Assembly: GCA_947372165.1 (NCBI GenBank)
Contig: CANBSP010000001.1
Location: 62,001-126,000 of the forward strand
Source of the DNA: Actinomycetota bacterium
GTDB taxonomy: Bacteria > Actinomycetota > Actinomycetes > Nanopelagicales > Nanopelagicaceae
Direction of reading: 5' to 3'
DNA length: 64,000 nucleotides
The position numbers and the translations under genes were made by a program. A model generated the notes under the pieces. That model was not told the DNA's origin. It ran no database searches and saw only the letters and a program-made list of their open reading frames with translations. Shown piece by piece: positions 1 through 64,000 of this stretch (position 1 is the first letter of the stretch; each line of letters starts with the position of its first letter).

Positions 1-1120
1 TGAGACGCTCATCTGCTTCTGGGAACTTCTCAAAGGCGAAGCGAGGTACTTTGACAACAATATAGTCAAGAGTTGGCTCAAAGGATGCTGGTGTCGATTG
101 CGTAATATCGTTTTGGATCTCATCGAGAGTGTACCCAATGGCAAGCTTCGTTGCGATCTTCGCGATTGGAAACCCTGTCGCCTTTGATGCGAGTGCTGAT
201 GAGCGTGAAACACGTGGGTTCATCTCAATGACGATGATTCGGCCGTCCACAGGGTTCACGGCGAATTGGATATTGCAACCGCCGGTTGCGACGCCCACTT
301 CACGAATAATGGCGATCGAGAGGTCGCGTAGCCGTTGATATTCGACATCTGTCAAAGTCATTGCTGGCGCAACGGTAATGGAGTCGCCTGTATGCACACC
401 CATGGGATCCAAGTTTTCGATGCTACAGACGATGACGACATTGTCCTTATGGTCGCGCATAACTTCAAGCTCGTACTCTTTCCAGCCAATGATGGATTCC
501 TCAAGAAGAACCTCAGTTGTCGGGCTATGACGAAGACCTGCGCCTGCGATCAGCTCCAATTCATCTTGATTGAAGGCGATCCCAGAACCCAATCCGCCCA
601 TGGTGAAGGATGGTCGGACGACGACTGGATATCGAAGAACCTCTACCGCAGCAAGAGCTTCTTGCATTGAGTGGCAGATGATCGAACGAGAGGACTCTCC
701 CCCAACCTTCTCGACGATCCCTTTGAAAATTTCCCGATCTTCGCCACGTTTAATTGCATCGATATTTGCACCAATGAGCTTTGTTCCATATTTTTCAAAT
801 GAGCCGCGCTCAAAGAGCTGCATGGCCGCGTTGAGAGCGGTCTGCCCACCTAGCGTTGCAAGCACTGCATCCGGACGTTCTTTCTCCAAAATCTTCTCGA
901 TAACTTCTGGGGTTATTGGCTCGATATATGTTGCGTCGGCGAATTCTGGGTCAGTCATGATTGTTGCCGGATTTGAGTTAATCAAAATAACGCGAATACC
1001 TTCTTCGCGAAGAATTCGGCAAGCTTGAGTGCCGGAATAGTCGAACTCGCACGCTTGACCAATGACGATTGGTCCCGAACCGATGACGAGAACGCTCTTG
1101 ATGGATAGATCTCTACTCAT
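1..1120 (-). CDS. carB: carbamoyl-phosphate synthase large subunit, N-terminal part (cut by window edge)
   Basis: Makes carbamoyl phosphate from bicarbonate, ATP and the ammonia delivered by CarA, feeding pyrimidine and arginine synthesis. About 373 residues are visible of the roughly 1,070 usual for the family. The start region ([17 protein letters not shown], about residues 13-29), the ATP-grasp signature [15 protein letters not shown] near residue 168 and the second signature VIEMNPRVS near residue 298 are all intact. The ATG at 1120 overlaps the carA stop by 8 bp (ATGAGTAG), implying translational coupling. Last visible gene of the pyr operon; the reading frame is open through base 1. Confidence 0.97.
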
Positions 1121-2246
1121 GTGTGGCGCCAACCTTCTTCTTACTCATCATCTCGGCAAAATGGTCAAAGAGGTAGGCGGCATCATGGGGACCGGCTGCC
1201 GACTCCGGATGGTATTGCACGCTAAATGCTGGACGTTCAAGGAGTTCTAGCCCTTCAACAACACCATCATTGAGGCAGATATGGCTTACATAGCCAGAGC
1301 CATAGACCGTTGTGAAATTTGCATCAACAGGGGCATCAACAGCAAAGCCATGGTTATGCGCCGTGATTTCAACAGTTCCATTTTTAACATTCTGAACCGG
1401 CTGATTGATTCCGCGATGCCCGAATGGAAGTTTGTATGTGCTGAATCCGAGCGCACGCCCCAAGATTTGATGGCCGAAACAGATGCCAAAGACCGGGATC
1501 GATTCGGAGAGGAAGTGACGCACAAGGTCGACCATCTCATCCATTGTTGAAGGGTCGCCAGGACCGTTGGAAAGGAAGATTCCATCAGGAGAAATGGCCT
1601 CAATTTCCTCAATAGTCGAACTAAGGGGAAAGACATGGACTTCCATTCCACGTTCTGACATATGACGTGGGGTGGCAGATTTGATCCCAAGATCAATTGC
1701 CGCGACGGTGAATTTCTTTTCAACTCCTGGTGGCGGTGAGACAATATAAACACATTCGGTCGTTACATCAGAGGCTAAGAAGAGGCCGGACATGGCTGGA
1801 GTTTGACGGACCCTAATCACCATCTCCTCCCGAGATAGCTCACTGCCAGAGAAGATACCGACTCGCATTGAACCGCGATCTCGGAGGTGTCGGGTAATTG
1901 CGCGGGTATCAATCCCCTGAATACCGACAACGCCAGCATCGATCAACGCTGACTCCAAGCTCTCCTCTGATCGCCAGTTCGATGGCCGAGGTGATGGATT
2001 TCGTACTGCGAAACCACCGACCCAAATCTTCTTCGATTCCATATCTGCAGCATTCATTCCCGTGTTACCTACATGCGGCGCCGTCATAATGACGATTTGC
2101 TTGTGATAACTAGGATCGGTAAGAGTCTCCTGATAGCCAGTCATACCTGTGGAGAAGACCGCTTCGCCAAAAGTCTCACCTTGGCAAGCCCATGACTCTC
2201 CTTCAAAGACCGCACCATCATCGAGAACCATGAATGCCTTACTCAT
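1113..2246 (-). CDS. carA: carbamoyl-phosphate synthase small (glutaminase) subunit
   Basis: Hydrolyses glutamine and passes ammonia to CarB. It has the N-terminal CPSase_sm domain followed by a class I glutamine amidotransferase domain, with nucleophile motif GICFGHQ (Cys near residue 255) and the His-Glu pair in VQYHPES near residue 345. I place the start at ATG 2246 (MSKAFMV), which overlaps the pyrC stop by 8 bp as ATGAGTAA and has GGAG eight bases upstream; an in-frame TTG at 2252 is the alternative. Length of 377 residues is normal. Confidence 0.97.
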
Positions 2247-3546
2247 GAACAACTCCAGTCATTTCTTGATCACGAAGCACAACTTTGCCTCGGAAGATTG
2301 TGTGTACGACATCGCCCCTGAGATGGCTGCCGTGGAAAGGTGTGTTCTTTCCTTTTGAGAAGAGATCGTTGCGATCGATAACTCGTTCTGCCTTCGGATC
2401 AACAATCGTGAGATTTGCTATGGAGCCGATTGAGATCTCTTGGCCCTGGTTCGCATACCCGCCAATCTCTGCTGGTTTAACCGACATTACTTCGATGAGG
2501 CGTTGCCAACTCATGAGTCCACTCTCGACCATCGTTGTGTAGACAATGGAGAAGGCTGTCTCTAAGCCAACCATGCCAAGCGCGGCCGATGCCCACTCGC
2601 AATCCTTATCTTCACCTGGATGAGGAGCGTGATCGGTTGCAACGATATCAATAGTGCCATCAGCCAGCCCCGCACGTAACGCATCTACATCGGCCTGGGT
2701 ACGCAGCGGTGGATTCACTTTGTAGATTGGATCGTACGAGCGAGCAGCCTCATCCGTAAGAATCAGGTGATGTGGAGTTACTTCAGCAGTGACTGCCATA
2801 CCTTGGGATTTTGCCCAACGAACAATCTCAACCGATCCTTTGGTCGAGAGATGACAGATGTGAAGTCGGCTTCCCACTGAGTGGGCCAAGAGAATATCTC
2901 TGGCAATAATGGATTCTTCAGCAACTGCTGGCCAACCAGCCAGACCCAATTCTGAGGCGACCGGTCCTTCGTTCATCTGCGCATTCTCTGTTAATCGTGG
3001 CTCTTGCGCATGCTGAGCTATGACTCCGTCGAACGATTTCACATATTCAAGTGCTCTGCGCATGAGAAGCGCATCACTGACACATTTCCCATCATCACTA
3101 AAGATTCGAACTTTCGCAGCGGAGTTCGCCATTGCGCCGATCTCTGCAAGTTTGACTCCCTCAAGACCTTCACTCACGGCGCCAATCGGAAAAACTTCAC
3201 AGAGCCCGGCCTCGATACCAAGGCGCCATACCTGCTCGACAACGCCTGCAGTATCGGCGACGGGGTTGGTATTGGCCATTGCAGAAAGCGCCGTATAGCC
3301 ACCGCGTACTGCGGCCTGCGAACCGGTGAGGACTGTTTCAGCATTCTCTTTCCCTGGTTCACGTAGGTGGGTGTGGAGATCAACAAAGCCAGGAAGAACT
3401 CGAAGACCGACACACTCAATAACTTCACCAGCAGTTGGGAGGGTGCTTGAGATCTCAGCAATTTTTCCATCGCGAATCAAGAGATCAGAGGTAGACCCAT
3501 CTGGCAAGGTCACTGACTTCAAAAGAATTTCATGTGTTGTGCTCAT
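2239..3546 (-). CDS. pyrC: dihydroorotase
   Basis: Cyclises carbamoyl aspartate to dihydroorotate, third step of UMP synthesis. Amidohydrolase fold with the zinc motif DLHTHLREPG near residue 58 and the catalytic TDHAPH near residue 305, both typical of class I dihydroorotases. The ATG at 3546 overlaps the pyrB stop as TGATG, with GGAGG about nine bases upstream; a GTG one codon earlier (3549) is less likely. The 435-residue length is usual. Fourth-from-last visible position in the pyrR-pyrB-pyrC-carA-carB operon, which matches the Streptomyces order. Confidence 0.97.
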   Translation of the reverse strand: MSTTHEILLKSVTLPDGSTSDLLIRDGKIAEISSTLPTAGEVIECVGLRVLPGFVDLHTHLREPGKENAETVLTGSQAAVRGGYTALSAMANTNPVADTAGVVEQVWRLGIEAGLCEVFPIGAVSEGLEGVKLAEIGAMANSAAKVRIFSDDGKCVSDALLMRRALEYVKSFDGVIAQHAQEPRLTENAQMNEGPVASELGLAGWPAVAEESIIARDILLAHSVGSRLHICHLSTKGSVEIVRWAKSQGMAVTAEVTPHHLILTDEAARSYDPIYKVNPPLRTQADVDALRAGLADGTIDIVATDHAPHPGEDKDCEWASAALGMVGLETAFSIVYTTMVESGLMSWQRLIEVMSVKPAEIGGYANQGQEISIGSIANLTIVDPKAERVIDRNDLFSKGKNTPFHGSHLRGDVVHTIFRGKVVLRDQEMTGVVHE

Positions 3547-4499
3547 CACTGTGTCCCTCCAGTTGAGTTGAGATCGGGTCCACCGAGAAGTTGATAGAGA
3601 ACCGCCATCCGTACCAAGACGCCATTTGCGACCTGTTCAACTACGACAGATCGAATCGAGTCGGCGCTTGCAGCACTAATCTCTAATCCGCGGTTCATGG
3701 GCCCTGGATGCATGACAATCGCACCAGGCTTCAATCGGGCAAGACGAGATTCATCCAAGCCATATCCGCGCGAATATTCACGACCATTGGGGAAGAAGGA
3801 TTCATTCATTCGTTCGAGTTGCACTCGGAGCATCATTACAACGTCGAACTCCTCAAGTTCTGAATCGAAATCGTAGGAGAAGGGCGCTCCCCACTCCTCG
3901 ATTCCAAGTGGAATCAAGGTAGGAGGTGCGATAACCGTGACTTTCGCTCCAAGCATTTGGAGAAGTGCGATATTGCTTCGGGCAACGCGCGAGTGCAAAA
4001 TATCACCGACGATCGCAACTTTAAGAGAGCTGAAATCTCGCATGGTAGGACCAAAATGTTTACGAATCGTAAAAGCATCAAGAAGCGCTTGGGTTGGATG
4101 CTCATGCGTTCCATCCCCGGCATTGATAATGGCCGAACTCACCCAACCACTTTCTGCAAGACGATTTGCAGCTCCTGAAGCTGGATGTCGAATGACGATC
4201 GCATCTGCACCCATGGCTTGCAGCGTTTGAGCAGTATCTTTGAGGCTCTCCCCCTTGCTTACACTTGACCCTTTTGCGGTGAAATTCGTAACGTCGGCTG
4301 AAAGCCGCTTTGCAGCTGATTCAAAGGAGAGTCGAGTTCGGGTGGAATCTTCAAAGAAGAGATTGACGACAGTGCGACCACGAAGAGTAGGAAGTTTCTT
4401 TACGGCGCCAGATGTTAATCCCTCTAGTTGCGCAGCAGTATCGAGAATATCGAGGGCTTGTTCGACCGAGAGATCGTGAATCGAGAGAAGGTGTTTCAC
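3546..4499 (-). CDS. pyrB: aspartate carbamoyltransferase catalytic subunit
   Basis: Condenses carbamoyl phosphate with aspartate, the committed step of pyrimidine synthesis. The carbamoyl-phosphate loop [13 protein letters not shown] lies near residue 50, HPTQALLD near residue 133 and HPGPMNRG near residue 265. Length (317) fits the catalytic chain; there is no pyrI regulatory chain next to it, as usual for Actinobacteria. The start is GTG, overlapping the pyrR stop as GTGA (4 bp). Confidence 0.97.
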
Positions 4500-5026
4500 T
4501 CTTCCACCGTCTCAATCTCAACAAGATCTCGCCCATCGTGCTCGGTGAGATAGACCTTGACCGACTCTTTAAGTGATGTTGGAATATTTTTTCCGACGAA
4601 ATCTGCTCGGATCGGCAATTCTCGATGTCCACGATCAACCAATACGGCGAGTTGAACCGAACGAGGTCGTCCAAGTTCGCCTAACGCATCAAGTGCGGCT
4701 CGGATTGTTCGACCCGAAAAAAGCACATCATCAACGAGTACGACATCTTTGCCTTCGATTCCTCCCATCGGCATCACCGTCTCCATCAGGGCACGTGGTG
4801 CACGCAGACGATGATCATCGCGATGCATAGTGATGTCGAGGGTTCCGCAAGGAACTGGGCTCTCGATTTCGGCAATCATCTCGCTCAAACGCTGGGCGAT
4901 AAATCGGCCTCTCGTCGGAATACCCATGAGAACAAGAGAGGAGACTCCGTGGTTTCGTTCGAGGATTTCGTGGGAGATTCGCTTCAAAGCGCGAGTAATC
5001 TCACCGCTATCTAGCACAAGGCTCAT
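4496..5026 (-). CDS. pyrR: bifunctional pyr operon RNA-binding regulator / uracil phosphoribosyltransferase
   Basis: PyrR binds pyr mRNA when UMP is high and also has uracil phosphoribosyltransferase activity. The PRPP-binding motif [14 protein letters not shown] is present near residue 100, and the 176-residue length is typical. It is the first gene of the pyr operon; ATG 5026 follows AAGGAG at a 5-base spacing. A PyrR-type binding loop lies immediately upstream (5040-5055) and abuts the ribosome binding site, so regulation is probably translational, as proposed for mycobacterial PyrR, rather than by the Bacillus attenuator. Confidence 0.95.
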
Positions 5027-5039
5027 TTTTGCTCCTTCG

Positions 5040-5055
5040 CCGCCTCACAGGACGG
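5040..5055 (-). promoter_or_regulatory. putative PyrR-binding RNA loop in the pyrR 5' leader
   Basis: Read on the minus strand the leader contains CCGUCCUGUGAGGCGG. Its core UCCUGUGAGG fits the UCCNGNGAGG loop recognised by PyrR, flanked by a CCG/CGG stem. It ends two bases before the AAGGAG of pyrR, so PyrR binding would occlude ribosome entry. No terminator follows it, which argues for translational control. The identification rests on motif and position only. Confidence 0.75.
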
Positions 5056-5106
5056 TTCGTTAAAGGATTTTCCGGAGATCTGCTCGATACCCGGTCACGC
5101 CTGCGA

Positions 5107-5137
5107 AGATTAGCATCTGTGGATAGCCTGGAGCCAA
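5107..5137 (-). promoter_or_regulatory. possible pyr operon promoter
   Basis: On the minus strand TTGGCT (5132-5137) is followed after 19 bases by TAATCT (5107-5112), or after 17 bases by GCTAAT. Transcription would start near 5100, leaving a leader of about 75 bases that contains the PyrR loop. Weak match and long spacing. Confidence 0.35.
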
Positions 5138-5153
5138 ATCGACTCGACTCCCC

Positions 5154-5159
5154 TACCTT
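5154..5159 (+). promoter_or_regulatory. -10 element of a leaderless promoter for the bldD-like gene
   Basis: TACCTT ends six bases before ATG 5166, so transcription should begin at or next to the start codon. There is no Shine-Dalgarno sequence ahead of this ATG, which supports a leaderless mRNA. Confidence 0.6.
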
Positions 5160-5165
5160 CACCCA

Positions 5166-5675
5166 ATGGAAAATTTAGGAAATCTAGGAAAAGAAGAAGG
5201 TGAGGCCCTCTCTGCGATCGGCCACTCCTTGCGTGCGATAAGGCGCCAGCGCGGGATGACCCTTCGGGATGTCGATCGGGCATCGCATGGCCGCTGGAAG
5301 GCGGTGGTTGTCGGTAGCTATGAAAGGGGTGACCGGGCTCTTACCCTCAAGCGAGCCATCGGGCTCGCGACCTTTTACGAGGTGCCACTCGATCAACTTC
5401 TTGGGCTCGAGGCAGGCGGGGCGAGAGGCAGCCAACCCAGCACCGACTCTCGAGTGATCTTTAACCTCGTTGCGATTCGATCTTTGGCACCGGATCTACC
5501 TCCAACATTTATCCGATATCTCCAGGAGTTGTGCCGAGAAAGGTCAGATTGGAACGGCGAAGTTCTTACTATTCGAGGCAGCGATACAACCGCCCTTGCG
5601 ATCATCGCCGATATCAGGCGCGAAGAGTTGGCCCAATGGGCGATTGATCGAGGAATTCTCATTTCCGCGAACTGA
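5166..5675 (+). CDS. bldD: BldD-like transcriptional regulator with likely c-di-GMP site
   Basis: DNA-binding regulator of 169 residues, close in layout to Streptomyces BldD, the c-di-GMP-controlled master regulator of development. The N-terminal XRE helix-turn-helix spans about residues 15-75 and carries the near-invariant stretch GRWKAVVVGSYERGDRA. In the C-terminal domain R126-S-D128 is followed after eight residues by R137-G-S-D140, which fits the BldD c-di-GMP pattern RxD-X8-RxxD (RGD-X8-RQDD in Streptomyces). It is divergent from the pyr operon and next to nusB-efp, the same neighbourhood as in Streptomyces. What it regulates in a non-sporulating organism is unknown. Confidence 0.88.
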   Translation: MENLGNLGKEEGEALSAIGHSLRAIRRQRGMTLRDVDRASHGRWKAVVVGSYERGDRALTLKRAIGLATFYEVPLDQLLGLEAGGARGSQPSTDSRVIFNLVAIRSLAPDLPPTFIRYLQELCRERSDWNGEVLTIRGSDTTALAIIADIRREELAQWAIDRGILISAN

Positions 5676-5721
5676 TTGATGCAAAGAAGAACGAGCTCGA
5701 ATTAGACCGAACTAGAGCAAA

Positions 5722-6126
5722 CTAGAGCAGAGAGTCCTTAATCGCAGCTAATCTTCCAAGAATGCCATTGAGGTAACTAGACGATTCAACCGTTGAAAGT
5801 TCGGCAGCAATTTCGACAGCCTCATTGATAACGATCTTGTCGTCGAGATCCTTCTCCCAAAGAAGTTCATAGATCGACAGGCGCAAGAGATTACGATCAA
5901 TAGCCGGCATCCGATCCATATCCCATCCCTGGGCATAGGTCATGATCAATTCATCCAACTTCTCCTTGTGCATCTGCACACCATTGAGGAGTTGTTCGAC
6001 ATAAAGTTCTTGAGATAACTCTTGCGACTCGCGACCCTTGTAGAGTTCTAGAGGTGAGGCGTTGCGAAGATCACCCTCATAGAGAAAATCTAGAGCGCGT
6101 TTACGAGCCTTGCGACGAGCACTCAC
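5722..6126 (-). CDS. nusB: transcription antitermination factor NusB
   Basis: RNA-binding helical protein that joins NusE, NusA and NusG on boxA RNA for rRNA antitermination. The N-terminal [18 protein letters not shown] is characteristic, and the 134-residue length is normal. GTG start at 6126 overlaps the efp stop as GTGA. The family usually lies downstream of efp in Actinobacteria, as here. The last gene before the convergent bldD-like gene; 46 bp separate them. Confidence 0.93.
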
Positions 6127-6686
6127 GAATTAGCGCGACCGAGGTATCCCCCGGTGCGAGTATCAACCAAGATCTTCTCATCTTGCTTAATGAAGAGCGG
6201 AACCTGGACTGTAATGCCAGTTTCGACGGTAGCCGGCTTATTGCCACCGGATGAACGATCGCCCTGAAGACCAGGCTCGGTATAGGTCACGATCAGTTCG
6301 ACTGAGGCAGGCAGTTCAACATAGAGCGGATTACCTTCATGTACAGCGACGATCGCTTCGCAATTTTCAAGCATGTAATCGACCGCATCGCCCACAACCG
6401 CAGCAGAGATAGTCATCTGGTCATAATTTTGGCTATCCATAAATACGAAATCTTCGCCATCCTTGTAGAGATACTGCATATCGCGCTTCTCAAGAATCGC
6501 AATCTCGACCTTCACTCCCGCATTAAAAGTCTTTTCCACAACTTTTCCGGTGAGTACTTGCTTCATCTTGGTGCGGACGAATGCTGGTCCCTTACCTGGC
6601 TTTACATGTTGGAATTCAATTACAGTCCAAAGCTGACCATCGATGTCGAGGGTCATGCCATTCTTTAGATCATTGGTCGTTGCCAT
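6123..6686 (-). CDS. efp: translation elongation factor P
   Basis: Relieves ribosome stalling at polyproline. Three-domain, 187-residue protein beginning [20 protein letters not shown]; the tip loop [12 protein letters not shown] carries Lys32, the residue that enters the peptidyl-transferase centre. No EpmA or EarP gene is nearby; actinobacterial EF-P with the PGKGP loop generally works unmodified. The 82 bp upstream (6687-6768) separate it from aroQ and may hold an internal promoter (TTGGTA, 18 bases, TAGATG on the minus strand), but I am not confident of it. Confidence 0.96.
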
Positions 6687-6768
6687 CAGGAGTCCATTTC
6701 ATCTACGAGCCCAATAACGGGCCTACCAAAGGTTGAAGAATACCCGTTGTCTGGACGGGATTTATCAC

Positions 6769-7200
6769 TTAGCCGAGCAACGCCTTAAGCGCTATGAGGG
6801 CAAGGCGATATGAATCCGGCCCAAATCCACCAATAGTGCCGTGGACGACTCCCGAAATGACTGAGGTATGTCTAAATTCCTCGCGCGCAAGCGGGTTACT
6901 CAAGTGAACTTCAATCGCCGGGGCTTTGAGCATGGCCACTGCATCGCGGATGGCATAGGAGTAATGAGTGAATGCGGCTGGGTTGAATATCACGGGAAGC
7001 TTGGCATCTGCTGCCTCGTGTAGCCAGGTGATGAGTTCGGTCTCAGAATCGGATTGACGCACATCCGCTTCGAAGCCGAGATCTGCCGCGCTCTTCTCGA
7101 TAAAAGTTGTGAGAGCCGGGAAGTCAAGATCGCCATAAATGGTCGAATCACGCAGATCCAATCGACCCAAATTAGGGCCATTGAGTACCAGAATCTTCAT
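6769..7200 (-). CDS. aroQ: 3-dehydroquinate dehydratase, type II
   Basis: Third step of the shikimate pathway. Flavodoxin-like type II enzyme of 143 residues, with NGPNLGRLDLR at the N terminus, NPAAFTHYSYAIRDA in the middle (active-site Asn and His) and EVHLSNP. The ATG at 7200 overlaps the aroB stop as ATGA. The aroC-aroK-aroB-aroQ order is the standard actinobacterial cluster. Confidence 0.95.
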   Translation of the reverse strand: MKILVLNGPNLGRLDLRDSTIYGDLDFPALTTFIEKSAADLGFEADVRQSDSETELITWLHEAADAKLPVIFNPAAFTHYSYAIRDAVAMLKAPAIEVHLSNPLAREEFRHTSVISGVVHGTIGGFGPDSYRLALIALKALLG

Positions 7201-8231
7201 TGGATAATCCTGTCATAGACCTCGCGAGCAATCGATTCTGGCACGCTCTCTAGCCAGACTGGATGCGCCACTTGGTCAACGCCGATGAAGCGTAACTCCT
7301 CAGATCTGCTCTTCTTGTCCCCTTGCATGAGTGAGAAGAGCTCGGCAAATCCAATATCAACTATTCCAACCGGCAAAGAGAATTTTAGAAGCAATTCTTT
7401 GATCGATTGGCTGAAAGCGGGATCAAGATTGAGCTGTGATTCAGAGAGATAAAGGGCATAGATAAGACCGATAGCGACTGCCTCGCCATGTCTGAGGGCG
7501 TACTTCTCTCTCTTCTCAATGGCGTGACCAAAGGTATGGCCGAAATTGAGAATCTCTCTGAGTCTTCCCTCTTTGAAGTCATCACTCACAACGCCTGCCT
7601 TAACGCGAACGCTCTTGGCAATCAATTCATGTGCGATAGCACGTGCACCTGAAAGATCTCTCACCTGATTCAAACTCTCGAGGATTGTTACATCTGCAAT
7701 GATCCCCGTCTTAATGACCTCGGCCAACCCAGCCGAAAAATCGCGATCTGACAGAGTTTCGAGGAATTCGCTATCAATAATGACCTCTTGAGGTGAGTGA
7801 AATGAACCCACCAAATTCTTTCCCGATGAGGTATTGATCCCAGTTTTGCCACCGACGGCAGCATCGACCATTGCCGCCAAGGTTGTTGGTATCGCATACC
7901 AATCAATACCGCGCAACCATGTTGCTGCTACAAAGCCGGCGAGATCAGTCGTTGCCCCACCTCCGATGCCAACGATGGCATCTTTGCGGCCGTACTTCTT
8001 CTCCCCAAGGATCTTCCAGATCTCAATGACTGTAGCTATATCCTTCTGCGCCTCGCCATCTTCTGTATAAAAAACATCCGAGTGATGGAGGCCGAGCTGC
8101 ACCTGAAGTGAACGTGGCGCGATAATCAAGGTCTTGTGGTGGTTCGTCAGGATCTTCTCCAGCGATTCGCGGAAGGGCAGACCGATCTTTACCTGATAGG
8201 TATGTTCTGAGTTGACTTGAATCTCAACCAT
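7197..8231 (-). CDS. aroB: 3-dehydroquinate synthase
   Basis: Converts DAHP to 3-dehydroquinate with catalytic NAD and a divalent metal. The NAD-binding motif GGGATTDLAGFVAATW and the metal-binding region LREILNFGHTFGHAIE are present. The 344-residue length is slightly short but complete. ATG 8231 overlaps the aroK stop by 8 bp. Confidence 0.96.
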   Translation of the reverse strand: MVEIQVNSEHTYQVKIGLPFRESLEKILTNHHKTLIIAPRSLQVQLGLHHSDVFYTEDGEAQKDIATVIEIWKILGEKKYGRKDAIVGIGGGATTDLAGFVAATWLRGIDWYAIPTTLAAMVDAAVGGKTGINTSSGKNLVGSFHSPQEVIIDSEFLETLSDRDFSAGLAEVIKTGIIADVTILESLNQVRDLSGARAIAHELIAKSVRVKAGVVSDDFKEGRLREILNFGHTFGHAIEKREKYALRHGEAVAIGLIYALYLSESQLNLDPAFSQSIKELLLKFSLPVGIVDIGFAELFSLMQGDKKSRSEELRFIGVDQVAHPVWLESVPESIAREVYDRIIQ

Positions 8232-8739
8232 GGCGCACCTTCAGTACTTCTGCAATTTGAGAAGCCACTTCTTGCGCCTTCTTGGAATCAGTTGAGATGG
8301 TCATTGTCGCGAGCTCTTGATAGATAGGAAGTCTCTCTTCCATGAGTTTCAACCAACTTTGGCGCGGATTGATTAAGAGCATGGGCCGATCCTGATTAAA
8401 TCCAATTCGAGGAGCAGCCTGACCGATCCCAACTTCAAGGAAGACAATCAGTGCTCCGCTTTCACGGAGCAACTTTCGACTATCGGAATTAATAACTGAG
8501 CCGCCACCAAGAGAGAGAATTCCCTTCTCATTTTCAAGAGCAGAAGCGAGAACGTCAGCCTCTACCTCTCGAAAAAAGGCCTCACCATCATCTACAAAGA
8601 TCTCGGAAATCTTCTTCCCAACCTTCTCTTCAATCATCGAATCGGTATCTGAGAAGCTCAAGTGCGTGATGCGTGAGAGCGCTCTTCCGACCGAAGATTT
8701 ACCAGATCCTGGTGGCCCAATAAAGATGACTTGGGGCAT
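8224..8739 (-). CDS. aroK: shikimate kinase
   Basis: Phosphorylates shikimate with ATP. Walker A FIGPPGSGKSS at residues 6-16, the shikimate-binding DTD near residue 32 and LGGGS near residue 77. Length 171 is usual. The ATG at 8739 overlaps the aroC stop as TAATG. Confidence 0.95.
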   Translation of the reverse strand: MPQVIFIGPPGSGKSSVGRALSRITHLSFSDTDSMIEEKVGKKISEIFVDDGEAFFREVEADVLASALENEKGILSLGGGSVINSDSRKLLRESGALIVFLEVGIGQAAPRIGFNQDRPMLLINPRQSWLKLMEERLPIYQELATMTISTDSKKAQEVASQIAEVLKVRHG

Positions 8740-9923
8740 TACTTAATCTCAAGATTCTCAAGGTAGCTAAGGTAGTTGCGACGAGTCTCCCCGACACTGT
8801 CACCACCAAATTTTTCGAGCACTGCGTCGGCAAGAACGAGCGCAACCATCGCCTCCGCCACAATCCCAGCTGCAGGTACAGCGCAGACATCCGAACGCTG
8901 ATTAATCGCCTTCGCTGCCTCGCCACTCTTCGTATCGATGGTATCGAGCGCTTTCGGAACTGTGGAGATTGGTTTCATCGCCGCGCGTGCGCGAAGGATT
9001 TCACCATTGGACATACCACCTTCAGTACCACCAGCCCGATCTGTACGCCGAACAATCTTTCCGTTCGCGTCTCTCTCGATCTCATCATGAGCAACCGATC
9101 CACGCCTGCGCGCCGTTGTGAAGCCATCACCGATTTCTACACCCTTGATTGCCTGGATACCCATGAGAGCGCCAGCTAATCGGGAATCAAGACGTCGATC
9201 CCAATGGGTGTGTGAACCAAGACCCGGAGGCAGGTTGTACACCAGCACTTCGACCACTCCGCCCAATGTGTCACCGGAAGAATGAGCATCTTCGATCTCG
9301 GTCACCATCGCAGCACTTGTAGCTGGGTCAGCGCAGCGAACAGGATCTGCATCGATGCGATTCATATCAGTTGATGACGGAAGAGCTGCATCATCAGGAA
9401 CGATGACATTTCCGATTGATAAGACATGGGAGAGAATCTTCGCGCCGATTGTTTGGTCCAAGAAAGCACGTGCCACGGCCCCAAGTGCAACTCTGGCCGC
9501 AGTCTCTCGAGCGCTTGCTCTCTCGAGAATTGGTCTGGCATCATCAAAACTATATTTCTGCATTCCTACCAAATCAGCATGACCTGGACGTGGACGAGTC
9601 AAAGGTGCATTACGAGCCAAAGATGCAAGTTCATCCGGATCAACCGGGTTAGCCGACATGACTTTTTCCCATTTAGGCCATTCCGAGTTCCCGACCGTAA
9701 GAGCAATCGGTCCGCCCTGTGTGAGGCCGTGGCGAACTCCACCCAAGATTGTGACGAGATCAGCCTCGAAGTTCTGTCTAGCACCGCGACCGAATCCGAG
9801 TCGTCGACGCTGGAGATCAGCATCAATAGCCACGGTATCAATCACAACATGAGCTGGAAGACCTTCAAGGATCGCCGTCAACGCCGGACCGTGTGACTCG
9901 CCAGCTGTTAACCAACGTAACAT
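8739..9923 (-). CDS. aroC: chorismate synthase
   Basis: Makes chorismate from EPSP using reduced FMN. The three family signatures are visible: [11 protein letters not shown] at the N terminus, RPGHADL near residue 113 and [20 protein letters not shown] near residue 300. Full length at 394 residues. First gene of the aroC-K-B-Q run; GGGGTGAAGAG directly before ATG 9923 gives a ribosome binding site, unlike the many leaderless genes in the window. The 9924-10055 gap upstream has a TATAAG that could be its -10, with no convincing -35. Confidence 0.97.
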
Positions 9924-10055
9924 CTCTTCACCCCATCATTCGTGCGCAAGTAGCAGACGCCAATTCTTGCAGACTTATAGAGGTTCTCGCTGACAGAATG
10001 GCGGTTCTAGGCGATCTTCTGACATTCTGACGAGGATTTGGTCGCAAATTGCTGG

Positions 10056-10484
10056 CTAATTAACGGCTAGCAACGCCCCAAGGAAGAGAGCTGGAGCGAA
10101 GGCGAGAGTACGAGTGAATCTTCGCCTGATCAATGAGAGCAGACCTATCTGAAAGCCCGCGACAAATAGAGCAACAATCAGGGCGGCGATCAACGCTCCG
10201 CCCTTTCCTAGGAGAAGTGTGAGGACGATGATGAGTTTGATATCTCCCCCACCGATTCCACTCTCGCTATCTCTTCGGAAGAAGAGGACTGGTAAGAGCA
10301 GAATTGCCACGATGGTCGCACTCAAAAGGGCGGAGAGAATCTGACCCGGGGCCCTGAGGTAGATCGCAAGGGAGGCGATAGCGAAGATCCCCAAGCTGGC
10401 ATTTGGAATTTTACGCGTGCGAATATCGTGAATCGAGATCAGAATCCCAAAGATGAGAAGGATAAGGAAACGTAAGGTGGTCAT
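10056..10484 (-). CDS. prepilin peptidase, A24 family, peptidase domain only
   Basis: Integral membrane aspartic peptidase that cuts leader peptides of type IV or Tad pilins. All 142 residues are the peptidase domain: catalytic Asp20 in SIHDIRTRKIPN and Asp81 in GIGGGDIKL (the GxGD motif), with about five hydrophobic segments. The N-terminal methyltransferase domain of PilD is absent, as in other short actinobacterial members. No pilin gene is in the window; its substrates must lie elsewhere. The location between aroC and aroE resembles Mycobacterium tuberculosis Rv2551c. Confidence 0.85.
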   Translation of the reverse strand: MTTLRFLILLIFGILISIHDIRTRKIPNASLGIFAIASLAIYLRAPGQILSALLSATIVAILLLPVLFFRRDSESGIGGGDIKLIIVLTLLLGKGGALIAALIVALFVAGFQIGLLSLIRRRFTRTLAFAPALFLGALLAVN

Positions 10485-10490
10485 ATCCCC

Positions 10491-10496
10491 ACGATA
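10491..10496 (-). promoter_or_regulatory. -10 element, possible leaderless promoter of the prepilin peptidase gene
   Basis: TATCGT on the minus strand ends six bases before ATG 10484. The intervening GGGGAT could instead act as a weak ribosome binding site, so the call is tentative. Confidence 0.4.
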
Positions 10497-10524
10497 GAGC
10501 GCCTAAAAGTGCGTAGAGCACGAT

Positions 10525-11349
10525 CTATGAGTTGCGTGTATGAAGTGCGTGAGTGGCTACAGAGAGTAACTCCTGACGCATTGACGCGTAATCAAATTGA
10601 CTCTCTGTCATGAGAGCAATCGCATCCAGTGCCTGTTCTACGAGGAGATCAACTCCATTGAGAACTTTGCCACCCAACTCCTTCCAGGCAAATGCTAGTT
10701 CGGTGGGCCAGGGGTTATACAGGGATTCAAAGTAGATCCCAGAGGCTTGACCCAATCGACTCGCAAAGTTGTCTGCAACCCCTGAAGGAGTCGTGTTGAT
10801 CACCAGGTCATAACTCTCTATTGATGTATCCATAGGAAGCCCACGAATATTTGCCGCAGGTGCGATCACGGTGAATGCATCAATTCGACTAGGAGTGCGC
10901 AGAATCAGATCGAGATGCTCAATACGATCTGCGATTGCACCAATCGCCGCTCTCGCAGTTCCGCCGCCGCCGATGATTGCCACTCTTTCAACCTTTGCAC
11001 CTTCCAGTAATCGCATAAATGCTGTGAAATCAGTGGATGTAGCTCTAAATCCGTCAGAATCTCGAAGAAGAGTATTTGCACTTCGAATAAGAGTGCAACG
11101 CGCATCGAAGGTGATGTACGGGCTCTCAAAGACCCTCTCCTTCAAGGGCATTGTGAGGTTCAAACCACTCCAGAACTGGAGATCCTCGCTATTCTGCGAG
11201 AGGGCTCTCTCAATAAAAGGCAGGAGCTCGTTCTCGGATATTTCAATCGCTTGATAATTTCCATCGATACCAAGTATTTGGTAGGCCGTGTTGTGCAGTA
11301 ACGGTGAGAGCGAATGGGAGATCGGCGAGCCTAGAACTGCTGCGTTCAT
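10525..11349 (-). CDS. aroE: shikimate dehydrogenase
   Basis: Reduces 3-dehydroshikimate with NADPH. Substrate-binding SHSLSPLLHN at the N terminus, catalytic Lys in LTMPLKE near residue 67, nucleotide-binding GGGGTARAAIGA, then DLVINTTPSG. Length 274 is normal. I use ATG 11349, which overlaps the mltG stop as TGATG; a GTG one codon earlier exists. Separated from the other aro genes by the prepilin peptidase gene, as in mycobacteria. Confidence 0.94.
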   Translation of the reverse strand: MNAAVLGSPISHSLSPLLHNTAYQILGIDGNYQAIEISENELLPFIERALSQNSEDLQFWSGLNLTMPLKERVFESPYITFDARCTLIRSANTLLRDSDGFRATSTDFTAFMRLLEGAKVERVAIIGGGGTARAAIGAIADRIEHLDLILRTPSRIDAFTVIAPAANIRGLPMDTSIESYDLVINTTPSGVADNFASRLGQASGIYFESLYNPWPTELAFAWKELGGKVLNGVDLLVEQALDAIALMTESQFDYASMRQELLSVATHALHTRNS

Positions 11350-12344
11350 CACTTGAAGAGTCCATTCGCTACATTGTTGTTATAGATCGTAACCCAGCTA
11401 TCAAATTGCGCAAAGCTCTTCGTAAATCGAGTTTCGTGGGGTTTAACGGTGATGAAATAGAGCCAATCCCCTGCGACCGGATGCAAGGCGGCAAGGAGTG
11501 CAGCACGCCCTGGATTTGAAATTGGGGTGGGAGGGAGCCCAGTGTGGAGATAGGTGTTGTAGGCAGAGGCGATAGCTGTCTCTTTGCGGGTGAGAGTGAT
11601 GTGACCGCGCGTATGGATTGCATACTGAACAGTTGAATTCAATTGCAGCGGCATTGAGATAGCGAGGCGGTTGTAGATAACCCTGGCCGCCTTTGCATAA
11701 TCGGCCGGATCTGCCTCAATTTGGATGAGTGAAGCGATCTTGAGCACGTCATAGGCGGAGTACTTCTGAAACCCTGATTTCAAACCCACGGCTTCGACTT
11801 CCTGGTCAAATCTCTTCACCATCTCGACAATTGCGTGATGTCGAGTCGTGCCCTCTGCAAAGGCATAGGAGGCTGGAAAGAGCGCGCCTTCGAGTGAGGT
11901 TCCTACAACGAATCGAGGAAGATCAACCTTGCCGATCTCGCCTTTGATTCCCCCTTGCTTCAATGCATCGAGAACATCGGAAGTAGTCGATCCTTCGATA
12001 ACCGGGATAACACCAAGGTTGCGTTTGGTGTCGAGAAGTTGGTTCAGCGCCTCTAACGAGGTGATATGACTATCAATCGAGTGAACACCTGGTGAAATAC
12101 CACGAGAGCGCTGGTCTCCTGTTGCGACTCTAAAAAAACTCTGACTTGAGAGGATAACTCCCTTGCGGGCAAGGTCGATCGCAATCTGTGAGCCACTCTC
12201 ACCAGATGAGATGGAGATCGAGACTGGCGAACCTGGGGTTCCGGGTGGGAAGTCGGTAGAAGGAGATTTATAAAAAATCAACACCCCGATAATGACGATA
12301 AATGGCAGAGCGCTTAACCCGAGAAGCTTTACCCGCTTACGCAT
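11349..12344 (-). CDS. mltG: endolytic murein transglycosylase MltG
   Basis: Cuts nascent peptidoglycan strands at the membrane. One N-terminal transmembrane helix (about residues 6-24), a LysM-like segment, then the YceG domain with catalytic Glu in LIQIEADPADYAKAARVIYNR. About 331 residues from ATG 12344, which overlaps the ruvX stop by 8 bp (ATGCGTAA); a GTG at 12353 is the alternative. The alaS-ruvX-mltG-aroE order is conserved in Actinobacteria. Confidence 0.94.
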   Translation of the reverse strand: MRKRVKLLGLSALPFIVIIGVLIFYKSPSTDFPPGTPGSPVSISISSGESGSQIAIDLARKGVILSSQSFFRVATGDQRSRGISPGVHSIDSHITSLEALNQLLDTKRNLGVIPVIEGSTTSDVLDALKQGGIKGEIGKVDLPRFVVGTSLEGALFPASYAFAEGTTRHHAIVEMVKRFDQEVEAVGLKSGFQKYSAYDVLKIASLIQIEADPADYAKAARVIYNRLAISMPLQLNSTVQYAIHTRGHITLTRKETAIASAYNTYLHTGLPPTPISNPGRAALLAALHPVAGDWLYFITVKPHETRFTKSFAQFDSWVTIYNNNVANGLFK

Positions 12345-12777
12345 CTGCCGCACGTTCAGCGCTTCGCTCGAGATTGAGAGCGAACTCTAGAATCTCTGAA
12401 GCTGCTGCAGAATCAATCAGAGCTTTACTGGATTTCGCATTCTTTCCAGAATCCCGGAGTTTGCCCGCAGCGCTGACCGTAGAGAGCCGCTCATCGATAG
12501 TACGAATTTCAAGATCGGTAAATTCTTTAAGGAACTCTATGAAATCTGAGACGGAATCCATCTTTGAACTCTGAGCACCTGAAAGATGGCGCGGCTCCCC
12601 CACAATCAAGAGAATGGGTTCGTACTCTTCAATGATTTCCTTGAGCGTCTTATCGAGTTCGGGTGATTGCGCATCTAACGCTGGCAGTGGCGAGATCACG
12701 ATCGAATCTGGATCTGAGATTGCGACACCGATACGGACATCACCATAATCAAAGGCCATCCGACGACCGCGTTGCAT
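12337..12777 (-). CDS. ruvX: Holliday junction resolvase-like protein (YqgF/RuvX)
   Basis: RNase H-fold protein linked to rRNA processing and possibly junction resolution. Motifs AFDYGDVRIGVAISDP at the N terminus, the GEPRHLSG segment and DERLSTVSA near residue 99 hold the acidic active-site residues. Length 146 is usual. Start overlaps the alaS stop as TAATG. Confidence 0.92.
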   Translation of the reverse strand: MQRGRRMAFDYGDVRIGVAISDPDSIVISPLPALDAQSPELDKTLKEIIEEYEPILLIVGEPRHLSGAQSSKMDSVSDFIEFLKEFTDLEIRTIDERLSTVSAAGKLRDSGKNAKSSKALIDSAAASEILEFALNLERSAERAADA

Positions 12778-15461
12778 TATTTACCCAACGCTGCGCTAAG
12801 TTCAACCTTCATCTGCGAAATTGCCTCGCCTATCTTGCCGGCATCAACGCCACCGCCTTGAGCGAAGTCATCCTTACCGCCACCGCCACCGCCAAGGATC
12901 GCCGAACCAATCTTTACCAAGGCACCAGCCTTTACGCCAGCAGAACGAGCACCATCCGATGAGGCAACAACCAAGGTGACGCGATCAGTGTTCACTGAAA
13001 GCAATCCGATCACCGAATCCGTTAATCGATTTCGGAGATCAAGTGCCATGGTGCGTAGATCATCACCGTTGATGTTGGCATCGACTTGAGTAAAGAGAAC
13101 CGATAGGCCACCAACACTCTCTGCCTTCCCAAGAAGTCCAGCCGCTGACGCAAGAGCTTGGGCTGATCTGACAGTAGCTAACTCCTTCTCAATCTCGCGC
13201 ATCTTCTCCAAGAGATCGGAGATGCGTTCCGGCAATTCTTCAACTCGAGAACCCTTAATGAGATCGGTGAGAGAGTTCAACAAGATGTGTTCACGTGCAA
13301 GGAACTTAAAGGCGTCAACACCAACAAGTGCTTCAACGCGTCTGACTCCAGCGCCAATCGATGTTTCGCTTAAAAGTTTCACAAGACCAAGCTCGGCCGA
13401 AGAGTTGACGTGGGTGCCACCGCAGAGTTCACGAGCCCAGTCGCCCACCGAAACCACTCGAACCCGATCGCCATACTTTTCACCAAAGAGCGCCATAGCG
13501 CCGATCGCCTTCGCCTCTGGCTGAGTCATCTCTTGCGCAGTGACAGAGAGGTTCTCTAAGAGAAGGGAGTTCACACGGCTCTCAACATCATTCAAAACAC
13601 TTGCTGGAACCGCACCCGTTGATGGGAAATCAAAACGGAATCTTCCTGGTGAATTCTCTGAGCCAGCTTGAGTTGCGCTGTCGCCGAGCGCTTCACGGAA
13701 TGCCTTGTGGACCATATGTGTCGCAGTATGAGCGCGAGAGATCGCCATGCGTCGTTCGCGGTCGATGCGCGCGAAGGCGCTGTGGTCAACTTCAATAGAA
13801 CCTTCAGTGATGCGCCCCCGATGGATATAAAGACCTGGTACCGGGCTTTGTACATCATCAATTTCAACGGATGCGCCGTTCGCCAAGGTAATGAAGCCAC
13901 CATCGGAGAGCTGTCCACCAGCTTCGGAGTAGAACGGAGTTCGATCGAGAACGATCTCTACTTCCGATCCAATTGCCGCCTCTTTAACTTCTTTGCCATC
14001 AACGAGAATGGCTCGAAGCGAGCTCTCGGAATCTTGGTTGGTATAACCGATAAATGAAGTAGCGCCCACGCGATCGATGATCTTTCGATATTCGCTGAGG
14101 TCGGTATGCCCTGATTTTTTAGCGCGCGCATCGGCTTTAGCGCGATCCTTCTGCTCCTTCATCAAACGACGGAAGCCAGTCTCATCAATAGCCAAGCCTT
14201 GCTCGGAAGCCATTTCAAGGGTGAGATCGAATGGGAAGCCAAAGGTGTCATGAAGTTTAAAGACAGTATCTCCGCTAAGGGATGGGTTGCTCGTGCTCTT
14301 CACATCACTTACAGCAAGATCAAAGATCGCGGTGCCGCTCTTAAGAGTTGAAAGGAAAGATTCTTCTTCTGATTCAGAGATCGCAAGAATGCGCTTTTGA
14401 CCTTCGATGAGTTCTGGGTATTGCGGACCCATTGCGCCAATCGAGGCCTTGATTAGCTCCCCGAGATTGTGATCGGGTGCACCAAGGATGCGCATATTGC
14501 GAATCGTTCGACGCATCATTCGGCGCAGCACATAACCACGACCTTCATTGCCCGGAAGAACGCCATCACCGATGAGCATCATCGCGGTTCGCGCATGATC
14601 GGCAACGACTCGAAGTGCCACATCTGACTTCTCGAGTGAACCGTACTTGGTTCCAGAGATCTCAGATGCACGATTAAGAATTTGCATCGTCGTATCAATT
14701 TCGTAAATATTCTCAACACCTTGTAAAAGAGCAGCCATTCGTTCAAGGCCAAGCCCAGTATCAATATTCTTCGCAGGAAGCTCACCCAAGATCGGATAAC
14801 TATCCTTACCGCCGCCTTCGCCGCGAACATTCTGCATAAAGACTAAGTTCCAGACCTCGAGATATCTATTCTCATCTGCGATGGGGCCACCTTCGGCGCC
14901 ATAGGCAGGACCTCGGTCGTAGTAAATCTCAGAGCATGGACCACATGGACCAGGAACGCCCATCGACCAAAAATTGTCCGCCATATCCCGCCGCTGGATT
15001 CGCTCGCGTGGAACACCAATCTTCTTATGCCAGATGTTCTCTGCCTCATCATCATCGAGATAGACCGTCACCCAGAGCTTCTCTTCTGGGAAACCATATC
15101 CGCCTTCAGATACTGGCTTTGTTAAGAGTTCCCAAGCAAGTGAGATCGCGCCCTCTTTGAAGTAATCCCCAAAAGAGAAATTTCCGCACATTTGGAAGAA
15201 CGATGCATGTCGCGTCGTCTTGCCAACCTCATCAATATCAAGTGTGCGTACGCACTTCTGAACGGAGGTTGCGCGTGCGTAAGGTGGCTTTACCTCACCG
15301 AGGAAGTAAGGCTTAAAGGGAACCATTCCAGCATTGACGAGCAATAAATTTGGATCGTCAGCTACCAGTGAGGCCGATGGTACGACGGTATGTGTGAGAC
15401 CCTGGCTATTGCCAGACTCGAAGAAGCGCAACCAACGCGCTCTAATTTCAGCGGAGTCCAC
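12777..15461 (-). CDS. alaS: alanine--tRNA ligase
   Basis: Charges tRNA-Ala and edits Ser/Gly mischarging. Full-length, 894 residues: catalytic domain with [24 protein letters not shown], editing domain with [16 protein letters not shown] (zinc HxxxH) and CGGTHVNSS, and the C-Ala domain ending in the glycine-rich [23 protein letters not shown] start at 15461, three bases after the DUF948 gene, which it follows in one unit. Confidence 0.98.
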
Positions 15462-15464
15462 GGA

Positions 15465-15749
15465 TTATTCGTCATCCTTTGATGAAGCGCGCTTGCGGCC
15501 AATAAAGCTCGTCGCAGCGCCAGAGATCAACTTCATAATGGAGGAGTTCTTGCCTACGAGAGTGCCGAGCGCCTCATTGATCTTCTCGGTGGCCTTCTCA
15601 GCTGAGGTTGTGATGCGGTTTACGCTTCGAACAGTCTTTTGAACCTCATCGATTAAACGTCCGATTCGGATTACTGTGTAACCGACTGCGAATGCGATCA
15701 CTAAGAGCGCTGACGCAGCAATAATCGTTGCAATTCCACCTGGACCCAT
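15465..15749 (-). CDS. DUF948 membrane-anchored protein
   Basis: Ninety-four residues: a transmembrane helix at about residues 6-28, then an amphipathic helical stretch rich in Val, Thr and Ser (RLIDEVQKTVRSVNRITTSA) and a basic C terminus (IGRKRASSKDDE). This is the layout of the DUF948 family, whose function is unknown; it lies directly before alaS in many Actinobacteria. It is the first gene of the DUF948-alaS-ruvX-mltG-aroE unit. Confidence 0.85.
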   Translation of the reverse strand: MGPGGIATIIAASALLVIAFAVGYTVIRIGRLIDEVQKTVRSVNRITTSAEKATEKINEALGTLVGKNSSIMKLISGAATSFIGRKRASSKDDE

Positions 15750-15755
15750 ATCGGA

Positions 15756-15761
15756 ATCCTA
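15756..15761 (-). promoter_or_regulatory. -10 element of a leaderless promoter for the DUF948-alaS unit
   Basis: TAGGAT on the minus strand ends six bases before ATG 15749, with no ribosome binding site between. Transcription should start on the start codon. Confidence 0.6.
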
Positions 15762-15821
15762 CTAGAGGAGAGTCTGAACTTTCTCCTCTTTAAGAATCGT
15801 TTTGGCGCTGGGAGATGTGAT

Positions 15822-17570
15822 TTATGGCTTGGGGGCCACGAAATCTACGCCAGCCTCTTTCCGCTGAGGGGCGGTAATAGGAGTTGGAGCTCCAGTGAGT
15901 GGATCGCCACCACTAGCTGTCTTTGGAAAGGCGATGACTTCGCGAATCGATTCTGCTCCTGCAAGAAGTGCGCAGAGTCGATCCATTCCAAGCGCAATGC
16001 CGCCATGAGGAGGTGGGCCATAGTTGAATGCTTCGAGAAGGAACCCAAACTTGCTTTCGGCTTCAGCAGGAGTCAGACCGATGGTTTCGAAGACGCGTTG
16101 TTGAACAGATCGCTCGTGGATACGAATAGATCCGCCACCGATCTCATTTCCGTTGAGGACGATGTCATAGGCATATGCCAACGCATTAGCTGGGTCAGTA
16201 TCAAACGAGGATGCGAACTCTGGTTTTGGTCCGGTAAATGGATGGTGAACAGCAGTCCAGCCTTGGCTTGGATCTTCTGGATCGTTCATTTCGAACATGG
16301 GCGCATCGACAACCCAGAGGAATTTCCACTCACCCGGCGTGATGAGGTTGCACCGAGCGCCGATCTCAAGACGAACTGCGCCGAGAAGATTCTGTGATGA
16401 TGTTCTATTTCCAGCGGCGAAGAAGATTGCATCGCCATTCTTTGCACCGACAGCGGCGGCAATTCCGCTCGCTTCACTCTCTGAGAGGTTCTTAGCGACT
16501 GGTCCACCGAGAGTGCCATCTTCTTGAATCAGAATGTACGCAAGTCCCTTTGCGCCACGGGCCTTTGCCCAATCTTGCCAAGCATCCAATTCGCGTCGAG
16601 GAGAAGATGCTCCCCCTGGCATGACCACTGCGCCTACGTAATCGGCCTGGAAGACTCTAAATGTTGTCTCTTTGAAGAATGAGGTGAGATCGGTCAATTC
16701 CAGATCAAAACGCAGATCTGGCTTGTCAGACCCGAACCGTCGCATACATTCAGAGTAGGTCAAGCGAGGGATAGGCATCGGAATATCGAAATCGACAACC
16801 TTCTTAAAGACAGTTGTCAGCACTTTTTCGGCTACCTTGAGAACATCTTCCTGATCAACAAAAGACATTTCGATATCCAACTGAGTGAACTCCGGTTGGC
16901 GATCAGCCCGGAAATCTTCATCTCGGAAGCATCGTGCGATTTGGTAATAACGTTCCATGCCGGCCACCATCAACAATTGCTTAAAGAGTTGTGGGGATTG
17001 TGGGAGTGCATACCAAGAACCCGGTTGTAAGCGCACAGGAACGAGGAAGTCACGTGCACCTTCTGGAGTTGAGCGGGTTAGGTAAGGAGTTTCAATCTCA
17101 AGGAAATCGAGATCATCCATGACGGTGCGAATCGCAGATGTTACCTTTGAACGAAGGCGAAGGTTATGTGCTGGGCCTTCACGTCGAAGATCAAGATATC
17201 GATACTTGAGTCTGATCTCCTCAGAGATGTTTGAGGTATCTCCGCTATCGACTGGGAAAGGAAGGGGTGCGGCTTCGCTCAAAACGGTGAGTGTTAAGCA
17301 TTCAACTTCGATCTCACCTGTAGGGATATTGGAATTCTCATTTCCCGTTGGGCGCTCTTTCACGGTACCCGTGACAAGAACACACCATTCGGCGCGCAGC
17401 TCTCCAGCGATCTCATCTTTAATGACGACCTGGACGTTGCCAGAAGAATCACGAAGATCAATGAAGGCAACGCCACCATGATCGCGTCGACGGGCTACCC
17501 AGCCAGCAAGGGTGACCTGTGTCCCGGCATCTGCCTTACGCAAAGTACCGGCGTCGTGAGTTCTTAACAT
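15822..17570 (-). CDS. aspS: aspartate--tRNA ligase
   Basis: Class IIb synthetase of 582 residues: N-terminal OB-fold ([19 protein letters not shown]), catalytic domain with motif 2 around [20 protein letters not shown], the bacterial GAD insertion domain and motif 3 [10 protein letters not shown] near the C terminus. Full bacterial length. ATG at 17570 overlaps the hisS stop as TAATG. Whether it also charges tRNA-Asn cannot be told from what I can see. Confidence 0.97.
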
Positions 17571-18841
17571 TAGATGTTCTCCCCTAAGGTCTGGTGCAAA
17601 GTAGATATCTTAACCGATCGGCTCTCGCCAGTTTTCATATTCTTAATCTGGGCCGTATCGCTTGAGACCTCATCATCACCCAAGACCAGGCTCAATCGCG
17701 CTTTACTCTTATCTGCTGCCTTCATGCCGCCCTTGAGCGAACGATCGCCGTATGCAATATCCACGCGGAATCCTGCTTCTCGCAATCTTTCTGCAAGTAA
17801 AACTGACGCGCCCTTTGAAGCGGGTGAGATTGGCACAATAAAGAGATCTAACGCTGCAGACTCCGGAAGAGAAATTCCCTCGGCCTCGCAGGCCAAAACG
17901 CATCTATCGACACCAATTCCAAAGCCAATGCCCGAGAGTTCGGCGCCACCGAGTTCGGCCATGAGTCCGTCATAACGACCGCCACCACCGATTCCCGATT
18001 GCGCGCCAAGGCCATGATGGACGAATTCAAAGGCGGTGCCGGTGTAGTAATCCAGACCTCGCACCATGCGATTGTTGACTGTAAACGCGATCCCAAGGGC
18101 GGAGAGCAACTCTTTCACTCGAGCAAAATGAGATGCGCTCTCATCCGTAAGATAGTCCATCAATATCGGAGCTCTACTCATGGCGCTCTTAATCTCATCG
18201 CGCTTATCATCGAAGAGGCGAAGTGGATTGATATCAGCTCTACGTGCCGTTTCATCATCGAGATCTAAGGTGGAGATGAATTGACGCAGATCTTTGCTGT
18301 AACGAGCTCTACTCTCTTTATCACCGAGTGAGGTAATCTCGAGCGAATAATTCTTCAGACCCAGGTTATTAAAGGCGCGTTGGGCGACCGCAATCACCTC
18401 TACATCAATCTCGGGATCATTGAGACCAATCGCCTCGATTCCCACTTGGTAGAACTGGCGATAACGACCAGCTTGTGGGCGTTCTGCTCTAAAGAAGGCA
18501 CCGGAATACCAGACTTTCACTGGTAGTTGACCACGATCAAGATTGTGTTCAATAACCGAGCGCATCACTCCGGCCGTACCTTCGGGACGCAACGTGATTG
18601 AACGTCCGCCGCGATCTTCAAATGTGTACATCTCTTTCGAGACTACATCGGTGGACTCACCGACTCCTCGCTTAAAGAGTTCGGTATCTTCAAAGACTGG
18701 TAATTCAATAAGTTGGTAGCCAGCACTCTTCGCCGAACCAATCAATCTCTCTCGCACATATTCAAAGATCTCTGAGCGATCTGGGTAATACTCACTTACC
18801 CCCTTAGGAGCTTGAAGTGGTTGGAATTTAGCCACGGTCAC
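17570..18841 (-). CDS. hisS: histidine--tRNA ligase
   Basis: Class IIa synthetase of 423 residues. Motif 2 ([15 protein letters not shown]-like: [19 protein letters not shown]), the histidine-binding loop [11 protein letters not shown], then GGGRYDGLM, and a C-terminal anticodon-binding domain. GTG start at 18841 lies 14 bp inside the upstream hydrolase gene, so the two are translationally coupled. Same order as Streptomyces and Mycobacterium. Confidence 0.97.
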
Positions 18842-19535
18842 TCCCCTTTCGCATCTTCTCTAAGTTATTCATCTGTAAATACGGGCTCTGTTTGCGTTCT
18901 CGGCCAATTGTAGTAACTGGACCATGGCCTGGAAGCACATTTAGCTCATCGTCGAGCGTGAGCACCTTATTGATCAAGGTCTCGACCATTGCATGGGCCG
19001 AACCGGTCGGCAGATCTGTCCTGCCAATGCCATTGTTGAAGAGCACATCACCACTGATGAGGAACTCATCGTTGACGATGAACATCGCCGAGCCTGCAGT
19101 GTGGCCAGGCGCATGGATCGTCTCGATCGAGAACCCGGCGAGCTCAAATCGTTCTCCACCCACAAACTCTCGAACATCCTCTGGCTCGGAGAAAGTCGTG
19201 ATTCCGAACGAGGCCATAATCGCCGCCGACTGGCCATCTTTCTCTAAAGCTAGAAATGGATTCGCTAACAATTTCCGATCACGTTGCTGGATATAGGTTG
19301 GGACGCCGTACTCCTGCGAAAATGGCAGGACCGAGAAGGTGTGGTCCAGATGTCCGTGAGTTACCAAGGTCGCGATTGGCTTCAAGTTGTGGCGTCTGAG
19401 AATTTGCGCAACCGCCGGAACGATCGTCGGAGCGGTAATCCCCGGATCGACGATGAATGCCTCAGAATTCTTGCTCGGGGCGAAGATCCAGCAATTTGTC
19501 CCAAAGGCCGCAGCCGGGAGAACTTCCAAAATCAC
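18828..19535 (-). CDS. metallo-beta-lactamase-fold hydrolase (glyoxalase II-like)
   Basis: Soluble zinc hydrolase of 235 residues. Metal-binding motif THGHLDH near residue 60, then [24 protein letters not shown] and LPGHGPVTT, which together match hydroxyacylglutathione hydrolase-like proteins. The substrate is unknown; Actinobacteria generally lack glutathione, so another thioester is likely. GTG start. This protein precedes hisS in most Actinobacteria (Rv2581c type). Confidence 0.9.
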
Positions 19536-19572
19536 GCGTGGCTTCCCCGATCTTTCTCCTCTAGAAGGTTTA

Positions 19573-19582
19573 AGGGTACCTT
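19573..19582. promoter_or_regulatory. overlapping divergent -10 elements inside a near-palindrome
   Basis: AGGGTACCTT holds TACCTT on the plus strand (19577-19582, toward the DUF349 gene) and TACCCT on the minus strand (19573-19578, toward the hydrolase-hisS-aspS unit), sharing TA at 19577-19578. It sits in the imperfect palindrome 19568-19588. Unlike other sites in the window both genes would have leaders: about 30 bases to GTG 19535 and about 125 bases to ATG 19713. The rest of 19583-19712 shows only the AAGGAG ribosome binding site of the DUF349 gene. Confidence 0.45.
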
Positions 19583-19712
19583 TAACCCCCTCGACTTCTC
19601 TGGAGCACCCTCCCTTTTAGGCGGATAACCAGAACGCCGGGTAACCAGCAAGAGCAAGCCAACCGTTAACGAAAAGTCTGAAAAGACCAACGCGCAATAT
19701 GAAGGAGCAATC

Positions 19713-21014
19713 ATGGACCTACCTACCCACGCCAATCTCACAAGCCCCGCATCAGCACTCGTGGGAGATCCCGCTGCATTCGGCCGGGTAGCGGAAGATG
19801 GCACCGTCTATGTAAAGACATCTCACGGCGAACGGGCTGTTGGCTCCTACCCCGGCAAAAGCGCCGAAGAAGCTCTCTCCTATTTCGTTCGAAAGTTTGA
19901 GGCGCTCGCCTCTGAAGTTGCGCTCTTAGCAGCACGCATCAAGAGTGGCGCAATGGTTCCGGATGATGCGCTCGCCGCGGTCAATAAGTTGCGCGAACAG
20001 GTAGCCGCCCTTAATGGCGTTGGCGATCTAGAGACACTTGCCCAATCCGTTGAACAAATCCCCAACCTCATTGAAGGTCACAAGGCCGCTTATGAAGCTA
20101 AGCAGGCCGCTGAGAAGGTAGCCAAGGAAGCTAAGCGCGCTGCAGCACTTGAAATTAAGGAGAAGCTTGTCGCCGAGGCTGAATCACTTGCGCTCTCTGA
20201 AAATTGGAAGGCCACCTCCGAACGCCTCAAGGTGCTCCTTGATGAGTGGAAGGCAGCACCACGCCTTGATAAGAAGAGCGATGCTGATCTCTGGAAGCGA
20301 TTCTCATCTTCTCGCAATAAGTTTGATAAGCGCCGCCGTACTCACTTTGCAAAACTTGAAGCAGATAGTGCCGTAGTTGTAACCCGCAAACAAGAGATCA
20401 TTACCGAAGCCCTCGCATTGGCAACTTCTAAAGATTGGCTTGCGACTGCAAACCGTTTCAAGGCTCTCATGACCGAGTGGAAAGCAGCCGGGCGCGGCAA
20501 GCGCAATGTTGATACCAAGATGTGGGAACAGTTCAAGGCTGCCCAAGATCAATTCTTCGCCGCTAAAAACGTTGATCTTGAGAAGCGTCAAGGAACGATG
20601 AGTGAAAACCTTAAGAAGCGTGAAGAATTGATTCTCCAGATCGAAGCTCTCTCCCCTGTGACTGATCTGACGGCTGCACGTAAGGCCTTCCGCGAACTCT
20701 CCGAAAAGTGGTTCAAGATTGGTATGACCGAACGGAGCAAGCGAGCAGCGCTCGATGCTCGATTCGAAAAGATCGAGTCAGAGATCGCCGAGCTTCAATC
20801 CGCCCACGATCGTCGCACGGATCCATCGGCAATTGCCCAGGCCAATAGCCTCGTTACTGGATTGCAGGAAGCAATTGCCAACTACGAAAAGCAGGCCGAG
20901 AAGGCTGAAGCAGCAGGCAATTCTGCAAAGGCCATGGTTGCACGTGAAGCAGCGGCCGCTCGACGAACTTGGTTGGCCGAAGCCCAGAAGGGGCTCTCTG
21001 AGTTCGGTAAGTAA
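19713..21014 (+). CDS. DUF349 domain protein, highly helical
   Basis: A 433-residue, charge-rich protein with an N-terminal region of about 65 residues (FGRVAEDGTVYVKTSHGERAVGSYPG) and then repeated three-helix DUF349 segments marked by WKAT, WKAAPR, WKAAGRGKR and WFKIGM. No enzyme motif or membrane segment. The function of the family is unknown; it sits opposite rel in most Actinobacteria. AAGGAG seven bases before ATG 19713 sets the start. It is convergent with rel with nine bases between the stops and no evident terminator. Confidence 0.9.
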   Translation: MDLPTHANLTSPASALVGDPAAFGRVAEDGTVYVKTSHGERAVGSYPGKSAEEALSYFVRKFEALASEVALLAARIKSGAMVPDDALAAVNKLREQVAALNGVGDLETLAQSVEQIPNLIEGHKAAYEAKQAAEKVAKEAKRAAALEIKEKLVAEAESLALSENWKATSERLKVLLDEWKAAPRLDKKSDADLWKRFSSSRNKFDKRRRTHFAKLEADSAVVVTRKQEIITEALALATSKDWLATANRFKALMTEWKAAGRGKRNVDTKMWEQFKAAQDQFFAAKNVDLEKRQGTMSENLKKREELILQIEALSPVTDLTAARKAFRELSEKWFKIGMTERSKRAALDARFEKIESEIAELQSAHDRRTDPSAIAQANSLVTGLQEAIANYEKQAEKAEAAGNSAKAMVAREAAAARRTWLAEAQKGLSEFGK

Positions 21015-21023
21015 TTCGCTCTC

Positions 21024-23189
21024 TTAGTTGTTCGTTACCCGATAGACATCATAAACGCCTTCGATATTTCGCACCGCGCTGAGTACTGCATCCAGGTGTG
21101 AAGCATCGGCCATCTCAAAGGTAAATCGTGAAATAGCAACTCGATCTTTACTCGTGCTGACGGCTGCATTCAGAATGTTCACGTGTTGATCTGAGAGTGT
21201 TCGTGTCACATCCGAGAGGAGTCTCGAACGATCGAGGGCTTCCACTTGGATGTTGACCAAGAAGAGAGTCTTCATCGTCGCATTCCACTTCACGGCGATC
21301 AAGCGATCACCTTGATGTTCGCGAAGATCGACAATATTGCTGCAATCACTTCTATGGACAGATACTCCACTTCCGCGAGTAACGAACCCGGAAATTTCAT
21401 CCCCAGGGACCGGAGTGCAGCAACGAGCAAGTTTTACGAGGAGATCTTCAACTCCTTCAACATCAACACCTGAAGTGCTCCGCTTTGCAGAGGAAGAGTG
21501 AGCAATAAATACTTCATCGGCCGGCTCTTGGGCGAAGGCATCACTACCCGAGATAGCGGCTTCTAGCTTCTCGATGATGGATGCTGACGATACGTGGCCA
21601 TTTCCAACAGCGGCGTAGAGTGAATCGATATCGGGGTAATGAAGCTCATGGGAGAGTTCGATGAGCGCTTGACCGGCGAGGATTTTCTGCAACGGCAGTC
21701 CAGCTTTTCGCATCTGACGCGCGATAGATTCCTGGCCTGCCTCAACTGCCTCTTCTCGGCGCTCTTTGGAGAACCATGCCTTAATCTTTGAACGAGCGCG
21801 TTGTGACTTAACGAAGTTCAACCAATCACGGCTCGGGCCGGCATTGGGGCTCTTGTTGGTTACGACTTCAACCACATCACCATTCGAGAGGACTGATTCA
21901 AGTGGCACAAGTTTCCCATTGACCTTTGCTCCAACGCATTTGAATCCGACTTCAGTATGAACCGCGAATGCGAAATCAATCGGTGTTGATCCGGCTGGCA
22001 GCGCGATAACCGAACCCTTTGGTGTGAAGACAAAAACTTCGGGTGTTTGAAGGTCGTAACGAAGAGTATCGAGGAACTCCCCCACATCTTCGGTCTCTTG
22101 TTGCCATTCATGAAGCTGTTTGAGCCAGAGCATCTCTGGGCCTTGCGCTGGGTCAATCGCCTTCGATTTATACTTCCAGTGAGCTGCAATTCCATATTCC
22201 GCACGAGAGTGCATATCGAAGGTCCGAATTTGGATCTCAACAGCTTTTCCGTTTGGACCAATAACGGTTGTGTGAAGAGATTGATAGAGATTGAACTTTG
22301 GCATTGCAATGTAATCTTTAAAGCGACCGGGAATTGGATTCCATCTGGCGTGAATTGCGCCAAGTACAGCGTAGCAATCGCGCACATCATCCACGAGTAC
22401 TCGGATTCCCACCAAATCATAAATATCGTTGAAGTCACGACCTCTAACAACCATCTTCTGATACACGCTATAAAAATGCTTCTGTCGCCCCGTAACCTTC
22501 GCAACTATCCCTTCGGTCGCGAGATCCTCATTGACCGCATCGATCACTTCAGTCGTCAGAGCATCCCGGGAAGGGGATCTCTCGATGACAAGACGCTCGA
22601 TCTCGACAAACTTCTTGGGCTCTAGGACTGCAAACGAGAGATCTTCAAGTTCCCACTTGATCGCATTCATTCCAAGGCGATGAGCAAGTGGTGCATAGAT
22701 ATCAAGCGTCTCGCGGGCTTTTCGAAGCGCACTCTCTGGCGCAACAAACTTCCAGGTTCGAGCGTTGTGGAGTCGATCTGCAAGTTTGATGACGAGAACT
22801 CGTACATCCTTGGACATGGCAATCACCATTTTGCGAAGCGTCTCGGCCTCTGCAGTTGGACCGTAGGTGAGTTTGTCTAATTTGGTGACGCCGTCCACAA
22901 GGGAAGTCACTTCAGCTCCGAAGAGCTTCTCCATCTCCCCTAGCGTGTAGCCCGTATCTTCGATGGTATCGTGAAGAAGAGCGGCGATAATTGTTGGTTG
23001 ATCCAGACCAAGGTCAGCCAAGATCTCGGCAACCGCGACGGGGTGGGTGATGTAAGGCTCCCCTGATTTGCGCAATTGACCTTCATGCTTATCACGAGCG
23101 ACCTCGAAGGCAACCACCAGTGCTTCACGGGATGCATCAGGATGATGTGCAACAAGTTTTTCCGCAAGAGGTCCTAGAAGTGGATCCAT
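21024..23189 (-). CDS. rel: bifunctional (p)ppGpp synthetase/hydrolase Rel
   Basis: Makes and degrades the stringent-response alarmone. Domain order: HD hydrolase (LLHDTIEDTGYT, LADRLHNARTW), synthetase with the RFKD motif (GRFKDYIAMPKFNLYQSLHT) typical of bifunctional enzymes, TGS (VFVFTPKGSVIALPAGSTPI) and a C-terminal ACT domain. I favour ATG 23189 because GGAG lies upstream of it, although the spacing is long; ATG 23210 (seven residues more) has no ribosome binding site. The apt gene that usually separates it from secF is missing. Confidence 0.96.
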   Translation of the reverse strand: MDPLLGPLAEKLVAHHPDASREALVVAFEVARDKHEGQLRKSGEPYITHPVAVAEILADLGLDQPTIIAALLHDTIEDTGYTLGEMEKLFGAEVTSLVDGVTKLDKLTYGPTAEAETLRKMVIAMSKDVRVLVIKLADRLHNARTWKFVAPESALRKARETLDIYAPLAHRLGMNAIKWELEDLSFAVLEPKKFVEIERLVIERSPSRDALTTEVIDAVNEDLATEGIVAKVTGRQKHFYSVYQKMVVRGRDFNDIYDLVGIRVLVDDVRDCYAVLGAIHARWNPIPGRFKDYIAMPKFNLYQSLHTTVIGPNGKAVEIQIRTFDMHSRAEYGIAAHWKYKSKAIDPAQGPEMLWLKQLHEWQQETEDVGEFLDTLRYDLQTPEVFVFTPKGSVIALPAGSTPIDFAFAVHTEVGFKCVGAKVNGKLVPLESVLSNGDVVEVVTNKSPNAGPSRDWLNFVKSQRARSKIKAWFSKERREEAVEAGQESIARQMRKAGLPLQKILAGQALIELSHELHYPDIDSLYAAVGNGHVSSASIIEKLEAAISGSDAFAQEPADEVFIAHSSSAKRSTSGVDVEGVEDLLVKLARCCTPVPGDEISGFVTRGSGVSVHRSDCSNIVDLREHQGDRLIAVKWNATMKTLFLVNIQVEALDRSRLLSDVTRTLSDQHVNILNAAVSTSKDRVAISRFTFEMADASHLDAVLSAVRNIEGVYDVYRVTNN

Positions 23190-23226
23190 AAGGATTTCAT
23201 CTCCAGGCATGATGGGCTAGCCGAAA

Positions 23227-24324
23227 TTAACGACGACGCGGCTTCCGCTTAGGTTGATTGCGTGGACCACGCTCATGGCTCTCTTTCGAGTGCGTTGAGG
23301 TGACAACGCCTGCCGTGTTCTTATCGATCGTATCTTCGTGGAGAGAGTGTGAGCCACCCTGTGAACCGCTTCGTGCTGAAACACGCTTAGCAAGAGCCTG
23401 CATGGCAGGTTCGCGCTCGCGAAGTGCAGCGAGTAACGGTGTTGCGATAAAGATCGATGAATATGTACCCGTAGCGAGTCCGATAAAGAGTGCGAGTGAC
23501 AAATCTTTCAATGTGCCTGCGCCAAGAAGGCCCGCACCAACAAAGAGGATTGAAGCCACTGGGAGTAGGGCAATCACCGAGGTGTTGAATGAGCGAACGA
23601 GAGTCTGGTTAACAGCGAGGTTCGCAGCCTCTGAATAGGTGAACTTCGCAGTCGATGTGATCCCCTTGGTATTTTCTCGAACCTTATCGAAGACAACCAC
23701 GGTGTCATAGAGTGAGTAGCCCAGAATTGTGAGGAAACCAATAACTGTTGCGGGCGTTACATCAAATCCAACTAAGGCATAAATACCAACAGTGATAAAG
23801 ACGTCATGGATTACCGCAATAATGGCTGAGATCGCCATCTTTGGCTCGAAGGCCATAGCTAAATAGAGCATGACAACCAGCAAGAATCCGATCAAGCCAT
23901 AGATCGCTTTGTGCGTGATCTCTTTACCCCATGAAGGTCCTACGGTTTGAATATCGATATTCGATGCGTCAACTTTGAAGGTTGTAGCGAGAGCGCTACG
24001 TGCTGCAGAGATCGTTGATTGTGGAAGGTCCGTCGTTTGGAGGCGAAGCTTTCCGGTACCAATCTTTTGAACAATTGACTCAGTTGAAATGCCCGCGCTC
24101 TTGAGAGCTGCCTGGCCATCAGCCACTGTCACTGAAGGAGCTTGAACGGTAAAGACGGAACCGCCCTTAAATTCAATACCCAATTTAAGACCCTGGGTTC
24201 CGAGAGCAATAGCAGAGACGATAATGAGCAATCCGGAGAAGGCATACCAACGTCGGCGCTTGGCAATGAAATCAATAGATGTCTCGCCGCGATAGAGGCG
24301 GCCACCAATTCCTGAGAGAGCCAT
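23227..24324 (-). CDS. secF: protein translocase subunit SecF
   Basis: Works with SecD to drive late steps of Sec protein export with the proton gradient. Six transmembrane segments with a periplasmic loop between the first and second, the start EFKGGSVFTV region and the conserved GYSLYDTVVVFDKVREN near residue 215. C-terminal tail ends in a basic Arg/Lys-rich stretch. 365 residues. Its ATG 24324 overlaps the secD stop. Confidence 0.96.
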   Translation of the reverse strand: MALSGIGGRLYRGETSIDFIAKRRRWYAFSGLLIIVSAIALGTQGLKLGIEFKGGSVFTVQAPSVTVADGQAALKSAGISTESIVQKIGTGKLRLQTTDLPQSTISAARSALATTFKVDASNIDIQTVGPSWGKEITHKAIYGLIGFLLVVMLYLAMAFEPKMAISAIIAVIHDVFITVGIYALVGFDVTPATVIGFLTILGYSLYDTVVVFDKVRENTKGITSTAKFTYSEAANLAVNQTLVRSFNTSVIALLPVASILFVGAGLLGAGTLKDLSLALFIGLATGTYSSIFIATPLLAALREREPAMQALAKRVSARSGSQGGSHSLHEDTIDKNTAGVVTSTHSKESHERGPRNQPKRKPRRR

Positions 24325-25877
24325 TAGAGGACATCCTTTCCTGTTTCAGCAACGACACCCAAGCTCTTCGCCGACAATCCAGAGAGAGTGCCACCATTGG
24401 CATAGAACGGAACTCGCGAGAGGATCGTGACGAATGGCTTTGTGAAGAAGAAGACAACGATCAGGTCAACAAAGGTCGTCAATCCAAGGGTAAACGCGAA
24501 TCCGCGAACTCCGCCGACTGCAAAGAAGTAGAGCAGAGCCGCGGCGATCAATGAGACGAAGTCGGCAACCAAGATTGTGCGACGTGCACGGAGCCAACCA
24601 GTAGCCACCGCCGTCCGAAGTGAGCGACCCTCGCGGACCTCATCACGTAGACGTTCGAAGTAGACGATAAATGAGTCTGCCGTGATGCCGATGGAGACGA
24701 TCGCGCCTGCGATGCCGGCCAAGGTTAATGTGAACCCAATCCACTTACCCAAGAGCAAGAACGAAAGGTAGGTGATTGAACCAGCGACGAGGAGTGAGCC
24801 GACCGAAACCAATCCCAATCCACGGTAATAGAGGAGGGAGTAGAGAACAACGAGAATCAAGCCGATTAAGCCTGCAAGAAGACCGGCGTGTAGTTGATCA
24901 GAACCAAGAGTTGGCGAGATCTGATTGATCTCTTGAACACTGAGTGAGAGCGGAAGAGCGCCGTACTTCAACTTATTTGCAAGATCTGTGGAATCAGTCT
25001 GAGTGAAGTTACCAGTGATCTGGGCAGAACCTGAGTTGATCGCTTCATTGATACGAGGAGCGCTCACAACGAGTCCATCCAAGACGATCGCAGCTTGATT
25101 CTGTGGTGAAGCCAGTGAAGTCACTCGAGTGGTCATCTTGCCGAAGGCAGAAGTACCAGCACCATTAAAAGTAAGGAGAACCATCCAACCATTGCCATTT
25201 GTGTTATCCAATACCGCACTCGCCTTAGCGACCTGCGATCCTTCGACTTCGGCAGGAGCAAGAATGTACTTTGATGCGCCATCACGAGAACATGAGATCA
25301 GAGGCTGATTTGGATCATCAATCGCGCCACCCTGACGGTTTGCGGCGACCGTGCAATCAAGATTTTTAAATGCAGTATCAAGAGCTGAGGTCACACCAGA
25401 TGGGAACGTTGGCGCCGCAGAGGAAACTTTTCCGGACTTACTTGTGGTGGTCGATGACAAAGTTGCGGTAGTCGCAGCGTTACCTGTTCCCACTGCTAGA
25501 ACCTGACGGAAGCGAAGTTGGGCGGTTGCACCAACGAGATCCACGACTCGACTACTGGAGTTACCTGGTACTGAGACAATGATGTCGCCATTGCTCTGTG
25601 ACGAGACTTCGCTCTCGGCCACACCGAGTGAGTTAACGCGCTGACGAATAATTGCCACAGCTTGTTCGACCGCTGCGCGGTCAACCTTTGCGCCGTTGAC
25701 TACCTTAGGAGCCAGAGTGACACTGGTTCCGCCTCGAAGGTCTAATCCCAATTTCAACTTCGTATCGCCCTGGAAGATAGCGAGGGCTGCGAAGGCAACG
25801 AGAATGACGAGCAGGGCGGCAATGGTCCGGCCAGAATTGGCAGGCTTCTTGGTGGCTTTAGAAATATTTGCGGACAT
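24324..25877 (-). CDS. secD: protein translocase subunit SecD
   Basis: Six-pass membrane partner of SecF with a large extracytoplasmic domain. GLDLRGGTSVTL follows the first membrane helix, and the TM4 region carries GITADSFIVYFERLRDE near residue 400. Length 517 is usual for Actinobacteria. The yajC gene normally found between ruvB and secD is absent; only 11 bp lie between the ruvB stop and this ATG. Confidence 0.96.
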   Translation of the reverse strand: MSANISKATKKPANSGRTIAALLVILVAFAALAIFQGDTKLKLGLDLRGGTSVTLAPKVVNGAKVDRAAVEQAVAIIRQRVNSLGVAESEVSSQSNGDIIVSVPGNSSSRVVDLVGATAQLRFRQVLAVGTGNAATTATLSSTTTSKSGKVSSAAPTFPSGVTSALDTAFKNLDCTVAANRQGGAIDDPNQPLISCSRDGASKYILAPAEVEGSQVAKASAVLDNTNGNGWMVLLTFNGAGTSAFGKMTTRVTSLASPQNQAAIVLDGLVVSAPRINEAINSGSAQITGNFTQTDSTDLANKLKYGALPLSLSVQEINQISPTLGSDQLHAGLLAGLIGLILVVLYSLLYYRGLGLVSVGSLLVAGSITYLSFLLLGKWIGFTLTLAGIAGAIVSIGITADSFIVYFERLRDEVREGRSLRTAVATGWLRARRTILVADFVSLIAAALLYFFAVGGVRGFAFTLGLTTFVDLIVVFFFTKPFVTILSRVPFYANGGTLSGLSAKSLGVVAETGKDVL

Positions 25878-25885
25878 AAGAGCGA

Positions 25886-25891
25886 AGTCTA
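25886..25891 (-). promoter_or_regulatory. possible -10 element for secDF, inside the ruvB stop region
   Basis: TAGACT on the minus strand ends eight bases before secD ATG 25877 and overlaps the ruvB stop codon. Spacing is one base longer than at the clear leaderless sites, so confidence is low. Confidence 0.3.
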
Positions 25892-26935
25892 GGCATCAAA
25901 GGCAGGCGTGTCGAAAAGGTTCGGCAATTCACTGGCAAGCGTGGCGGGCGGTGTTAGTCCCAAATGAGCCCAGCCCGCTGCAGTTGCCACTCGACCCCTC
26001 GGCGTACGGGCAATAAAGCCGCTCCGCACAAGAAATGGCTCCGCCAGCGTCTCGATCGTCTCGGCCTCTTCACCGATCGACATAGCGAGGGTGGTTAACC
26101 CCACGGGGCCTCCCCCAAACCTTTTGATGATGACCTCTAAGAATGCGCGATCGAGCCGGTCTAAGCCGATCTGATCAACCTCATACATAGCCAGCGCCGC
26201 AGTCGCATCTCCTAAAGTGATTGAGCCAGTGCCGTGAATTTCTGAGTAATCCCGAACTCGTCGTAGCAATCGATTTGCGATACGTGGTGTTCCGCGCGAG
26301 CGGGATCCAATTTCATGGACCGCATCCTCCGTGATACCAAGGCCAAGAAGTCCCGCGCTTCGATCAACGATGCGCGAAAGTTCGCCGCTATCGTAGTAAT
26401 CGAGTTGCGCAGTAAATCCGAAACGATCGCGAAGTGGGCTTGGCAATAATCCGGCGCGGGTTGTTGCCCCAATCAAAGTGAAATGAGGAAGCTGAAGAGG
26501 GATGGCGGTAGCGCCTGCTCCTTTGCCAACAATGACATCAACGCGAAAATCTTCCATGGCAAGATAAAGCATCTCTTCCGCAGGTCGGGACATCCGATGA
26601 ATCTCATCAAGGAAAAGAATTTCACCTTCTGATAAGGAAGAGAGGATCGCAGCAAGGTCTCCTGCGTGTTGTATCGCCGGACCGCTCGTTACCCGAATAG
26701 GTGCTTGCATCTCTGCCGCGATGATCATCGCGAGCGTGGTCTTTCCGAGTCCAGGTGGGCCCGATAAGAGCACATGGTCAGCTGCCGAACCGCGCGCGCG
26801 AGCTGCCTTGAGTAGTAGATCTATTTGCGAGGCGACGCGTTGTTGTCCAACAAATTCATCAAGGTCGTGCGGACGAAGGGCTAACTCTTGATTGCGCTCT
26901 TCATCATCGGCGCTGCTTAATGAGATCGAAGTCAT
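25889..26935 (-). CDS. ruvB: Holliday junction branch migration ATPase RuvB
   Basis: Hexameric motor of the RuvAB complex. AAA+ module with Walker [15 protein letters not shown] near residue 58, Walker [10 protein letters not shown], sensor 1 ATTRAGLL and the arginine finger in SPLRDRFG, then a C-terminal winged helix. 348 residues. Overlaps ruvA as ATGA. The ruvC-ruvA-ruvB order is standard. Confidence 0.97.
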
Positions 26936-27531
26936 CGTCGGCCCCGCAATTGAAGGGCTTGCTTCAATAGGAATTCCATGGATTGAGTTGATGCATGTGG
27001 GTGAAGTTCGGATACGCCATCGATCGCCTCAAGCGATTCCTTTGCACTAAATCCAAGTGAAATAAGCGCTTCGTTGAGTTGCTCTCGCCATGGTGCAAGA
27101 CCTGGTGTGCTTTGAGTGCTGGAGGGCGTGACCTTCTCTTTCAGTTCAAGAATTAATCTTTGCGCGCCCTTTTTTCCTAATCCCGAGATCTTTTCCAGGC
27201 TCGCCGCATCCGCGTTGTAGATCGCCGACATCAATTGCGGGGTTTCGTATGTGTTAAGCGCTGATTGAGCAACGCGCGGGCCAATTCCTGAAACAGTCTG
27301 CAGGAGGTCGAAGAGCGCACGATCCTCGATCGTTTCAAATCCGTAGAGCGTAAGAGCATCTTCGCGCACTAAGAGGGATGTGTGCAGTGATGCGGAGAGA
27401 CCAACTGAGAGCGAAGCAGAAGTGCGCGCTGAAACCTGAACCAGGATACCAACTCCCCCACCTCCCCCGACCTCGATCACAACCGAAGTGGATTGGATCG
27501 AACGAACCACGCCCGTTACTGATGCAATCAT
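26932..27531 (-). CDS. ruvA: Holliday junction DNA helicase RuvA
   Basis: Junction-binding tetramer that loads RuvB. N-terminal OB fold ([12 protein letters not shown]), tandem helix-hairpin-helix motifs ([13 protein letters not shown] and [15 protein letters not shown]) and a C-terminal RuvB-binding three-helix domain ending in the [10 protein letters not shown]. 199 residues, normal. Start overlaps the ruvC stop. Confidence 0.96.
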
Positions 27532-28064
27532 CCTTTGACCGCCTTCAATCTCTTCTTCTCTTGAGCCAGTGCAGCAGCAATACGCTCATCGCCAGTTCCG
27601 CGCCATAGATGACAAATCGCGAGTGCAAGTGCATCCGTACTATCTACCGGTTTTGGTGCGGCATCCAATTTAAGAATATTGACCACCATCGTTGCCACTT
27701 GCTTCTTATCAGCCCGACCTGATCCAGTGACCGAGGCCTTTACTTCAGTTGGAGTATGCATGGCAACAGGAATTCCACGCCGAGCGGCGAGTAAGAGTGC
27801 AACGCCGGCAGCTTGTGCAGTGGACATCGCCGTCTTCACATTGAGTTGTGAGAAGACTCGTTCGACAGCAATCACATCCGGGTTGAAGTTATCGAGCCAG
27901 ATACTCATCTCTTCTTCGAGCTCAAGAAGGCGATACTCAAGCGCATTCTCTTTCGATGTTGTAATGACGCCGACTCCGCGCATCACCAAATTTTGATGAG
28001 ATTTGCTCTCGACCACGCCCAGACCGCATCGAGTCAGACCTGGATCAACACCGAGAACTATCAC
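27528..28064 (-). CDS. ruvC: crossover junction endodeoxyribonuclease RuvC
   Basis: Resolves Holliday junctions. RNase H fold with acidic residues in VLGVDPGLTRCGLG (Asp7), IAVERVFSQ and the C-terminal DSTDALALAICH. 178 residues. GTG start at 28064; no ribosome binding site but a well-placed -10, so it is probably read from a leaderless mRNA. First gene of ruvCAB. Confidence 0.96.
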   Translation of the reverse strand: MIVLGVDPGLTRCGLGVVESKSHQNLVMRGVGVITTSKENALEYRLLELEEEMSIWLDNFNPDVIAVERVFSQLNVKTAMSTAQAAGVALLLAARRGIPVAMHTPTEVKASVTGSGRADKKQVATMVVNILKLDAAPKPVDSTDALALAICHLWRGTGDERIAAALAQEKKRLKAVKG

Positions 28065-28070
28065 GCGGTT

Positions 28071-28076
28071 AGCCTA
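28071..28076 (-). promoter_or_regulatory. -10 element of a leaderless promoter for ruvCAB
   Basis: TAGGCT on the minus strand ends six bases before the GTG start of ruvC. Confidence 0.55.
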
Positions 28077-28095
28077 GCGACGCTCGGGTCGTTGG

Positions 28096-28851
28096 TTAGC
28101 CCAGGCTCGCCATGACTTCATCAGAGACATCAAAGTTACCGTAAACATTCTGCACATCATCGAGCTCTTCGATCGCATCGATGAGATTAAAGACCTTTTC
28201 GGCGGTCTCGGCATCGAGCGGAATCGTCATTGATGGTAAGAAGGAGGAATCCGCAGATTCATAATCCATGCCGGCGCTCTCTAGTGCAGTACGAACTGCA
28301 ACAAGGTCAGATGCCTCGCAGACTACCTGCCAGTTATCACCGAAATCATTAACCTCTTCAACACCGTGCTCGAGTACCGCTTCGAGAACTGAATCCTCAG
28401 TAACTTTTCCATCTGCCTTTGAGAGAAGAACCGTTCCTTTGCGATTGAAGAGATAGGCGACCGAACCAGGATCTGCCATATTGCCACCATTGCGAGTCAC
28501 TGCAACACGTACTTCAGAGGCAGCGCGATTGCGATTATCCGAAAGACATTCGATCATAAGTGCAACGCCACCAGGGCCATAGCCTTCGTACATAATTGTC
28601 TGATAGTCAGCGCCGCCAGATTCAAGCCCGGCTCCGCGTTTGATCGCGCGATCGATGTTATCTGCTGGTACCGAACTCTTCTTCGCCTTTGTCACTGCAT
28701 CGTAAAGCGTTGGATTACCATCCATATCTGCACCACCGTTACGTGCAGCTACTTCAATACCCTTGATCAACTTTGCAAAATTTTTGGCACGGCGCGAATC
28801 AATGATCGCCTTCTTGTGCTTGGTTGTCGCCCATTTGGAATGGCCTGACAT
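28096..28851 (-). CDS. yebC: YebC/TACO1-family protein
   Basis: Begins with the family hallmark [19 protein letters not shown] and contains [17 protein letters not shown] and [17 protein letters not shown]. 251 residues, usual length. Members act either as transcription regulators or as translation factors at polyproline stalls; which role applies here cannot be told. It precedes ruvC in most Actinobacteria. Confidence 0.94.
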
Positions 28852-28921
28852 GGAACACCTACCTTTTATCTCAATCCCTGACTTCCGAAGGGCCGGATGC
28901 CGAAATGTTGGTCAGCGAAGT

Positions 28922-29542
28922 TTAGCGGTTCGCCTTGGCGACAATCTCCTCTATGAAGTAGCGATGTACCCGTGAATCATCGGTCAACTCCGGATGAAAG
29001 GAAGTGGCGAGCAGATTCCCTTGCTTAACAGCGACTGGGTGGGCACCAGATGGGCTCTCCACTGTAGCCAGCACCTCAACCCCTGATCCAACTTTCTCTA
29101 CCCATGGAGCTCGGATAAAGACACCGCGTACTGCTGGTGCGGCGATTCCTAGAAAATCAATATCTCCCTCGAACGAGTCCACCTGTCGCCCAAAAGCATT
29201 TCTAAGTACCTTCATATCTATTCCGCCAAAACTCTCTTGGCCAGGCGCTGCACCCTCGATCTCTCGCGCCAGCAGAATCATTCCGGCACAGGATCCGTAG
29301 ACAGGCAGACCAGCTTTAATGAGATCCCGGATTGGTTCAAAGAGTCCGAACGAACGAGCCAATTTTGCAATTGTCGTTGATTCCCCACCCGGAAGGATCA
29401 AAGCATCAATCTCACCCAACTCTGGGGCTTGATTGATCCCAAAGGCGTAGTGACCAGATTGCTCAACGCTTCGGATGTGTTCTCGAAAATCACCTTGTAG
29501 GGCGAGAACTCCTATTCGAAAGGTTGGTGAATCTGTAGACAA
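28922..29542 (-). CDS. pdxT: pyridoxal 5'-phosphate synthase glutaminase subunit PdxT
   Basis: Supplies ammonia to PdxS for direct synthesis of PLP. Class I amidotransferase with LPGGEST near residue 50, nucleophile motif GSCAGMILLA (Cys near residue 84) and SFHPELT for the catalytic His and Glu. The start is TTG at 29542, directly after the pdxS stop; no ATG or GTG is available before FRIGVLALQGDF. 206 residues. Confidence 0.95.
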   Translation of the reverse strand: MSTDSPTFRIGVLALQGDFREHIRSVEQSGHYAFGINQAPELGEIDALILPGGESTTIAKLARSFGLFEPIRDLIKAGLPVYGSCAGMILLAREIEGAAPGQESFGGIDMKVLRNAFGRQVDSFEGDIDFLGIAAPAVRGVFIRAPWVEKVGSGVEVLATVESPSGAHPVAVKQGNLLATSFHPELTDDSRVHRYFIEEIVAKANR

Positions 29543-30442
29543 TTACCAGCCGCGTTCAGCCAGGCGATGCGGAACTGGAATATCAGCAACATTGATACCT
29601 ACCATGGCTTCACCAAGTCCGCGGGAGACATCTGCAACGATCTTTGCATCGTTGTAATAGGTTGTGGCCTTCACACATGCTGCTGCACGTTGAGCAGGAT
29701 TGCCAGATTTAAAGATTCCCGATCCAACGAAGACGCCATCAGCGCCAAGTTGCATCATCATTGCAGCGTCTGCCGGCGTTGCGATACCACCAGCTGTAAA
29801 GAGAACAACAGGGAGTTTTCCAGTCTCGGCAACTTCCTTAACGAGCTCGTAAGGAGCAGACATCTCCTTTGCCGCAACATAAATCTCGTCTTCGCGCATA
29901 GAGGAGAGGCGACGAATTTCGCGTAAGAGTGTGCGGATATGGGTCGTTGCGTTGGAGACGTCACCAGTACCGGCTTCGCCCTTTGACCGAATCATCGCAG
30001 CGCCTTCGTTAATACGACGCAGCGCTTCTCCGAGATTCGTTGCACCGCAGACAAATGGCACAGTGAAGTTCCACTTATCAATATGGTTTTCGTAATCTGC
30101 CGGAGTAAGTACTTCGGACTCATCAATGTAATCGACACCTAGTGATTGCAATACTTGAGCTTCTACAAAATGTCCGATGCGAGCCTTTGCCATAACCGGG
30201 ATTGAAACCGCTGCTTGGATCGCCTCAATCATGTCAGGATCTGACATACGTGAAACGCCGCCTTGTGCGCGAATATCAGCAGGGACTCGCTCCAGCGCCA
30301 TCACAGCGACTGCGCCTGCCTCCTCGGCGATCTTCGCCTGCTCGACGTTGACGACATCCATGATGACTCCACCTTTGAGCATCTCGGCCATACCGCGCTT
30401 AACGCGTCCAGAACCGGTTACTTTCTCTGTGTTCTCGCTCAT
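29543..30442 (-). CDS. pdxS: pyridoxal 5'-phosphate synthase subunit PdxS
   Basis: TIM-barrel PLP synthase acting on ribose 5-phosphate, glyceraldehyde 3-phosphate and ammonia. Sequence is nearly invariant: [38 protein letters not shown] (Lys/Asp active-site region) and [17 protein letters not shown] start it at ATG 30442 (MSENTEK) because GGAG lies six bases upstream; the frame stays open to 30484, adding 14 unlikely residues. 299 residues. Confidence 0.97.
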
Positions 30443-30452
30443 CGATATCTCC

Positions 30453-30478
30453 AAGTCGTCATAAGTCGTCATAAGTCG
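30453..30478. repeat. short tandem repeat in the pdxS leader
   Basis: AAGTCGTCAT is repeated 2.6 times in a row (10-bp unit), ending a few bases from the pdxS ribosome binding site. On the pdxS strand each unit holds TTATGAC, a poor -10 match. Confidence 0.7.
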
Positions 30479-30501
30479 AGGCAAAATGCCAGATGATGAG
30501 T

Positions 30502-31548
30502 CTACTTCTTCGGTGCTGGAGTTGCAGACTCAGTGACCGATGGCGTTAAGACGGGGTCCGAATCAGTCAGCGCAATCCAGATCTGCCCTGTTGCGAAGTA
30601 GGCCGGAGTCCCATCTTTCAGCGTCCAGGTCGTTGGCGTGGTCGCCGATGATCGATTCCAGTAGATGGGGATGGCCCTGCCGTCTCGCAGGAGGTAGGCC
30701 GTCCCAGAGCCGACGGTCTGGCTAAATGGGGTAACTCCCCCAACCTTGTCGTGATAGATCGACGGAGTTATCAGAACTCTTTGGATGATTAAAGTTGGTG
30801 AACCGAGTTGAACCCCATCCGCCCCGAGATCAGGTGCCCCGTTATATGAGAGAAGCCAACGCTTTTCGGTTGGCGACCAGGTTGCAGAATATTTTGAGGC
30901 TGGCCATTTAAATGAGGCGGAATCAATGGCGGTGCCACCTTTTGGCAGCGCCCCAAATTTCCATCCTGGATCTTTTGGCAGATCAATACTCTTCTTCTCA
31001 GTATCGACGCTCTTTGTAAGAAGCGCGATGGGATGAAGTATGAGATTAGTCGGAGCTTGGCGACTTTCGTCACGAGAATAGATAGAAGCTGGTTCACGAT
31101 CAGCTGAAAGGTTTTCTAGATTCGCAGCATCGATTTTGGGGTAGAAGAGTCGCTGTGCACCACTAAATGCAAAACCGATCCGTCCATATTGAGCAAAGAT
31201 ATCGAGATCACTGATCCGAGCTGACCGCACTGGACCAACTATCTCAGGCAGAGTGGAAGGGTTTGCGAAGAGTGCAGCGATGCGGCTGAGTCCGCCTTCG
31301 ACTTGTTCAATATAAACAACATCTGCCTTATCCAGATTAATTTGTGGGTGAGCAGCAGGCGTGTCATCGATCTTCACCACAAGAATTGGTCCATTACCGC
31401 CCGGAAGGTTGGTGTAAAGGTTAGGCGTCGAGTGCGAGGAACCGCCAACGCTCTTTCCCCCTGAAGAATTTCCACAACTCGTCAAGATGAGGGTGCAGGC
31501 AAGTAAAACTGCGCCTGCGACAAAAGTGGGTAAGGATTTTTTCTTCAC
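30502..31548 (-). CDS. DUF3048 domain lipoprotein
   Basis: Predicted lipoprotein of 348 residues: basic N terminus, hydrophobic segment and lipobox LTSC with Cys near residue 25, then a Gly/Ser linker and the DUF3048 (YerB-like) domain with [20 protein letters not shown] and [10 protein letters not shown]. Function of the family is unknown. GTG start with GAGG upstream; 24 bp after the LemA-like gene, so probably cotranscribed with the pim genes. Confidence 0.85.
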
Positions 31549-31572
31549 AACGGCCTCGTAACAATCTCCGCG

Positions 31573-32076
31573 TTAGAGCGGATCATCTTCAAATGAGTAA
31601 TGAAACGGCAACTTTGCTCGTCCCGCTAGTCGGAAGATCTTGAAAACCTTCTTCCGCCGCAAATTCTCCACAGCAGATACCGATTCTAGGTGAATGGCAA
31701 TCGCGAAACGAATCTTCTCTGTAACGTCGGCAAGTCGATCAAGGAGTGCAACCTTCACTTCGATCTCACCGTTCACAGCCGCTTCCCGTAATACTTTCAG
31801 GGATTCCGAGAGGAGGGACTCAGCTTCATTTCGATCGCTCATTGGAGCTTCACGACTCTCATACGCTGAAGCGGTGAGCAAGAGATCGAGGGCTGGATCC
31901 AACTCGCTTTGATGCGCAATCTCTAACGCGAGAGCAGCGCGGCGTTGCAAAAGGGCATCCAAATGTTCCCACGAAGTCTCTACTCTGTGATGGAGTCGAT
32001 CGAGCCGGGTTGCAGAGAATGAGAGGTACCACGCACCTAGGAGAATCACGATTGCACCCAACAAGAAGTTACTCAT
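31573..32076 (-). CDS. membrane-anchored LemA-like protein downstream of pimA
   Basis: About 167 residues: one transmembrane helix (residues 4-20), then RLDRLHHRVETSWEHLDALLQRRAALALEIA, split here as RLDRLHHRVETSWEHLDALL followed by QRRAALALEIA, which resembles LemA family proteins, then further helices and a basic C terminus. I start at ATG 32076, overlapping the pimA stop by 8 bp as ATGAGTAA. Mycobacterial Rv2609c occupies this place and, as I recall, carries a Nudix domain after such a segment; no Nudix box is present here. Role unknown. Confidence 0.65.
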   Translation of the reverse strand: MSNFLLGAIVILLGAWYLSFSATRLDRLHHRVETSWEHLDALLQRRAALALEIAHQSELDPALDLLLTASAYESREAPMSDRNEAESLLSESLKVLREAAVNGEIEVKVALLDRLADVTEKIRFAIAIHLESVSAVENLRRKKVFKIFRLAGRAKLPFHYSFEDDPL

Positions 32077-33247
32077 TTGTTCTAAACCTTTTCCATGGTC
32101 GACTCTCTGATCCCAATGAAACTCCCCCGCCAGCTGCCAGAGCCACCTCGTAAATATCTGAGATTTCTGAGGCAACGTTCGTCCAGTCATATCGTGCAGC
32201 GGCGGTCAATCCTGCCTGACTCTTCATCAATCGTGCCGGGGCATCGTTCAACATCCCGATAATCTCCCGAGCCAATGATTCCGGCTTCTCAGATTCAAAT
32301 AGAGTTCCGTATTGGCCATCTTGCAAGACCTCAACGAAGGCTGGGATATCGCTTGCCAAAATTGATGCACCAGCTGCCATCGCTTCAATCAAAATGATTC
32401 CAAAAGATTCACCGCCAGTATTTGGCGCAACATAAATATCAACAGAGTGAAGGAAGTTAGCCTTCTCTTCTTCGCTTAACCGCCCAATAAAGGTTAGGTG
32501 GTTTCGCACATGAGAAGGAAGATTCTTCTCGAACGAATCTGCATTTCCAGGGCCAGCGACGATTACTTGTGCTCTTGGGTGGACCTTGAGTATTGCTGGT
32601 AACGCCTTAATCAAGAGGTCGAGACCCTTGCGCGGTTCTTCAAAACGTCCGAGAAAACCGATCGTTGGCTCACCCCGGTACTCATCACTCTTTATTGCCT
32701 TCGAATACTTCGCGCTATCAATCCCATTTGGAATAACAACTGCATCCGTCTCAAAGTGTTCTTTGAGTGTAGTGCGAGCCATTTCCGAGACTGCGATGCG
32801 GGCAGTTAATTTCTCAATCACGGGTTCAAGGATTGGCCCGGCGGCGACCAGAGTTCGCTGTTTGGCAGCTGCCGTATGGAAAGTTCCGACCATCGGTCCT
32901 TGAGATGACCAACAAGCAATCAGCGAAAGCGATGGGACTTCCGGTTGATGAAGATGCAAGAGGTCGAAGTTATTGCTCGCGATCCATTGCCTTACGCGGG
33001 ATGTCGCCACGGGTCCAAATGCAACACGAGCAATTGAGCCATTGAAGGGAACTGCTAACGGGCGACCTGCTGAGACGAGCCAAGGTTCGGTGATCGAACT
33101 TTCATCTGTCACTGGCGCAATAACACTGACGTAATGACCTTTAGCGATGAAGTATTCCGCCAGCTCTTTAATGTGGATCTGAACTCCACCTGGTGTGTCC
33201 CAACCATAAGGACAGACCATTCCAATACGAGATAGCGGCAAAGTCAT
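32069..33247 (-). CDS. pimA: phosphatidylinositol alpha-mannosyltransferase PimA
   Basis: GDP-mannose-dependent GT4 enzyme that adds the first mannose to phosphatidylinositol at the inner membrane face. Acceptor-side motif CPYGWDTPGGVQIHIKELA at the N terminus, GFLGRFEEPRKGLDLL and the donor-site ESFGIILIEAMAAG. 392 residues. Placed in the usual pgsA-patA-pimA run, with overlapping starts and stops. Confidence 0.93.
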   Translation of the reverse strand: MTLPLSRIGMVCPYGWDTPGGVQIHIKELAEYFIAKGHYVSVIAPVTDESSITEPWLVSAGRPLAVPFNGSIARVAFGPVATSRVRQWIASNNFDLLHLHQPEVPSLSLIACWSSQGPMVGTFHTAAAKQRTLVAAGPILEPVIEKLTARIAVSEMARTTLKEHFETDAVVIPNGIDSAKYSKAIKSDEYRGEPTIGFLGRFEEPRKGLDLLIKALPAILKVHPRAQVIVAGPGNADSFEKNLPSHVRNHLTFIGRLSEEEKANFLHSVDIYVAPNTGGESFGIILIEAMAAGASILASDIPAFVEVLQDGQYGTLFESEKPESLAREIIGMLNDAPARLMKSQAGLTAAARYDWTNVASEISDIYEVALAAGGGVSLGSESRPWKRFRTNE

Positions 33248-34134
33248 GATTGCCTCTCAACAAAGTCGCCATCGATCCAGATGCGTTGGAGCATATGCCA
33301 GTCTTCAGTATGTTCATTGATGAGTCGACCGAATCGATCAGCGCAAACCTGTGTCATCGCTTGGACTTTCTCGGCATCACTTCCTGTTTCAGGGATTTCA
33401 ACTTCACCCTCAAAGATGATTCGAATGCCATCTTCTTCATATTTGACGAAGGCGGTAATCAAAGGTGCCTTCGTTTGCAACGAGAGTAGTGCTGGTCCAA
33501 CTGGCATTCGGCTTGGTCCGCCTAAGAAATTTACCTCGACCCCAGATTTTGAGAGATCGCGATCTGCAACGAGTGCAATTAATCGATTGGCCCGTAATCG
33601 CTGCGAGAGAGTGGCTAGTGATCGAGCACTCGCATCTAAGACCTCCATGCCAATGCTTTCGCGATAGGCCAAGAATTTACGGAACAATTTCTCTGGCTTG
33701 AGATGTTCGGCCACCGTCACTAAGGGTGCGCCGCTCGCGCAAAAGTAGGCTCCGGCATGATCCCAGTTGCCGGCATGCGGCAACGAGACGATTACTCCCC
33801 TACCAGCTGCAAGTGGTTCGCGAAGTAGGTGTTCGTTCTCCACGACAACCGTTCGCATCGTGAAATCCGAACTCCACGAAGGCAGGCGAAATGTGTCGCA
33901 CCAGTAACGTAGATACGAACGCATGCCCTGCTTTACCAACGCTTCAAGTTCGTCTCGTCCAAGTTCTGGCCGAACTCTTGCATAATTGCTGCGCAACCTC
34001 TTCACGGGTGCCGGATTCTTCTTGTAAACCCGATCGCCGATCCATTGGAAAATTCGATACGAAATCGACGCGGGTAATGTCTTCGTAATCTTCCACGCCA
34101 GGGAGTAAGCCCAATACGAGAGCAACGCGCTCAT
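33244..34134 (-). CDS. patA: phosphatidylinositol mannoside acyltransferase
   Basis: LpxL/HtrB-like membrane-associated acyltransferase that adds a fatty acid to PIM. The HxxxxD catalytic motif is in SLPHAGNWDHAG near residue 118. I start at ATG 34134 (MSALLSYWAYSLAWK), which overlaps the pgsA stop as ATGA, giving 296 residues; the longer frame to 34305 only extends antisense to nothing conserved and lies inside pgsA. Confidence 0.9.
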   Translation of the reverse strand: MSALLSYWAYSLAWKITKTLPASISYRIFQWIGDRVYKKNPAPVKRLRSNYARVRPELGRDELEALVKQGMRSYLRYWCDTFRLPSWSSDFTMRTVVVENEHLLREPLAAGRGVIVSLPHAGNWDHAGAYFCASGAPLVTVAEHLKPEKLFRKFLAYRESIGMEVLDASARSLATLSQRLRANRLIALVADRDLSKSGVEVNFLGGPSRMPVGPALLSLQTKAPLITAFVKYEEDGIRIIFEGEVEIPETGSDAEKVQAMTQVCADRFGRLINEHTEDWHMLQRIWIDGDFVERQS

Positions 34135-34724
34135 CGGGCAGCCTTGTAGACGATGATCAAACGTTGGATGACGGTGATCGCTGATAGAACTACGAGTAAC
34201 CAGATCCCAACGGAGAGAGAATATGAGATCCCCAAGCCGTGCAGGCCTGCTGCTAGAAGTGCGATGATCAAACGTTCGGTACGTTCTGCGATCCCGCCAT
34301 TGCACTCCAAGCCAAGGCCTTCAGCGCGCGCTTTGATGTAAGAGATCAGCGAACCCAGAAGGAGCGCGCCAAGCACGACGGGAAGTAACCGATCTTGACT
34401 TCGACTCAACCAATAGGCGATCGATCCAAGAATCGCAGCATCGGATACTCGATCAAGAGTTGAATCGAGAAGTGCACCCCATCGTGTAGATGAGTCACTC
34501 AAGCGAGCCATGGTGCCATCGAGTAAATCAAAGAGAACAAAGAGGGTGGTGATAACGACTGCCGCGAAGAAATGACCGGACCCAAAGAGCAGAATTGCAC
34601 CAAGAGATGAACCGAGGCCGCCAAAGGCGCTCATGAGGTTTGGAGTAACGCCAGCCTTGAGCAGCCCTCGACATAGTGGAGTAATCACACGCGTGACAGG
34701 CGCCTTAATTGATCGCTGGAGCAT
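34131..34724 (-). CDS. pgsA: phosphatidylinositol phosphate synthase (CDP-alcohol phosphatidyltransferase)
   Basis: Integral membrane enzyme joining CDP-diacylglycerol and inositol phosphate. The CDP-alcohol signature D-x2-D-G-x2-A-R-x8-G-x3-D-x3-D is exact: DLLDGTMARL followed by GALLDSTLD. About six hydrophobic helices, 197 residues. Context (patA, pimA) supports the PI-phosphate rather than PG-phosphate role. First gene of the PIM run; its promoter overlaps that of the divergent EF-G-like gene. Confidence 0.92.
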   Translation of the reverse strand: MLQRSIKAPVTRVITPLCRGLLKAGVTPNLMSAFGGLGSSLGAILLFGSGHFFAAVVITTLFVLFDLLDGTMARLSDSSTRWGALLDSTLDRVSDAAILGSIAYWLSRSQDRLLPVVLGALLLGSLISYIKARAEGLGLECNGGIAERTERLIIALLAAGLHGLGISYSLSVGIWLLVVLSAITVIQRLIIVYKAAR

Positions 34725-34731
34725 GAATCAC

Positions 34732-34741
34732 ATCGTAGAGT
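34732..34741. promoter_or_regulatory. overlapping divergent -10 elements, pgsA / EF-G-like gene
   Basis: ATCGTAGAGT holds TACGAT on the minus strand (34732-34737), seven bases from pgsA ATG 34724, and TAGAGT on the plus strand (34736-34741), eight bases from ATG 34750. The two hexamers share TA at 34736-34737. Only 25 bp separate the two start codons. Confidence 0.55.
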
Positions 34742-34749
34742 TCGGGGCT

Positions 34750-35331
34750 ATGAGCAACCTAATCCCACACGGCATCCAGGTGCACCTAGTTGGGCAGGGC
34801 TGCGAGGATCTAGCTTCCGCCTTAGGTCTCGTGAACTCTCCGCTGGAGAGCGCCGACTGCGCCCTCTTCATTGTGAGCGCAAAGGATGGGATTGTCCGCG
34901 CTGACTCAGATACCTGGCTCATTGCCCGCGAGCTCTACATTCCCTCAATCGTCGTGATCACCGACCTCACTGCCGATAACGAGACAGATTTCGAAGATAT
35001 GACAGCGATCGCGGGCCGAATTCTTGATCCTGTCGTTACTCCATATTTGGTGCTCCATCAAGATGATGCAACACCCATTGCGCTGATTGATCTCATCTCT
35101 CAACAGATCCTGGATTACAGCAACGGTGAACTTACTCTTCGAGATAGCGATATCGAACATCAAGAAGTCATTGCAGAGTTTCGCGAAGAGTACGCGGAGG
35201 CGCTTGCCGCTGCTGGCGAAGATGCCTTTGAGAATGCTCTTCTCTATCCAGCCTTACCGTGGATCAAAGGATCGCGGTTAGGTTTAGCTGAAATTACGCT
35301 CTATTTAAATCGAGTCCCACTCGCGCGCTAA
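34750..35331 (+). CDS. EF-G-like GTPase-domain remnant without nucleotide-binding motifs
   Basis: About 193 residues that resemble the middle of a translational GTPase G domain: DCALFIVSAKDGIVRADSDT corresponds to the stretch after the DxxG motif, followed by LARELYIPSIVV-like ARELYIPSIVVITDL where the NKxD loop should be, and a later DLISQQILDYSNGEL. The P-loop GxxxxGKT and the NKxD motif are both missing, so GTP binding is unlikely. ATG 34750 fits the promoter; an in-frame ATG at 34723 would overlap pgsA. It overlaps the convergent HIT gene by 27 bp. I cannot assign a function. Confidence 0.6.
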   Translation: MSNLIPHGIQVHLVGQGCEDLASALGLVNSPLESADCALFIVSAKDGIVRADSDTWLIARELYIPSIVVITDLTADNETDFEDMTAIAGRILDPVVTPYLVLHQDDATPIALIDLISQQILDYSNGELTLRDSDIEHQEVIAEFREEYAEALAAAGEDAFENALLYPALPWIKGSRLGLAEITLYLNRVPLAR

Positions 35332-35847
35332 AGCTGATCGAGTCTCCATCAGTAATGCAGGCAATACCTTTGTTTGACCAATGATTGGCATGAAGTTTGC
35401 ATCGCCAGACCATCGAGGTACAACATGTTGATGAATATGGTCGGCCACTCCTGCTCCGGAGATCGCACCTTGATTCATTCCAAGGTTGAAACCCTTTGCT
35501 CCTGATACTTTTCGTAGGACTTTCATCGACGCTGAAGTCAACGCAAAGATTTCATTTCGTTCTTCTTCTGTGAGTTCGGTCAAATCTGCAACATGGCGAT
35601 AGGCGCAGATCAGAAGGTGTCCAGCGTTGTATGGATAAAGGTTCATGACAACATAGGCAGAAACACCACGGTGAACAATCAGGCCATCTTCATCTGAAAG
35701 TGTTGGAACGCGACAGAATGGGCATTCGATATCATTTTCGGGAAGTGGTCGATTCTCACCAGCGAGATAACTCATCCGATGAGGTGCCCAAAGCCTTGCC
35801 CAAGAATCGGGCATCCCAGCCCCACCTGTAAGAGAAGACTCCGACAC
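35305..35847 (-). CDS. HIT-family nucleotide hydrolase/phosphorylase
   Basis: 180 residues with the histidine triad HIHQHVVPRW near residue 130 and an N-terminal CPFC (zinc-type) motif in IECPFCRVP. Likely acts on dinucleoside polyphosphates or AMP derivatives; mycobacterial Rv2613c, in the same position beside thrS and pgsA, is an Ap4A phosphorylase. Follows thrS by 2 bp, so cotranscribed. Confidence 0.88.
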   Translation of the reverse strand: MSESSLTGGAGMPDSWARLWAPHRMSYLAGENRPLPENDIECPFCRVPTLSDEDGLIVHRGVSAYVVMNLYPYNAGHLLICAYRHVADLTELTEEERNEIFALTSASMKVLRKVSGAKGFNLGMNQGAISGAGVADHIHQHVVPRWSGDANFMPIIGQTKVLPALLMETRSALAREWDSI

Positions 35848-35849
35848 CG

Positions 35850-37841
35850 TTAGACCTGAGTTCGCTCGTTAACGACTTTCAGAACTTCTTCAATAGCTTG
35901 ATCGATCGGGATTCCATTCCTCTGTTCGCCATTGCGATAACGGAACGAGACTGAACCCTTCTGCTGATCTTCTTCACCGGCGATCATCATGAATGGAATC
36001 TTCTCTAATTGAGCATTACGAATCTTCTTCTGCATACGCTCATCGGCGGTATCGATATCAATGCGTATGCCTGCTTTACGCATCTTAGATGCCACTTCTT
36101 GCAGGTAAGGCAAGAATGAATCCGCGACTGGGATAGCGCGGACTTGTACTGGCGCTAACCACGGTGGGAATGCGCCGGCATAGTGTTCGGTCAGTACGCC
36201 AAAGAAGCGCTCGATCGATCCAAAGAGAGCGCGGTGAATCATCACCGGCTGTTTCTTGGTTCCATCACTTGCTTGGTATTCAAGATTGAATCGTTGAGGC
36301 AGTTGGAAATCGACTTGGATCGTGGACATCTGCCAGGTGCGACCGATCGCATCTTTCGCTTGTACCGAGATCTTCGGGCCGTAAAAAGCAGCCCCGCCAG
36401 GATCATCAACGAGTTGGAGGTTGCGCTTCTCCGCAACTACACGGAGGGCATCAGTTGCTGCCTCCCAGTCCTCATCTGATCCAACCGATTTTGCCGGGTT
36501 GCGAGTAGAGAGTTCGAGGTAGAAATCTTCAAGACCATAATCTCTGAGTAAGTTCAGAACGAAGGTAAGTAATGAATCCAATTCGCCTTGCATCTGATCT
36601 TTTGTGCAATAGATGTGGGCATCGTCTTGGGTGAATCCTCGGGCTCGTGTGATTCCGTGGATGACACCGGACTTTTCATATCGATAGACCGTTCCGAATT
36701 CGAAGAGGCGTAACGGCAATTCACGGTATGACCGAGAACGAGACTTATAGATCAAGTTGTGGAATGGGCAGTTCATTGGCTTCATGTAGTACTTCTGCCC
36801 AGCACGCTTTACCGTGCCATCAGCGTGGTACTCCTCATCCATAACCATCGGTGGATACATGCCTTCTGAATACCAGTCCAGGTGGCCGGAAGTTTCGAAG
36901 AGTGCCGCTTTCGTCAGATGTGGTGAATAGACGAATTGATAATCCTCTTCCTCATGACGCTTGCGAGAGTAATCCTCCATCGCTCTGCGCACGATTCCAC
37001 CCTTCGGATGGAAGACGGCAAGACCGCTACCTACCTCTTCAGGGAAGGAGAAGAGATCGAGTTCTGCACCAAGTCGACGGTGATCGCGCTTTTCAGCTTC
37101 TTCAAGAAGATGCAGATAACCCTCGAGCGCCTCAGAAGTCGGCCATGCCGTTCCATAAATTCGTTGCAACATCGGGTTCTTCTCAGAACCGCGCCAATAG
37201 GCACCGGCGGTGCGCATCAATTTAAAAGCCGGAATATGTTTTGTAGAAGGCAGGTGCGGTCCACGGCAGAGATCAGACCACGCTGGTTCACCATCACGGC
37301 CGAGATTGTCATAAATCGTAAGTTCGGCTCCCCCGACTTCAACGCTTGACTCATCGTCATGCCCAGATTTGAGGCCAATGAGTTCGCACTTGTACGGCTC
37401 GTTCTTCAATTCAATGAGCGCATCTACTTCGGTGATCACACGACGTCGGAATCTTTGACCCGCTTTGATGATCTTTCTCATCGCCGATTCGAGTTTGATC
37501 AGATCATCAGGAGTGAATGGCTTCTCCGGATCGAAGTCGTAATAGAAACCATCTGTGATCGGTGGTCCAATTCCGAGTTTTGTCTCTGGAAAGACCTCTT
37601 GAACAGCCTGAGCCAAGACGTGGGCGGTCGAGTGTCGAAGTACCGCCAAGCCATCAGGTGAATCAATAGTGATCGATTCGACGACATCGCCATCAGTGAG
37701 TTCGGTCCAGAGATCTCTCACCTGGCCATTAATGCGAGCCACAACGACATCTGTGAGTTCGGCAAAGAGGTGAGTCGGGCGTTGATCGGCGGCGACCTCC
37801 TGGGCCACTCCGTTAACGGTGACTTTAATGCTCTCGCTCAT
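35850..37841 (-). CDS. thrS: threonine--tRNA ligase
   Basis: Full-length, 663 residues: N-terminal TGS domain, editing domain with [14 protein letters not shown], class II catalytic core with MNCPFHN (zinc Cys), [20 protein letters not shown] and [10 protein letters not shown], and the anticodon-binding domain with [20 protein letters not shown]. Lacks a ribosome binding site; a leaderless promoter precedes it. It heads the thrS-HIT unit. Confidence 0.97.
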
Positions 37842-37847
37842 GTGCAG

Positions 37848-37853
37848 AGGTTA
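37848..37853 (-). promoter_or_regulatory. -10 element of a leaderless promoter for thrS
   Basis: TAACCT on the minus strand ends six bases before ATG 37841. No T-box or other leader is possible if transcription starts here, so thrS would not be controlled by an mRNA leader. Confidence 0.55.
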
Positions 37854-38636
37854 TCAAGAAACCGCTTCTGATTCCGATCCTTCGAGATATGCCTGCCGGA
37901 TACCTTCGACTCGCTCTGATTGAGTGAATGGGTGGCGCGCGCCATTGATATCCAGGGTAGTGATCGGATGAATCTCTCGAATGCTTGAGAGTAAGTAGAG
38001 CCCATCGGCCTTGAGGAGTTCATCGAGTGAAAACGTCCGCTCTTCGATCTCTGGGAATTTCTCCAGCAGGACCTCTCTCACAATCCCGGGAAGAGCTCCG
38101 GATGAGAGCGGCGGGGTACCGAGCTGACCTTCGATCTCGACAAGAATATTTGCCAAGCCAGTTTCGACAACCTCTGACCGCTCGTTGAGATAGAGCAGAT
38201 CCTCCCAGCCATGTCTTTGGGCAATACGAAAACCAAAACTTGCTTCGGTGTAGGCCAGAGTCTTATGCCCGCTTAAAAGTGATGATGAGAATCGAGGGTG
38301 TTCGGCCAAACCAAGTGAAAATTGAGAGGTTGGATCAACATCAAAACCGTGATGCGTCACGAGATAGTCACCATTGGAGAAGTAAGTAAGTCGGAGCCGT
38401 CCTCGATTTAATGAATCTTGAGATACAAGTTCAATAATCTTTGCCCTGATTTCATCAATAATTGGGCTCACCAAATCCAACGCCGATGCCGACCGGGCGA
38501 AACGTTGCAAATGCCGATCAAGAAAATAGGTCTTGCCACTCATCGTCTTCATCGTTTCAAAGATGCCATCTGCGCGAAGCCATGGGTGGTTGAGGGCGGG
38601 AAGAGGATGGCTCCCTGAAGACCAATATTCACTCAT
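37854..38636 (-). CDS. pabC: aminotransferase class IV, probable aminodeoxychorismate lyase
   Basis: PLP enzyme of 260 residues in the branched-chain aminotransferase/ADC lyase fold. PLP lysine in GHKTLAYTEASFG, then LNERSEVVETGLANI and the C-terminal LPGIVREVLL. Overlap with pabB (ATGA) points to release of pyruvate from ADC to make 4-aminobenzoate for folate. A D-amino acid or branched-chain aminotransferase role is less likely in this context. Confidence 0.85.
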   Translation of the reverse strand: MSEYWSSGSHPLPALNHPWLRADGIFETMKTMSGKTYFLDRHLQRFARSASALDLVSPIIDEIRAKIIELVSQDSLNRGRLRLTYFSNGDYLVTHHGFDVDPTSQFSLGLAEHPRFSSSLLSGHKTLAYTEASFGFRIAQRHGWEDLLYLNERSEVVETGLANILVEIEGQLGTPPLSSGALPGIVREVLLEKFPEIEERTFSLDELLKADGLYLLSSIREIHPITTLDINGARHPFTQSERVEGIRQAYLEGSESEAVS

Positions 38637-39640
38637 GGTTCAAGTATCCCTCCTGCTATCTCCAGAAAGCGAGAGGCTTTGAGTTGAACTTCATTCCACT
38701 CAAGTTCTGGGTCGCTCCCCCATGTGATTCCAGCACCAACACCGAAATGAAGATCATCACCTGTTTGCCAGAAAGTTCGAATAGCAACCGCCAGTTCGCA
38801 TCGATCACCGTGCACCCACCCAATCAAACCGGTGTAGATACCGCGTTCACCTTCATTAGCAGCGATGATCTCAATAGCGCGGCTCTTGGGCGCTCCCGAT
38901 ATCGATCCCGCCGGAAGGATCGAGTTCGAAATATCTGTCCACGTAACTTCTTCTCGTAGTACTCCCTCGATATCTGAGACGAGATGGAAGAGTCCTGGGT
39001 GCTCCTCTGTCGCGAGCAATCGCGGCGTACTCACACTGCCAACTTCGCAGATCGCACCAAAATCATTTCGCATCAGATCCACGATCATGATGTTCTCCGG
39101 ATAATCTTTTTCTAAGAAGCTATCTGTCTTTGATGTTCCCTTAATCGGAGAACTCTTAATTCTTCGCTCGTCGCCATCGCTCCTCATCTCTAAGAAGAGC
39201 TCAGGAGAGGCGGAGGCTATTTGAATATTGGGCAAGGAGAGATAGGAAGCGTACGGGGCAGGATTTCGCTTCAGGAGTTCGGTGAAGAGAGCATCGAGTG
39301 GTTCTCTATTGGGACGACTATAAATGAGACAGGCGTTGGCTTGATATATCTCGCCGTCTCCGATCGCCTTTCTAATTCGCTCGACATATCTCTTGTATTC
39401 ATCCGATGATTGCGAGGTGCGCCATTGGGAATTGGCGGCCGACCACGAAGAGGTCTCGTCACTGGCCACAAACTCTTCATGGGAAATATCGGCAAATTTG
39501 GCGCATGTCCATCTTCCCTCGTAATCAACCGTCACCGCCCAGAAATCACCATCGCCCAGGACCGCAGGATCATGAGAAATCTCAAGCAAAGAGCTCGCCG
39601 ATATCCCGCCCATCCAAAATCGGTCCGAACGCGTATCCAT
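38633..39640 (-). CDS. pabB: aminodeoxychorismate synthase component I (chorismate-binding)
   Basis: Chorismate-using enzyme with GEIYQANACL, IKGTSKTDSF, IVDLMRNDFGAICEVGSV and SGAPKSRAIEIIAANE. About 335 residues, shorter than typical PabB (around 450) because the N-terminal region is reduced. ATG 39640 is chosen since a -10 element sits seven bases upstream. No pabA glutaminase is nearby. Pairs with pabC in one unit. Confidence 0.88.
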   Translation of the reverse strand: MDTRSDRFWMGGISASSLLEISHDPAVLGDGDFWAVTVDYEGRWTCAKFADISHEEFVASDETSSWSAANSQWRTSQSSDEYKRYVERIRKAIGDGEIYQANACLIYSRPNREPLDALFTELLKRNPAPYASYLSLPNIQIASASPELFLEMRSDGDERRIKSSPIKGTSKTDSFLEKDYPENIMIVDLMRNDFGAICEVGSVSTPRLLATEEHPGLFHLVSDIEGVLREEVTWTDISNSILPAGSISGAPKSRAIEIIAANEGERGIYTGLIGWVHGDRCELAVAIRTFWQTGDDLHFGVGAGITWGSDPELEWNEVQLKASRFLEIAGGILEP

Positions 39641-39647
39641 ACGGGAG

Positions 39648-39653
39648 ACGTTA
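39648..39653 (-). promoter_or_regulatory. -10 element of a leaderless promoter for pabBC
   Basis: TAACGT on the minus strand ends seven bases before ATG 39640. Confidence 0.5.
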
Positions 39654-39742
39654 GTGGAAATGACCCTTTCGGCACGGTTGGCGTACGGTGGGGTCGATAC
39701 GATAGATTTCACCCTCTGCACAAGGGCAACCTTGGACAGTAT

Positions 39743-39815
39743 GCGGACGTAGCGCAGTTGGTAGCGCGGAACCTTGCCAAGGTTCAGGTCGCCGGTTCGA
39801 ACCCGGTCGTCCGCT
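39743..39815 (+). tRNA. tRNA-Gly (GCC)
   Basis: Acceptor stem GCGGACG pairs with CGTCCGC, D loop with AGTTGGTAG, anticodon loop TTGCCAA (anticodon GCC) and T arm GGTTCGAAC. Discriminator T; CCA is not encoded. First of three tRNA genes in a row. Confidence 0.96.
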
Positions 39816-39826
39816 CGCAGGAAAAT

Positions 39827-39900
39827 GGTCGGATGGCCGAGAGGCGAGGCTCAGGACTGCAAATCCTGCCACACGGGTTCAAATCCCGTTCCGACCTCCA
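39827..39900 (+). tRNA. tRNA-Cys (GCA)
   Basis: Acceptor stem GGTCGGA pairs with TCCGACC, anticodon loop CTGCAAA (anticodon GCA) and T arm GGGTTCAAATCCC. CCA is encoded at 39898-39900. It starts 11 bp after tRNA-Gly. Confidence 0.95.
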
Positions 39901-39915
39901 TTCTGCAAAGGTGGC

Positions 39916-39945
39916 TAGGCAAGATGGATAGGCAAGATGGATAGG
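39916..39945. repeat. short tandem repeat between tRNA-Cys and tRNA-Val
   Basis: The 13-bp unit TAGGCAAGATGGA occurs twice in tandem and is followed by TAGG. It lies in the spacer between the two tRNA genes and has no evident coding or structural role. Confidence 0.75.
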
Positions 39946-39979
39946 TAAAAAAGAAGTAAAAGTTAGACCGTAGTTACAT

Positions 39980-40054
39980 GGACGATTGGCTCAGCGGTAG
40001 AGCACCACATTGACATTGTGGGGGTCACTGGTTCGATCCCAGTATCGTCCACCA
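39980..40054 (+). tRNA. tRNA-Val (GAC)
   Basis: Acceptor stem GGACGAT pairs with ATCGTCC, anticodon loop TTGACAT (anticodon GAC) and T arm CTGGTTCGATCCCAG. Discriminator A and encoded CCA at 40052-40054. Its 3' end is copied once more just downstream. Confidence 0.95.
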
Positions 40055-40101
40055 GAACGTAGTGAAGTGGCGAGAAGGTATAGTCCACCAGAACGTAGTG
40101 A
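40042..40101. repeat. 36-bp tandem duplication of the tRNA-Val 3' end
   Basis: 24 bases beginning in the T arm/acceptor of tRNA-Val (40042-40065) recur at 40078-40101 with one mismatch; the identical core is the 19-base run from 40047 and from 40083. The second copy is not part of a tRNA. Confidence 0.85.
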
Positions 40102-40109
40102 GAATAATT

Positions 40110-40562
40110 CTATGATTTAAAGAGTGTTAGATCGATCTTCTTCATCTCCCGAAGTGCCTGCCAATTTTGCTGTGCTATTTCTGGGTTTGAATTCCCGAGG
40201 TACTCACGCATCTGCATGGGCGTGATCTGCCAGCTGACACCCCACTTATCAGTACACCAACCACATTGGCCTTCTGCGCCCTCTTTCGTGATGGCTGCCC
40301 ATAAACGATCGGTCTCTTCTTGGCCATCACACTGGATGGAGAGCGAGATAGCTGAGTTGAAGGCTGGCCCACCTTCGATGCACATGCCGATGAACTCATG
40401 CCCGAAAATCGTGAAGTCCGCCGTAAAGAGTGGAGCGCCCTCCCCCATTCGATTCTCTTCTCTGACGACAACGTCCTTAAAGATCTCTTTATAGAAGGCC
40501 AGTGCCTCTTCCAAATCATTTTGGAACCAGAGAAATGTTTTAAGGGCTGAAGTCTGAGTCAT
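40110..40562 (-). CDS. VOC-superfamily protein (PhnB/3-demethylubiquinone methyltransferase-like)
   Basis: About 150 residues, starting MTQTSALKTFLWFQNDLEEAL. Single glyoxalase-like domain with IFGHEFIGMCIEGGPAF, ISLSIQCDGQEETDRLW and QCGWCTDKWGVSWQITP, the typical PhnB-like ending. Function is unknown for the family. I start at ATG 40562 because a full promoter is placed to start transcription on it; a longer frame to 40643 is not supported. Confidence 0.85.
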   Translation of the reverse strand: MTQTSALKTFLWFQNDLEEALAFYKEIFKDVVVREENRMGEGAPLFTADFTIFGHEFIGMCIEGGPAFNSAISLSIQCDGQEETDRLWAAITKEGAEGQCGWCTDKWGVSWQITPMQMREYLGNSNPEIAQQNWQALREMKKIDLTLFKS

Positions 40563-40568
40563 GTTGGG

Positions 40569-40597
40569 ATCATAGGAAAGGTGCGAATGTATTGCAA
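40569..40597 (-). promoter_or_regulatory. complete leaderless promoter of the VOC gene
   Basis: TTGCAA (40592-40597), 17-base spacer, TATGAT (40569-40574), then six bases to ATG 40562 on the minus strand. The best two-part promoter in the window, and it places the transcript 5' end on the start codon. Confidence 0.75.
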
Positions 40598-40717
40598 TAA
40601 CGCGCTGTGGTGAGGATTTAGTTGAAGTTTCAACCAAATTCATCTACTGTACATCCTGACTCATTAAAGTCGCCATCGTTCAATCACCATCAACAAGAGC
40701 ACGAGAAAAGGGAAAAC

Positions 40718-41260
40718 ATGTCAGTTCTATCAACACTTCCAACAGGATCATTCACTATCGATGGATCACATAGCCGTATTGGTTTCAGCGCACGCCATGC
40801 AATGGTTACAAAGGTTCGCGGATCATTCAACGAGTACACAGGCACAGCAACTGTTGCTGATGGCGTCGCCTCAGTCAATGTTGAAATCAACGTTGCCTCA
40901 ATCGATACTCGCAGCGCTGACCGCGACGGTCACCTCCAATCCCCTGATTTCTTCGATGCCGCAACATTCCCAAAGATCACATTTGCTTCGACATCTATCA
41001 AGGATGCCGGCGCTGATCAGATCGTTGTAGATGGCAATCTCACAATCAAGGATGTTACAAAGGCAATCAACATCACCTTTGACTACACCGGCACTGCAAC
41101 CGATCCATTCGGAAACGTCCGCTTTGGCCTAGAAGGCGAAGCTGAAATCAATCGTAAGGATTACGGCCTAGTTTGGAATGCAGCACTTGAGACTGGCGGA
41201 ATCTTGGTTTCAGAGAACATCAAGCTCGAATTCGAAATCTCTGCAATCGCAAACAAGTAA
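40718..41260 (+). CDS. YceI-family protein
   Basis: 180 residues of the YceI lipocalin-like beta barrel: GSFTIDGSHSRIGFSARHAM at the start, HLQSPDFFDAATFPKITFAS and LTIKDVTKAINI. Binds isoprenoid-type lipids in known members. No signal peptide is seen, so it is probably cytoplasmic. ATG 40718 has AAAGGG upstream and heads a monocistronic unit with its own terminator. Confidence 0.92.
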   Translation: MSVLSTLPTGSFTIDGSHSRIGFSARHAMVTKVRGSFNEYTGTATVADGVASVNVEINVASIDTRSADRDGHLQSPDFFDAATFPKITFASTSIKDAGADQIVVDGNLTIKDVTKAINITFDYTGTATDPFGNVRFGLEGEAEINRKDYGLVWNAALETGGILVSENIKLEFEISAIANK

Positions 41261-41280
41261 TCCATCTCTTCGTTTTAAGA

Positions 41281-41320
41281 GGGCGGCCTTCAAGAGTGAT
41301 CTTGGGGGCCCTTTCTTTTC
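41281..41320 (+). terminator. intrinsic terminator after the YceI gene
   Basis: Stem of GGGC/GCCC and CAAGA/TCTTG with a GTGA loop, followed by CTTTCTTTT. It also lies just beyond the convergent EamA gene and may serve both. Confidence 0.75.
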
Positions 41321-41353
41321 CCTATTTTAATGAGACATACTCAGGACTAGATC

Positions 41354-42193
41354 CTAAGCAACAGAGATAGCGATAACGCCGATCAGAGCAAAGGCAACGC
41401 CAATATATTGAACTTTCTGGAGACGTTCGTGTAAGAATTTAAAGGCAAGAAGAGTCGTCACGACAGGAAATACCGAACCCAGAACCATTGCGACCGATAG
41501 TAAACCCTTTGTTGTTGCGACACCCAAGGTGTAATTGGCAAGAAAATCCGACACTCCAATAGCCGCGAGAACAGGCAGATCCTTTAAGGAGAAGCCACCG
41601 ATCCTCCTCGACCAAATCGCAATTACCACTGCAACCGAAACAGTCGTAAAACGCATCGTCGTCATAGTCAACAGCGAATTGGTCTTAGCTCCTCGAGCCA
41701 TAAAGACCAGGGTCACACCAAACATGATCGCAGTCAGAATTCCTAAGAAGATTGGCTTTGCGCTCACGCCACTTCGCATCTCCGGACCGGATGCAAGAAA
41801 GCAACCAAGAAGGGCTACGCCCATCCCAATGATCTGGATCGCTTGGGGGCGTTCTCCCTGCGCAAAACCATAGAGAACAGGGATTACCGCGCTGAGGGAG
41901 GTGATTGGCGCAATCACGCCCATCTTCCCAGTCGACAATCCGGCGTAATAACTAACGAGGCCAACGAAGCCTGCGACACCGGCACATACCCCGCTGATGA
42001 AGAAGCCGTTGAGTTGAAGATTTGGATGTCGCCAGCCAGAAGAGAGTGTCAGGAGTAATACTCCGACAATTAATCCAATCGCCTGAGAGGCTCCGGTAAC
42101 CGCCAACGAGGCGAAACGCTTGGCAAGCTTCCCGCCTAAGTAGTCGGCGGTACCCCATAAGAGACTTGAGAAGAGCGCGAGTCCGGCGAGCAT
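41354..42193 (-). CDS. EamA/DMT-family transporter
   Basis: 279 residues with ten hydrophobic segments arranged as two EamA repeats, e.g. FSSLLWGTADYLGGKLAKRF at the start and LGSVFPVVTTLLAFKFLHER in the second repeat. Likely metabolite exporter; substrate unknown. It is divergent from the exonuclease gene with 38 bp between starts. Confidence 0.85.
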   Translation of the reverse strand: MLAGLALFSSLLWGTADYLGGKLAKRFASLAVTGASQAIGLIVGVLLLTLSSGWRHPNLQLNGFFISGVCAGVAGFVGLVSYYAGLSTGKMGVIAPITSLSAVIPVLYGFAQGERPQAIQIIGMGVALLGCFLASGPEMRSGVSAKPIFLGILTAIMFGVTLVFMARGAKTNSLLTMTTMRFTTVSVAVVIAIWSRRIGGFSLKDLPVLAAIGVSDFLANYTLGVATTKGLLSVAMVLGSVFPVVTTLLAFKFLHERLQKVQYIGVAFALIGVIAISVA

Positions 42194-42199
42194 CCGAGA

Positions 42200-42205
42200 A
42201 GTATG
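42200..42205 (-). promoter_or_regulatory. possible -10 element of the EamA gene
   Basis: CATACT on the minus strand ends six bases before ATG 42193; a weaker match than its neighbours. Confidence 0.35.
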
Positions 42206-42219
42206 TCAGCAGATCACGC

Positions 42220-42225
42220 TACTTT
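42220..42225 (+). promoter_or_regulatory. -10 element of a leaderless promoter for the exonuclease gene
   Basis: TACTTT ends six bases before ATG 42232. Confidence 0.55.
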
Positions 42226-42231
42226 TGGCTA

Positions 42232-42915
42232 ATGAGCGGCAAGAGCTTGGCAGAGACCACATTTGTCATTGTCGACCTCGAAACTACCGGTGGTTCACCG
42301 AAGAATGGTTGTGCTATTACTGAGATTGGCGCAGTTAAGACTCGTGGCGGTCTCCTACTCGGTGAATTCAAATCCTTCGTCAATCCCCTGGCCGCGATTC
42401 CATCCTACATAACAGCGTTGACCGGCATCACCAACGAGATGGTTGCCACCGCGCCAATCATCGATGATGCCCTTCCTGAATTCCTGGCCTTCTGTGGCTC
42501 TGCTTCAGAGACAGTTCTCGTCGCCCATAACGCTCCCTTTGATCTGGGGTTCTTAAAAGCAGCTGCAGTTGAAATTGATCTTCCGTGGCCCGACTTTCGA
42601 GTTCTCGATACCGCAAGGCTTGCTCGTATCGTCTTAGGGCGAGATGAAGTACCAAATTGCAAACTAGGAACACTCGCTCTCTTTTTCAATACTGAAGTGA
42701 AACCTACCCACCGCGCACTTGACGATGCACAAACTACAACAGAAATTCTCTATCGACTCTTTGAAAGATTTGGCGCCATGGGCGTGACGACACTAGAGGA
42801 ACTTTCCGACCAAAGTTCGAGAAGAATTAAACGGCCCCGATATCAAGAAGCTCAGGTACATTGGCAAGTCAAAGAAGAGTATTCCCAATATCAAGAGTGG
42901 GAGGGTGAGGCCTGA
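42232..42915 (+). CDS. DnaQ-like 3'-5' exonuclease (DEDDh)
   Basis: 227 residues. ExoI motif FVIVDLETTGG, ExoII HNAPFDLGFLKAA and ExoIII HRALDDAQTT (DEDDh type) are intact, so it should be active. Could be a proofreading subunit for DNA polymerase III or a separate repair exonuclease; no UvrC-like extension is present. Start at ATG 42232 (MSGKSLAETTF) follows from the promoter. Convergent with trpD, 19 bp apart. Confidence 0.9.
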   Translation: MSGKSLAETTFVIVDLETTGGSPKNGCAITEIGAVKTRGGLLLGEFKSFVNPLAAIPSYITALTGITNEMVATAPIIDDALPEFLAFCGSASETVLVAHNAPFDLGFLKAAAVEIDLPWPDFRVLDTARLARIVLGRDEVPNCKLGTLALFFNTEVKPTHRALDDAQTTTEILYRLFERFGAMGVTTLEELSDQSSRRIKRPRYQEAQVHWQVKEEYSQYQEWEGEA

Positions 42916-42934
42916 TCTAAGAGATCCAACCGAC

Positions 42935-43990
42935 CTAAGAGTTGCGCGTTGCGACGATCTCTTGAGTCAGGGCTGCCCAATCATCAAGGACCTTTATTGC
43001 ATTTCCAGAGTCAACTGCCTGAGTGGCGAGCACCAAGCCATTAGCAAATTGCTGTTCAACGCTGAGTGAAAAATCAGCCTTGAAAGCCGCTATCCCGGCC
43101 GCTGCGTTGAGAAGAACTGCATCACGTGGGGCACCGCGCTCTCCCGCAAAGATTCGACGTGTCACTGATGCGTTGTACTCAGCCTCGCCACCGACCAACT
43201 CTGAAACGGGCGAAGAATCGATGTTGAGATTACGAGGATCAAATTTCTCTTCTCGCATCTTGCCATCATGAATTTGTAGAACCGTTGTGGTGGTTTCAAG
43301 AGATATCTCATCTAGGCCATCATCGCCTCGGAAGATAAAGCCTTCACACCCTCTATCCATAAGGACCTTGGCCATAACTGGCATCATCTTTGGATTCGCA
43401 ACACCAAGGGCAATCACCTTTGGCTGTGCTGGGTTGGCGAGCGGGCCTAGAACATTAAATATTGTTGGAATCCCGATTCCTTTTCGGGCGGGCGCAGCAA
43501 AGCGAAGTGATGAGTGGAACTTCTGAGCGAAGCAGAAACCAATACCCAACTTATGAACTGTCTCGGCAACTTCAGAGCCATCGAGATCGATATTGACGCC
43601 AAGTGCCTGCAAGCAATCTGCCGCTCCAGATTTTGACGTAGCAGCACGAGAACCATGCTTCACAGTCCGTGCCCCTGCTGCGGTCGTAATGATCGCAGCG
43701 GTCGTAGAAATATTTATCGTGTGCGCACCATCGCCACCGGTTCCGACAATATCGACAGAACGTTCTGGAATATTGATTGGTAACGAGAAGGCAAACATCT
43801 CTTCAATTGCCGCCTCGATCTCGCCAGCAGACTCACCCTTGTGATACATCGCGATCAAGAATTCTTTGAGATCGCTCTCCGGAGCTTGGTCAGTAAGAAG
43901 TTGGTTCATAGCCCATTTCATCTGATCTGCAGCTAGATCGCTCTTATCTTCGAGTTGCGAGATAAGACTGCGCCAAGAGAGTTGGGTCAT
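42935..43990 (-). CDS. trpD: anthranilate phosphoribosyltransferase
   Basis: Second step of tryptophan synthesis. Glycine-rich PRPP site VGTGGDGAHTINIST, KHGSRAATSKSGAADCL and the GPLANPAQPK stretch. 351 residues. It follows the receiver-like gene by three bases and so is cotranscribed with it. No other trp gene is in the window; a stand-alone trpD beside ctaE is the actinobacterial norm. Confidence 0.96.
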   Translation of the reverse strand: MTQLSWRSLISQLEDKSDLAADQMKWAMNQLLTDQAPESDLKEFLIAMYHKGESAGEIEAAIEEMFAFSLPINIPERSVDIVGTGGDGAHTINISTTAAIITTAAGARTVKHGSRAATSKSGAADCLQALGVNIDLDGSEVAETVHKLGIGFCFAQKFHSSLRFAAPARKGIGIPTIFNVLGPLANPAQPKVIALGVANPKMMPVMAKVLMDRGCEGFIFRGDDGLDEISLETTTTVLQIHDGKMREEKFDPRNLNIDSSPVSELVGGEAEYNASVTRRIFAGERGAPRDAVLLNAAAGIAAFKADFSLSVEQQFANGLVLATQAVDSGNAIKVLDDWAALTQEIVATRNS

Positions 43991-43993
43991 CGA

Positions 43994-44395
43994 CTAAGCG
44001 TTGAGCGAAAGACGATTGCGAAGAAGGTCGGCAACCTTTGTAGCGACGGTAAATGGATCGATCGGATGGATCACAGTTGCATCGGCACCGGACCACGAAG
44101 CGAGCCAAGAGTCCTGAACTCTGCCAGTAATGACGAGAGTTGGTGGGCAATTGAAGATCTCATCTTTGAGTTCTCGGGCAATCCCAAGGCCACCCTCTGG
44201 CGTCGACTCACCATCGAGGATAAAGAGATCAATGGATCGCTTCTCATCGATCGCCAGCCGAAGCGCAGCCCCGGTCGCAAACTCCATCACGGAATGGGCT
44301 GGGAGGTCGCTCGCTAATTGGCTACCCAAGGCGGTAATCAGGGTCTGGCGAACGCTTTGATTGTCTGAGTAGATCGCAATCACAGGGGTTCTCAT
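43994..44395 (-). CDS. stand-alone degenerate response-regulator receiver protein
   Basis: 133 residues with the receiver fold only. Phospho-acceptor position Asp61 (FILDGESTPEGG) and a TLVITGR switch Thr are present, but the N-terminal acidic pair is reduced to YSDN (Asp11) and the conserved Lys before the cis-Pro is replaced (VIHPIDP). No output domain and no kinase nearby. Located between trpD and ctaE as a gene of similar type is in other Actinobacteria; role unknown. Confidence 0.75.
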   Translation of the reverse strand: MRTPVIAIYSDNQSVRQTLITALGSQLASDLPAHSVMEFATGAALRLAIDEKRSIDLFILDGESTPEGGLGIARELKDEIFNCPPTLVITGRVQDSWLASWSGADATVIHPIDPFTVATKVADLLRNRLSLNA

Positions 44396-44401
44396 GGTGA
44401 A

Positions 44402-44407
44402 AGTCTA
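44402..44407 (-). promoter_or_regulatory. -10 element of a leaderless promoter for the receiver-trpD unit
   Basis: TAGACT on the minus strand ends six bases before ATG 44395. Confidence 0.55.
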
Positions 44408-44498
44408 GCCAGAGGAAGTGCGTTTCAGGCGTGGTGAGGCTCACACGGCTATCAACTCGTGGCGACCATTCCTGGTCGGTATTTCTGGCCAAATCGGG

Positions 44499-44504
44499 AA
44501 TAAT
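44499..44504 (+). promoter_or_regulatory. -10 element of a leaderless promoter for ctaE-qcrCAB
   Basis: AATAAT (five of six to consensus) ends six bases before GTG 44511, which has no ribosome binding site. It fixes the ctaE start. Confidence 0.55.
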
Positions 44505-44510
44505 CAGCCC

Positions 44511-45134
44511 GTGAGCACAACTGCACCCCATAAAGCACCCACCCGCCCGAACCTAGTGGCCGTTGGAACGATCGTCTGGCTGTCGAGTGAATTGATGTTC
44601 TTCGCAGCGCTCTTCGCTATGTACTTCACGACCCGCGCAGTCCAGGGTCCAAAGGTCTGGCTCGAGTCGACCGGCATGCTGAATATTAAATTTGCTGCAG
44701 TTAATACAACAGTTCTCGTTCTCTCATCAGTCACATGCCAATTCGGCGTCTTCGCTGCTGAACGATTCCAAGCCAAGCGCACAGGATCTCTTTGGCGCTT
44801 TAGCAAGTGGGGCATGCGTGAGTGGTTTGCACTTACCTTCTTGATGGGTGCCTTCTTTATCGGCGGCCAAGTCTATGAATATGCCAACTTGGTTCATGAA
44901 GGTCTCTCCTTCTCATCCCGTGCATATGGCTCGGTCTTCTATCTCACAACTGGTTTCCATGGACTTCACGTAACCGGTGGTTTGATCGCATTCCTCATCG
45001 TGATGATCCGCGTCTTCAAGGCTCAGAAGTTTGGTCACTCTCAGGCCACGACCGCAATCGTTGTTTCGTATTACTGGCACTTCGTAGATATTGTGTGGAT
45101 CGCGCTCTTCTCAGCGATCTACCTCATTAAGTAG
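44511..45134 (+). CDS. ctaE: cytochrome c oxidase subunit III
   Basis: Membrane subunit of the aa3 terminal oxidase, 207 residues with five hydrophobic segments. [18 protein letters not shown] and the C-terminal [14 protein letters not shown] are family hallmarks. GTG start at 44511 ([14 protein letters not shown]) is set by the promoter. First gene of ctaE-qcrC-qcrA-qcrB, which encodes parts of the fused bc1-aa3 supercomplex of Actinobacteria. Confidence 0.95.
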
Positions 45135-45150
45135 AGAGCAGATTCAATCA

Positions 45151-45942
45151 ATGCGCGTGAATAGATTCCGTCGTAATAAGTTCGCTGGACCGGTTCTCGT
45201 GGTCGCAGCCTTACTCACCATCGGATCGGCCTTCTCAATCGCCTCTGCACTTCCGAGCGCCCAGAAGACAGAAGTTTCCGCGCAGAGCACACTCGTTGAT
45301 GAGGGCAAGCAGATCTTCCTCAAGGGTTGCTCTTCATGCCATGGACTCAATGCTGAAGGTGGCGCAATCGCTCCAAGCTTGATCGGTGTCGGAGCTGCCG
45401 CCGTAGATTTCCAAGTCGGTACAGGCCGTATGCCAATGGCCGATATGAGCCAGCAAGCAATGCGAAAGAAGCCTATTTATGATGCAAAGCAGACAGCAGC
45501 ACTTGCTGCTTATGTAGCATCCCTCGCACCAGGACCAGCAACCGTAGATCCAACCTCGCTCACATGGGAACGCGATGGCAATGTCGCACAGGGTGGCGAA
45601 CTCTTCCGCACCAACTGCGCAATGTGCCATAACTTCGCAGCACAAGGCGGCGCTCTTACAAACGGTAAGTACGCACCAACCCTGATGGGTGTTGAGCCTC
45701 AACATATTTATGAAGCAATGATCACCGGCCCACAGTCAATGCCGAAGTTTTCAGATAAGACAATCACTCCAGCAGAGAAGTTGTCGATCATCAAATGGAT
45801 TAAGTCAGCACAATCAGAACCTGCTATCGGTGGCGCTTCACTTGGCCGAGTAGGACCAGTGACAGAAGGTCTCCTCATTTGGACATTTGGTCTTGGTCTT
45901 CTCATCGCCGTCGCCGTATGGCTTGCAACGAAGGCGAGATAA
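45151..45942 (+). CDS. qcrC: cytochrome bc1 complex diheme cytochrome c subunit
   Basis: 263 residues: N-terminal signal anchor (residues 12-34), two c-type heme sites C60-SS-C63-H64 and C156-AM-C159-H160, and a C-terminal transmembrane helix. This diheme form replaces both cytochrome c1 and a soluble cytochrome c, passing electrons straight to CtaC. Starts 16 bp after ctaE at ATG 45151; the longer frame to 45091 overlaps ctaE and is rejected. Confidence 0.95.
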   Translation: MRVNRFRRNKFAGPVLVVAALLTIGSAFSIASALPSAQKTEVSAQSTLVDEGKQIFLKGCSSCHGLNAEGGAIAPSLIGVGAAAVDFQVGTGRMPMADMSQQAMRKKPIYDAKQTAALAAYVASLAPGPATVDPTSLTWERDGNVAQGGELFRTNCAMCHNFAAQGGALTNGKYAPTLMGVEPQHIYEAMITGPQSMPKFSDKTITPAEKLSIIKWIKSAQSEPAIGGASLGRVGPVTEGLLIWTFGLGLLIAVAVWLATKAR

Positions 45943-45945
45943 CTT

Positions 45946-46959
45946 ATGAGTAAAGAGATTGATTCCCTCAGCGGAGTTGAACGCTTCGAAGATCCTGGCC
46001 TGCCAGAACATAAGCATCGCAAGAGTGATTCGGATGCGATCGCTGCTAATCGTGCAGAGCGACAAGTTGCGATCCTCTTCCTTCTCTCTGCCCTCGGCAC
46101 CGTAGGAACAATCGCTTCCTATATCTTTATTGATACTAAGAAATTCATCTACCTACCAATACTTGGCGATACCAATGCAGCGCAGCTCGCACTGGGAACT
46201 GGCCTTGCCGCCTCGCTCTTCTTTATTGGAATTGCTGCAGTTCACTGGGCGAAGACATTGATGCCGGATGAGGAAGTTATTGCCGAGCGTCACGAATTCC
46301 GTTCCTCTGATGAAGATCGTTCAGATTTCGTGAAGACAGTGAAGGAGCGCGCGGGGGCTGCCGGCCTTGGTCGCCGCTCTCTCATCAAGCGTTCAATGGG
46401 CGTAGCGCTCGGTCTTGTTGGGCTCTCACCGCTCGTGCTCTTGCGCGACTTAGGTCCGCTTCCTAAGAAGGAACTATCGACAACAAACTGGGCAAGTGGC
46501 GTACGGTTAGTTACCGATCCCGGTGGACAGCCGATCAAAGGCACCGACCTTGAAATTGGTTCAGTTGCTCAGGTTCTCCCCCAGTTGCCTGAAGGAACCG
46601 AGCGTTCACTAGAGAATATCGGCAAGGATGCTGTTCTCCTGATCCGTATTCGCCCAGAAGAGTTCAACCTCAATGCAGAACGACTCTCATGGACTTATAA
46701 CGGAATCATCGCATTTTCAAAGATCTGCTCCCACATGGGTTGCGCCGTTGCCTTGTATGAACAACAGACCAAGCATCTGCTCTGCCCTTGCCATCAATCA
46801 ACATTCGATGTGACTCGCGCAGCAAAGGTAATCTTCGGACCAGCCGCTCGTCCACTTCCTCAGTTGGCCATCGGCGTGGATTCAGAGGGGTATCTCGTAG
46901 CAAAGCAAGCATTCACCGAACCAGTAGGACCTAGTTTCTGGGAGCGTAACTCAGCATGA
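45946..46959 (+). CDS. qcrA: cytochrome bc1 complex Rieske iron-sulfur subunit
   Basis: 337 residues with an extended N terminus holding about three membrane helices, as in actinobacterial QcrA. Rieske cluster boxes C261-S-H263-MG-C266 and C280-P-C282-H283 supply the 2Fe-2S ligands and the disulfide. GRRSLIKRSMGVALG before the last helix resembles a twin-Arg-like signal but lacks the usual RR pair context. Follows qcrC by three bases; overlaps qcrB as ATGA. Confidence 0.95.
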   Translation: MSKEIDSLSGVERFEDPGLPEHKHRKSDSDAIAANRAERQVAILFLLSALGTVGTIASYIFIDTKKFIYLPILGDTNAAQLALGTGLAASLFFIGIAAVHWAKTLMPDEEVIAERHEFRSSDEDRSDFVKTVKERAGAAGLGRRSLIKRSMGVALGLVGLSPLVLLRDLGPLPKKELSTTNWASGVRLVTDPGGQPIKGTDLEIGSVAQVLPQLPEGTERSLENIGKDAVLLIRIRPEEFNLNAERLSWTYNGIIAFSKICSHMGCAVALYEQQTKHLLCPCHQSTFDVTRAAKVIFGPAARPLPQLAIGVDSEGYLVAKQAFTEPVGPSFWERNSA

Positions 46960-48551
46960 AGAAGAGTGAACAAGTAGCAGGAAACGTCGCTAGCTACATC
47001 GATGACCGCACCGGCGCCGCTGGTTGGGCAAAGAAGAACCTCACCAAGGTCTTCCCGGACCACTGGTCCTTTATGCTGGGTGAGATTGCACTCTATTCGT
47101 TCGTGATTCTGCTTCTCTCTGGCACCTTCCTCACTTTCTGGTTTGATCCATCACAGCAAGAAGTCGTCTACAACGGCACCTATGCACCTCTCTCGCATGT
47201 GACGATGTCGGCTTCATACGCATCAACCTTGCATATCTCCTTTGATGTTCGTGGCGGATTACTGATGCGTCAGATTCACCACTGGGCAGCACTGATCTTC
47301 ATGGCTGCGATCGTGGTTCACCTCCTTCGCGTCTTCTTCACCGGAGCTTTCCGTAAGCCACGCGAAGCAAACTGGTTGATCGGAATCGGATTACTCACTC
47401 TCGGTATTGTTGAAGGATTCTTGGGTTACTCACTCCCCGATGACTTACTCTCTGGTACTGGTATCCGTATCGCAGAAGCGATTATTCAAGCGATCCCGGT
47501 AGTCGGCTCTTACCTTGCCTTCTTCGCCTTTGGTGGAGCATTCCCTGGACACGTCTTTATTCCTCGTATCTATATTGTTCACGTCTTGCTCTTGCCAGGA
47601 ATCTTCCTTGCTCTCATCACTGTTCACTTGATGCTCGTCTGGTATCAGAAGCACACGCAGTACCCAGGTCCTGGTCGCAAAGAGACAAATGTCGTCGGCT
47701 ACCCATTGATGCCTGTCTATATGGCTAAAGCAGGCGGCTTCTTCTTTATCGTCTTCGGAGTTACTGCATTCCTCGGAGCAGTTGCCTCCATCAACCCCAT
47801 CTGGCTCTATGGTCCATACACACCAGGGCAGATCTCTGCTGGTTCTCAACCCGATTGGTACATGGGGTGGCTCGATGGCTTAGTCCGAATGGCACCGCCA
47901 TTAGAGACACATGCCTTTGGCCACACGATCTCGTGGAATATCTTGATTCCAGGCCTCATTATTCCTGGCATCCTCTTTACTGGAATGGCGCTCTATCCAT
48001 TCATCGAGTCGTGGATCTCTGGCGATAAGAACGAACATCATCTGCTTGATCGACCACGAAATGTTCCTAACCGAACGGCTCTTGGCGCAATGTCTCTGAG
48101 CTTTATGCTGATCTCACTCATCAATGGTGGAAACGATGTGATCGCTACGCACTTCCATCTCACGATTAATGGCATCATGTGGTTCACTCGGTTCGGTCTC
48201 TTTATCGTTCCACCGATCGTCTTCATCATTACCAAGCGCATCTGTCTTTCATTGCAACGTGCTGATCGAGAGATTGTTCTCCACGGACGCGAAACAGGAC
48301 GCTTGGTCATGACTCCAGCAGGAGAATTCCTAGAAGTCCATGAAGAGCTCACACCAGAACAGAAGTGGACTCTCACTCAACATGCTCAACCAGCTGCGCT
48401 TGCACTTCCTTCTGAGGATGCGCACGGCACACGTTCAAAGAGCGCCGGAATCAAGGGCAAGCTACGCGCCCGCATGAGTGAAGCAAATGCTTCACAAGTT
48501 GCGGCACCAACCGCAGAACAAGCAAAAGAGCTTGAAGGCGGTCATCACTAA
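46956..48551 (+). CDS. qcrB: cytochrome bc1 complex cytochrome b subunit
   Basis: 531 residues, b-type heme histidines in helices around RQIHHWAALIFMAAIVVHLL and HVFIPRIYIVHVLLLPG, and the Qo-site motif PDWY (QPDWYMGWLDG), the actinobacterial variant of PEWY. A C-terminal extension of about 120 residues beyond the last helix is also typical of Actinobacteria. Last gene of the ctaE-qcrCAB operon. Confidence 0.97.
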   Translation: MKKSEQVAGNVASYIDDRTGAAGWAKKNLTKVFPDHWSFMLGEIALYSFVILLLSGTFLTFWFDPSQQEVVYNGTYAPLSHVTMSASYASTLHISFDVRGGLLMRQIHHWAALIFMAAIVVHLLRVFFTGAFRKPREANWLIGIGLLTLGIVEGFLGYSLPDDLLSGTGIRIAEAIIQAIPVVGSYLAFFAFGGAFPGHVFIPRIYIVHVLLLPGIFLALITVHLMLVWYQKHTQYPGPGRKETNVVGYPLMPVYMAKAGGFFFIVFGVTAFLGAVASINPIWLYGPYTPGQISAGSQPDWYMGWLDGLVRMAPPLETHAFGHTISWNILIPGLIIPGILFTGMALYPFIESWISGDKNEHHLLDRPRNVPNRTALGAMSLSFMLISLINGGNDVIATHFHLTINGIMWFTRFGLFIVPPIVFIITKRICLSLQRADREIVLHGRETGRLVMTPAGEFLEVHEELTPEQKWTLTQHAQPAALALPSEDAHGTRSKSAGIKGKLRARMSEANASQVAAPTAEQAKELEGGHH

Positions 48552-48592
48552 TTCAACAAGCGCGATAGATCTACTGGCCTTGTAAGGACCAG

Positions 48593-48598
48593 TAGAGT
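48593..48598 (+). promoter_or_regulatory. -10 element of a leaderless promoter for the GNAT gene
   Basis: TAGAGT ends six bases before ATG 48605. Confidence 0.5.
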
Positions 48599-48604
48599 GC
48601 GCAG

Positions 48605-49087
48605 ATGAATATTCGTCCAGCAGGTCCCGGTGATATCAGGATAATCCTTGATCTGATCCGGGACCTCGCTATTTACGAGAAGGCAGAAGACCAGGCGAAG
48701 GGAAGCGCTACACAGATTGAGCATGCTCTCTTCTCCCCCACCCCCACTGCACATTGCGAACTCGTCGAGGTCGAGAATGGTGAGATCGCAGGATTTGCAT
48801 TGTGGTTTAACAATTATTCAACCTGGACTGGTAACCCAGGACTCTATCTAGAGGACCTCTTCATTAAGCCCGAACACCGCGCAAGTGGATACGGGAAAGC
48901 GCTGCTCATCCACTTGGCCAAAAAGTGTGTTGCAAACGGTTGGGATCGATTCCAATGGTGGGTGCTCGACTGGAATGATCCAGCGATCGCCTTCTACAAA
49001 TCCCTTGGCGCCATCCCGATGGATGAGTGGACGGTATTCCGCGTCAGTGGCGATGCTCTTACCGCTCTCGCCAACACTTCAATCTAG
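48605..49087 (+). CDS. GNAT-family N-acetyltransferase
   Basis: 160 residues with the GNAT fold: MNIRPAGPGDIRIILDLIRD at the start, EDLFIKPEHRASGYGKALL (acetyl-CoA pyrophosphate loop RASGYGKA) and NDPAIAFYKSLGAIPMDEW near the end. The overall layout matches diamine (spermidine/spermine-type) acetyltransferases, but the substrate cannot be fixed. Convergent with ctaF, 31 bp apart. Confidence 0.9.
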   Translation: MNIRPAGPGDIRIILDLIRDLAIYEKAEDQAKGSATQIEHALFSPTPTAHCELVEVENGEIAGFALWFNNYSTWTGNPGLYLEDLFIKPEHRASGYGKALLIHLAKKCVANGWDRFQWWVLDWNDPAIAFYKSLGAIPMDEWTVFRVSGDALTALANTSI

Positions 49088-49118
49088 AGGTGGTTCCTCG
49101 CGTCGAAGACCCGAGATG

Positions 49119-49517
49119 TTAGTGAGCTGAAGCGGCTGGCTTCTCGTATTCGAGTGTGAAACCAATGACCGAGAAGAGCAATGCGCCAACGGCGATCAAG
49201 GTGAGCCACCAACCAAGTAGGAGTCCCAAGCCCGCTGCACAGGCAGAGAGGGCAACAGGAAGAGGCCACCAAGAGTGTGGTGAATAGAAGCCAAGTTCGC
49301 CAGCGCCATCGGCAATCTCAGCTACGAGATTATCTTGTGGCAGAGTGCCCATCCGCTTGCTGTTAAACCAGATATAGAAGCCGACGATCGCAGCAAGACC
49401 AGAACTCAATGAGATACAGGTTATGCCGACCGCTTCCCCACCTACGTAGTAATAGATGACCGCCATCACTGCATAGAAGAGCGAGAGTCCAATAAAGAGT
49501 CGATAACTGGCTTTCAT
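49119..49517 (-). CDS. ctaF: cytochrome c oxidase subunit IV (actinobacterial CtaF)
   Basis: 132-residue membrane protein with four hydrophobic helices and a central soluble segment (TLPQDNLVAEIADGAGELGF). Actinobacteria-specific oxidase subunit. ATG 49517 overlaps the ctaD stop as TAATG, giving a ctaC-ctaD-ctaF operon as in mycobacteria. Confidence 0.9.
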   Translation of the reverse strand: MKASYRLFIGLSLFYAVMAVIYYYVGGEAVGITCISLSSGLAAIVGFYIWFNSKRMGTLPQDNLVAEIADGAGELGFYSPHSWWPLPVALSACAAGLGLLLGWWLTLIAVGALLFSVIGFTLEYEKPAASAH

Positions 49518-51187
49518 TAGTGGCCTTCCTCTAACTGCGCTGCTTCTGGGTGATGGAGATCGAAGGCAGGGCGCTCTGAGCGAATACGTGGCATCGAGGT
49601 GAAGTTGTGGCGTGGTGGTGGGCATGATGTTGCCCATTCCAACGAGGCGCCATAACCCCAAGGGTCATCTACGGTCACCTTTGGTGAGTTGCGGGTGATC
49701 CAGATATTGATGAAGAACGGAATCATCGACATCGCGAGCAAGAAGGCTCCGACTGTTGAAACTTCGTTCATGAAAGTGAAGCCATCGGTCGAGAGGTAAT
49801 CCGCGTAACGACGCGGCATTCCCTTAATTCCAAGCCAATGTTGGATCAAGAAGGTCAGATGGAAGCCGAAGAAGAGAGTCCAGAAGTGGATCTTTCCAAG
49901 GCGCTCGTTGAGCATCTTTCCTGTCATCTTAGGCCACCAGAAGTAGAAGCCACCGAACATTGCAAAGACCACAGTTCCGAAGAGAACGTAGTGGAAGTGC
50001 GCAACGACGAAGTAGGAGGCTGATACCGCGAAGTCCAATGGTGGGCTTGCCAAGATGATTCCGGTGAGACCACCGAAGAGGAAGGTCACAAGGAATCCCA
50101 AGATAAAGAGCATAGGTGTCTCAAATGAGAGGGAACCCTTCCACATGGTGCCAATCCAGTTGAAGAACTTCACACCGGTCGGAACACCGATCAGGAATGT
50201 CATGAACGAGAAGAACGGTAGAAGAACTTGTCCGCTAGCGAACATATGGTGAGCCCACACTGAAACAGAAAGAGCTGAAATTCCGATTGTTGCAGCGACT
50301 AAACCTTTGTAACCGAATACTGGCTTGCGACTAAAGACTGGAAGAATTTCAGTTGCAATACCAAAGAATGGCAAGGCGAGGATATAAACCTCTGGATGAC
50401 CAAAGAACCAGAAGAGATGCTGCCAGAGCATTGCTCCGCCGTTAGCCGGATCGAAGATATGCGAACCAAAGAGTCGATCGGCCTCGAGTGCGAGGAATGC
50501 AGCAGCAAGAGGTGGGAATGCAAGAAGTACCAAGATCGATGTCAGGAGAACGTTCCATGAGAAGATCGACATTCTAAACATCGTCATTCCTGGTGCACGC
50601 ATTGTGAAGATCGTCGTAATGAAGTTAACGCCACCAAGAATTGTGCCAAGTCCACCGATCGCTAGACCGATAACCCATAGGTCGCCACCGATGCCAGGTG
50701 AATATTGAGCATTTGAAAGTGGTGCATATGCCGTCCAACCAAAGGAAGCTGCGCCACCTGGTGATAGGAATCCACCGAAGGCCATAAGGCCACCAAAGAG
50801 GTAGAGCCAATACGAGAGCATGTTGAGGCGTGGGAACGCCACATCCGCTGCGCCGATCTGAAGCGGCATGATGACGTTGGCAAACCCAACAAAGAGTGGC
50901 GTCGCAAACATCAAGAGCATGATGGTTCCATGCATTGTGAAGATCTGGTTGTACTGCTCGGTGCTTAAGAACTGCATGCCTGGCCGAGACAATTCGGCAC
51001 GTAGGAATAGCGCAAGAACGCCAGCGATGAGGAACCAGCTAAAAGATGTGATGAGGTAAAGGTAACCAATTGTTTTGTGATCTGTTGAGGTAACCCATTT
51101 AACGAAGAGGCGTCCCTTTGACTCCTTAAGCGGCTTCACCGCTGCGCGATCGCTCTGCGGAAGAGTGCGTTCTGCATATGTTGTCAT
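49517..51187 (-). CDS. ctaD: cytochrome c oxidase subunit I
   Basis: Catalytic heme a / heme a3-CuB subunit, 556 residues, 12 membrane helices. [16 protein letters not shown] carries the CuB His and the cross-linked Tyr, followed by [11 protein letters not shown] and, later, [13 protein letters not shown] with heme ligands. Two bases after ctaC. Forms the oxygen-reducing end of the supercomplex. Confidence 0.98.
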
Positions 51188-51189
51188 GA

Positions 51190-51963
51190 TTACGCCGCCT
51201 TAAGGGTAGAGAGATAAGTCTGATATTGGGCAGGTGTTACAACCTTCACCGTAAAGAGCATCTGTGAATGGTTACGACCGCAGAGGATGTTGCAACGACC
51301 AGGGAATGTGCCGAGTTTCTGAGCAGCAAATTCAATATGGTTGGTTACATGAGGAAGAGCCTGGATCTGAATCATGAAGGCTGGAATCCAGAAACCATGG
51401 TCTACATCGTTCGCCGTGATCGTATAGAGAACCTTCTCCCCTAGCGGAACAACTAACGTTGGTGGCTGCGCCGGAGTGCCGGTTACGGTCTGAGCAGGAC
51501 CTGTGCCCGCATCTGCATAGGTAAACTGCCACGACCATTGGATGGCATTGATCATAATATTGTGAGGCGCTGTTGCTGCCGAGTCGATCTTCGTAATCTT
51601 CGCTTCATCTCGCGCGGTGTAACCGAAGAGAACAAGCACGATGATGAATGCAATCGCAGTCAGTGAGATCTCGATCTTATTGTTATGTCGGAATTGGCGC
51701 GGAAGATCTTCGCTCTTTCGACGGTTAAAGATGACTGGATAGAAGAGCGCTAACGCGGTGAGTACTCCAACTACACCGGCGGCAATCCATGCTCCTTGCC
51801 AGAGTGGCAGCGTTGTGTCGTTGACACTCGAGAGACCCTTATCAAAGCCAAGTCCAGAGATGTTCTTTGACTGGCAACCGGTGAGCAAGAGAGCCAGGCC
51901 AGATAGGGCAACGACAAGTCCAGCTTTTTTCGCTGAAGAAGCTGAAGGAATAGGCATACGCAT
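51190..51963 (-). CDS. ctaC: cytochrome c oxidase subunit II
   Basis: 257 residues: lipoprotein-type signal with lipobox LLTGC (Cys near residue 30), two transmembrane helices and an extracytoplasmic cupredoxin domain with the CuA ligands in [14 protein letters not shown]. Accepts electrons from QcrC. ATG 51963 is preferred over ATG 51957 because it lies seven bases from a -10 element. Confidence 0.96.
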
Positions 51964-51970
51964 GGGTCGA

Positions 51971-51976
51971 AGTTTA
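51971..51976 (-). promoter_or_regulatory. -10 element of a leaderless promoter for ctaCDF
   Basis: TAAACT on the minus strand ends seven bases before ATG 51963. Confidence 0.55.
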
Positions 51977-52009
51977 TCGGGGGAACTCGCGCTTCGCGCT
52001 CGGCGGGGG

Positions 52010-52015
52010 TAGCGT
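52010..52015 (+). promoter_or_regulatory. -10 element of a leaderless promoter for the desulfurase-like/tusA pair
   Basis: TAGCGT ends seven bases before ATG 52023. It is back to back with the ctaC promoter, 33 bp away, without overlap. Confidence 0.5.
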
Positions 52016-52022
52016 TCGAACT

Positions 52023-53087
52023 ATGGGTTCAGTCACAGGCGGCTTCACGAGCGAAAGCCCCCTCCACCCTGCTGCCCGAGAGATCCTGATCGAGGCCATC
52101 GACCGCGGTTGGGCCGATCCAAGCAAGATCCATCAGCCTTCCAGGGAGTTGGCCCTCCTGCTTGAGGAGTCAAAGACCCTGATCGCAGGCCATCTCAAGG
52201 TCGAAGCCGGTTCGCTCCACTTTCTCGGCGAGCGAAACCTTGGATATCTCCTCGGCATATCTGGATTGAGGAGTCCGGCTACAGAATCAACCCTCTTCTA
52301 CCCCACCACCTCTCGATCTGAAGTGATCGCCATTGCAGAAGCCGACCGCCTGGCATCGGCGATTTCGGTCGATCTTGATGGCTCCTTTATTTGCCCAGTC
52401 GGTGGAGAGGATGATCTTCTTGCCGCCGCCGCAACCAATGTTGAGACCGGCGCTTACTCCCCGGATCTTTCAAATTTTCAAGGACGGATCTTCATCGATG
52501 CCACCGCCGATCCATTGGCGTCGCTTCCGGCACGATTCAGTAGTGCCTTATGGGAAAGCTCTAGCTGGTCTGGACCGCAAGGTCTTTCCATCTTCTCACT
52601 GCAAGAGCGTCAATCCTGGCGAAATCCATTGCCGCACCTTGATCACGAAATTGTTCCAGGCGGATTTAATCCAGCGCTTGCCATTGCCAGTGCCGTCGCG
52701 TTCGACGCCTATGTCAAAGATTGGAACTCAAGAGCATCATCCACGCTGATCCTCAATGAATGTCTCCGAAGTTTTATTTCGGATGAGATCGGCGATGTCG
52801 ATATCGCTTCACCAAAAACTGGCGCACCTCATTTTCTCTCGTTCTCTTTCCTTTATGTAGATGCACAGCAACTCGTGGACCGTATGTCTAGGCTTGGTTT
52901 CGATCTTGATTCTGGGTCTGCATGTACTAGTGCCAACTTAGAACCAAGCCATGTCTTAGCTGCCATGGGAAGACTCACTCACGGAAATGTTCGAGTCAGA
53001 TTGCATTCTGGTTTGACGAAGAATGATCTTCTGGAGATGCTCACGGCTCTCAAGATTGTTGTCGAAGACCTTCGAAGCAATCGATGA
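52023..53087 (+). CDS. cysteine desulfurase-like protein lacking the PLP lysine
   Basis: 354 residues with the class V aminotransferase/NifS fold. The cysteine loop is intact (DSGSACTSANLEPSHVL, Cys301), as is the C-terminal NVRVRLHSGLT. But where the family has (H/R)K before a GGPxG loop, the sequence reads ESSSWSGPQG, so the PLP lysine position is Ser181; the N-terminal PLP phosphate region (normally GATE-like) is LGERNL. It is therefore unlikely to be a normal PLP desulfurase. Overlaps tusA as ATGA; a related gene precedes ctaC in other Actinobacteria. It may be a sulfur carrier or scaffold. Confidence 0.8.
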   Translation: MGSVTGGFTSESPLHPAAREILIEAIDRGWADPSKIHQPSRELALLLEESKTLIAGHLKVEAGSLHFLGERNLGYLLGISGLRSPATESTLFYPTTSRSEVIAIAEADRLASAISVDLDGSFICPVGGEDDLLAAAATNVETGAYSPDLSNFQGRIFIDATADPLASLPARFSSALWESSSWSGPQGLSIFSLQERQSWRNPLPHLDHEIVPGGFNPALAIASAVAFDAYVKDWNSRASSTLILNECLRSFISDEIGDVDIASPKTGAPHFLSFSFLYVDAQQLVDRMSRLGFDLDSGSACTSANLEPSHVLAAMGRLTHGNVRVRLHSGLTKNDLLEMLTALKIVVEDLRSNR

Positions 53088-53299
53088 TTGATCTCAATTG
53101 CATGGGTGAAAGATGCCCTCTACCCATCATTCATCTTGCACAATTGATCCGCGACACTCCCAATTTTGCCAAGCCATGCACAATCACATTATTAAGCGAT
53201 GACACGGCGACCTGGCCAGATCTGCAGGCCTGGAGCAGAATGACCGGATACGAAGTTCACAAAATCGATGAACTCACCTTCGAAATCTTGGCTAAGTAG
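53084..53299 (+). CDS. tusA: TusA-like sulfur carrier protein
   Basis: 71 residues, IDLNCMGERCPLPIIHLAQ at the N terminus with the CPxP motif whose Cys carries persulfide sulfur. Small two-layer fold, usual length. Four-base overlap with the desulfurase-like gene indicates joint function in sulfur relay. Confidence 0.92.
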   Translation: MIDLNCMGERCPLPIIHLAQLIRDTPNFAKPCTITLLSDDTATWPDLQAWSRMTGYEVHKIDELTFEILAK

Positions 53300-53330
53300 A
53301 CTTGTCGAAGTACTAAAAGTAAGTAGCTAT

Positions 53331-54317
53331 TTAGCCAATAAGAATGGGTTGTAACTTTGCTGCCACTTCGGCTGCAGCCACTTCACCAAAGGATTCTGTG
53401 AATCGCTTCAAGAATTCACCTTCATTAAAGCGATACTCCTGTGGACCGATCGCCTCCAGGCAGAAGGTTGCCATCATTGATCCAATCTCGCCGCAACGTT
53501 GATGGCTAAAGCCCCACGATAGGCCTGCGAGGAATCCTGATCTAAAGGCATCACCAATTCCAGTTGGATCGGCTTTGCTTCGCTCAATCGCACAAGGAAC
53601 ATGAATCGTCTCCTGGCCATGTTCTTCGATGCGAACACCATTTTCACCCAAGGTAATGACACGGATCTGGACTTGATTGAAGAGTTCTTCATCTGTCCAT
53701 CCGGTCTTCTGAAGTGTGAGGGCGAGTTCATACTCGTTGAGGAAGAGATACTTTGCGCCGGTGATGAGATTCTTAATATCTTCACCCTCCAACCTCGCAA
53801 GTTGCTGTGATGGGTCAGCAGCGATTGGAATGCCGAGAGCGCGAGCAGTTTCGGAGTGACGCAACATTGCTGCTGGATCATCGGGTGAGATCATCAAGAG
53901 ATCAAGGCCACCAACTTTTTCAACGATCGGACCAAGTTCGATCTCGCGTGCTTCGCTCATCGCCCCTGGGAAGAAGGATGCCATTTGGTTGAGCGATCTA
54001 TCTGTCGTCACCATATAACTAGCGGTGTACAACTGTGAAATCCGCACATGATCAGTGTTAACACCATGGCGCTTGAGCCACGCACCATAGTCGGTCCAAT
54101 CGTGACCAACCGATGCGATCAAGATGGGTGAGAGCCCGAGGACGCCCATACCGAATGTGATATTTCCGCCGATTCCGCCTCGACGTATATCAAGGGTGTC
54201 GACCAAAAATGAGAGAGAGACCTTATTGAGCGAACCTTCAACAAATGAATCCGAGAATTCCCCCGGAAAGGTCATGATGAGATCGCGACCGATAGAGCCA
54301 GCTACTCCAATTTTCAT
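53331..54317 (-). CDS. PfkB-family carbohydrate or adenosine kinase
   Basis: 328 residues. N-terminal GGIGGNITFGMGVLG and the C-terminal ATP-site/base motif DPTGIGDAFRSGFLAGL (the GxGD anion hole). The location next to the oxidase and ErpA genes matches M. tuberculosis Rv2202c, an adenosine kinase, so adenosine salvage is the best guess; ribokinase-like sugar phosphorylation is possible. Confidence 0.85.
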   Translation of the reverse strand: MKIGVAGSIGRDLIMTFPGEFSDSFVEGSLNKVSLSFLVDTLDIRRGGIGGNITFGMGVLGLSPILIASVGHDWTDYGAWLKRHGVNTDHVRISQLYTASYMVTTDRSLNQMASFFPGAMSEAREIELGPIVEKVGGLDLLMISPDDPAAMLRHSETARALGIPIAADPSQQLARLEGEDIKNLITGAKYLFLNEYELALTLQKTGWTDEELFNQVQIRVITLGENGVRIEEHGQETIHVPCAIERSKADPTGIGDAFRSGFLAGLSWGFSHQRCGEIGSMMATFCLEAIGPQEYRFNEGEFLKRFTESFGEVAAAEVAAKLQPILIG

Positions 54318-54323
54318 AGCCGA

Positions 54324-54329
54324 ACGTTA
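54324..54329 (-). promoter_or_regulatory. -10 element of a leaderless promoter for the PfkB kinase gene
   Basis: TAACGT on the minus strand ends six bases before ATG 54317. Confidence 0.5.
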
Positions 54330-54355
54330 GTGGCTGGCAGTGGCGTTACTGGAAA

Positions 54356-54724
54356 TTAATTGAATGAATCGCCGCAGGCGCATGAACCTTGGGCATTTGG
54401 ATTATCAATCGTGAAGCCTTGCTTCTCAATGGTATCCACGAAATCAATCGATGCTCCCATGAGGTAAGGAGTGCTCATCTTGTCGGTCACAACTTTCACT
54501 GAACCAAATGTCACAACTGTGTCGCCATCAAGGGCACGATCATCGAAGTAGAGCTGGTAACGAAGACCCGAACAACCACCAGGTTGGACCGCTACGCGAA
54601 GCGAGAGGTCAGTACGACCCTCTTGCTCGAGGAGTGATTGCACCTTCTGTGATGCAACATCAGTGAGGAGAATGCCAGTGGCAGTGCTCTGAATGGTTAC
54701 GTCAGTTGTGGTCTCTGTGCTCAT
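54356..54724 (-). CDS. erpA: A-type iron-sulfur cluster insertion protein
   Basis: 122 residues, HesB/IscA/ErpA family. The three cluster cysteines are present as PGGCSGLRYQL and the C-terminal GSCACGDSFN. Start at ATG 54724 (MSTETTTDV) is supported by a -10 element seven bases upstream; a longer frame to 54772 is rejected. Single gene, in the same place as Rv2204c. Confidence 0.92.
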   Translation of the reverse strand: MSTETTTDVTIQSTATGILLTDVASQKVQSLLEQEGRTDLSLRVAVQPGGCSGLRYQLYFDDRALDGDTVVTFGSVKVVTDKMSTPYLMGASIDFVDTIEKQGFTIDNPNAQGSCACGDSFN

Positions 54725-54731
54725 GGGCAAA

Positions 54732-54737
54732 ACTTTA
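54732..54737 (-). promoter_or_regulatory. -10 element of a leaderless promoter for erpA
   Basis: TAAAGT on the minus strand ends seven bases before ATG 54724. A GGAGG just upstream of it lies within the promoter, too far (12 bases) and probably untranscribed. Confidence 0.5.
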
Positions 54738-54806
54738 CCTCCTTTCCGCCAGCGATGCCTCATCAACGCCATGAGTGCGAAGAAGCGCTTGCCTCGGGCA
54801 ACCCTT

Positions 54807-54812
54807 TATGAT
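54807..54812 (+). promoter_or_regulatory. -10 element of a leaderless promoter for nadA
   Basis: TATGAT (five of six to consensus) ends six bases before ATG 54819. Confidence 0.6.
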
Positions 54813-54818
54813 GGCGCT

Positions 54819-55970
54819 ATGGCCAGTACTCCGCTCACCGACCTCCTTTTAATGGGGCGCGGGCGCGATCTTGGCAGCGAACGTGGCGTCTCCTGTGATG
54901 GCGAACTTCCAGCGGCAAGCGATCCGGCACTTGTAGAGCGGGCCATCGCCGCCCGAATGGCGCTCGGTTCGCGCGCGATGATCTTGGGCCATCATTACCA
55001 ACGTGATGAGGTAATCGACTTCGCCGATATCACCGGCGACTCATTCAAACTTGCTCAAGCCGCAGCTTCCAACCCAGAAGCTGAATTAGTGATCTTCTGC
55101 GGTGTTCACTTCATGGCAGAGAGCGCCGATGTTCTCACCACTGATCGCCAGAAAGTTATTCTTCCTGACCTAGCAGCCGGCTGTTCGATGGCTGATATGG
55201 CAGCCGCCAACCAAGTCAATGATGCTTGGCAGGTCTTCGAACGGATCGGCATCGCAAACCGAACCATTCCAGTTACTTATATGAACTCAACTGCTGCAAT
55301 CAAATCATTTACCGGCGAGCATGGCGGAACCATCTGCACCTCATCAAATGCTGAACGAGCGATGCGATGGGCGCTAGATCAAGGAGAGAAGATCTTCTTC
55401 CTACCCGATCAACACCTCGGACGAAATACTGCTGTCCTGAAACTTGGTCTTAATCTGGATGAATGTGTCCTATGGAATCCGTGGAAGGCAAATGGCGGAT
55501 TAACTGATCAAGAGATCCAAGATGCCAAGGTAATTTTGTGGCGAGGCCATTGCTCTGTGCATGGCCGATTTACGCTCCAAAATATTCACGATGTTCGTGA
55601 GCGAGTTCCTGGGGTGAAAGTTCTGGTTCACCCTGAATGCCAACATGACGTGGTCTCGCAAGCAGATGTAGTCGGCAGTACCGAATTCATCATTAAGACA
55701 ATTGAAGAATCTGCTCCCGGGTCAAAGTGGGCCATCGGAACCGAACTCAATCTCGTCCAACGATTATCGCGAAGGTTTGCCGATCGCGAGATCCTCTTCC
55801 TCGATAAGACTGTCTGCTATTGCTCGACCATGAACCGCATCGATCTCCCCCATCTGGTCTGGGCGATGGAGACCCTGCAATCTGGGCGAATTGTTAACCA
55901 GATCAGCGTAGATCCTCGCGTGGCTCAGTTCTCGAGAGTTGCGCTAGAGCGAATGCTGGCCCTACCGTAA
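54819..55970 (+). CDS. nadA: quinolinate synthase
   Basis: 4Fe-4S enzyme that makes quinolinate for NAD from iminoaspartate and dihydroxyacetone phosphate. 383 residues of the long NadA type. Cluster cysteines lie in FCGVHFMAES, HPECQHDV and the C-terminal KTVCYCSTMNRI. nadB and nadC are not adjacent. Start at ATG 54819 (MASTPLTDLLLMG) is set by the promoter; the open frame back to 54693 would overlap erpA. Confidence 0.94.
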   Translation: MASTPLTDLLLMGRGRDLGSERGVSCDGELPAASDPALVERAIAARMALGSRAMILGHHYQRDEVIDFADITGDSFKLAQAAASNPEAELVIFCGVHFMAESADVLTTDRQKVILPDLAAGCSMADMAAANQVNDAWQVFERIGIANRTIPVTYMNSTAAIKSFTGEHGGTICTSSNAERAMRWALDQGEKIFFLPDQHLGRNTAVLKLGLNLDECVLWNPWKANGGLTDQEIQDAKVILWRGHCSVHGRFTLQNIHDVRERVPGVKVLVHPECQHDVVSQADVVGSTEFIIKTIEESAPGSKWAIGTELNLVQRLSRRFADREILFLDKTVCYCSTMNRIDLPHLVWAMETLQSGRIVNQISVDPRVAQFSRVALERMLALP

Positions 55971-55974
55971 CCTC

Positions 55975-56505
55975 ATGAGCGAGAACACTGAGAATAAAAA
56001 GGGCAGAGCAACACCAAAGCGTAAGGATGCCGAGGCAAAGCTCAAGGTAAATTCGATCGCTCCTTCAACTACGAAGGAAGGAAAGGCTCGCGATCGCGCG
56101 CTTGAAAAGAGTCGCCGAGTCGAAGCTCGCGCCGCATTCATGCGTGGTGAAGAGAGTGCACTGCCTGCTCGTGACCGCGGTCCTGCTAAGAAGTTTGTCC
56201 GAAACTACATTGATTCACGTCGCTCGCTCGGAGAGTATTTCTTACCAACCATCATGGTTGTCCTTGTTCTTACAGCCATCCCAGTTAAGGCGATTCAAGT
56301 CCTCGCGATTCTCTTCATGTATGCCGCGATGATCTACTCGTTCGCTTCAGCCTTCTTTGTAGGACGTAAGATCAAGAAGCTCGTCGCCGAGAAGTTCCCG
56401 CAAGAACCACTTAAGGGAATCGGAATGTATGGCTGGCTCCGTTCAACCCAGATGCGCCGAATGCGCGCACCTGCTCCACAAGTAAAGCGTGGAGATACTT
56501 TCTAA
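55975..56505 (+). CDS. DUF3043 membrane protein
   Basis: 176 residues: a long basic, disordered N terminus rich in Lys and Ala, RGPAKKFVRNYIDSRRSLGE, two adjacent transmembrane helices (about residues 85-130), and a basic C-terminal tail. This is the DUF3043 family found only in Actinobacteria; function unknown. Four bases after nadA, so probably cotranscribed. Confidence 0.85.
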   Translation: MSENTENKKGRATPKRKDAEAKLKVNSIAPSTTKEGKARDRALEKSRRVEARAAFMRGEESALPARDRGPAKKFVRNYIDSRRSLGEYFLPTIMVVLVLTAIPVKAIQVLAILFMYAAMIYSFASAFFVGRKIKKLVAEKFPQEPLKGIGMYGWLRSTQMRRMRAPAPQVKRGDTF

Positions 56506-56557
56506 AGTTCGTTAGACCTCACTGATTTGTACTCGTTTGTGATCGTACATTGAGGTA

Positions 56558-57553
56558 TTAAGCGCGAGGATTTGGACTCTGGTTCTTTGACGGATCACGT
56601 TCTGGCAAATTCCCAAGGACCTTATCAATCGATTTCATTGTCTCAGGCGTCAGCTTTACACCAGATGCCTTCACATTCTCTTTTACCTGAGAAGGTTTTG
56701 TTGCACCCATAATCACAGAGGAGACGTTGGGATTCTGCAACGCCCACGCAAGTGCGAGCTGCCCAACAGTGAGATCAACTGATTCCGCTATTGGCTTCAG
56801 ATTTTGGACTGCCTCAAGAACTTCTTCACGCAACCAACCGGACATGAAGTTTCCAGATTTGTGACGTGCACGTGAACCAACCGGAGCCTTCTTGCCTGGC
56901 AGATATTTGCCAGTAAGAACGCCTTGCGCCATTGGTGACCAGACGATCTGGCCGATCCCCTCGCGCTCGCAGAGCGGAACAACTTCGCTCTCAATGACGC
57001 GCCAGAGCATTGAATATTGTGGCTGGCTTGAAACGAAGCGATCAAAATTATTCTCTTTTTGATACTTTAAAGCGGTGCCGATCTGCTTGGCATCCCACTC
57101 CGAGAATCCGATGTAATTGACCTTACCTTGACGAATCAGATCTTCAAATGCGCGAAGGGTTTCTTCAATCGGAGTCTCAACATCAAAGCGGTGTGCTTGA
57201 TAGAGATCGATATGGTCGGTATTCAAACGCTTAAGCGATGCGTGTACGGATTCCATGATGTGCTTGCGGGATAGGCCTCGGTCGTTCTTGCCCGTGCCTG
57301 TTGGGAAATAGACCTTGGTGAAGAGTTCGTAGGATTCGCGGCGAACGCCCTTCAGGGCCTTACCCAGCACAGTCTCAGCCTTGGTTCCGGCGTAGACATC
57401 GGCGGTATCAAAGGTGGTGATGCCAGCGTCAAGTGCCGCCTTCACGCAACTGATCGCGGCATCTTGCTCTACTTGATTGCCGTGGGTGATCCAATTTCCA
57501 TAAGAAATCTCTGAGACATACATTCCGGTCTTGCCAAGGCGACGATATTCCAT
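56558..57553 (-). CDS. aldo/keto reductase
   Basis: NADPH-dependent oxidoreductase, 331 residues, TIM barrel. Catalytic tetrad residues in FDTADVYAGTKAE (Asp, Tyr), ELFTKVYF (Lys) and LYQAHRFD (His); IVWSPMAQGVLTGKY and ALQNPNVSSVIMGATKP mark the cofactor site. Resembles the YajO / potassium-channel beta-subunit group; physiological substrate unknown. Start at ATG 57553 follows from the promoter; the longer frame to 57634 is not supported. Confidence 0.9.
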   Translation of the reverse strand: MEYRRLGKTGMYVSEISYGNWITHGNQVEQDAAISCVKAALDAGITTFDTADVYAGTKAETVLGKALKGVRRESYELFTKVYFPTGTGKNDRGLSRKHIMESVHASLKRLNTDHIDLYQAHRFDVETPIEETLRAFEDLIRQGKVNYIGFSEWDAKQIGTALKYQKENNFDRFVSSQPQYSMLWRVIESEVVPLCEREGIGQIVWSPMAQGVLTGKYLPGKKAPVGSRARHKSGNFMSGWLREEVLEAVQNLKPIAESVDLTVGQLALAWALQNPNVSSVIMGATKPSQVKENVKASGVKLTPETMKSIDKVLGNLPERDPSKNQSPNPRA

Positions 57554-57560
57554 GGGTAAG

Positions 57561-57570
57561 AGAGTACCCT
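57561..57570. promoter_or_regulatory. overlapping divergent leaderless -10 elements
   Basis: AGAGTACCCT holds TACTCT on the minus strand (57561-57566, seven bases from the aldo/keto reductase ATG 57553) and TACCCT on the plus strand (57565-57570, six bases from GTG 57577). They share TA at 57565-57566. Only 23 bp separate the start codons and neither has a ribosome binding site. Confidence 0.65.
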
Positions 57571-57576
57571 GACCTT

Positions 57577-57807
57577 GTGAAGATGCTACGAAATCGCGCC
57601 TCTGTCTTAGTGACCTCAGCACTTGTCGCCACATTCACAGTGGCCCCATTCTCTGCCCTGGTCGCGTTTGCCGATGAGGTCGAAACTGGCCCCTATGTTC
57701 ATGAAGAAGGCCGCACCTTTGAAGGACTTCCTGTACTTCTCGTCGTCTGCGCGCTCATTATCGCTGTTGGACTCGCCTACGGAATTGGCCGCCGCTCTCG
57801 TAAGTAG
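57577..57807 (+). CDS. small secreted or membrane protein of unknown function
   Basis: 76 residues: basic N terminus, hydrophobic signal segment (about residues 9-30, cut possible after FADE-preceding Ala), a short acidic stretch EVETGPYVHEEGRTFEGLP, and a C-terminal transmembrane helix ending in the basic GRRSRK. I do not recognise the family. GTG 57577 is supported by the leaderless promoter; ATG 57583 is the alternative. Confidence 0.65.
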   Translation: MKMLRNRASVLVTSALVATFTVAPFSALVAFADEVETGPYVHEEGRTFEGLPVLLVVCALIIAVGLAYGIGRRSRK

Positions 57808-57858
57808 CTCTATCGCCATGCTATCTTTCGCTTGCTTATAGGCCAGAGTTTTTACAAT

Positions 57859-57970
57859 GGCTTGTCAGCGGTAATTGTGAGAGCGAAGTTCGGTGAAATA
57901 CCGACGCTGTCCCGCAACTGTAAATATCGTTTTCTAGCCAGAAGTGGCTAGTCAGATATAAGCCAGGTCG
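57859..57970 (+). ncRNA. cobalamin (adenosylcobalamin) riboswitch
   Basis: Core elements of the B12 riboswitch are readable: GGTGAAATACCGACGCTG, CCCGCAACTGTAA and the B12-box-like AGTCAGATATAAGCC, with GGCTT (57859-57863) pairing with AAGCC (57960-57964) to close the core. It precedes btuFCD, as expected for a B12 repressible importer. The promoter is unclear; transcription must start before 57859, possibly from TATAGG at 57837-57842. Confidence 0.9.
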
Positions 57971-57992
57971 CCTCTCTCCGTTATCAAAGTAT

Positions 57993-58013
57993 CCGACCTC
58001 GGAGAAGGGTCGG
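57993..58013 (+). promoter_or_regulatory. hairpin in the riboswitch expression platform
   Basis: CCGACC pairs with GGTCGG over a nine-base loop, followed by GCCTTTA. The loop bases CGGAG could alternatively pair with CTCCG at 57976-57980, just 3' of the aptamer, giving two exclusive folds. Confidence 0.5.
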
Positions 58014-58088
58014 GCCTTTACGCGAATATCTTGTGAAGTCGATAAAGAATCGATAGCTGCCAGAGAACTCGGGTGAATCGCCCCCTTT

Positions 58089-58118
58089 CTCCCTCAATAC
58101 TCTTGAGGGAGTTTTTTT
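58089..58118 (+). terminator. intrinsic terminator that also sequesters the btuF ribosome binding site
   Basis: CTCCCTCAA pairs with TTGAGGGAG over a TACTC loop, followed by seven T and then directly by ATG 58119. The 3' arm GAGGGAG is the only ribosome binding site of btuF, at a seven-base spacing. The hairpin should thus block both elongation and translation unless disrupted. Confidence 0.8.
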
Positions 58119-58970
58119 ATGAAACAAAGTTCGACATTGCTCATCGCAGGATTAGTGGTGGCCCTGCCCTGTCTCGTCATTGCGCCTGCTGAAGCCGCAT
58201 CAAAATATCCAACTCGCATCATCTCGCTCTCCCCCAGTGCTACCGAAGATCTCTTCGCGATTGGCGCCGGAAAGCAAGTTGTCGGAGTCGATACCCTTTC
58301 AAACTATCCGGCTAGCGCACCTAAGACAAAGCTCGACGCTTTCACGCCAAATGTAGAAGCGATTGCAAAATTCAAGCCCGATCTCGTGGTTCTACAAACC
58401 TCCGCCACAAAGGCGCAATCTGTAAAGAGCGCCCTTGAAGCGTTGAAGATCAAGGTCTACTTTGAAGAGACACCAAGCAATATCACCGGTGCATATTCAG
58501 AGATAGCAGCACTAGGCACCGCCACGGGACACTCCGCCCAAGCGGTCCGTCTAGTCGCGTCGATGAAGGCCTCCATTAAAGTTGCGATTGCAAAGGGTCT
58601 TCGCAAGACACCGCTGCCTATCTTTCATGAAGTAGATAGCACTCTCTATTCGGCAACATCAAAGACCTTTATTGGTCGTGTCTACGCTGACTTCAATACA
58701 GCGAACGTTGCTGATGCGGCAGATACCGCTGATAGTTACGGATACCCTCAACTAACAAGTGAATATCTTTTGAAATCAAATCCCACTGTCATCTTCTTAG
58801 GAGATGAACAGACTCCAACTCAAGTAAGTGCTCGGCCTGGCTGGAGTTCGATCGATGCGGTATCCAAGAATTGTGTCTATGTTCTCCCTGCAGATATTCC
58901 ATCCCGTTGGGGGCCACGCCTCGTTAATTTCTACCAATTTGTCTCTTCCACCCTTGCGGCAATTAAGTAG
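58119..58970 (+). CDS. btuF: ABC transporter substrate-binding protein, probable vitamin B12 binder
   Basis: 283 residues: signal peptide (cut near AEAASKYP), then a BtuF/FepB-like two-lobed fold with RIISLSPSATEDLFAIGAG and TFIGRVYADFNTANVADAAD. Cobalamin as ligand follows from the riboswitch rather than from the protein itself. First gene of btuFCD; its ribosome binding site lies in the terminator hairpin just upstream. Confidence 0.88.
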   Translation: MKQSSTLLIAGLVVALPCLVIAPAEAASKYPTRIISLSPSATEDLFAIGAGKQVVGVDTLSNYPASAPKTKLDAFTPNVEAIAKFKPDLVVLQTSATKAQSVKSALEALKIKVYFEETPSNITGAYSEIAALGTATGHSAQAVRLVASMKASIKVAIAKGLRKTPLPIFHEVDSTLYSATSKTFIGRVYADFNTANVADAADTADSYGYPQLTSEYLLKSNPTVIFLGDEQTPTQVSARPGWSSIDAVSKNCVYVLPADIPSRWGPRLVNFYQFVSSTLAAIK

Positions 58971-58981
58971 TAGGACTCACC

Positions 58982-60013
58982 ATGACCAATAGAGTGCGCG
59001 AAGAGAGTGGGATCTCTCCCATGTGGAATTGGAAGATCACCTCTCTCTTCGCTGCCCTCTTGCTCGTCATTGGACTCGCGGCAATTAGCTTTGGTCCAAT
59101 CAATCTCAGTTTTACCAAAATCTTGCGCACTCTCTTTGGCATGCACGGTGGACTTTCGGGTCAAGATCGAACAGTTTTGATTGACCTCAGACTCCCTCGG
59201 GCAATTCTTGCTGCTCTCGTTGGCGCCGCTCTCTCCACAAGTGGCGCGGTATATCAATCAGTATTTAGAAATCCGTTAGCTGATCCCTATCTCCTTGGCG
59301 CTGCGAGTGGTGCTGGACTGGGCGCGACGATCGCCATCACAAATTCACATGGAAACGTTTATAGCCTGCTCCCAATCTTCTCCTTTATTGGTGGCACTCT
59401 CGCTGTCCTTACCTCATTCTTTATCTCCGGAAAGTTCTTTGCCGAACCACAATCTCTTCTCTTGAGTGGGATTGCAGTAGGTTCATTCGCGACTGCGATT
59501 CAAACCTACCTTCAACAGCGACACAGCTCGTCACTGCGTCCGGTCTACTCCTGGATTCTGGGTGAATTAACGGCGGCCAATTGGCAGATAGTTACCTGGT
59601 CTTCTTTCTACATCCTGATGGCCATCGCGATATTGATTTCAATCTCTAAGCGACTCGATGGCTTAATGCTCAGCGATGAAGAATCGTTCTCGCTTGGTAT
59701 CAATCCCAATCGTCTGCGCATCATTGCCGTCGCTGCAGCCACTCTCGCAACTGCCACTGCCGTCTCAGCCTCCGGGCTCATCGGCTTCGTTGGAATCGTG
59801 GTTCCACATCTCGTTCGCGGCGTGACACATCGAGTGACAAATCGAAATCTGCTGACTATTGCTCTTGCAGGTGCCGCCTTCCTCGTTCTCGCAGATCTCG
59901 GAGCGCGCACCCTTCTCTCCCCCGCAGAACTTCCTATTGGAGTTATTACCGCATTCGTCGGAGCGCCATTCTTCTTGGTCGTGCTCAGACGTCGCAGAAT
60001 GGGATCACTATGA
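58982..60013 (+). CDS. btuC: FecCD/BtuC-type ABC transporter permease
   Basis: 343 residues, about ten membrane helices. LRLPRAILAALVGAALSTSGAV-type start (LRLPRAILAALVGAALS) and NPLADPYLLGAASGAGLGA, then GLIGFVGIVVPHLVRGV are family marks. Eleven bases after btuF, overlapping btuD as ATGA. Confidence 0.92.
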   Translation: MTNRVREESGISPMWNWKITSLFAALLLVIGLAAISFGPINLSFTKILRTLFGMHGGLSGQDRTVLIDLRLPRAILAALVGAALSTSGAVYQSVFRNPLADPYLLGAASGAGLGATIAITNSHGNVYSLLPIFSFIGGTLAVLTSFFISGKFFAEPQSLLLSGIAVGSFATAIQTYLQQRHSSSLRPVYSWILGELTAANWQIVTWSSFYILMAIAILISISKRLDGLMLSDEESFSLGINPNRLRIIAVAAATLATATAVSASGLIGFVGIVVPHLVRGVTHRVTNRNLLTIALAGAAFLVLADLGARTLLSPAELPIGVITAFVGAPFFLVVLRRRRMGSL

Positions 60014-60765
60014 TCGAGATCAAGGATTTAGAAGTCTCACTATCAGGTAAGAAGATTCTCCACGATATCTCCTTGACGATATCCGAAGGAAAATGGAGTT
60101 GCCTGGTTGGGCCAAATGGCGCCGGCAAGACAACGCTTCTCAAAGTATTACTTGGAACAGCTTCGTATTCAGGATCGGTCAAAAGCCATGGTTCTGAGGT
60201 CTACCGCGACCAACGTCGCAATGTTGCATTCGTCCCACAACAACCTCAGATCCCGCAAGGAATTACCGTAGCCGAATATGTCATGCTCGGTCGCGCTAAG
60301 AAGGATGGCTGGGGTAATGAATCAGCTAAGAGTCGATCTCTTATTGGTGAGATCCTGACCCAGACAAATCTCTATGGTCTTCATAAGGAATATGTCTCAC
60401 ACCTCTCTGGCGGGGAGATGCAACGGACCTTGATCGCAAGAGCTCTCGCCCAAGAGCCTGAGTTGATCCTATTAGATGAACCAACGAGCGCACTCGATCT
60501 TCACCATCAAATTGATGTACTCAACAATCTACAAATCCTTCAAAAATCTGGCGTGACGATCATTTCGACCATGCATGACCTCACTCTCGCCGCCATGTAT
60601 GCCGAACGAATTATTGTGATGCAATCAGGTCGAGTTTTAGCTGAGGGTGATTCAACCGAGATCATTCACTCATCTGAGTTGCGAACTGCCTTTGACGATC
60701 GAATCAATGTCTTTACGCTCGACTCTGGTCGACCAGTAATCGTCGCTAAGAAAGATGAGAGATAG
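60010..60765 (+). CDS. btuD: ABC transporter ATP-binding protein of the B12 importer
   Basis: 251 residues with Walker A GPNGAGKTTLL, Q-loop FVPQQPQIP, signature LSGGEMQRTLIARAL, Walker B LILLDEPTSALD and switch His in STMHDLT. FepC/BtuD type. Ends two bases from the gcvT stop (convergent). Confidence 0.94.
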   Translation: MIEIKDLEVSLSGKKILHDISLTISEGKWSCLVGPNGAGKTTLLKVLLGTASYSGSVKSHGSEVYRDQRRNVAFVPQQPQIPQGITVAEYVMLGRAKKDGWGNESAKSRSLIGEILTQTNLYGLHKEYVSHLSGGEMQRTLIARALAQEPELILLDEPTSALDLHHQIDVLNNLQILQKSGVTIISTMHDLTLAAMYAERIIVMQSGRVLAEGDSTEIIHSSELRTAFDDRINVFTLDSGRPVIVAKKDER

Positions 60766-60767
60766 CT

Positions 60768-61892
60768 CTACCTCACATGCGAGGCGACGAATGGCGCCTT
60801 GACGATCTCAACTTCACTTATGCGCCCTCGAACATCGATCTCGAGGTGATCGCCCACCTTCATGCGTGGATCAATCAGAGCAAGCCCAATACCCACTTTG
60901 AGGGTCGGCGAGAAAGTTCCGCTCGTGATTTCACCCACGACTATTCCATCTTTAAGAACGCTCATTCCAGCTCTCGGAATTCCACGATCGAGAGATTTAA
61001 TTGCTCGCAATTGCCTCGTGATGCCAGCTTCTTTCAGAGAAAGTAGCGCCTTCTTGCCGTGAAAAGCATCCTTGTCGAGCACTACCGCCCAAGCGGCTCC
61101 TGCTTCGATTGCCGCTATCTCGGTGGAGAGTTCGTGGCCGTGAAGTGGATAACCCATTTCGGTACGTAACGTGTCCCGTGAACCAAGTCCGCAGACTCGA
61201 CCATCAAATGGTGCCATTGCATCAAGAAGAACTTCCCACAGCGCTTCACTCTTCTCCCAGAGTGGAACTAATTCAAAACCATATTCACCGGTGTAGCCAG
61301 TTCGACAAATAATGACAGGACCCAACTCTTCATGGCCTGGAATAAGTCCATCGGTGAAAGCCATATAGTCAAAATCGATCGTGATGCCGAGGGAGGCAAG
61401 CACATCGCGTGACTTTGGACCTTGGAGTGCAAGCACGCCGTACTTCTGATGTGCATCCGTGATTTTCAAGGATGCGGGTGCGCCATCTTGCAACGCCTGT
61501 AAGACATCTGCGCAATTGGCGGCATTCGGGATTAAGAAGAGATCGCTCTCGCTGCGACGATAAACAATGAGATCATCGATCACACCGCCGTCGGCATTGC
61601 AGATCAGGTTGTACTGTGCGCTGCCATTTTCAATCTTGATGAGATCATTTGTCAGAATTGAATTGATGTAGGCGAGGGCGCCCTCGCCCTTGACCTCAAT
61701 CTTGCCGAGGTGGGAGACATCGAAGAGTCCAACCCGCTCGCGGACAGCAGTATGTTCGGCGATGACTCCCCCGGGTGCGCCTACTCGGCTACCTTGCGGA
61801 TATTCGATCGGCATATCCCAGCCACCAAAATCAGCTAGCTTCGCGCCGGTCTCTACATGCCACTCAAAGAGCGGGGATTTCAATTCACTCAT
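60768..61892 (-). CDS. gcvT: glycine cleavage system aminomethyltransferase (T protein)
   Basis: Transfers the methylene group from H protein to tetrahydrofolate. 374 residues: GWDMPIEYPQGSR, FDVSHLGKIEVKG near the N terminus, RTGYTGEYGFEL in the folate domain and LGSRDTLRTEMGYPLHGHEL. gcvP and gcvH are not in the window, though the lpdA homologue (L protein candidate) begins at 63669. Leaderless promoter upstream. Confidence 0.95.
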   Translation of the reverse strand: MSELKSPLFEWHVETGAKLADFGGWDMPIEYPQGSRVGAPGGVIAEHTAVRERVGLFDVSHLGKIEVKGEGALAYINSILTNDLIKIENGSAQYNLICNADGGVIDDLIVYRRSESDLFLIPNAANCADVLQALQDGAPASLKITDAHQKYGVLALQGPKSRDVLASLGITIDFDYMAFTDGLIPGHEELGPVIICRTGYTGEYGFELVPLWEKSEALWEVLLDAMAPFDGRVCGLGSRDTLRTEMGYPLHGHELSTEIAAIEAGAAWAVVLDKDAFHGKKALLSLKEAGITRQLRAIKSLDRGIPRAGMSVLKDGIVVGEITSGTFSPTLKVGIGLALIDPRMKVGDHLEIDVRGRISEVEIVKAPFVASHVR

Positions 61893-61898
61893 CTACGA

Positions 61899-61904
61899 AA
61901 CCTA
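61899..61904 (-). promoter_or_regulatory. -10 element of a leaderless promoter for gcvT
   Basis: TAGGTT on the minus strand ends six bases before ATG 61892. No glycine riboswitch is possible in such a transcript. Confidence 0.5.
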
Positions 61905-61925
61905 GCAAAGTGTGAAGAAAGTGTC

Positions 61926-61990
61926 AGGGCAGATCAGATCAGATCAGGGCAGATCAGATCAGGTCAGATCAGATCAGGTCAGATCAGGTC
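61926..61990. repeat. pentanucleotide tandem repeat (AGATC/AGGTC/AGGGC), 13 copies
   Basis: Thirteen unbroken 5-bp units of form AG[AG][TG]C: eight AGATC, three AGGTC, two AGGGC, in mixed order. It lies in the gcvT-pepA intergenic region, ending 61 bp before the pepA start, and contains eight GATC sites. The only longer tandem repeat in the window. Confidence 0.95.
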
Positions 61991-62051
61991 AGGGAAGAGA
62001 GAATTAAGGAAATCTGGCGCAAAATCCAAGGATCAGTGCTTAGATATCGAC

Positions 62052-63551
62052 ATGGCAACCTTAAAGAGCTCTTTTAAGAGCACATCAGAATCCCTTGTTC
62101 TCGGCCTTGCAACCAAAGATGGCAAGCTGGTTATCGAATCCGGCGCATCAACCATTGCGACCAAATCATTGATCACTATTCTCGAAGATCTTGGCGCAAC
62201 GGGTCAGAGAGAAGAGATCGTTAAAGTTCCTGCACCTGCAGGTACAAGTGCTCGACTCATTATCTTTACCGGTCTAGGTGATGCTGCATCTGGATCTCGT
62301 TATCCTCATGAGGTTTTGCGACGCGCAGCAGGGGCAGCAACCCGCGCCCTTTCGGGTAAGAAGAGTGCAGATTTTGCACTCCCTCACACAACGGCCGTTG
62401 AATTGTCTGCGATCGCTGAAGGAATTGGCCTTGGCTCATATTCTTTTATCGAACATCGTGGTGCATCAAAGGCCGAACAGAAAGCACCGCTGGCATCTGC
62501 GATCATTATCTCTAAGTTAGCCGAAAACGCTGATGTTAAGGCGGCACTCAAACATGCCACTGTGGTCAGTAAGTATGTAAATATTGTTCGCGATCTCGTC
62601 AATACTCCAGCGAACCACCTCTCACCAGTGAAGTTCGTGACGAAGATGAAAGCGCTCACTACCTCGCTCGGAGTTAAAGTAGAAGTTCTCGACGAGAAAG
62701 CACTGAAGAGCAAGGGTTACGGCGGCATTTACTCTGTTGGGCAAGGGTCTGCCAACCCACCTCGCTTGCTCCATATTTCTTACAGTCCCCCAAAGGCGAA
62801 GAAGCGCTATGCATTCGTCGGTAAGGGAATCACATTTGATACCGGTGGATATGCGCTTAAGCCTGCTGCTGGTATGGATGCAATGAAGACCGATATGGCT
62901 GGCGCCGCCTCCATCATTGCCGCTGCATTAGCAATCGCAGAGTTGAAGATTCCCATCTCCATCAACGCTTATGCCTGCATGGCTGAAAATATGATTAGCG
63001 ATAATGCCACCCGTCCAGGCGATGTCATCACCACCTTGAGCGGAAAGACAGTTGAGGTCCTCAACCCAGATGCCGAGGGTCGACTCGTTATGGCAGATGG
63101 CCTCACTCGCGCGATCGCAGATGGAAAGAAGGCGGGTGGACTCGATGGCCTCATCGATGTCGCAACTCTTACTGGCGCCCAGGTGGTCGCCCTTGGAATT
63201 CGCACCTCTGGCTTGATGACCAATAATGATGGCTTCAGCAAGGAGTTCCTCGCAGCCGCCGAGACCACTGGCGAGCTCTACTGGCCGATGCCGCTGCCAG
63301 ATGAACTTCGCGCCACACTCGATACACCGGTGGCTGATATTGCCAATGTCGGCGATAAGAGTGGTGGCATGCTCGTCGCAGGCGTATTCCTGCGCGAATT
63401 TGTCGAGCCAGGCGTACCGTGGCTGCATGTCGATATCGCTGGGCCTTCCTATGTGGATAAGACCCCATTTGGCTACAACGCCATCGGCGCGACCGGCGTC
63501 ACCGTCCGCACCTTGGTCGCGCTGGCCGAGTCGGCAGCATCACAGGGCTAA
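62052..63551 (+). CDS. pepA: leucyl aminopeptidase, M17 family
   Basis: 499 residues: N-terminal macro-like domain, then the catalytic domain with VGKGITFDTGGYALKP, MKTDMAGAAS and NPDAEGRLVMADGL holding the two-metal site. The last motif reads NPDAEGRL instead of the usual NTDAEGRL. I start at ATG 62052 (MATLKSSFKS); the open frame back to 61857 runs through the tandem repeat and is rejected. No clear promoter; TTAGAT lies six bases upstream but is a poor match. Confidence 0.94.
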   Translation: MATLKSSFKSTSESLVLGLATKDGKLVIESGASTIATKSLITILEDLGATGQREEIVKVPAPAGTSARLIIFTGLGDAASGSRYPHEVLRRAAGAATRALSGKKSADFALPHTTAVELSAIAEGIGLGSYSFIEHRGASKAEQKAPLASAIIISKLAENADVKAALKHATVVSKYVNIVRDLVNTPANHLSPVKFVTKMKALTTSLGVKVEVLDEKALKSKGYGGIYSVGQGSANPPRLLHISYSPPKAKKRYAFVGKGITFDTGGYALKPAAGMDAMKTDMAGAASIIAAALAIAELKIPISINAYACMAENMISDNATRPGDVITTLSGKTVEVLNPDAEGRLVMADGLTRAIADGKKAGGLDGLIDVATLTGAQVVALGIRTSGLMTNNDGFSKEFLAAAETTGELYWPMPLPDELRATLDTPVADIANVGDKSGGMLVAGVFLREFVEPGVPWLHVDIAGPSYVDKTPFGYNAIGATGVTVRTLVALAESAASQG

Positions 63552-63570
63552 GAGCCAAAATTGACCTGAA

Positions 63571-63599
63571 AATCCTGTCACGGAATTCGTGGCAGGATT
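63571..63599. terminator. hairpin between pepA and lpdA
   Basis: An 11-bp stem, AATCCTGTCAC with GTGGCAGGATT (one G-T pair), around the loop GGAATTC. It begins 20 bases after the pepA stop but lacks a T run, so it may be a weak terminator or an mRNA end-stabilising structure. Confidence 0.5.
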
Positions 63600-63668
63600 A
63601 GCCTGTATCTATGAGACACATGGTTGTGGCTCTCACGCGGTAGTTAAAGATTCCTGAAGGGTCGGTTC

Positions 63669-64000
63669 GTGGCTGATTTTGATCTCGTAATTCTCGGTGG
63701 AGGATCTGGCGGATATGCCGCTGCTCTCCGTGGCGCTCAACTAGGACTTTCGGTCGCATTGATCGAGAAGGACAAGCTCGGCGGAACATGCCTGCATCGC
63801 GGCTGCATTCCCACCAAGGCTCTCCTCCATGCCGGTGAGATCGCAGATAATTCTCGTCACGCATCAGAGTTCGGTGTCAACGCACAGTTCATCTCCATGG
63901 ATATGGTCGCTGTCAACGCCTACAAGGATGGTGTCGTCTCTAAACTCCATAAGGGTTTGCAAGGCTTAGTGAAGTCACGAAACATCACCTATGTAGAGGG
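63669..64000 (+). CDS. lpdA: dihydrolipoyl dehydrogenase, N-terminal part (cut by window edge)
   Basis: FAD/NAD oxidoreductase that reoxidises lipoyl groups of 2-oxoacid dehydrogenases or the glycine cleavage H protein. The visible 110 residues carry the FAD-binding LVILGGGSGGYAAALRGA and the redox disulfide GGTCLHRGCIPTKALL (Cys-x4-Cys). GTG start at 63669 with GAAGGG upstream. The frame is open at 64000. The variant spelling CLHRGCIP instead of CLNxGCIP is typical of actinobacterial enzymes. Confidence 0.95.
   Translation, partial: MADFDLVILGGGSGGYAAALRGAQLGLSVALIEKDKLGGTCLHRGCIPTKALLHAGEIADNSRHASEFGVNAQFISMDMVAVNAYKDGVVSKLHKGLQGLVKSRNITYVE

Follow-up and report, generated by a model that had tools for sequence, protein, structure and literature searches.

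Leaderless transcripts are predicted to be the rule for divergently transcribed genes in a freshwater Nanopelagicaceae actinobacterium

Leaderless starts are predicted to be the rule for genes that head divergent units in this actinobacterium, chiefly where the gap between the two genes is up to 65 bp. They do not form a universal default, as operon-internal genes and most same-strand genes behind gaps of at least 100 bp are predicted to use a Shine-Dalgarno (SD) site. The best explanation, which we hold to be very probable, would be that TANNNT promoters make transcription begin at the start codon itself, giving an mRNA without a leader. Freshwater Nanopelagicaceae are abundant lake bacteria.

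Sample and methods

This study employed a stretch of 64,000 nucleotides (the window) within a 464-kb sample, i.e., 34% of the same MAG. Genes were called with a home-made caller that picked start codons on coding score and ignored upstream sequence. In addition, a latent-start mixture model left the start codon free among candidates and called each gene leaderless or SD-led. Transcript 5' ends and the leaderless state were inferred from sequence throughout. The caller overlooked bldD and assigned a 695-bp gap to gene 5026-, which is truly divergent from bldD. Three leaderless calls of the mixture in the window, namely, 27983-, 44595+, and 45151+ (posterior 0.59), were set aside; the first two are likely to be start codons within ruvC and ctaE.

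Putative leaderless genes in the window

In 18 of the 19 genes named in an earlier sequence-only reading, a strict TANNNT hexamer stops 6 or 7 bases short of the start codon, in agreement with that reading's claim of a -10-like hexamer at this distance from ATG or GTG; the exception is ctaE (AATAAT). Its observation that these genes mostly have no ribosome binding site holds as well, with SD-like 4-mers upstream of only three (DUF948, GNAT, and erpA). The pattern extends to six more genes of the window, not always exactly: 10484-, 25877- and 34750+ (both at distance 8), 42193- (CATACT), 55975+, and 62052+ (TTAGAT). Hexamers, strands, and distances to the start codon are as follows.

5154..5166, plus: bldD-like gene (Pfam BldD-like_C), -10 TACCTT, 6 nt, ATG
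10484..10496, minus: Peptidase_A24 gene, -10 TATCGT, 6 nt, ATG; same-strand gap 40 bp
15749..15761, minus: DUF948-like gene (Pfam score below the curated cut-off), -10 TAGGAT, 6 nt, ATG
25877..25891, minus: secD, -10 TAGACT, 8 nt, ATG; same-strand gap 11 bp
28064..28076, minus: ruvC, -10 TAGGCT, 6 nt, GTG; caller and mixture preferred the later start 27983
34724..34750, divergent, 25-bp spacer: CDP-alcohol phosphatidyltransferase gene (pgsA), minus, TACGAT, 7 nt; gene 34750+ (no Pfam match), plus, TAGAGT, 8 nt
37841..37853, minus: thrS, -10 TAACCT, 6 nt, ATG; same-strand gap 12 bp
39640..39653, minus: pabB (chorismate-binding), -10 TAACGT, 7 nt, ATG; the fit requires a start at ATG 39640
40562..40574, minus: VOC-type gene (Pfam 3-dmu-9_3-mt), -10 TATGAT, 6 nt, ATG
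42193..42232, divergent, 38-bp spacer: EamA gene, minus, CATACT, 6 nt; exonuclease gene, plus, TACTTT, 6 nt
44395..44407, minus: 'receiver' of the earlier reading (133 aa, 43994-44395; no Pfam match), -10 TAGACT, 6 nt, ATG
44499..44511, plus: ctaE (COX3), AATAAT, 6 nt, GTG at 44511; sole non-TANNNT hexamer of the 19
48593..48605, plus: GNAT gene, -10 TAGAGT, 6 nt, ATG
51963..52023, divergent, 59-bp spacer: ctaC, minus, TAAACT, 7 nt; 'desulfurase-like' gene (52023-53087; no Pfam match), plus, TAGCGT, 7 nt
54317..54329, minus: PfkB gene, -10 TAACGT, 6 nt, ATG
54724..54737, minus: erpA, -10 TAAAGT, 7 nt, ATG
54807..54819, plus: nadA, -10 TATGAT, 6 nt, ATG
55963..55975, plus: DUF3043 gene, -10 TACCGT, 6 nt, ATG; same-strand gap 4 bp
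57553..57577, divergent, 23-bp spacer: aldo/keto reductase gene, minus, TACTCT, 7 nt; small gene (57577+; no Pfam match), plus, TACCCT, 6 nt, GTG
61892..61904, minus: gcvT, -10 TAGGTT, 6 nt, ATG
62040..62052, plus: pepA (Peptidase_M17), -10-like TTAGAT, 6 nt, ATG

At gathering cut-offs, Rfam gave no riboswitch in the 464 kb, hence none in the window with gcvT. The only cis-regulatory Rfam matches in the sample were msiK and Actino-pnp, next to tRNAs, 5S, and a 16S fragment.

Strength of the TANNNT signal

The check proposed with the sequence-only reading, a comparison of TANNNT distances with shuffled sequence, yielded a peaked rather than a flat distribution: across the 464 kb, 47 of 178 head-type genes carry TANNNT at distance 6 or 7 (500 shuffles: mean 5.2, maximum 13). 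Among the 86 divergent genes, 26 and 9 do so, against 0.8 per other distance. The mixture puts the leaderless share of these 86 genes at about 80% (80-81%; bootstrap 66-88%), compared with 2-7% in shuffles of the 464-kb set, 0.9% for decoy in-frame starts, and 1.1% after a 15-nt displacement; the shuffled null was 14% when the window was used alone.

Of the 424 sampled genes, 133 (31%) were called leaderless, with 100 ATG, 32 GTG, and 1 TTG starts (SD calls: 228 ATG, 40 GTG, and 12 TTG), i.e., TTG is avoided. SD 4-mers precede 29% of the leaderless calls (24% in shuffled sequence) and 71% of the SD calls (29% shuffled). SRN stands in front of the hexamer in 47 of 120 cases. No -35 element stood out clearly: TTGN separated from the -10 by a spacer of 17 occurred in only 6 of 120.

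Where leaderless and SD-led starts occur

Across gaps of up to 65 bp between divergent genes, 34 of 36 genes were called leaderless, and in the 43 divergent pairs this applied to both genes in 32, to one in 9, and to none in 2. Hard calls at divergent genes by chunk of the sample were 27/32, 15/16, 15/18, 4/6, and 4/8. Among genes without an upstream alternative start, the leaderless fraction was 40/46 for divergent genes (TANNNT at distance 6 or 7: 27 for the 46), 10/26 for same-strand genes behind 50-99 bp, and 7/31 for those behind at least 100 bp, the same-strand genes being sorted by gap size and not each necessarily a unit head. The earlier suggestion that initiation on bare 5' ends is the default is thus supported for divergent heads but not for same-strand genes behind such gaps. 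Its remark that downstream operon genes behave differently is upheld: of 116 genes overlapping their upstream neighbour, 109 are SD-led and 3 were called leaderless.

SD-type heads also occur in the window, both divergent (19535-, 19713+, 40718+, and 5026-) and behind gaps (9923-, 132 bp; 58119+, 311 bp). The SD-led ones among the same-strand genes behind gaps include what we take, from their N-termini, to be rplU, gap, clpC, infB, rpsO, tpiA, and csp. The SD machinery is encoded, with IF3 and an S1 protein of four S1 domains, and relatives have a normal anti-SD.

Divergent pairs sharing one TA

In two window pairs, the opposed -10 hexamers overlap and have one TA in common: positions 34736-34737 for the pgsA-type gene and 34750+, and positions 57565-57566 for the aldo/keto reductase and small genes. 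This register, when tested, was found in 2 of the 43 divergent pairs. As both predicted transcript starts lie on or at most 2 nt from the start codons, the spacer between the genes would itself be the promoter. Bidirectional promoters of E. coli, in the excerpted account (PMC12825309), likewise have pseudo-symmetrical elements and drive divergent transcription, with frequent start-site distances of 18, 10, and 23 bp; they differ from the present pairs, where the predicted transcript starts coincide with start codons and the spacer equals the promoter.

Conservation in genus orthologs

Orthologs in up to nine genus relatives were compared for window genes called leaderless. The 79 ortholog places comprised 63 usable ones, 7 that failed to align around the start, and 9 in which the start codon was absent. 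TANNNT lies at distance 6 to 8 in 48 of these 63, with 10 occurrences at all remaining distances between 0 and 33 together, and is lacking at 6 to 8 in 15; when three doubtful starts are removed, the count becomes 48 of 53. Among the orthologs listed, TANNNT stands at distance 6 or 7 in 9/9 for the DUF948-like gene, and hexamer and spacing are identical in 6/6 for secD. The best-kept positions are -12, -11, and -7 (identity 0.82, 0.80, and 0.85), other positions from -25 to -1 ranging from 0.23 to 0.50, except -16 (0.68), -9 (0.72), and -1 (0.57). SD-type genes have no comparable peak.

Proposed mechanism and alternative explanations

The promoters would be of the primary-sigma type, with TANNNT and, for part of them, SRN in front. 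The usual spacing between a -10 and its transcript start would make the A or G of the start codon the first transcribed base; if initiation resembles that of studied bacteria, 70S ribosomes, or 30S subunits with initiator tRNA, may then load directly on the bare 5' AUG or GUG. An SD site would serve later operon genes, as well as many housekeeping genes preceded by long gaps.

A small probability goes to the hexamer being a real but secondary promoter, with the main transcript coming from further upstream and having a leader with a weak SD or none. In M. tuberculosis, 47 genes with an alternative start have transcripts with or without a leader (excerpts of PMC3898074), and the GGAGG just upstream of erpA is in line with a leadered main transcript. 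This GGAGG is located before the predicted transcript start, however, and its absence from the three orthologs listed, which retain TANNNT, argues against that reading, as does the near-shuffled level of SD 4-mers at leaderless starts. Moreover, in the mostly leaderless divergent spacers of up to 65 bp, a leadered promoter would fall largely within the neighbour gene.

Lower still is the probability that TANNNT is a translation signal, an unpaired, AT-rich stretch recognised by S1 or the 30S subunit. Its fixed distance from the start codon and the four-domain S1 would suit this, whereas the rarity of leaderless calls among overlapping genes, the best conservation at promoter positions, and SRN before part of the hexamers speak for a promoter. 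That the pattern merely reflects start codons picked to suit the motif is least probable, and barely so at all: the earlier reading was made by eye and the mixture, too, selects among candidate starts, doubtfully at ruvC and ctaE, but the peak persists with coding-score starts and in the 46 divergent genes without an upstream alternative, decoy, displaced, and shuffled sets reach only 1-7%, and orthologs are concordant.

Other genomes

Leaderless hard calls at divergent genes numbered 65/80 here, 42/88 in four other genera of the family, and 28/108 in four high-GC actinobacteria, so that the known actinobacterial leaderless system is apparently present at a high level. E. coli gave 3/24 hard calls and a mixture value of 16%, no higher than the 18% of its shuffled control; nulls of the remaining comparison genomes were 5-12%. 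Streamlining, i.e., more leaderless genes in smaller genomes, was not clearly supported; hard calls at divergent genes were 6/16 at 1.2 Mb (G038), 19/28 at 1.3 Mb (G031), 11/26 at 1.6 Mb (G053), and 6/18 at 2.2 Mb (G037). In a 1.4-Mb genome of another family (G022), 18 of 32 divergent genes were called leaderless.

Two sets of aspS-neighbourhood loci (L082-L117 and L118-L149; 2% and 37% leaderless divergent genes in the free model) were left out of the comparison because the same few orthologous genes recur in them (e.g., the SD-led DUF349 gene 19713+), and so were pooled stretches of other genus members (69%), because they are orthologous to the window. Rather doubtfully, leaderless starts might be the majority form of first genes across the genus, at least as frequent as in any bacterium measured, with divergent spacers shrunk to the promoter and sometimes a single TA shared by two leaderless genes that lie 23-25 bp apart. 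A genus-wide high level is disfavoured because, in G011, where 70 of 170 kb are syntenic with the window, the remaining 100 kb, taken by themselves, yielded a leaderless share of 0.47 (0.23-0.66; 10 divergent genes).

Discussion

The predicted system resembles that of M. tuberculosis as described in excerpts of PMC3898074: TANNNT, often with SRN in front, tRNA synthetases often leaderless, and ribosomal proteins and initiation factors not. There, 26% of the genes assigned a primary start site are leaderless, and respiration and energy genes have almost no leaderless mRNAs, whereas ctaC and ctaE appear leaderless here. SRN has been reported for 49% of TANNNT promoters in that species. That thrS would have no leader, earlier taken as a sign of the default, is unsurprising: of the 14 M. 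tuberculosis tRNA synthetase genes that have a primary start site, 7 are leaderless (PMC3898074).

The excerpted prediction for Actinobacteria (Zheng 2011, PMC3160421) likewise places TAnnnT about 10 bp before the start and has leaderless and SD-led genes coexisting, at about 20% in 86 of 89 genomes, compared with 31% of genes and about 80% of divergent genes here by another method. In Corynebacterium glutamicum, according to excerpts of PMC3890552, mapped leaderless mRNAs start with about 79% AUG and 21% GUG, close to the ATG/GTG mix found here, and 33% of mRNAs are leaderless as measured, in contrast to the sequence-based calls of this study. Deinococcus deserti, in the excerpted review (PMC9031893), shares leaderless starts as the majority mode (about 60% of genes); it belongs to another phylum, and its level was measured. 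The literature searched had nothing on leaderless genes in Planktophila or Nanopelagicales, nor on transcription starts in Planktophila.

If most first genes are leaderless, SD-based start prediction would misplace starts, and regulation must work mainly via the promoter. These bacteria would then offer a natural system in which to study, side by side, how translation starts on bare 5' ends and at SD sites.

Predicted leaderless starts in the gene set

The window (G+C about 51%) lies on contig 1 (bases 62001-126000) of a MAG that totals 1.364 Mb in 21 contigs and is read here as a freshwater actinobacterium of Nanopelagicaceae type. Within 464 kb of this MAG, 433 genes were called with starts picked by coding score alone, and a statistical mixture model, in which the start codon was treated as a hidden variable, was trained over 424 genes to assign each gene to a leaderless or an SD class. 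The sequence-only reading had proposed that at least 18 genes heading transcription units carry a -10-like hexamer, usually TANNNT, with a spacer of 6 or 7 bases to the start codon and usually without a ribosome binding site, and that leaderless initiation is their default. Compared with shuffled sequence, the motif distance bore out the first point, with TANNNT at these spacers in 47 of 178 head-type genes (expected 5.2, maximum 13 in 500 shuffles). At the coding-score starts of 86 divergent genes, 26 motifs were found at spacer 6 and nine at spacer 7, versus 0.8 per position at 15-49. The mixture converged on the hexamer T-A-G-A/G-C-T with a spacer of 6 (72%) or 7 (15%) and an SD of the AGGAGG type, with 80-81% of divergent genes classed as leaderless and 83-86% of internal ones as SD. 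Leaderless calls fell to 2-7% in shuffles of the 464-kb set, 0.9% at in-frame decoy starts (n=85), and 1.1% in windows shifted by 15 nt (n=86).

Among the 19 named genes, 18 have strict TANNNT at a spacer of 6 or 7, the exception being ctaE (AATAAT, spacer 6); an SD-like 4-mer also stands upstream of three of the 19. A Pfam scan gave no match for the "receiver" gene, the "desulfurase-like" gene, 34750+, or the small gene 57577+. A CAGAT tandem repeat (61930-61992; 12.6 copies, 84% matches) lies between the gcvT promoter and pepA.

Conservation in genus relatives

Upstream regions of leaderless window genes were compared in up to nine genus relatives. In 40 ortholog upstreams of spacer-6 genes, identity was 0.82 at T-12, 0.80 at A-11, and 0.85 at T-7, followed by -9 (0.72) and -16 (0.68), with drift otherwise seen across these regions; for SD-type genes this peak was absent. 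Of the usable ortholog upstreams, 48/63 have TANNNT at spacers 6-8, a share that becomes 48/53 once the doubtful starts 27983-, 44595+, and 45151+ are excluded. For erpA, the three orthologs listed retain a TANNNT but not the GGAGG that closely precedes the -10.

Gene arrangement and shared -10 elements

Mixture calls were leaderless for 34/36 divergent genes with gaps of at most 65 bp, 16/17 at 66-150 bp, and 23/33 above 150 bp. When genes with a possible alternative start further upstream were set aside, 40/46 divergent genes were called leaderless, versus 15/46, 10/26, and 7/31 same-strand genes with gaps of 15-49, 50-99, and at least 100 bp, although the same-strand genes may be operon members instead of heads. 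Several SD-led genes with long upstream gaps appear to be housekeeping genes, as named from their N-termini. The default is therefore confined to compact divergent heads; as a rule for every first gene it does not hold, since long-gap same-strand genes are mostly SD-led, and its wording is to be narrowed.

Both genes were called leaderless in 32 of 43 divergent pairs. In two window pairs, 34724/34750 (25 bp apart) and 57553/57577 (23 bp), both -10s are read from one common TA, with start codons 6-8 bp from the hexamers. Bidirectional promoters with start-site distances of 18, 10, or 23 bp are known from E. coli (PMC12825309); in the window pairs, the transcript starts would in addition coincide with the start codons or fall no more than 2 nt from them. 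Two other very short divergent spacers, at 43600-43616 on contig 1 (15 bp) and 49553-49582 on contig 2 (28 bp), carry opposed -10s in different registers.

Comparison with other genomes

Hard calls at divergent genes, with similar training size, were leaderless for 65/80 in the host genome, 21/30 in a genus member partly syntenic with the window, 42/88 in four other family genera pooled (Fisher p 6e-6 versus the host), 18/32 in a 1.4-Mb genome of another family, 28/108 in four high-GC actinobacteria pooled, and 3/24 in E. coli, a ranking that is provisional because recognition may be less efficient for high-GC promoters and the sequence sampled from most comparison genomes was only ~100 kb. 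In published work, 26% of M. tuberculosis genes that have a primary start are leaderless (PMC3898074), as are 33% of C. glutamicum mRNAs (PMC3890552) and, according to a review, around 60% of Deinococcus deserti genes (PMC9031893); a prediction-tool paper gives up to 40% of transcripts per genome in the bacterial species at issue (PMC9581028). The original observation is true, well supported, and of a known kind, and the frequency in the host is apparently high. Two sequences titled MAG: Bifidobacterium breve (L073, L114) encode AspS 80-85% identical to that of the host actinobacterium, and these titles therefore look mislabelled.

SD initiation

At Rfam cut-offs, the only structured cis-regulatory leaders in the 464 kb were msiK RNA and Actino-pnp RNA (L012:12510-12568 and L015:19111-19183). 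Genes for IF3 and for an S1 protein carrying four S1 domains are present. The 16S search of the window's own genus matched no genome, and the scanned stretches of the assembly hold only a 5' fragment; in 20/20 16S loci of other family genera, the 3' end reads GGATCACCTCCTTT. Given these genes and 3' ends, it is very probable that SD initiation is intact and that leaderless initiation supplements it and does not replace it.
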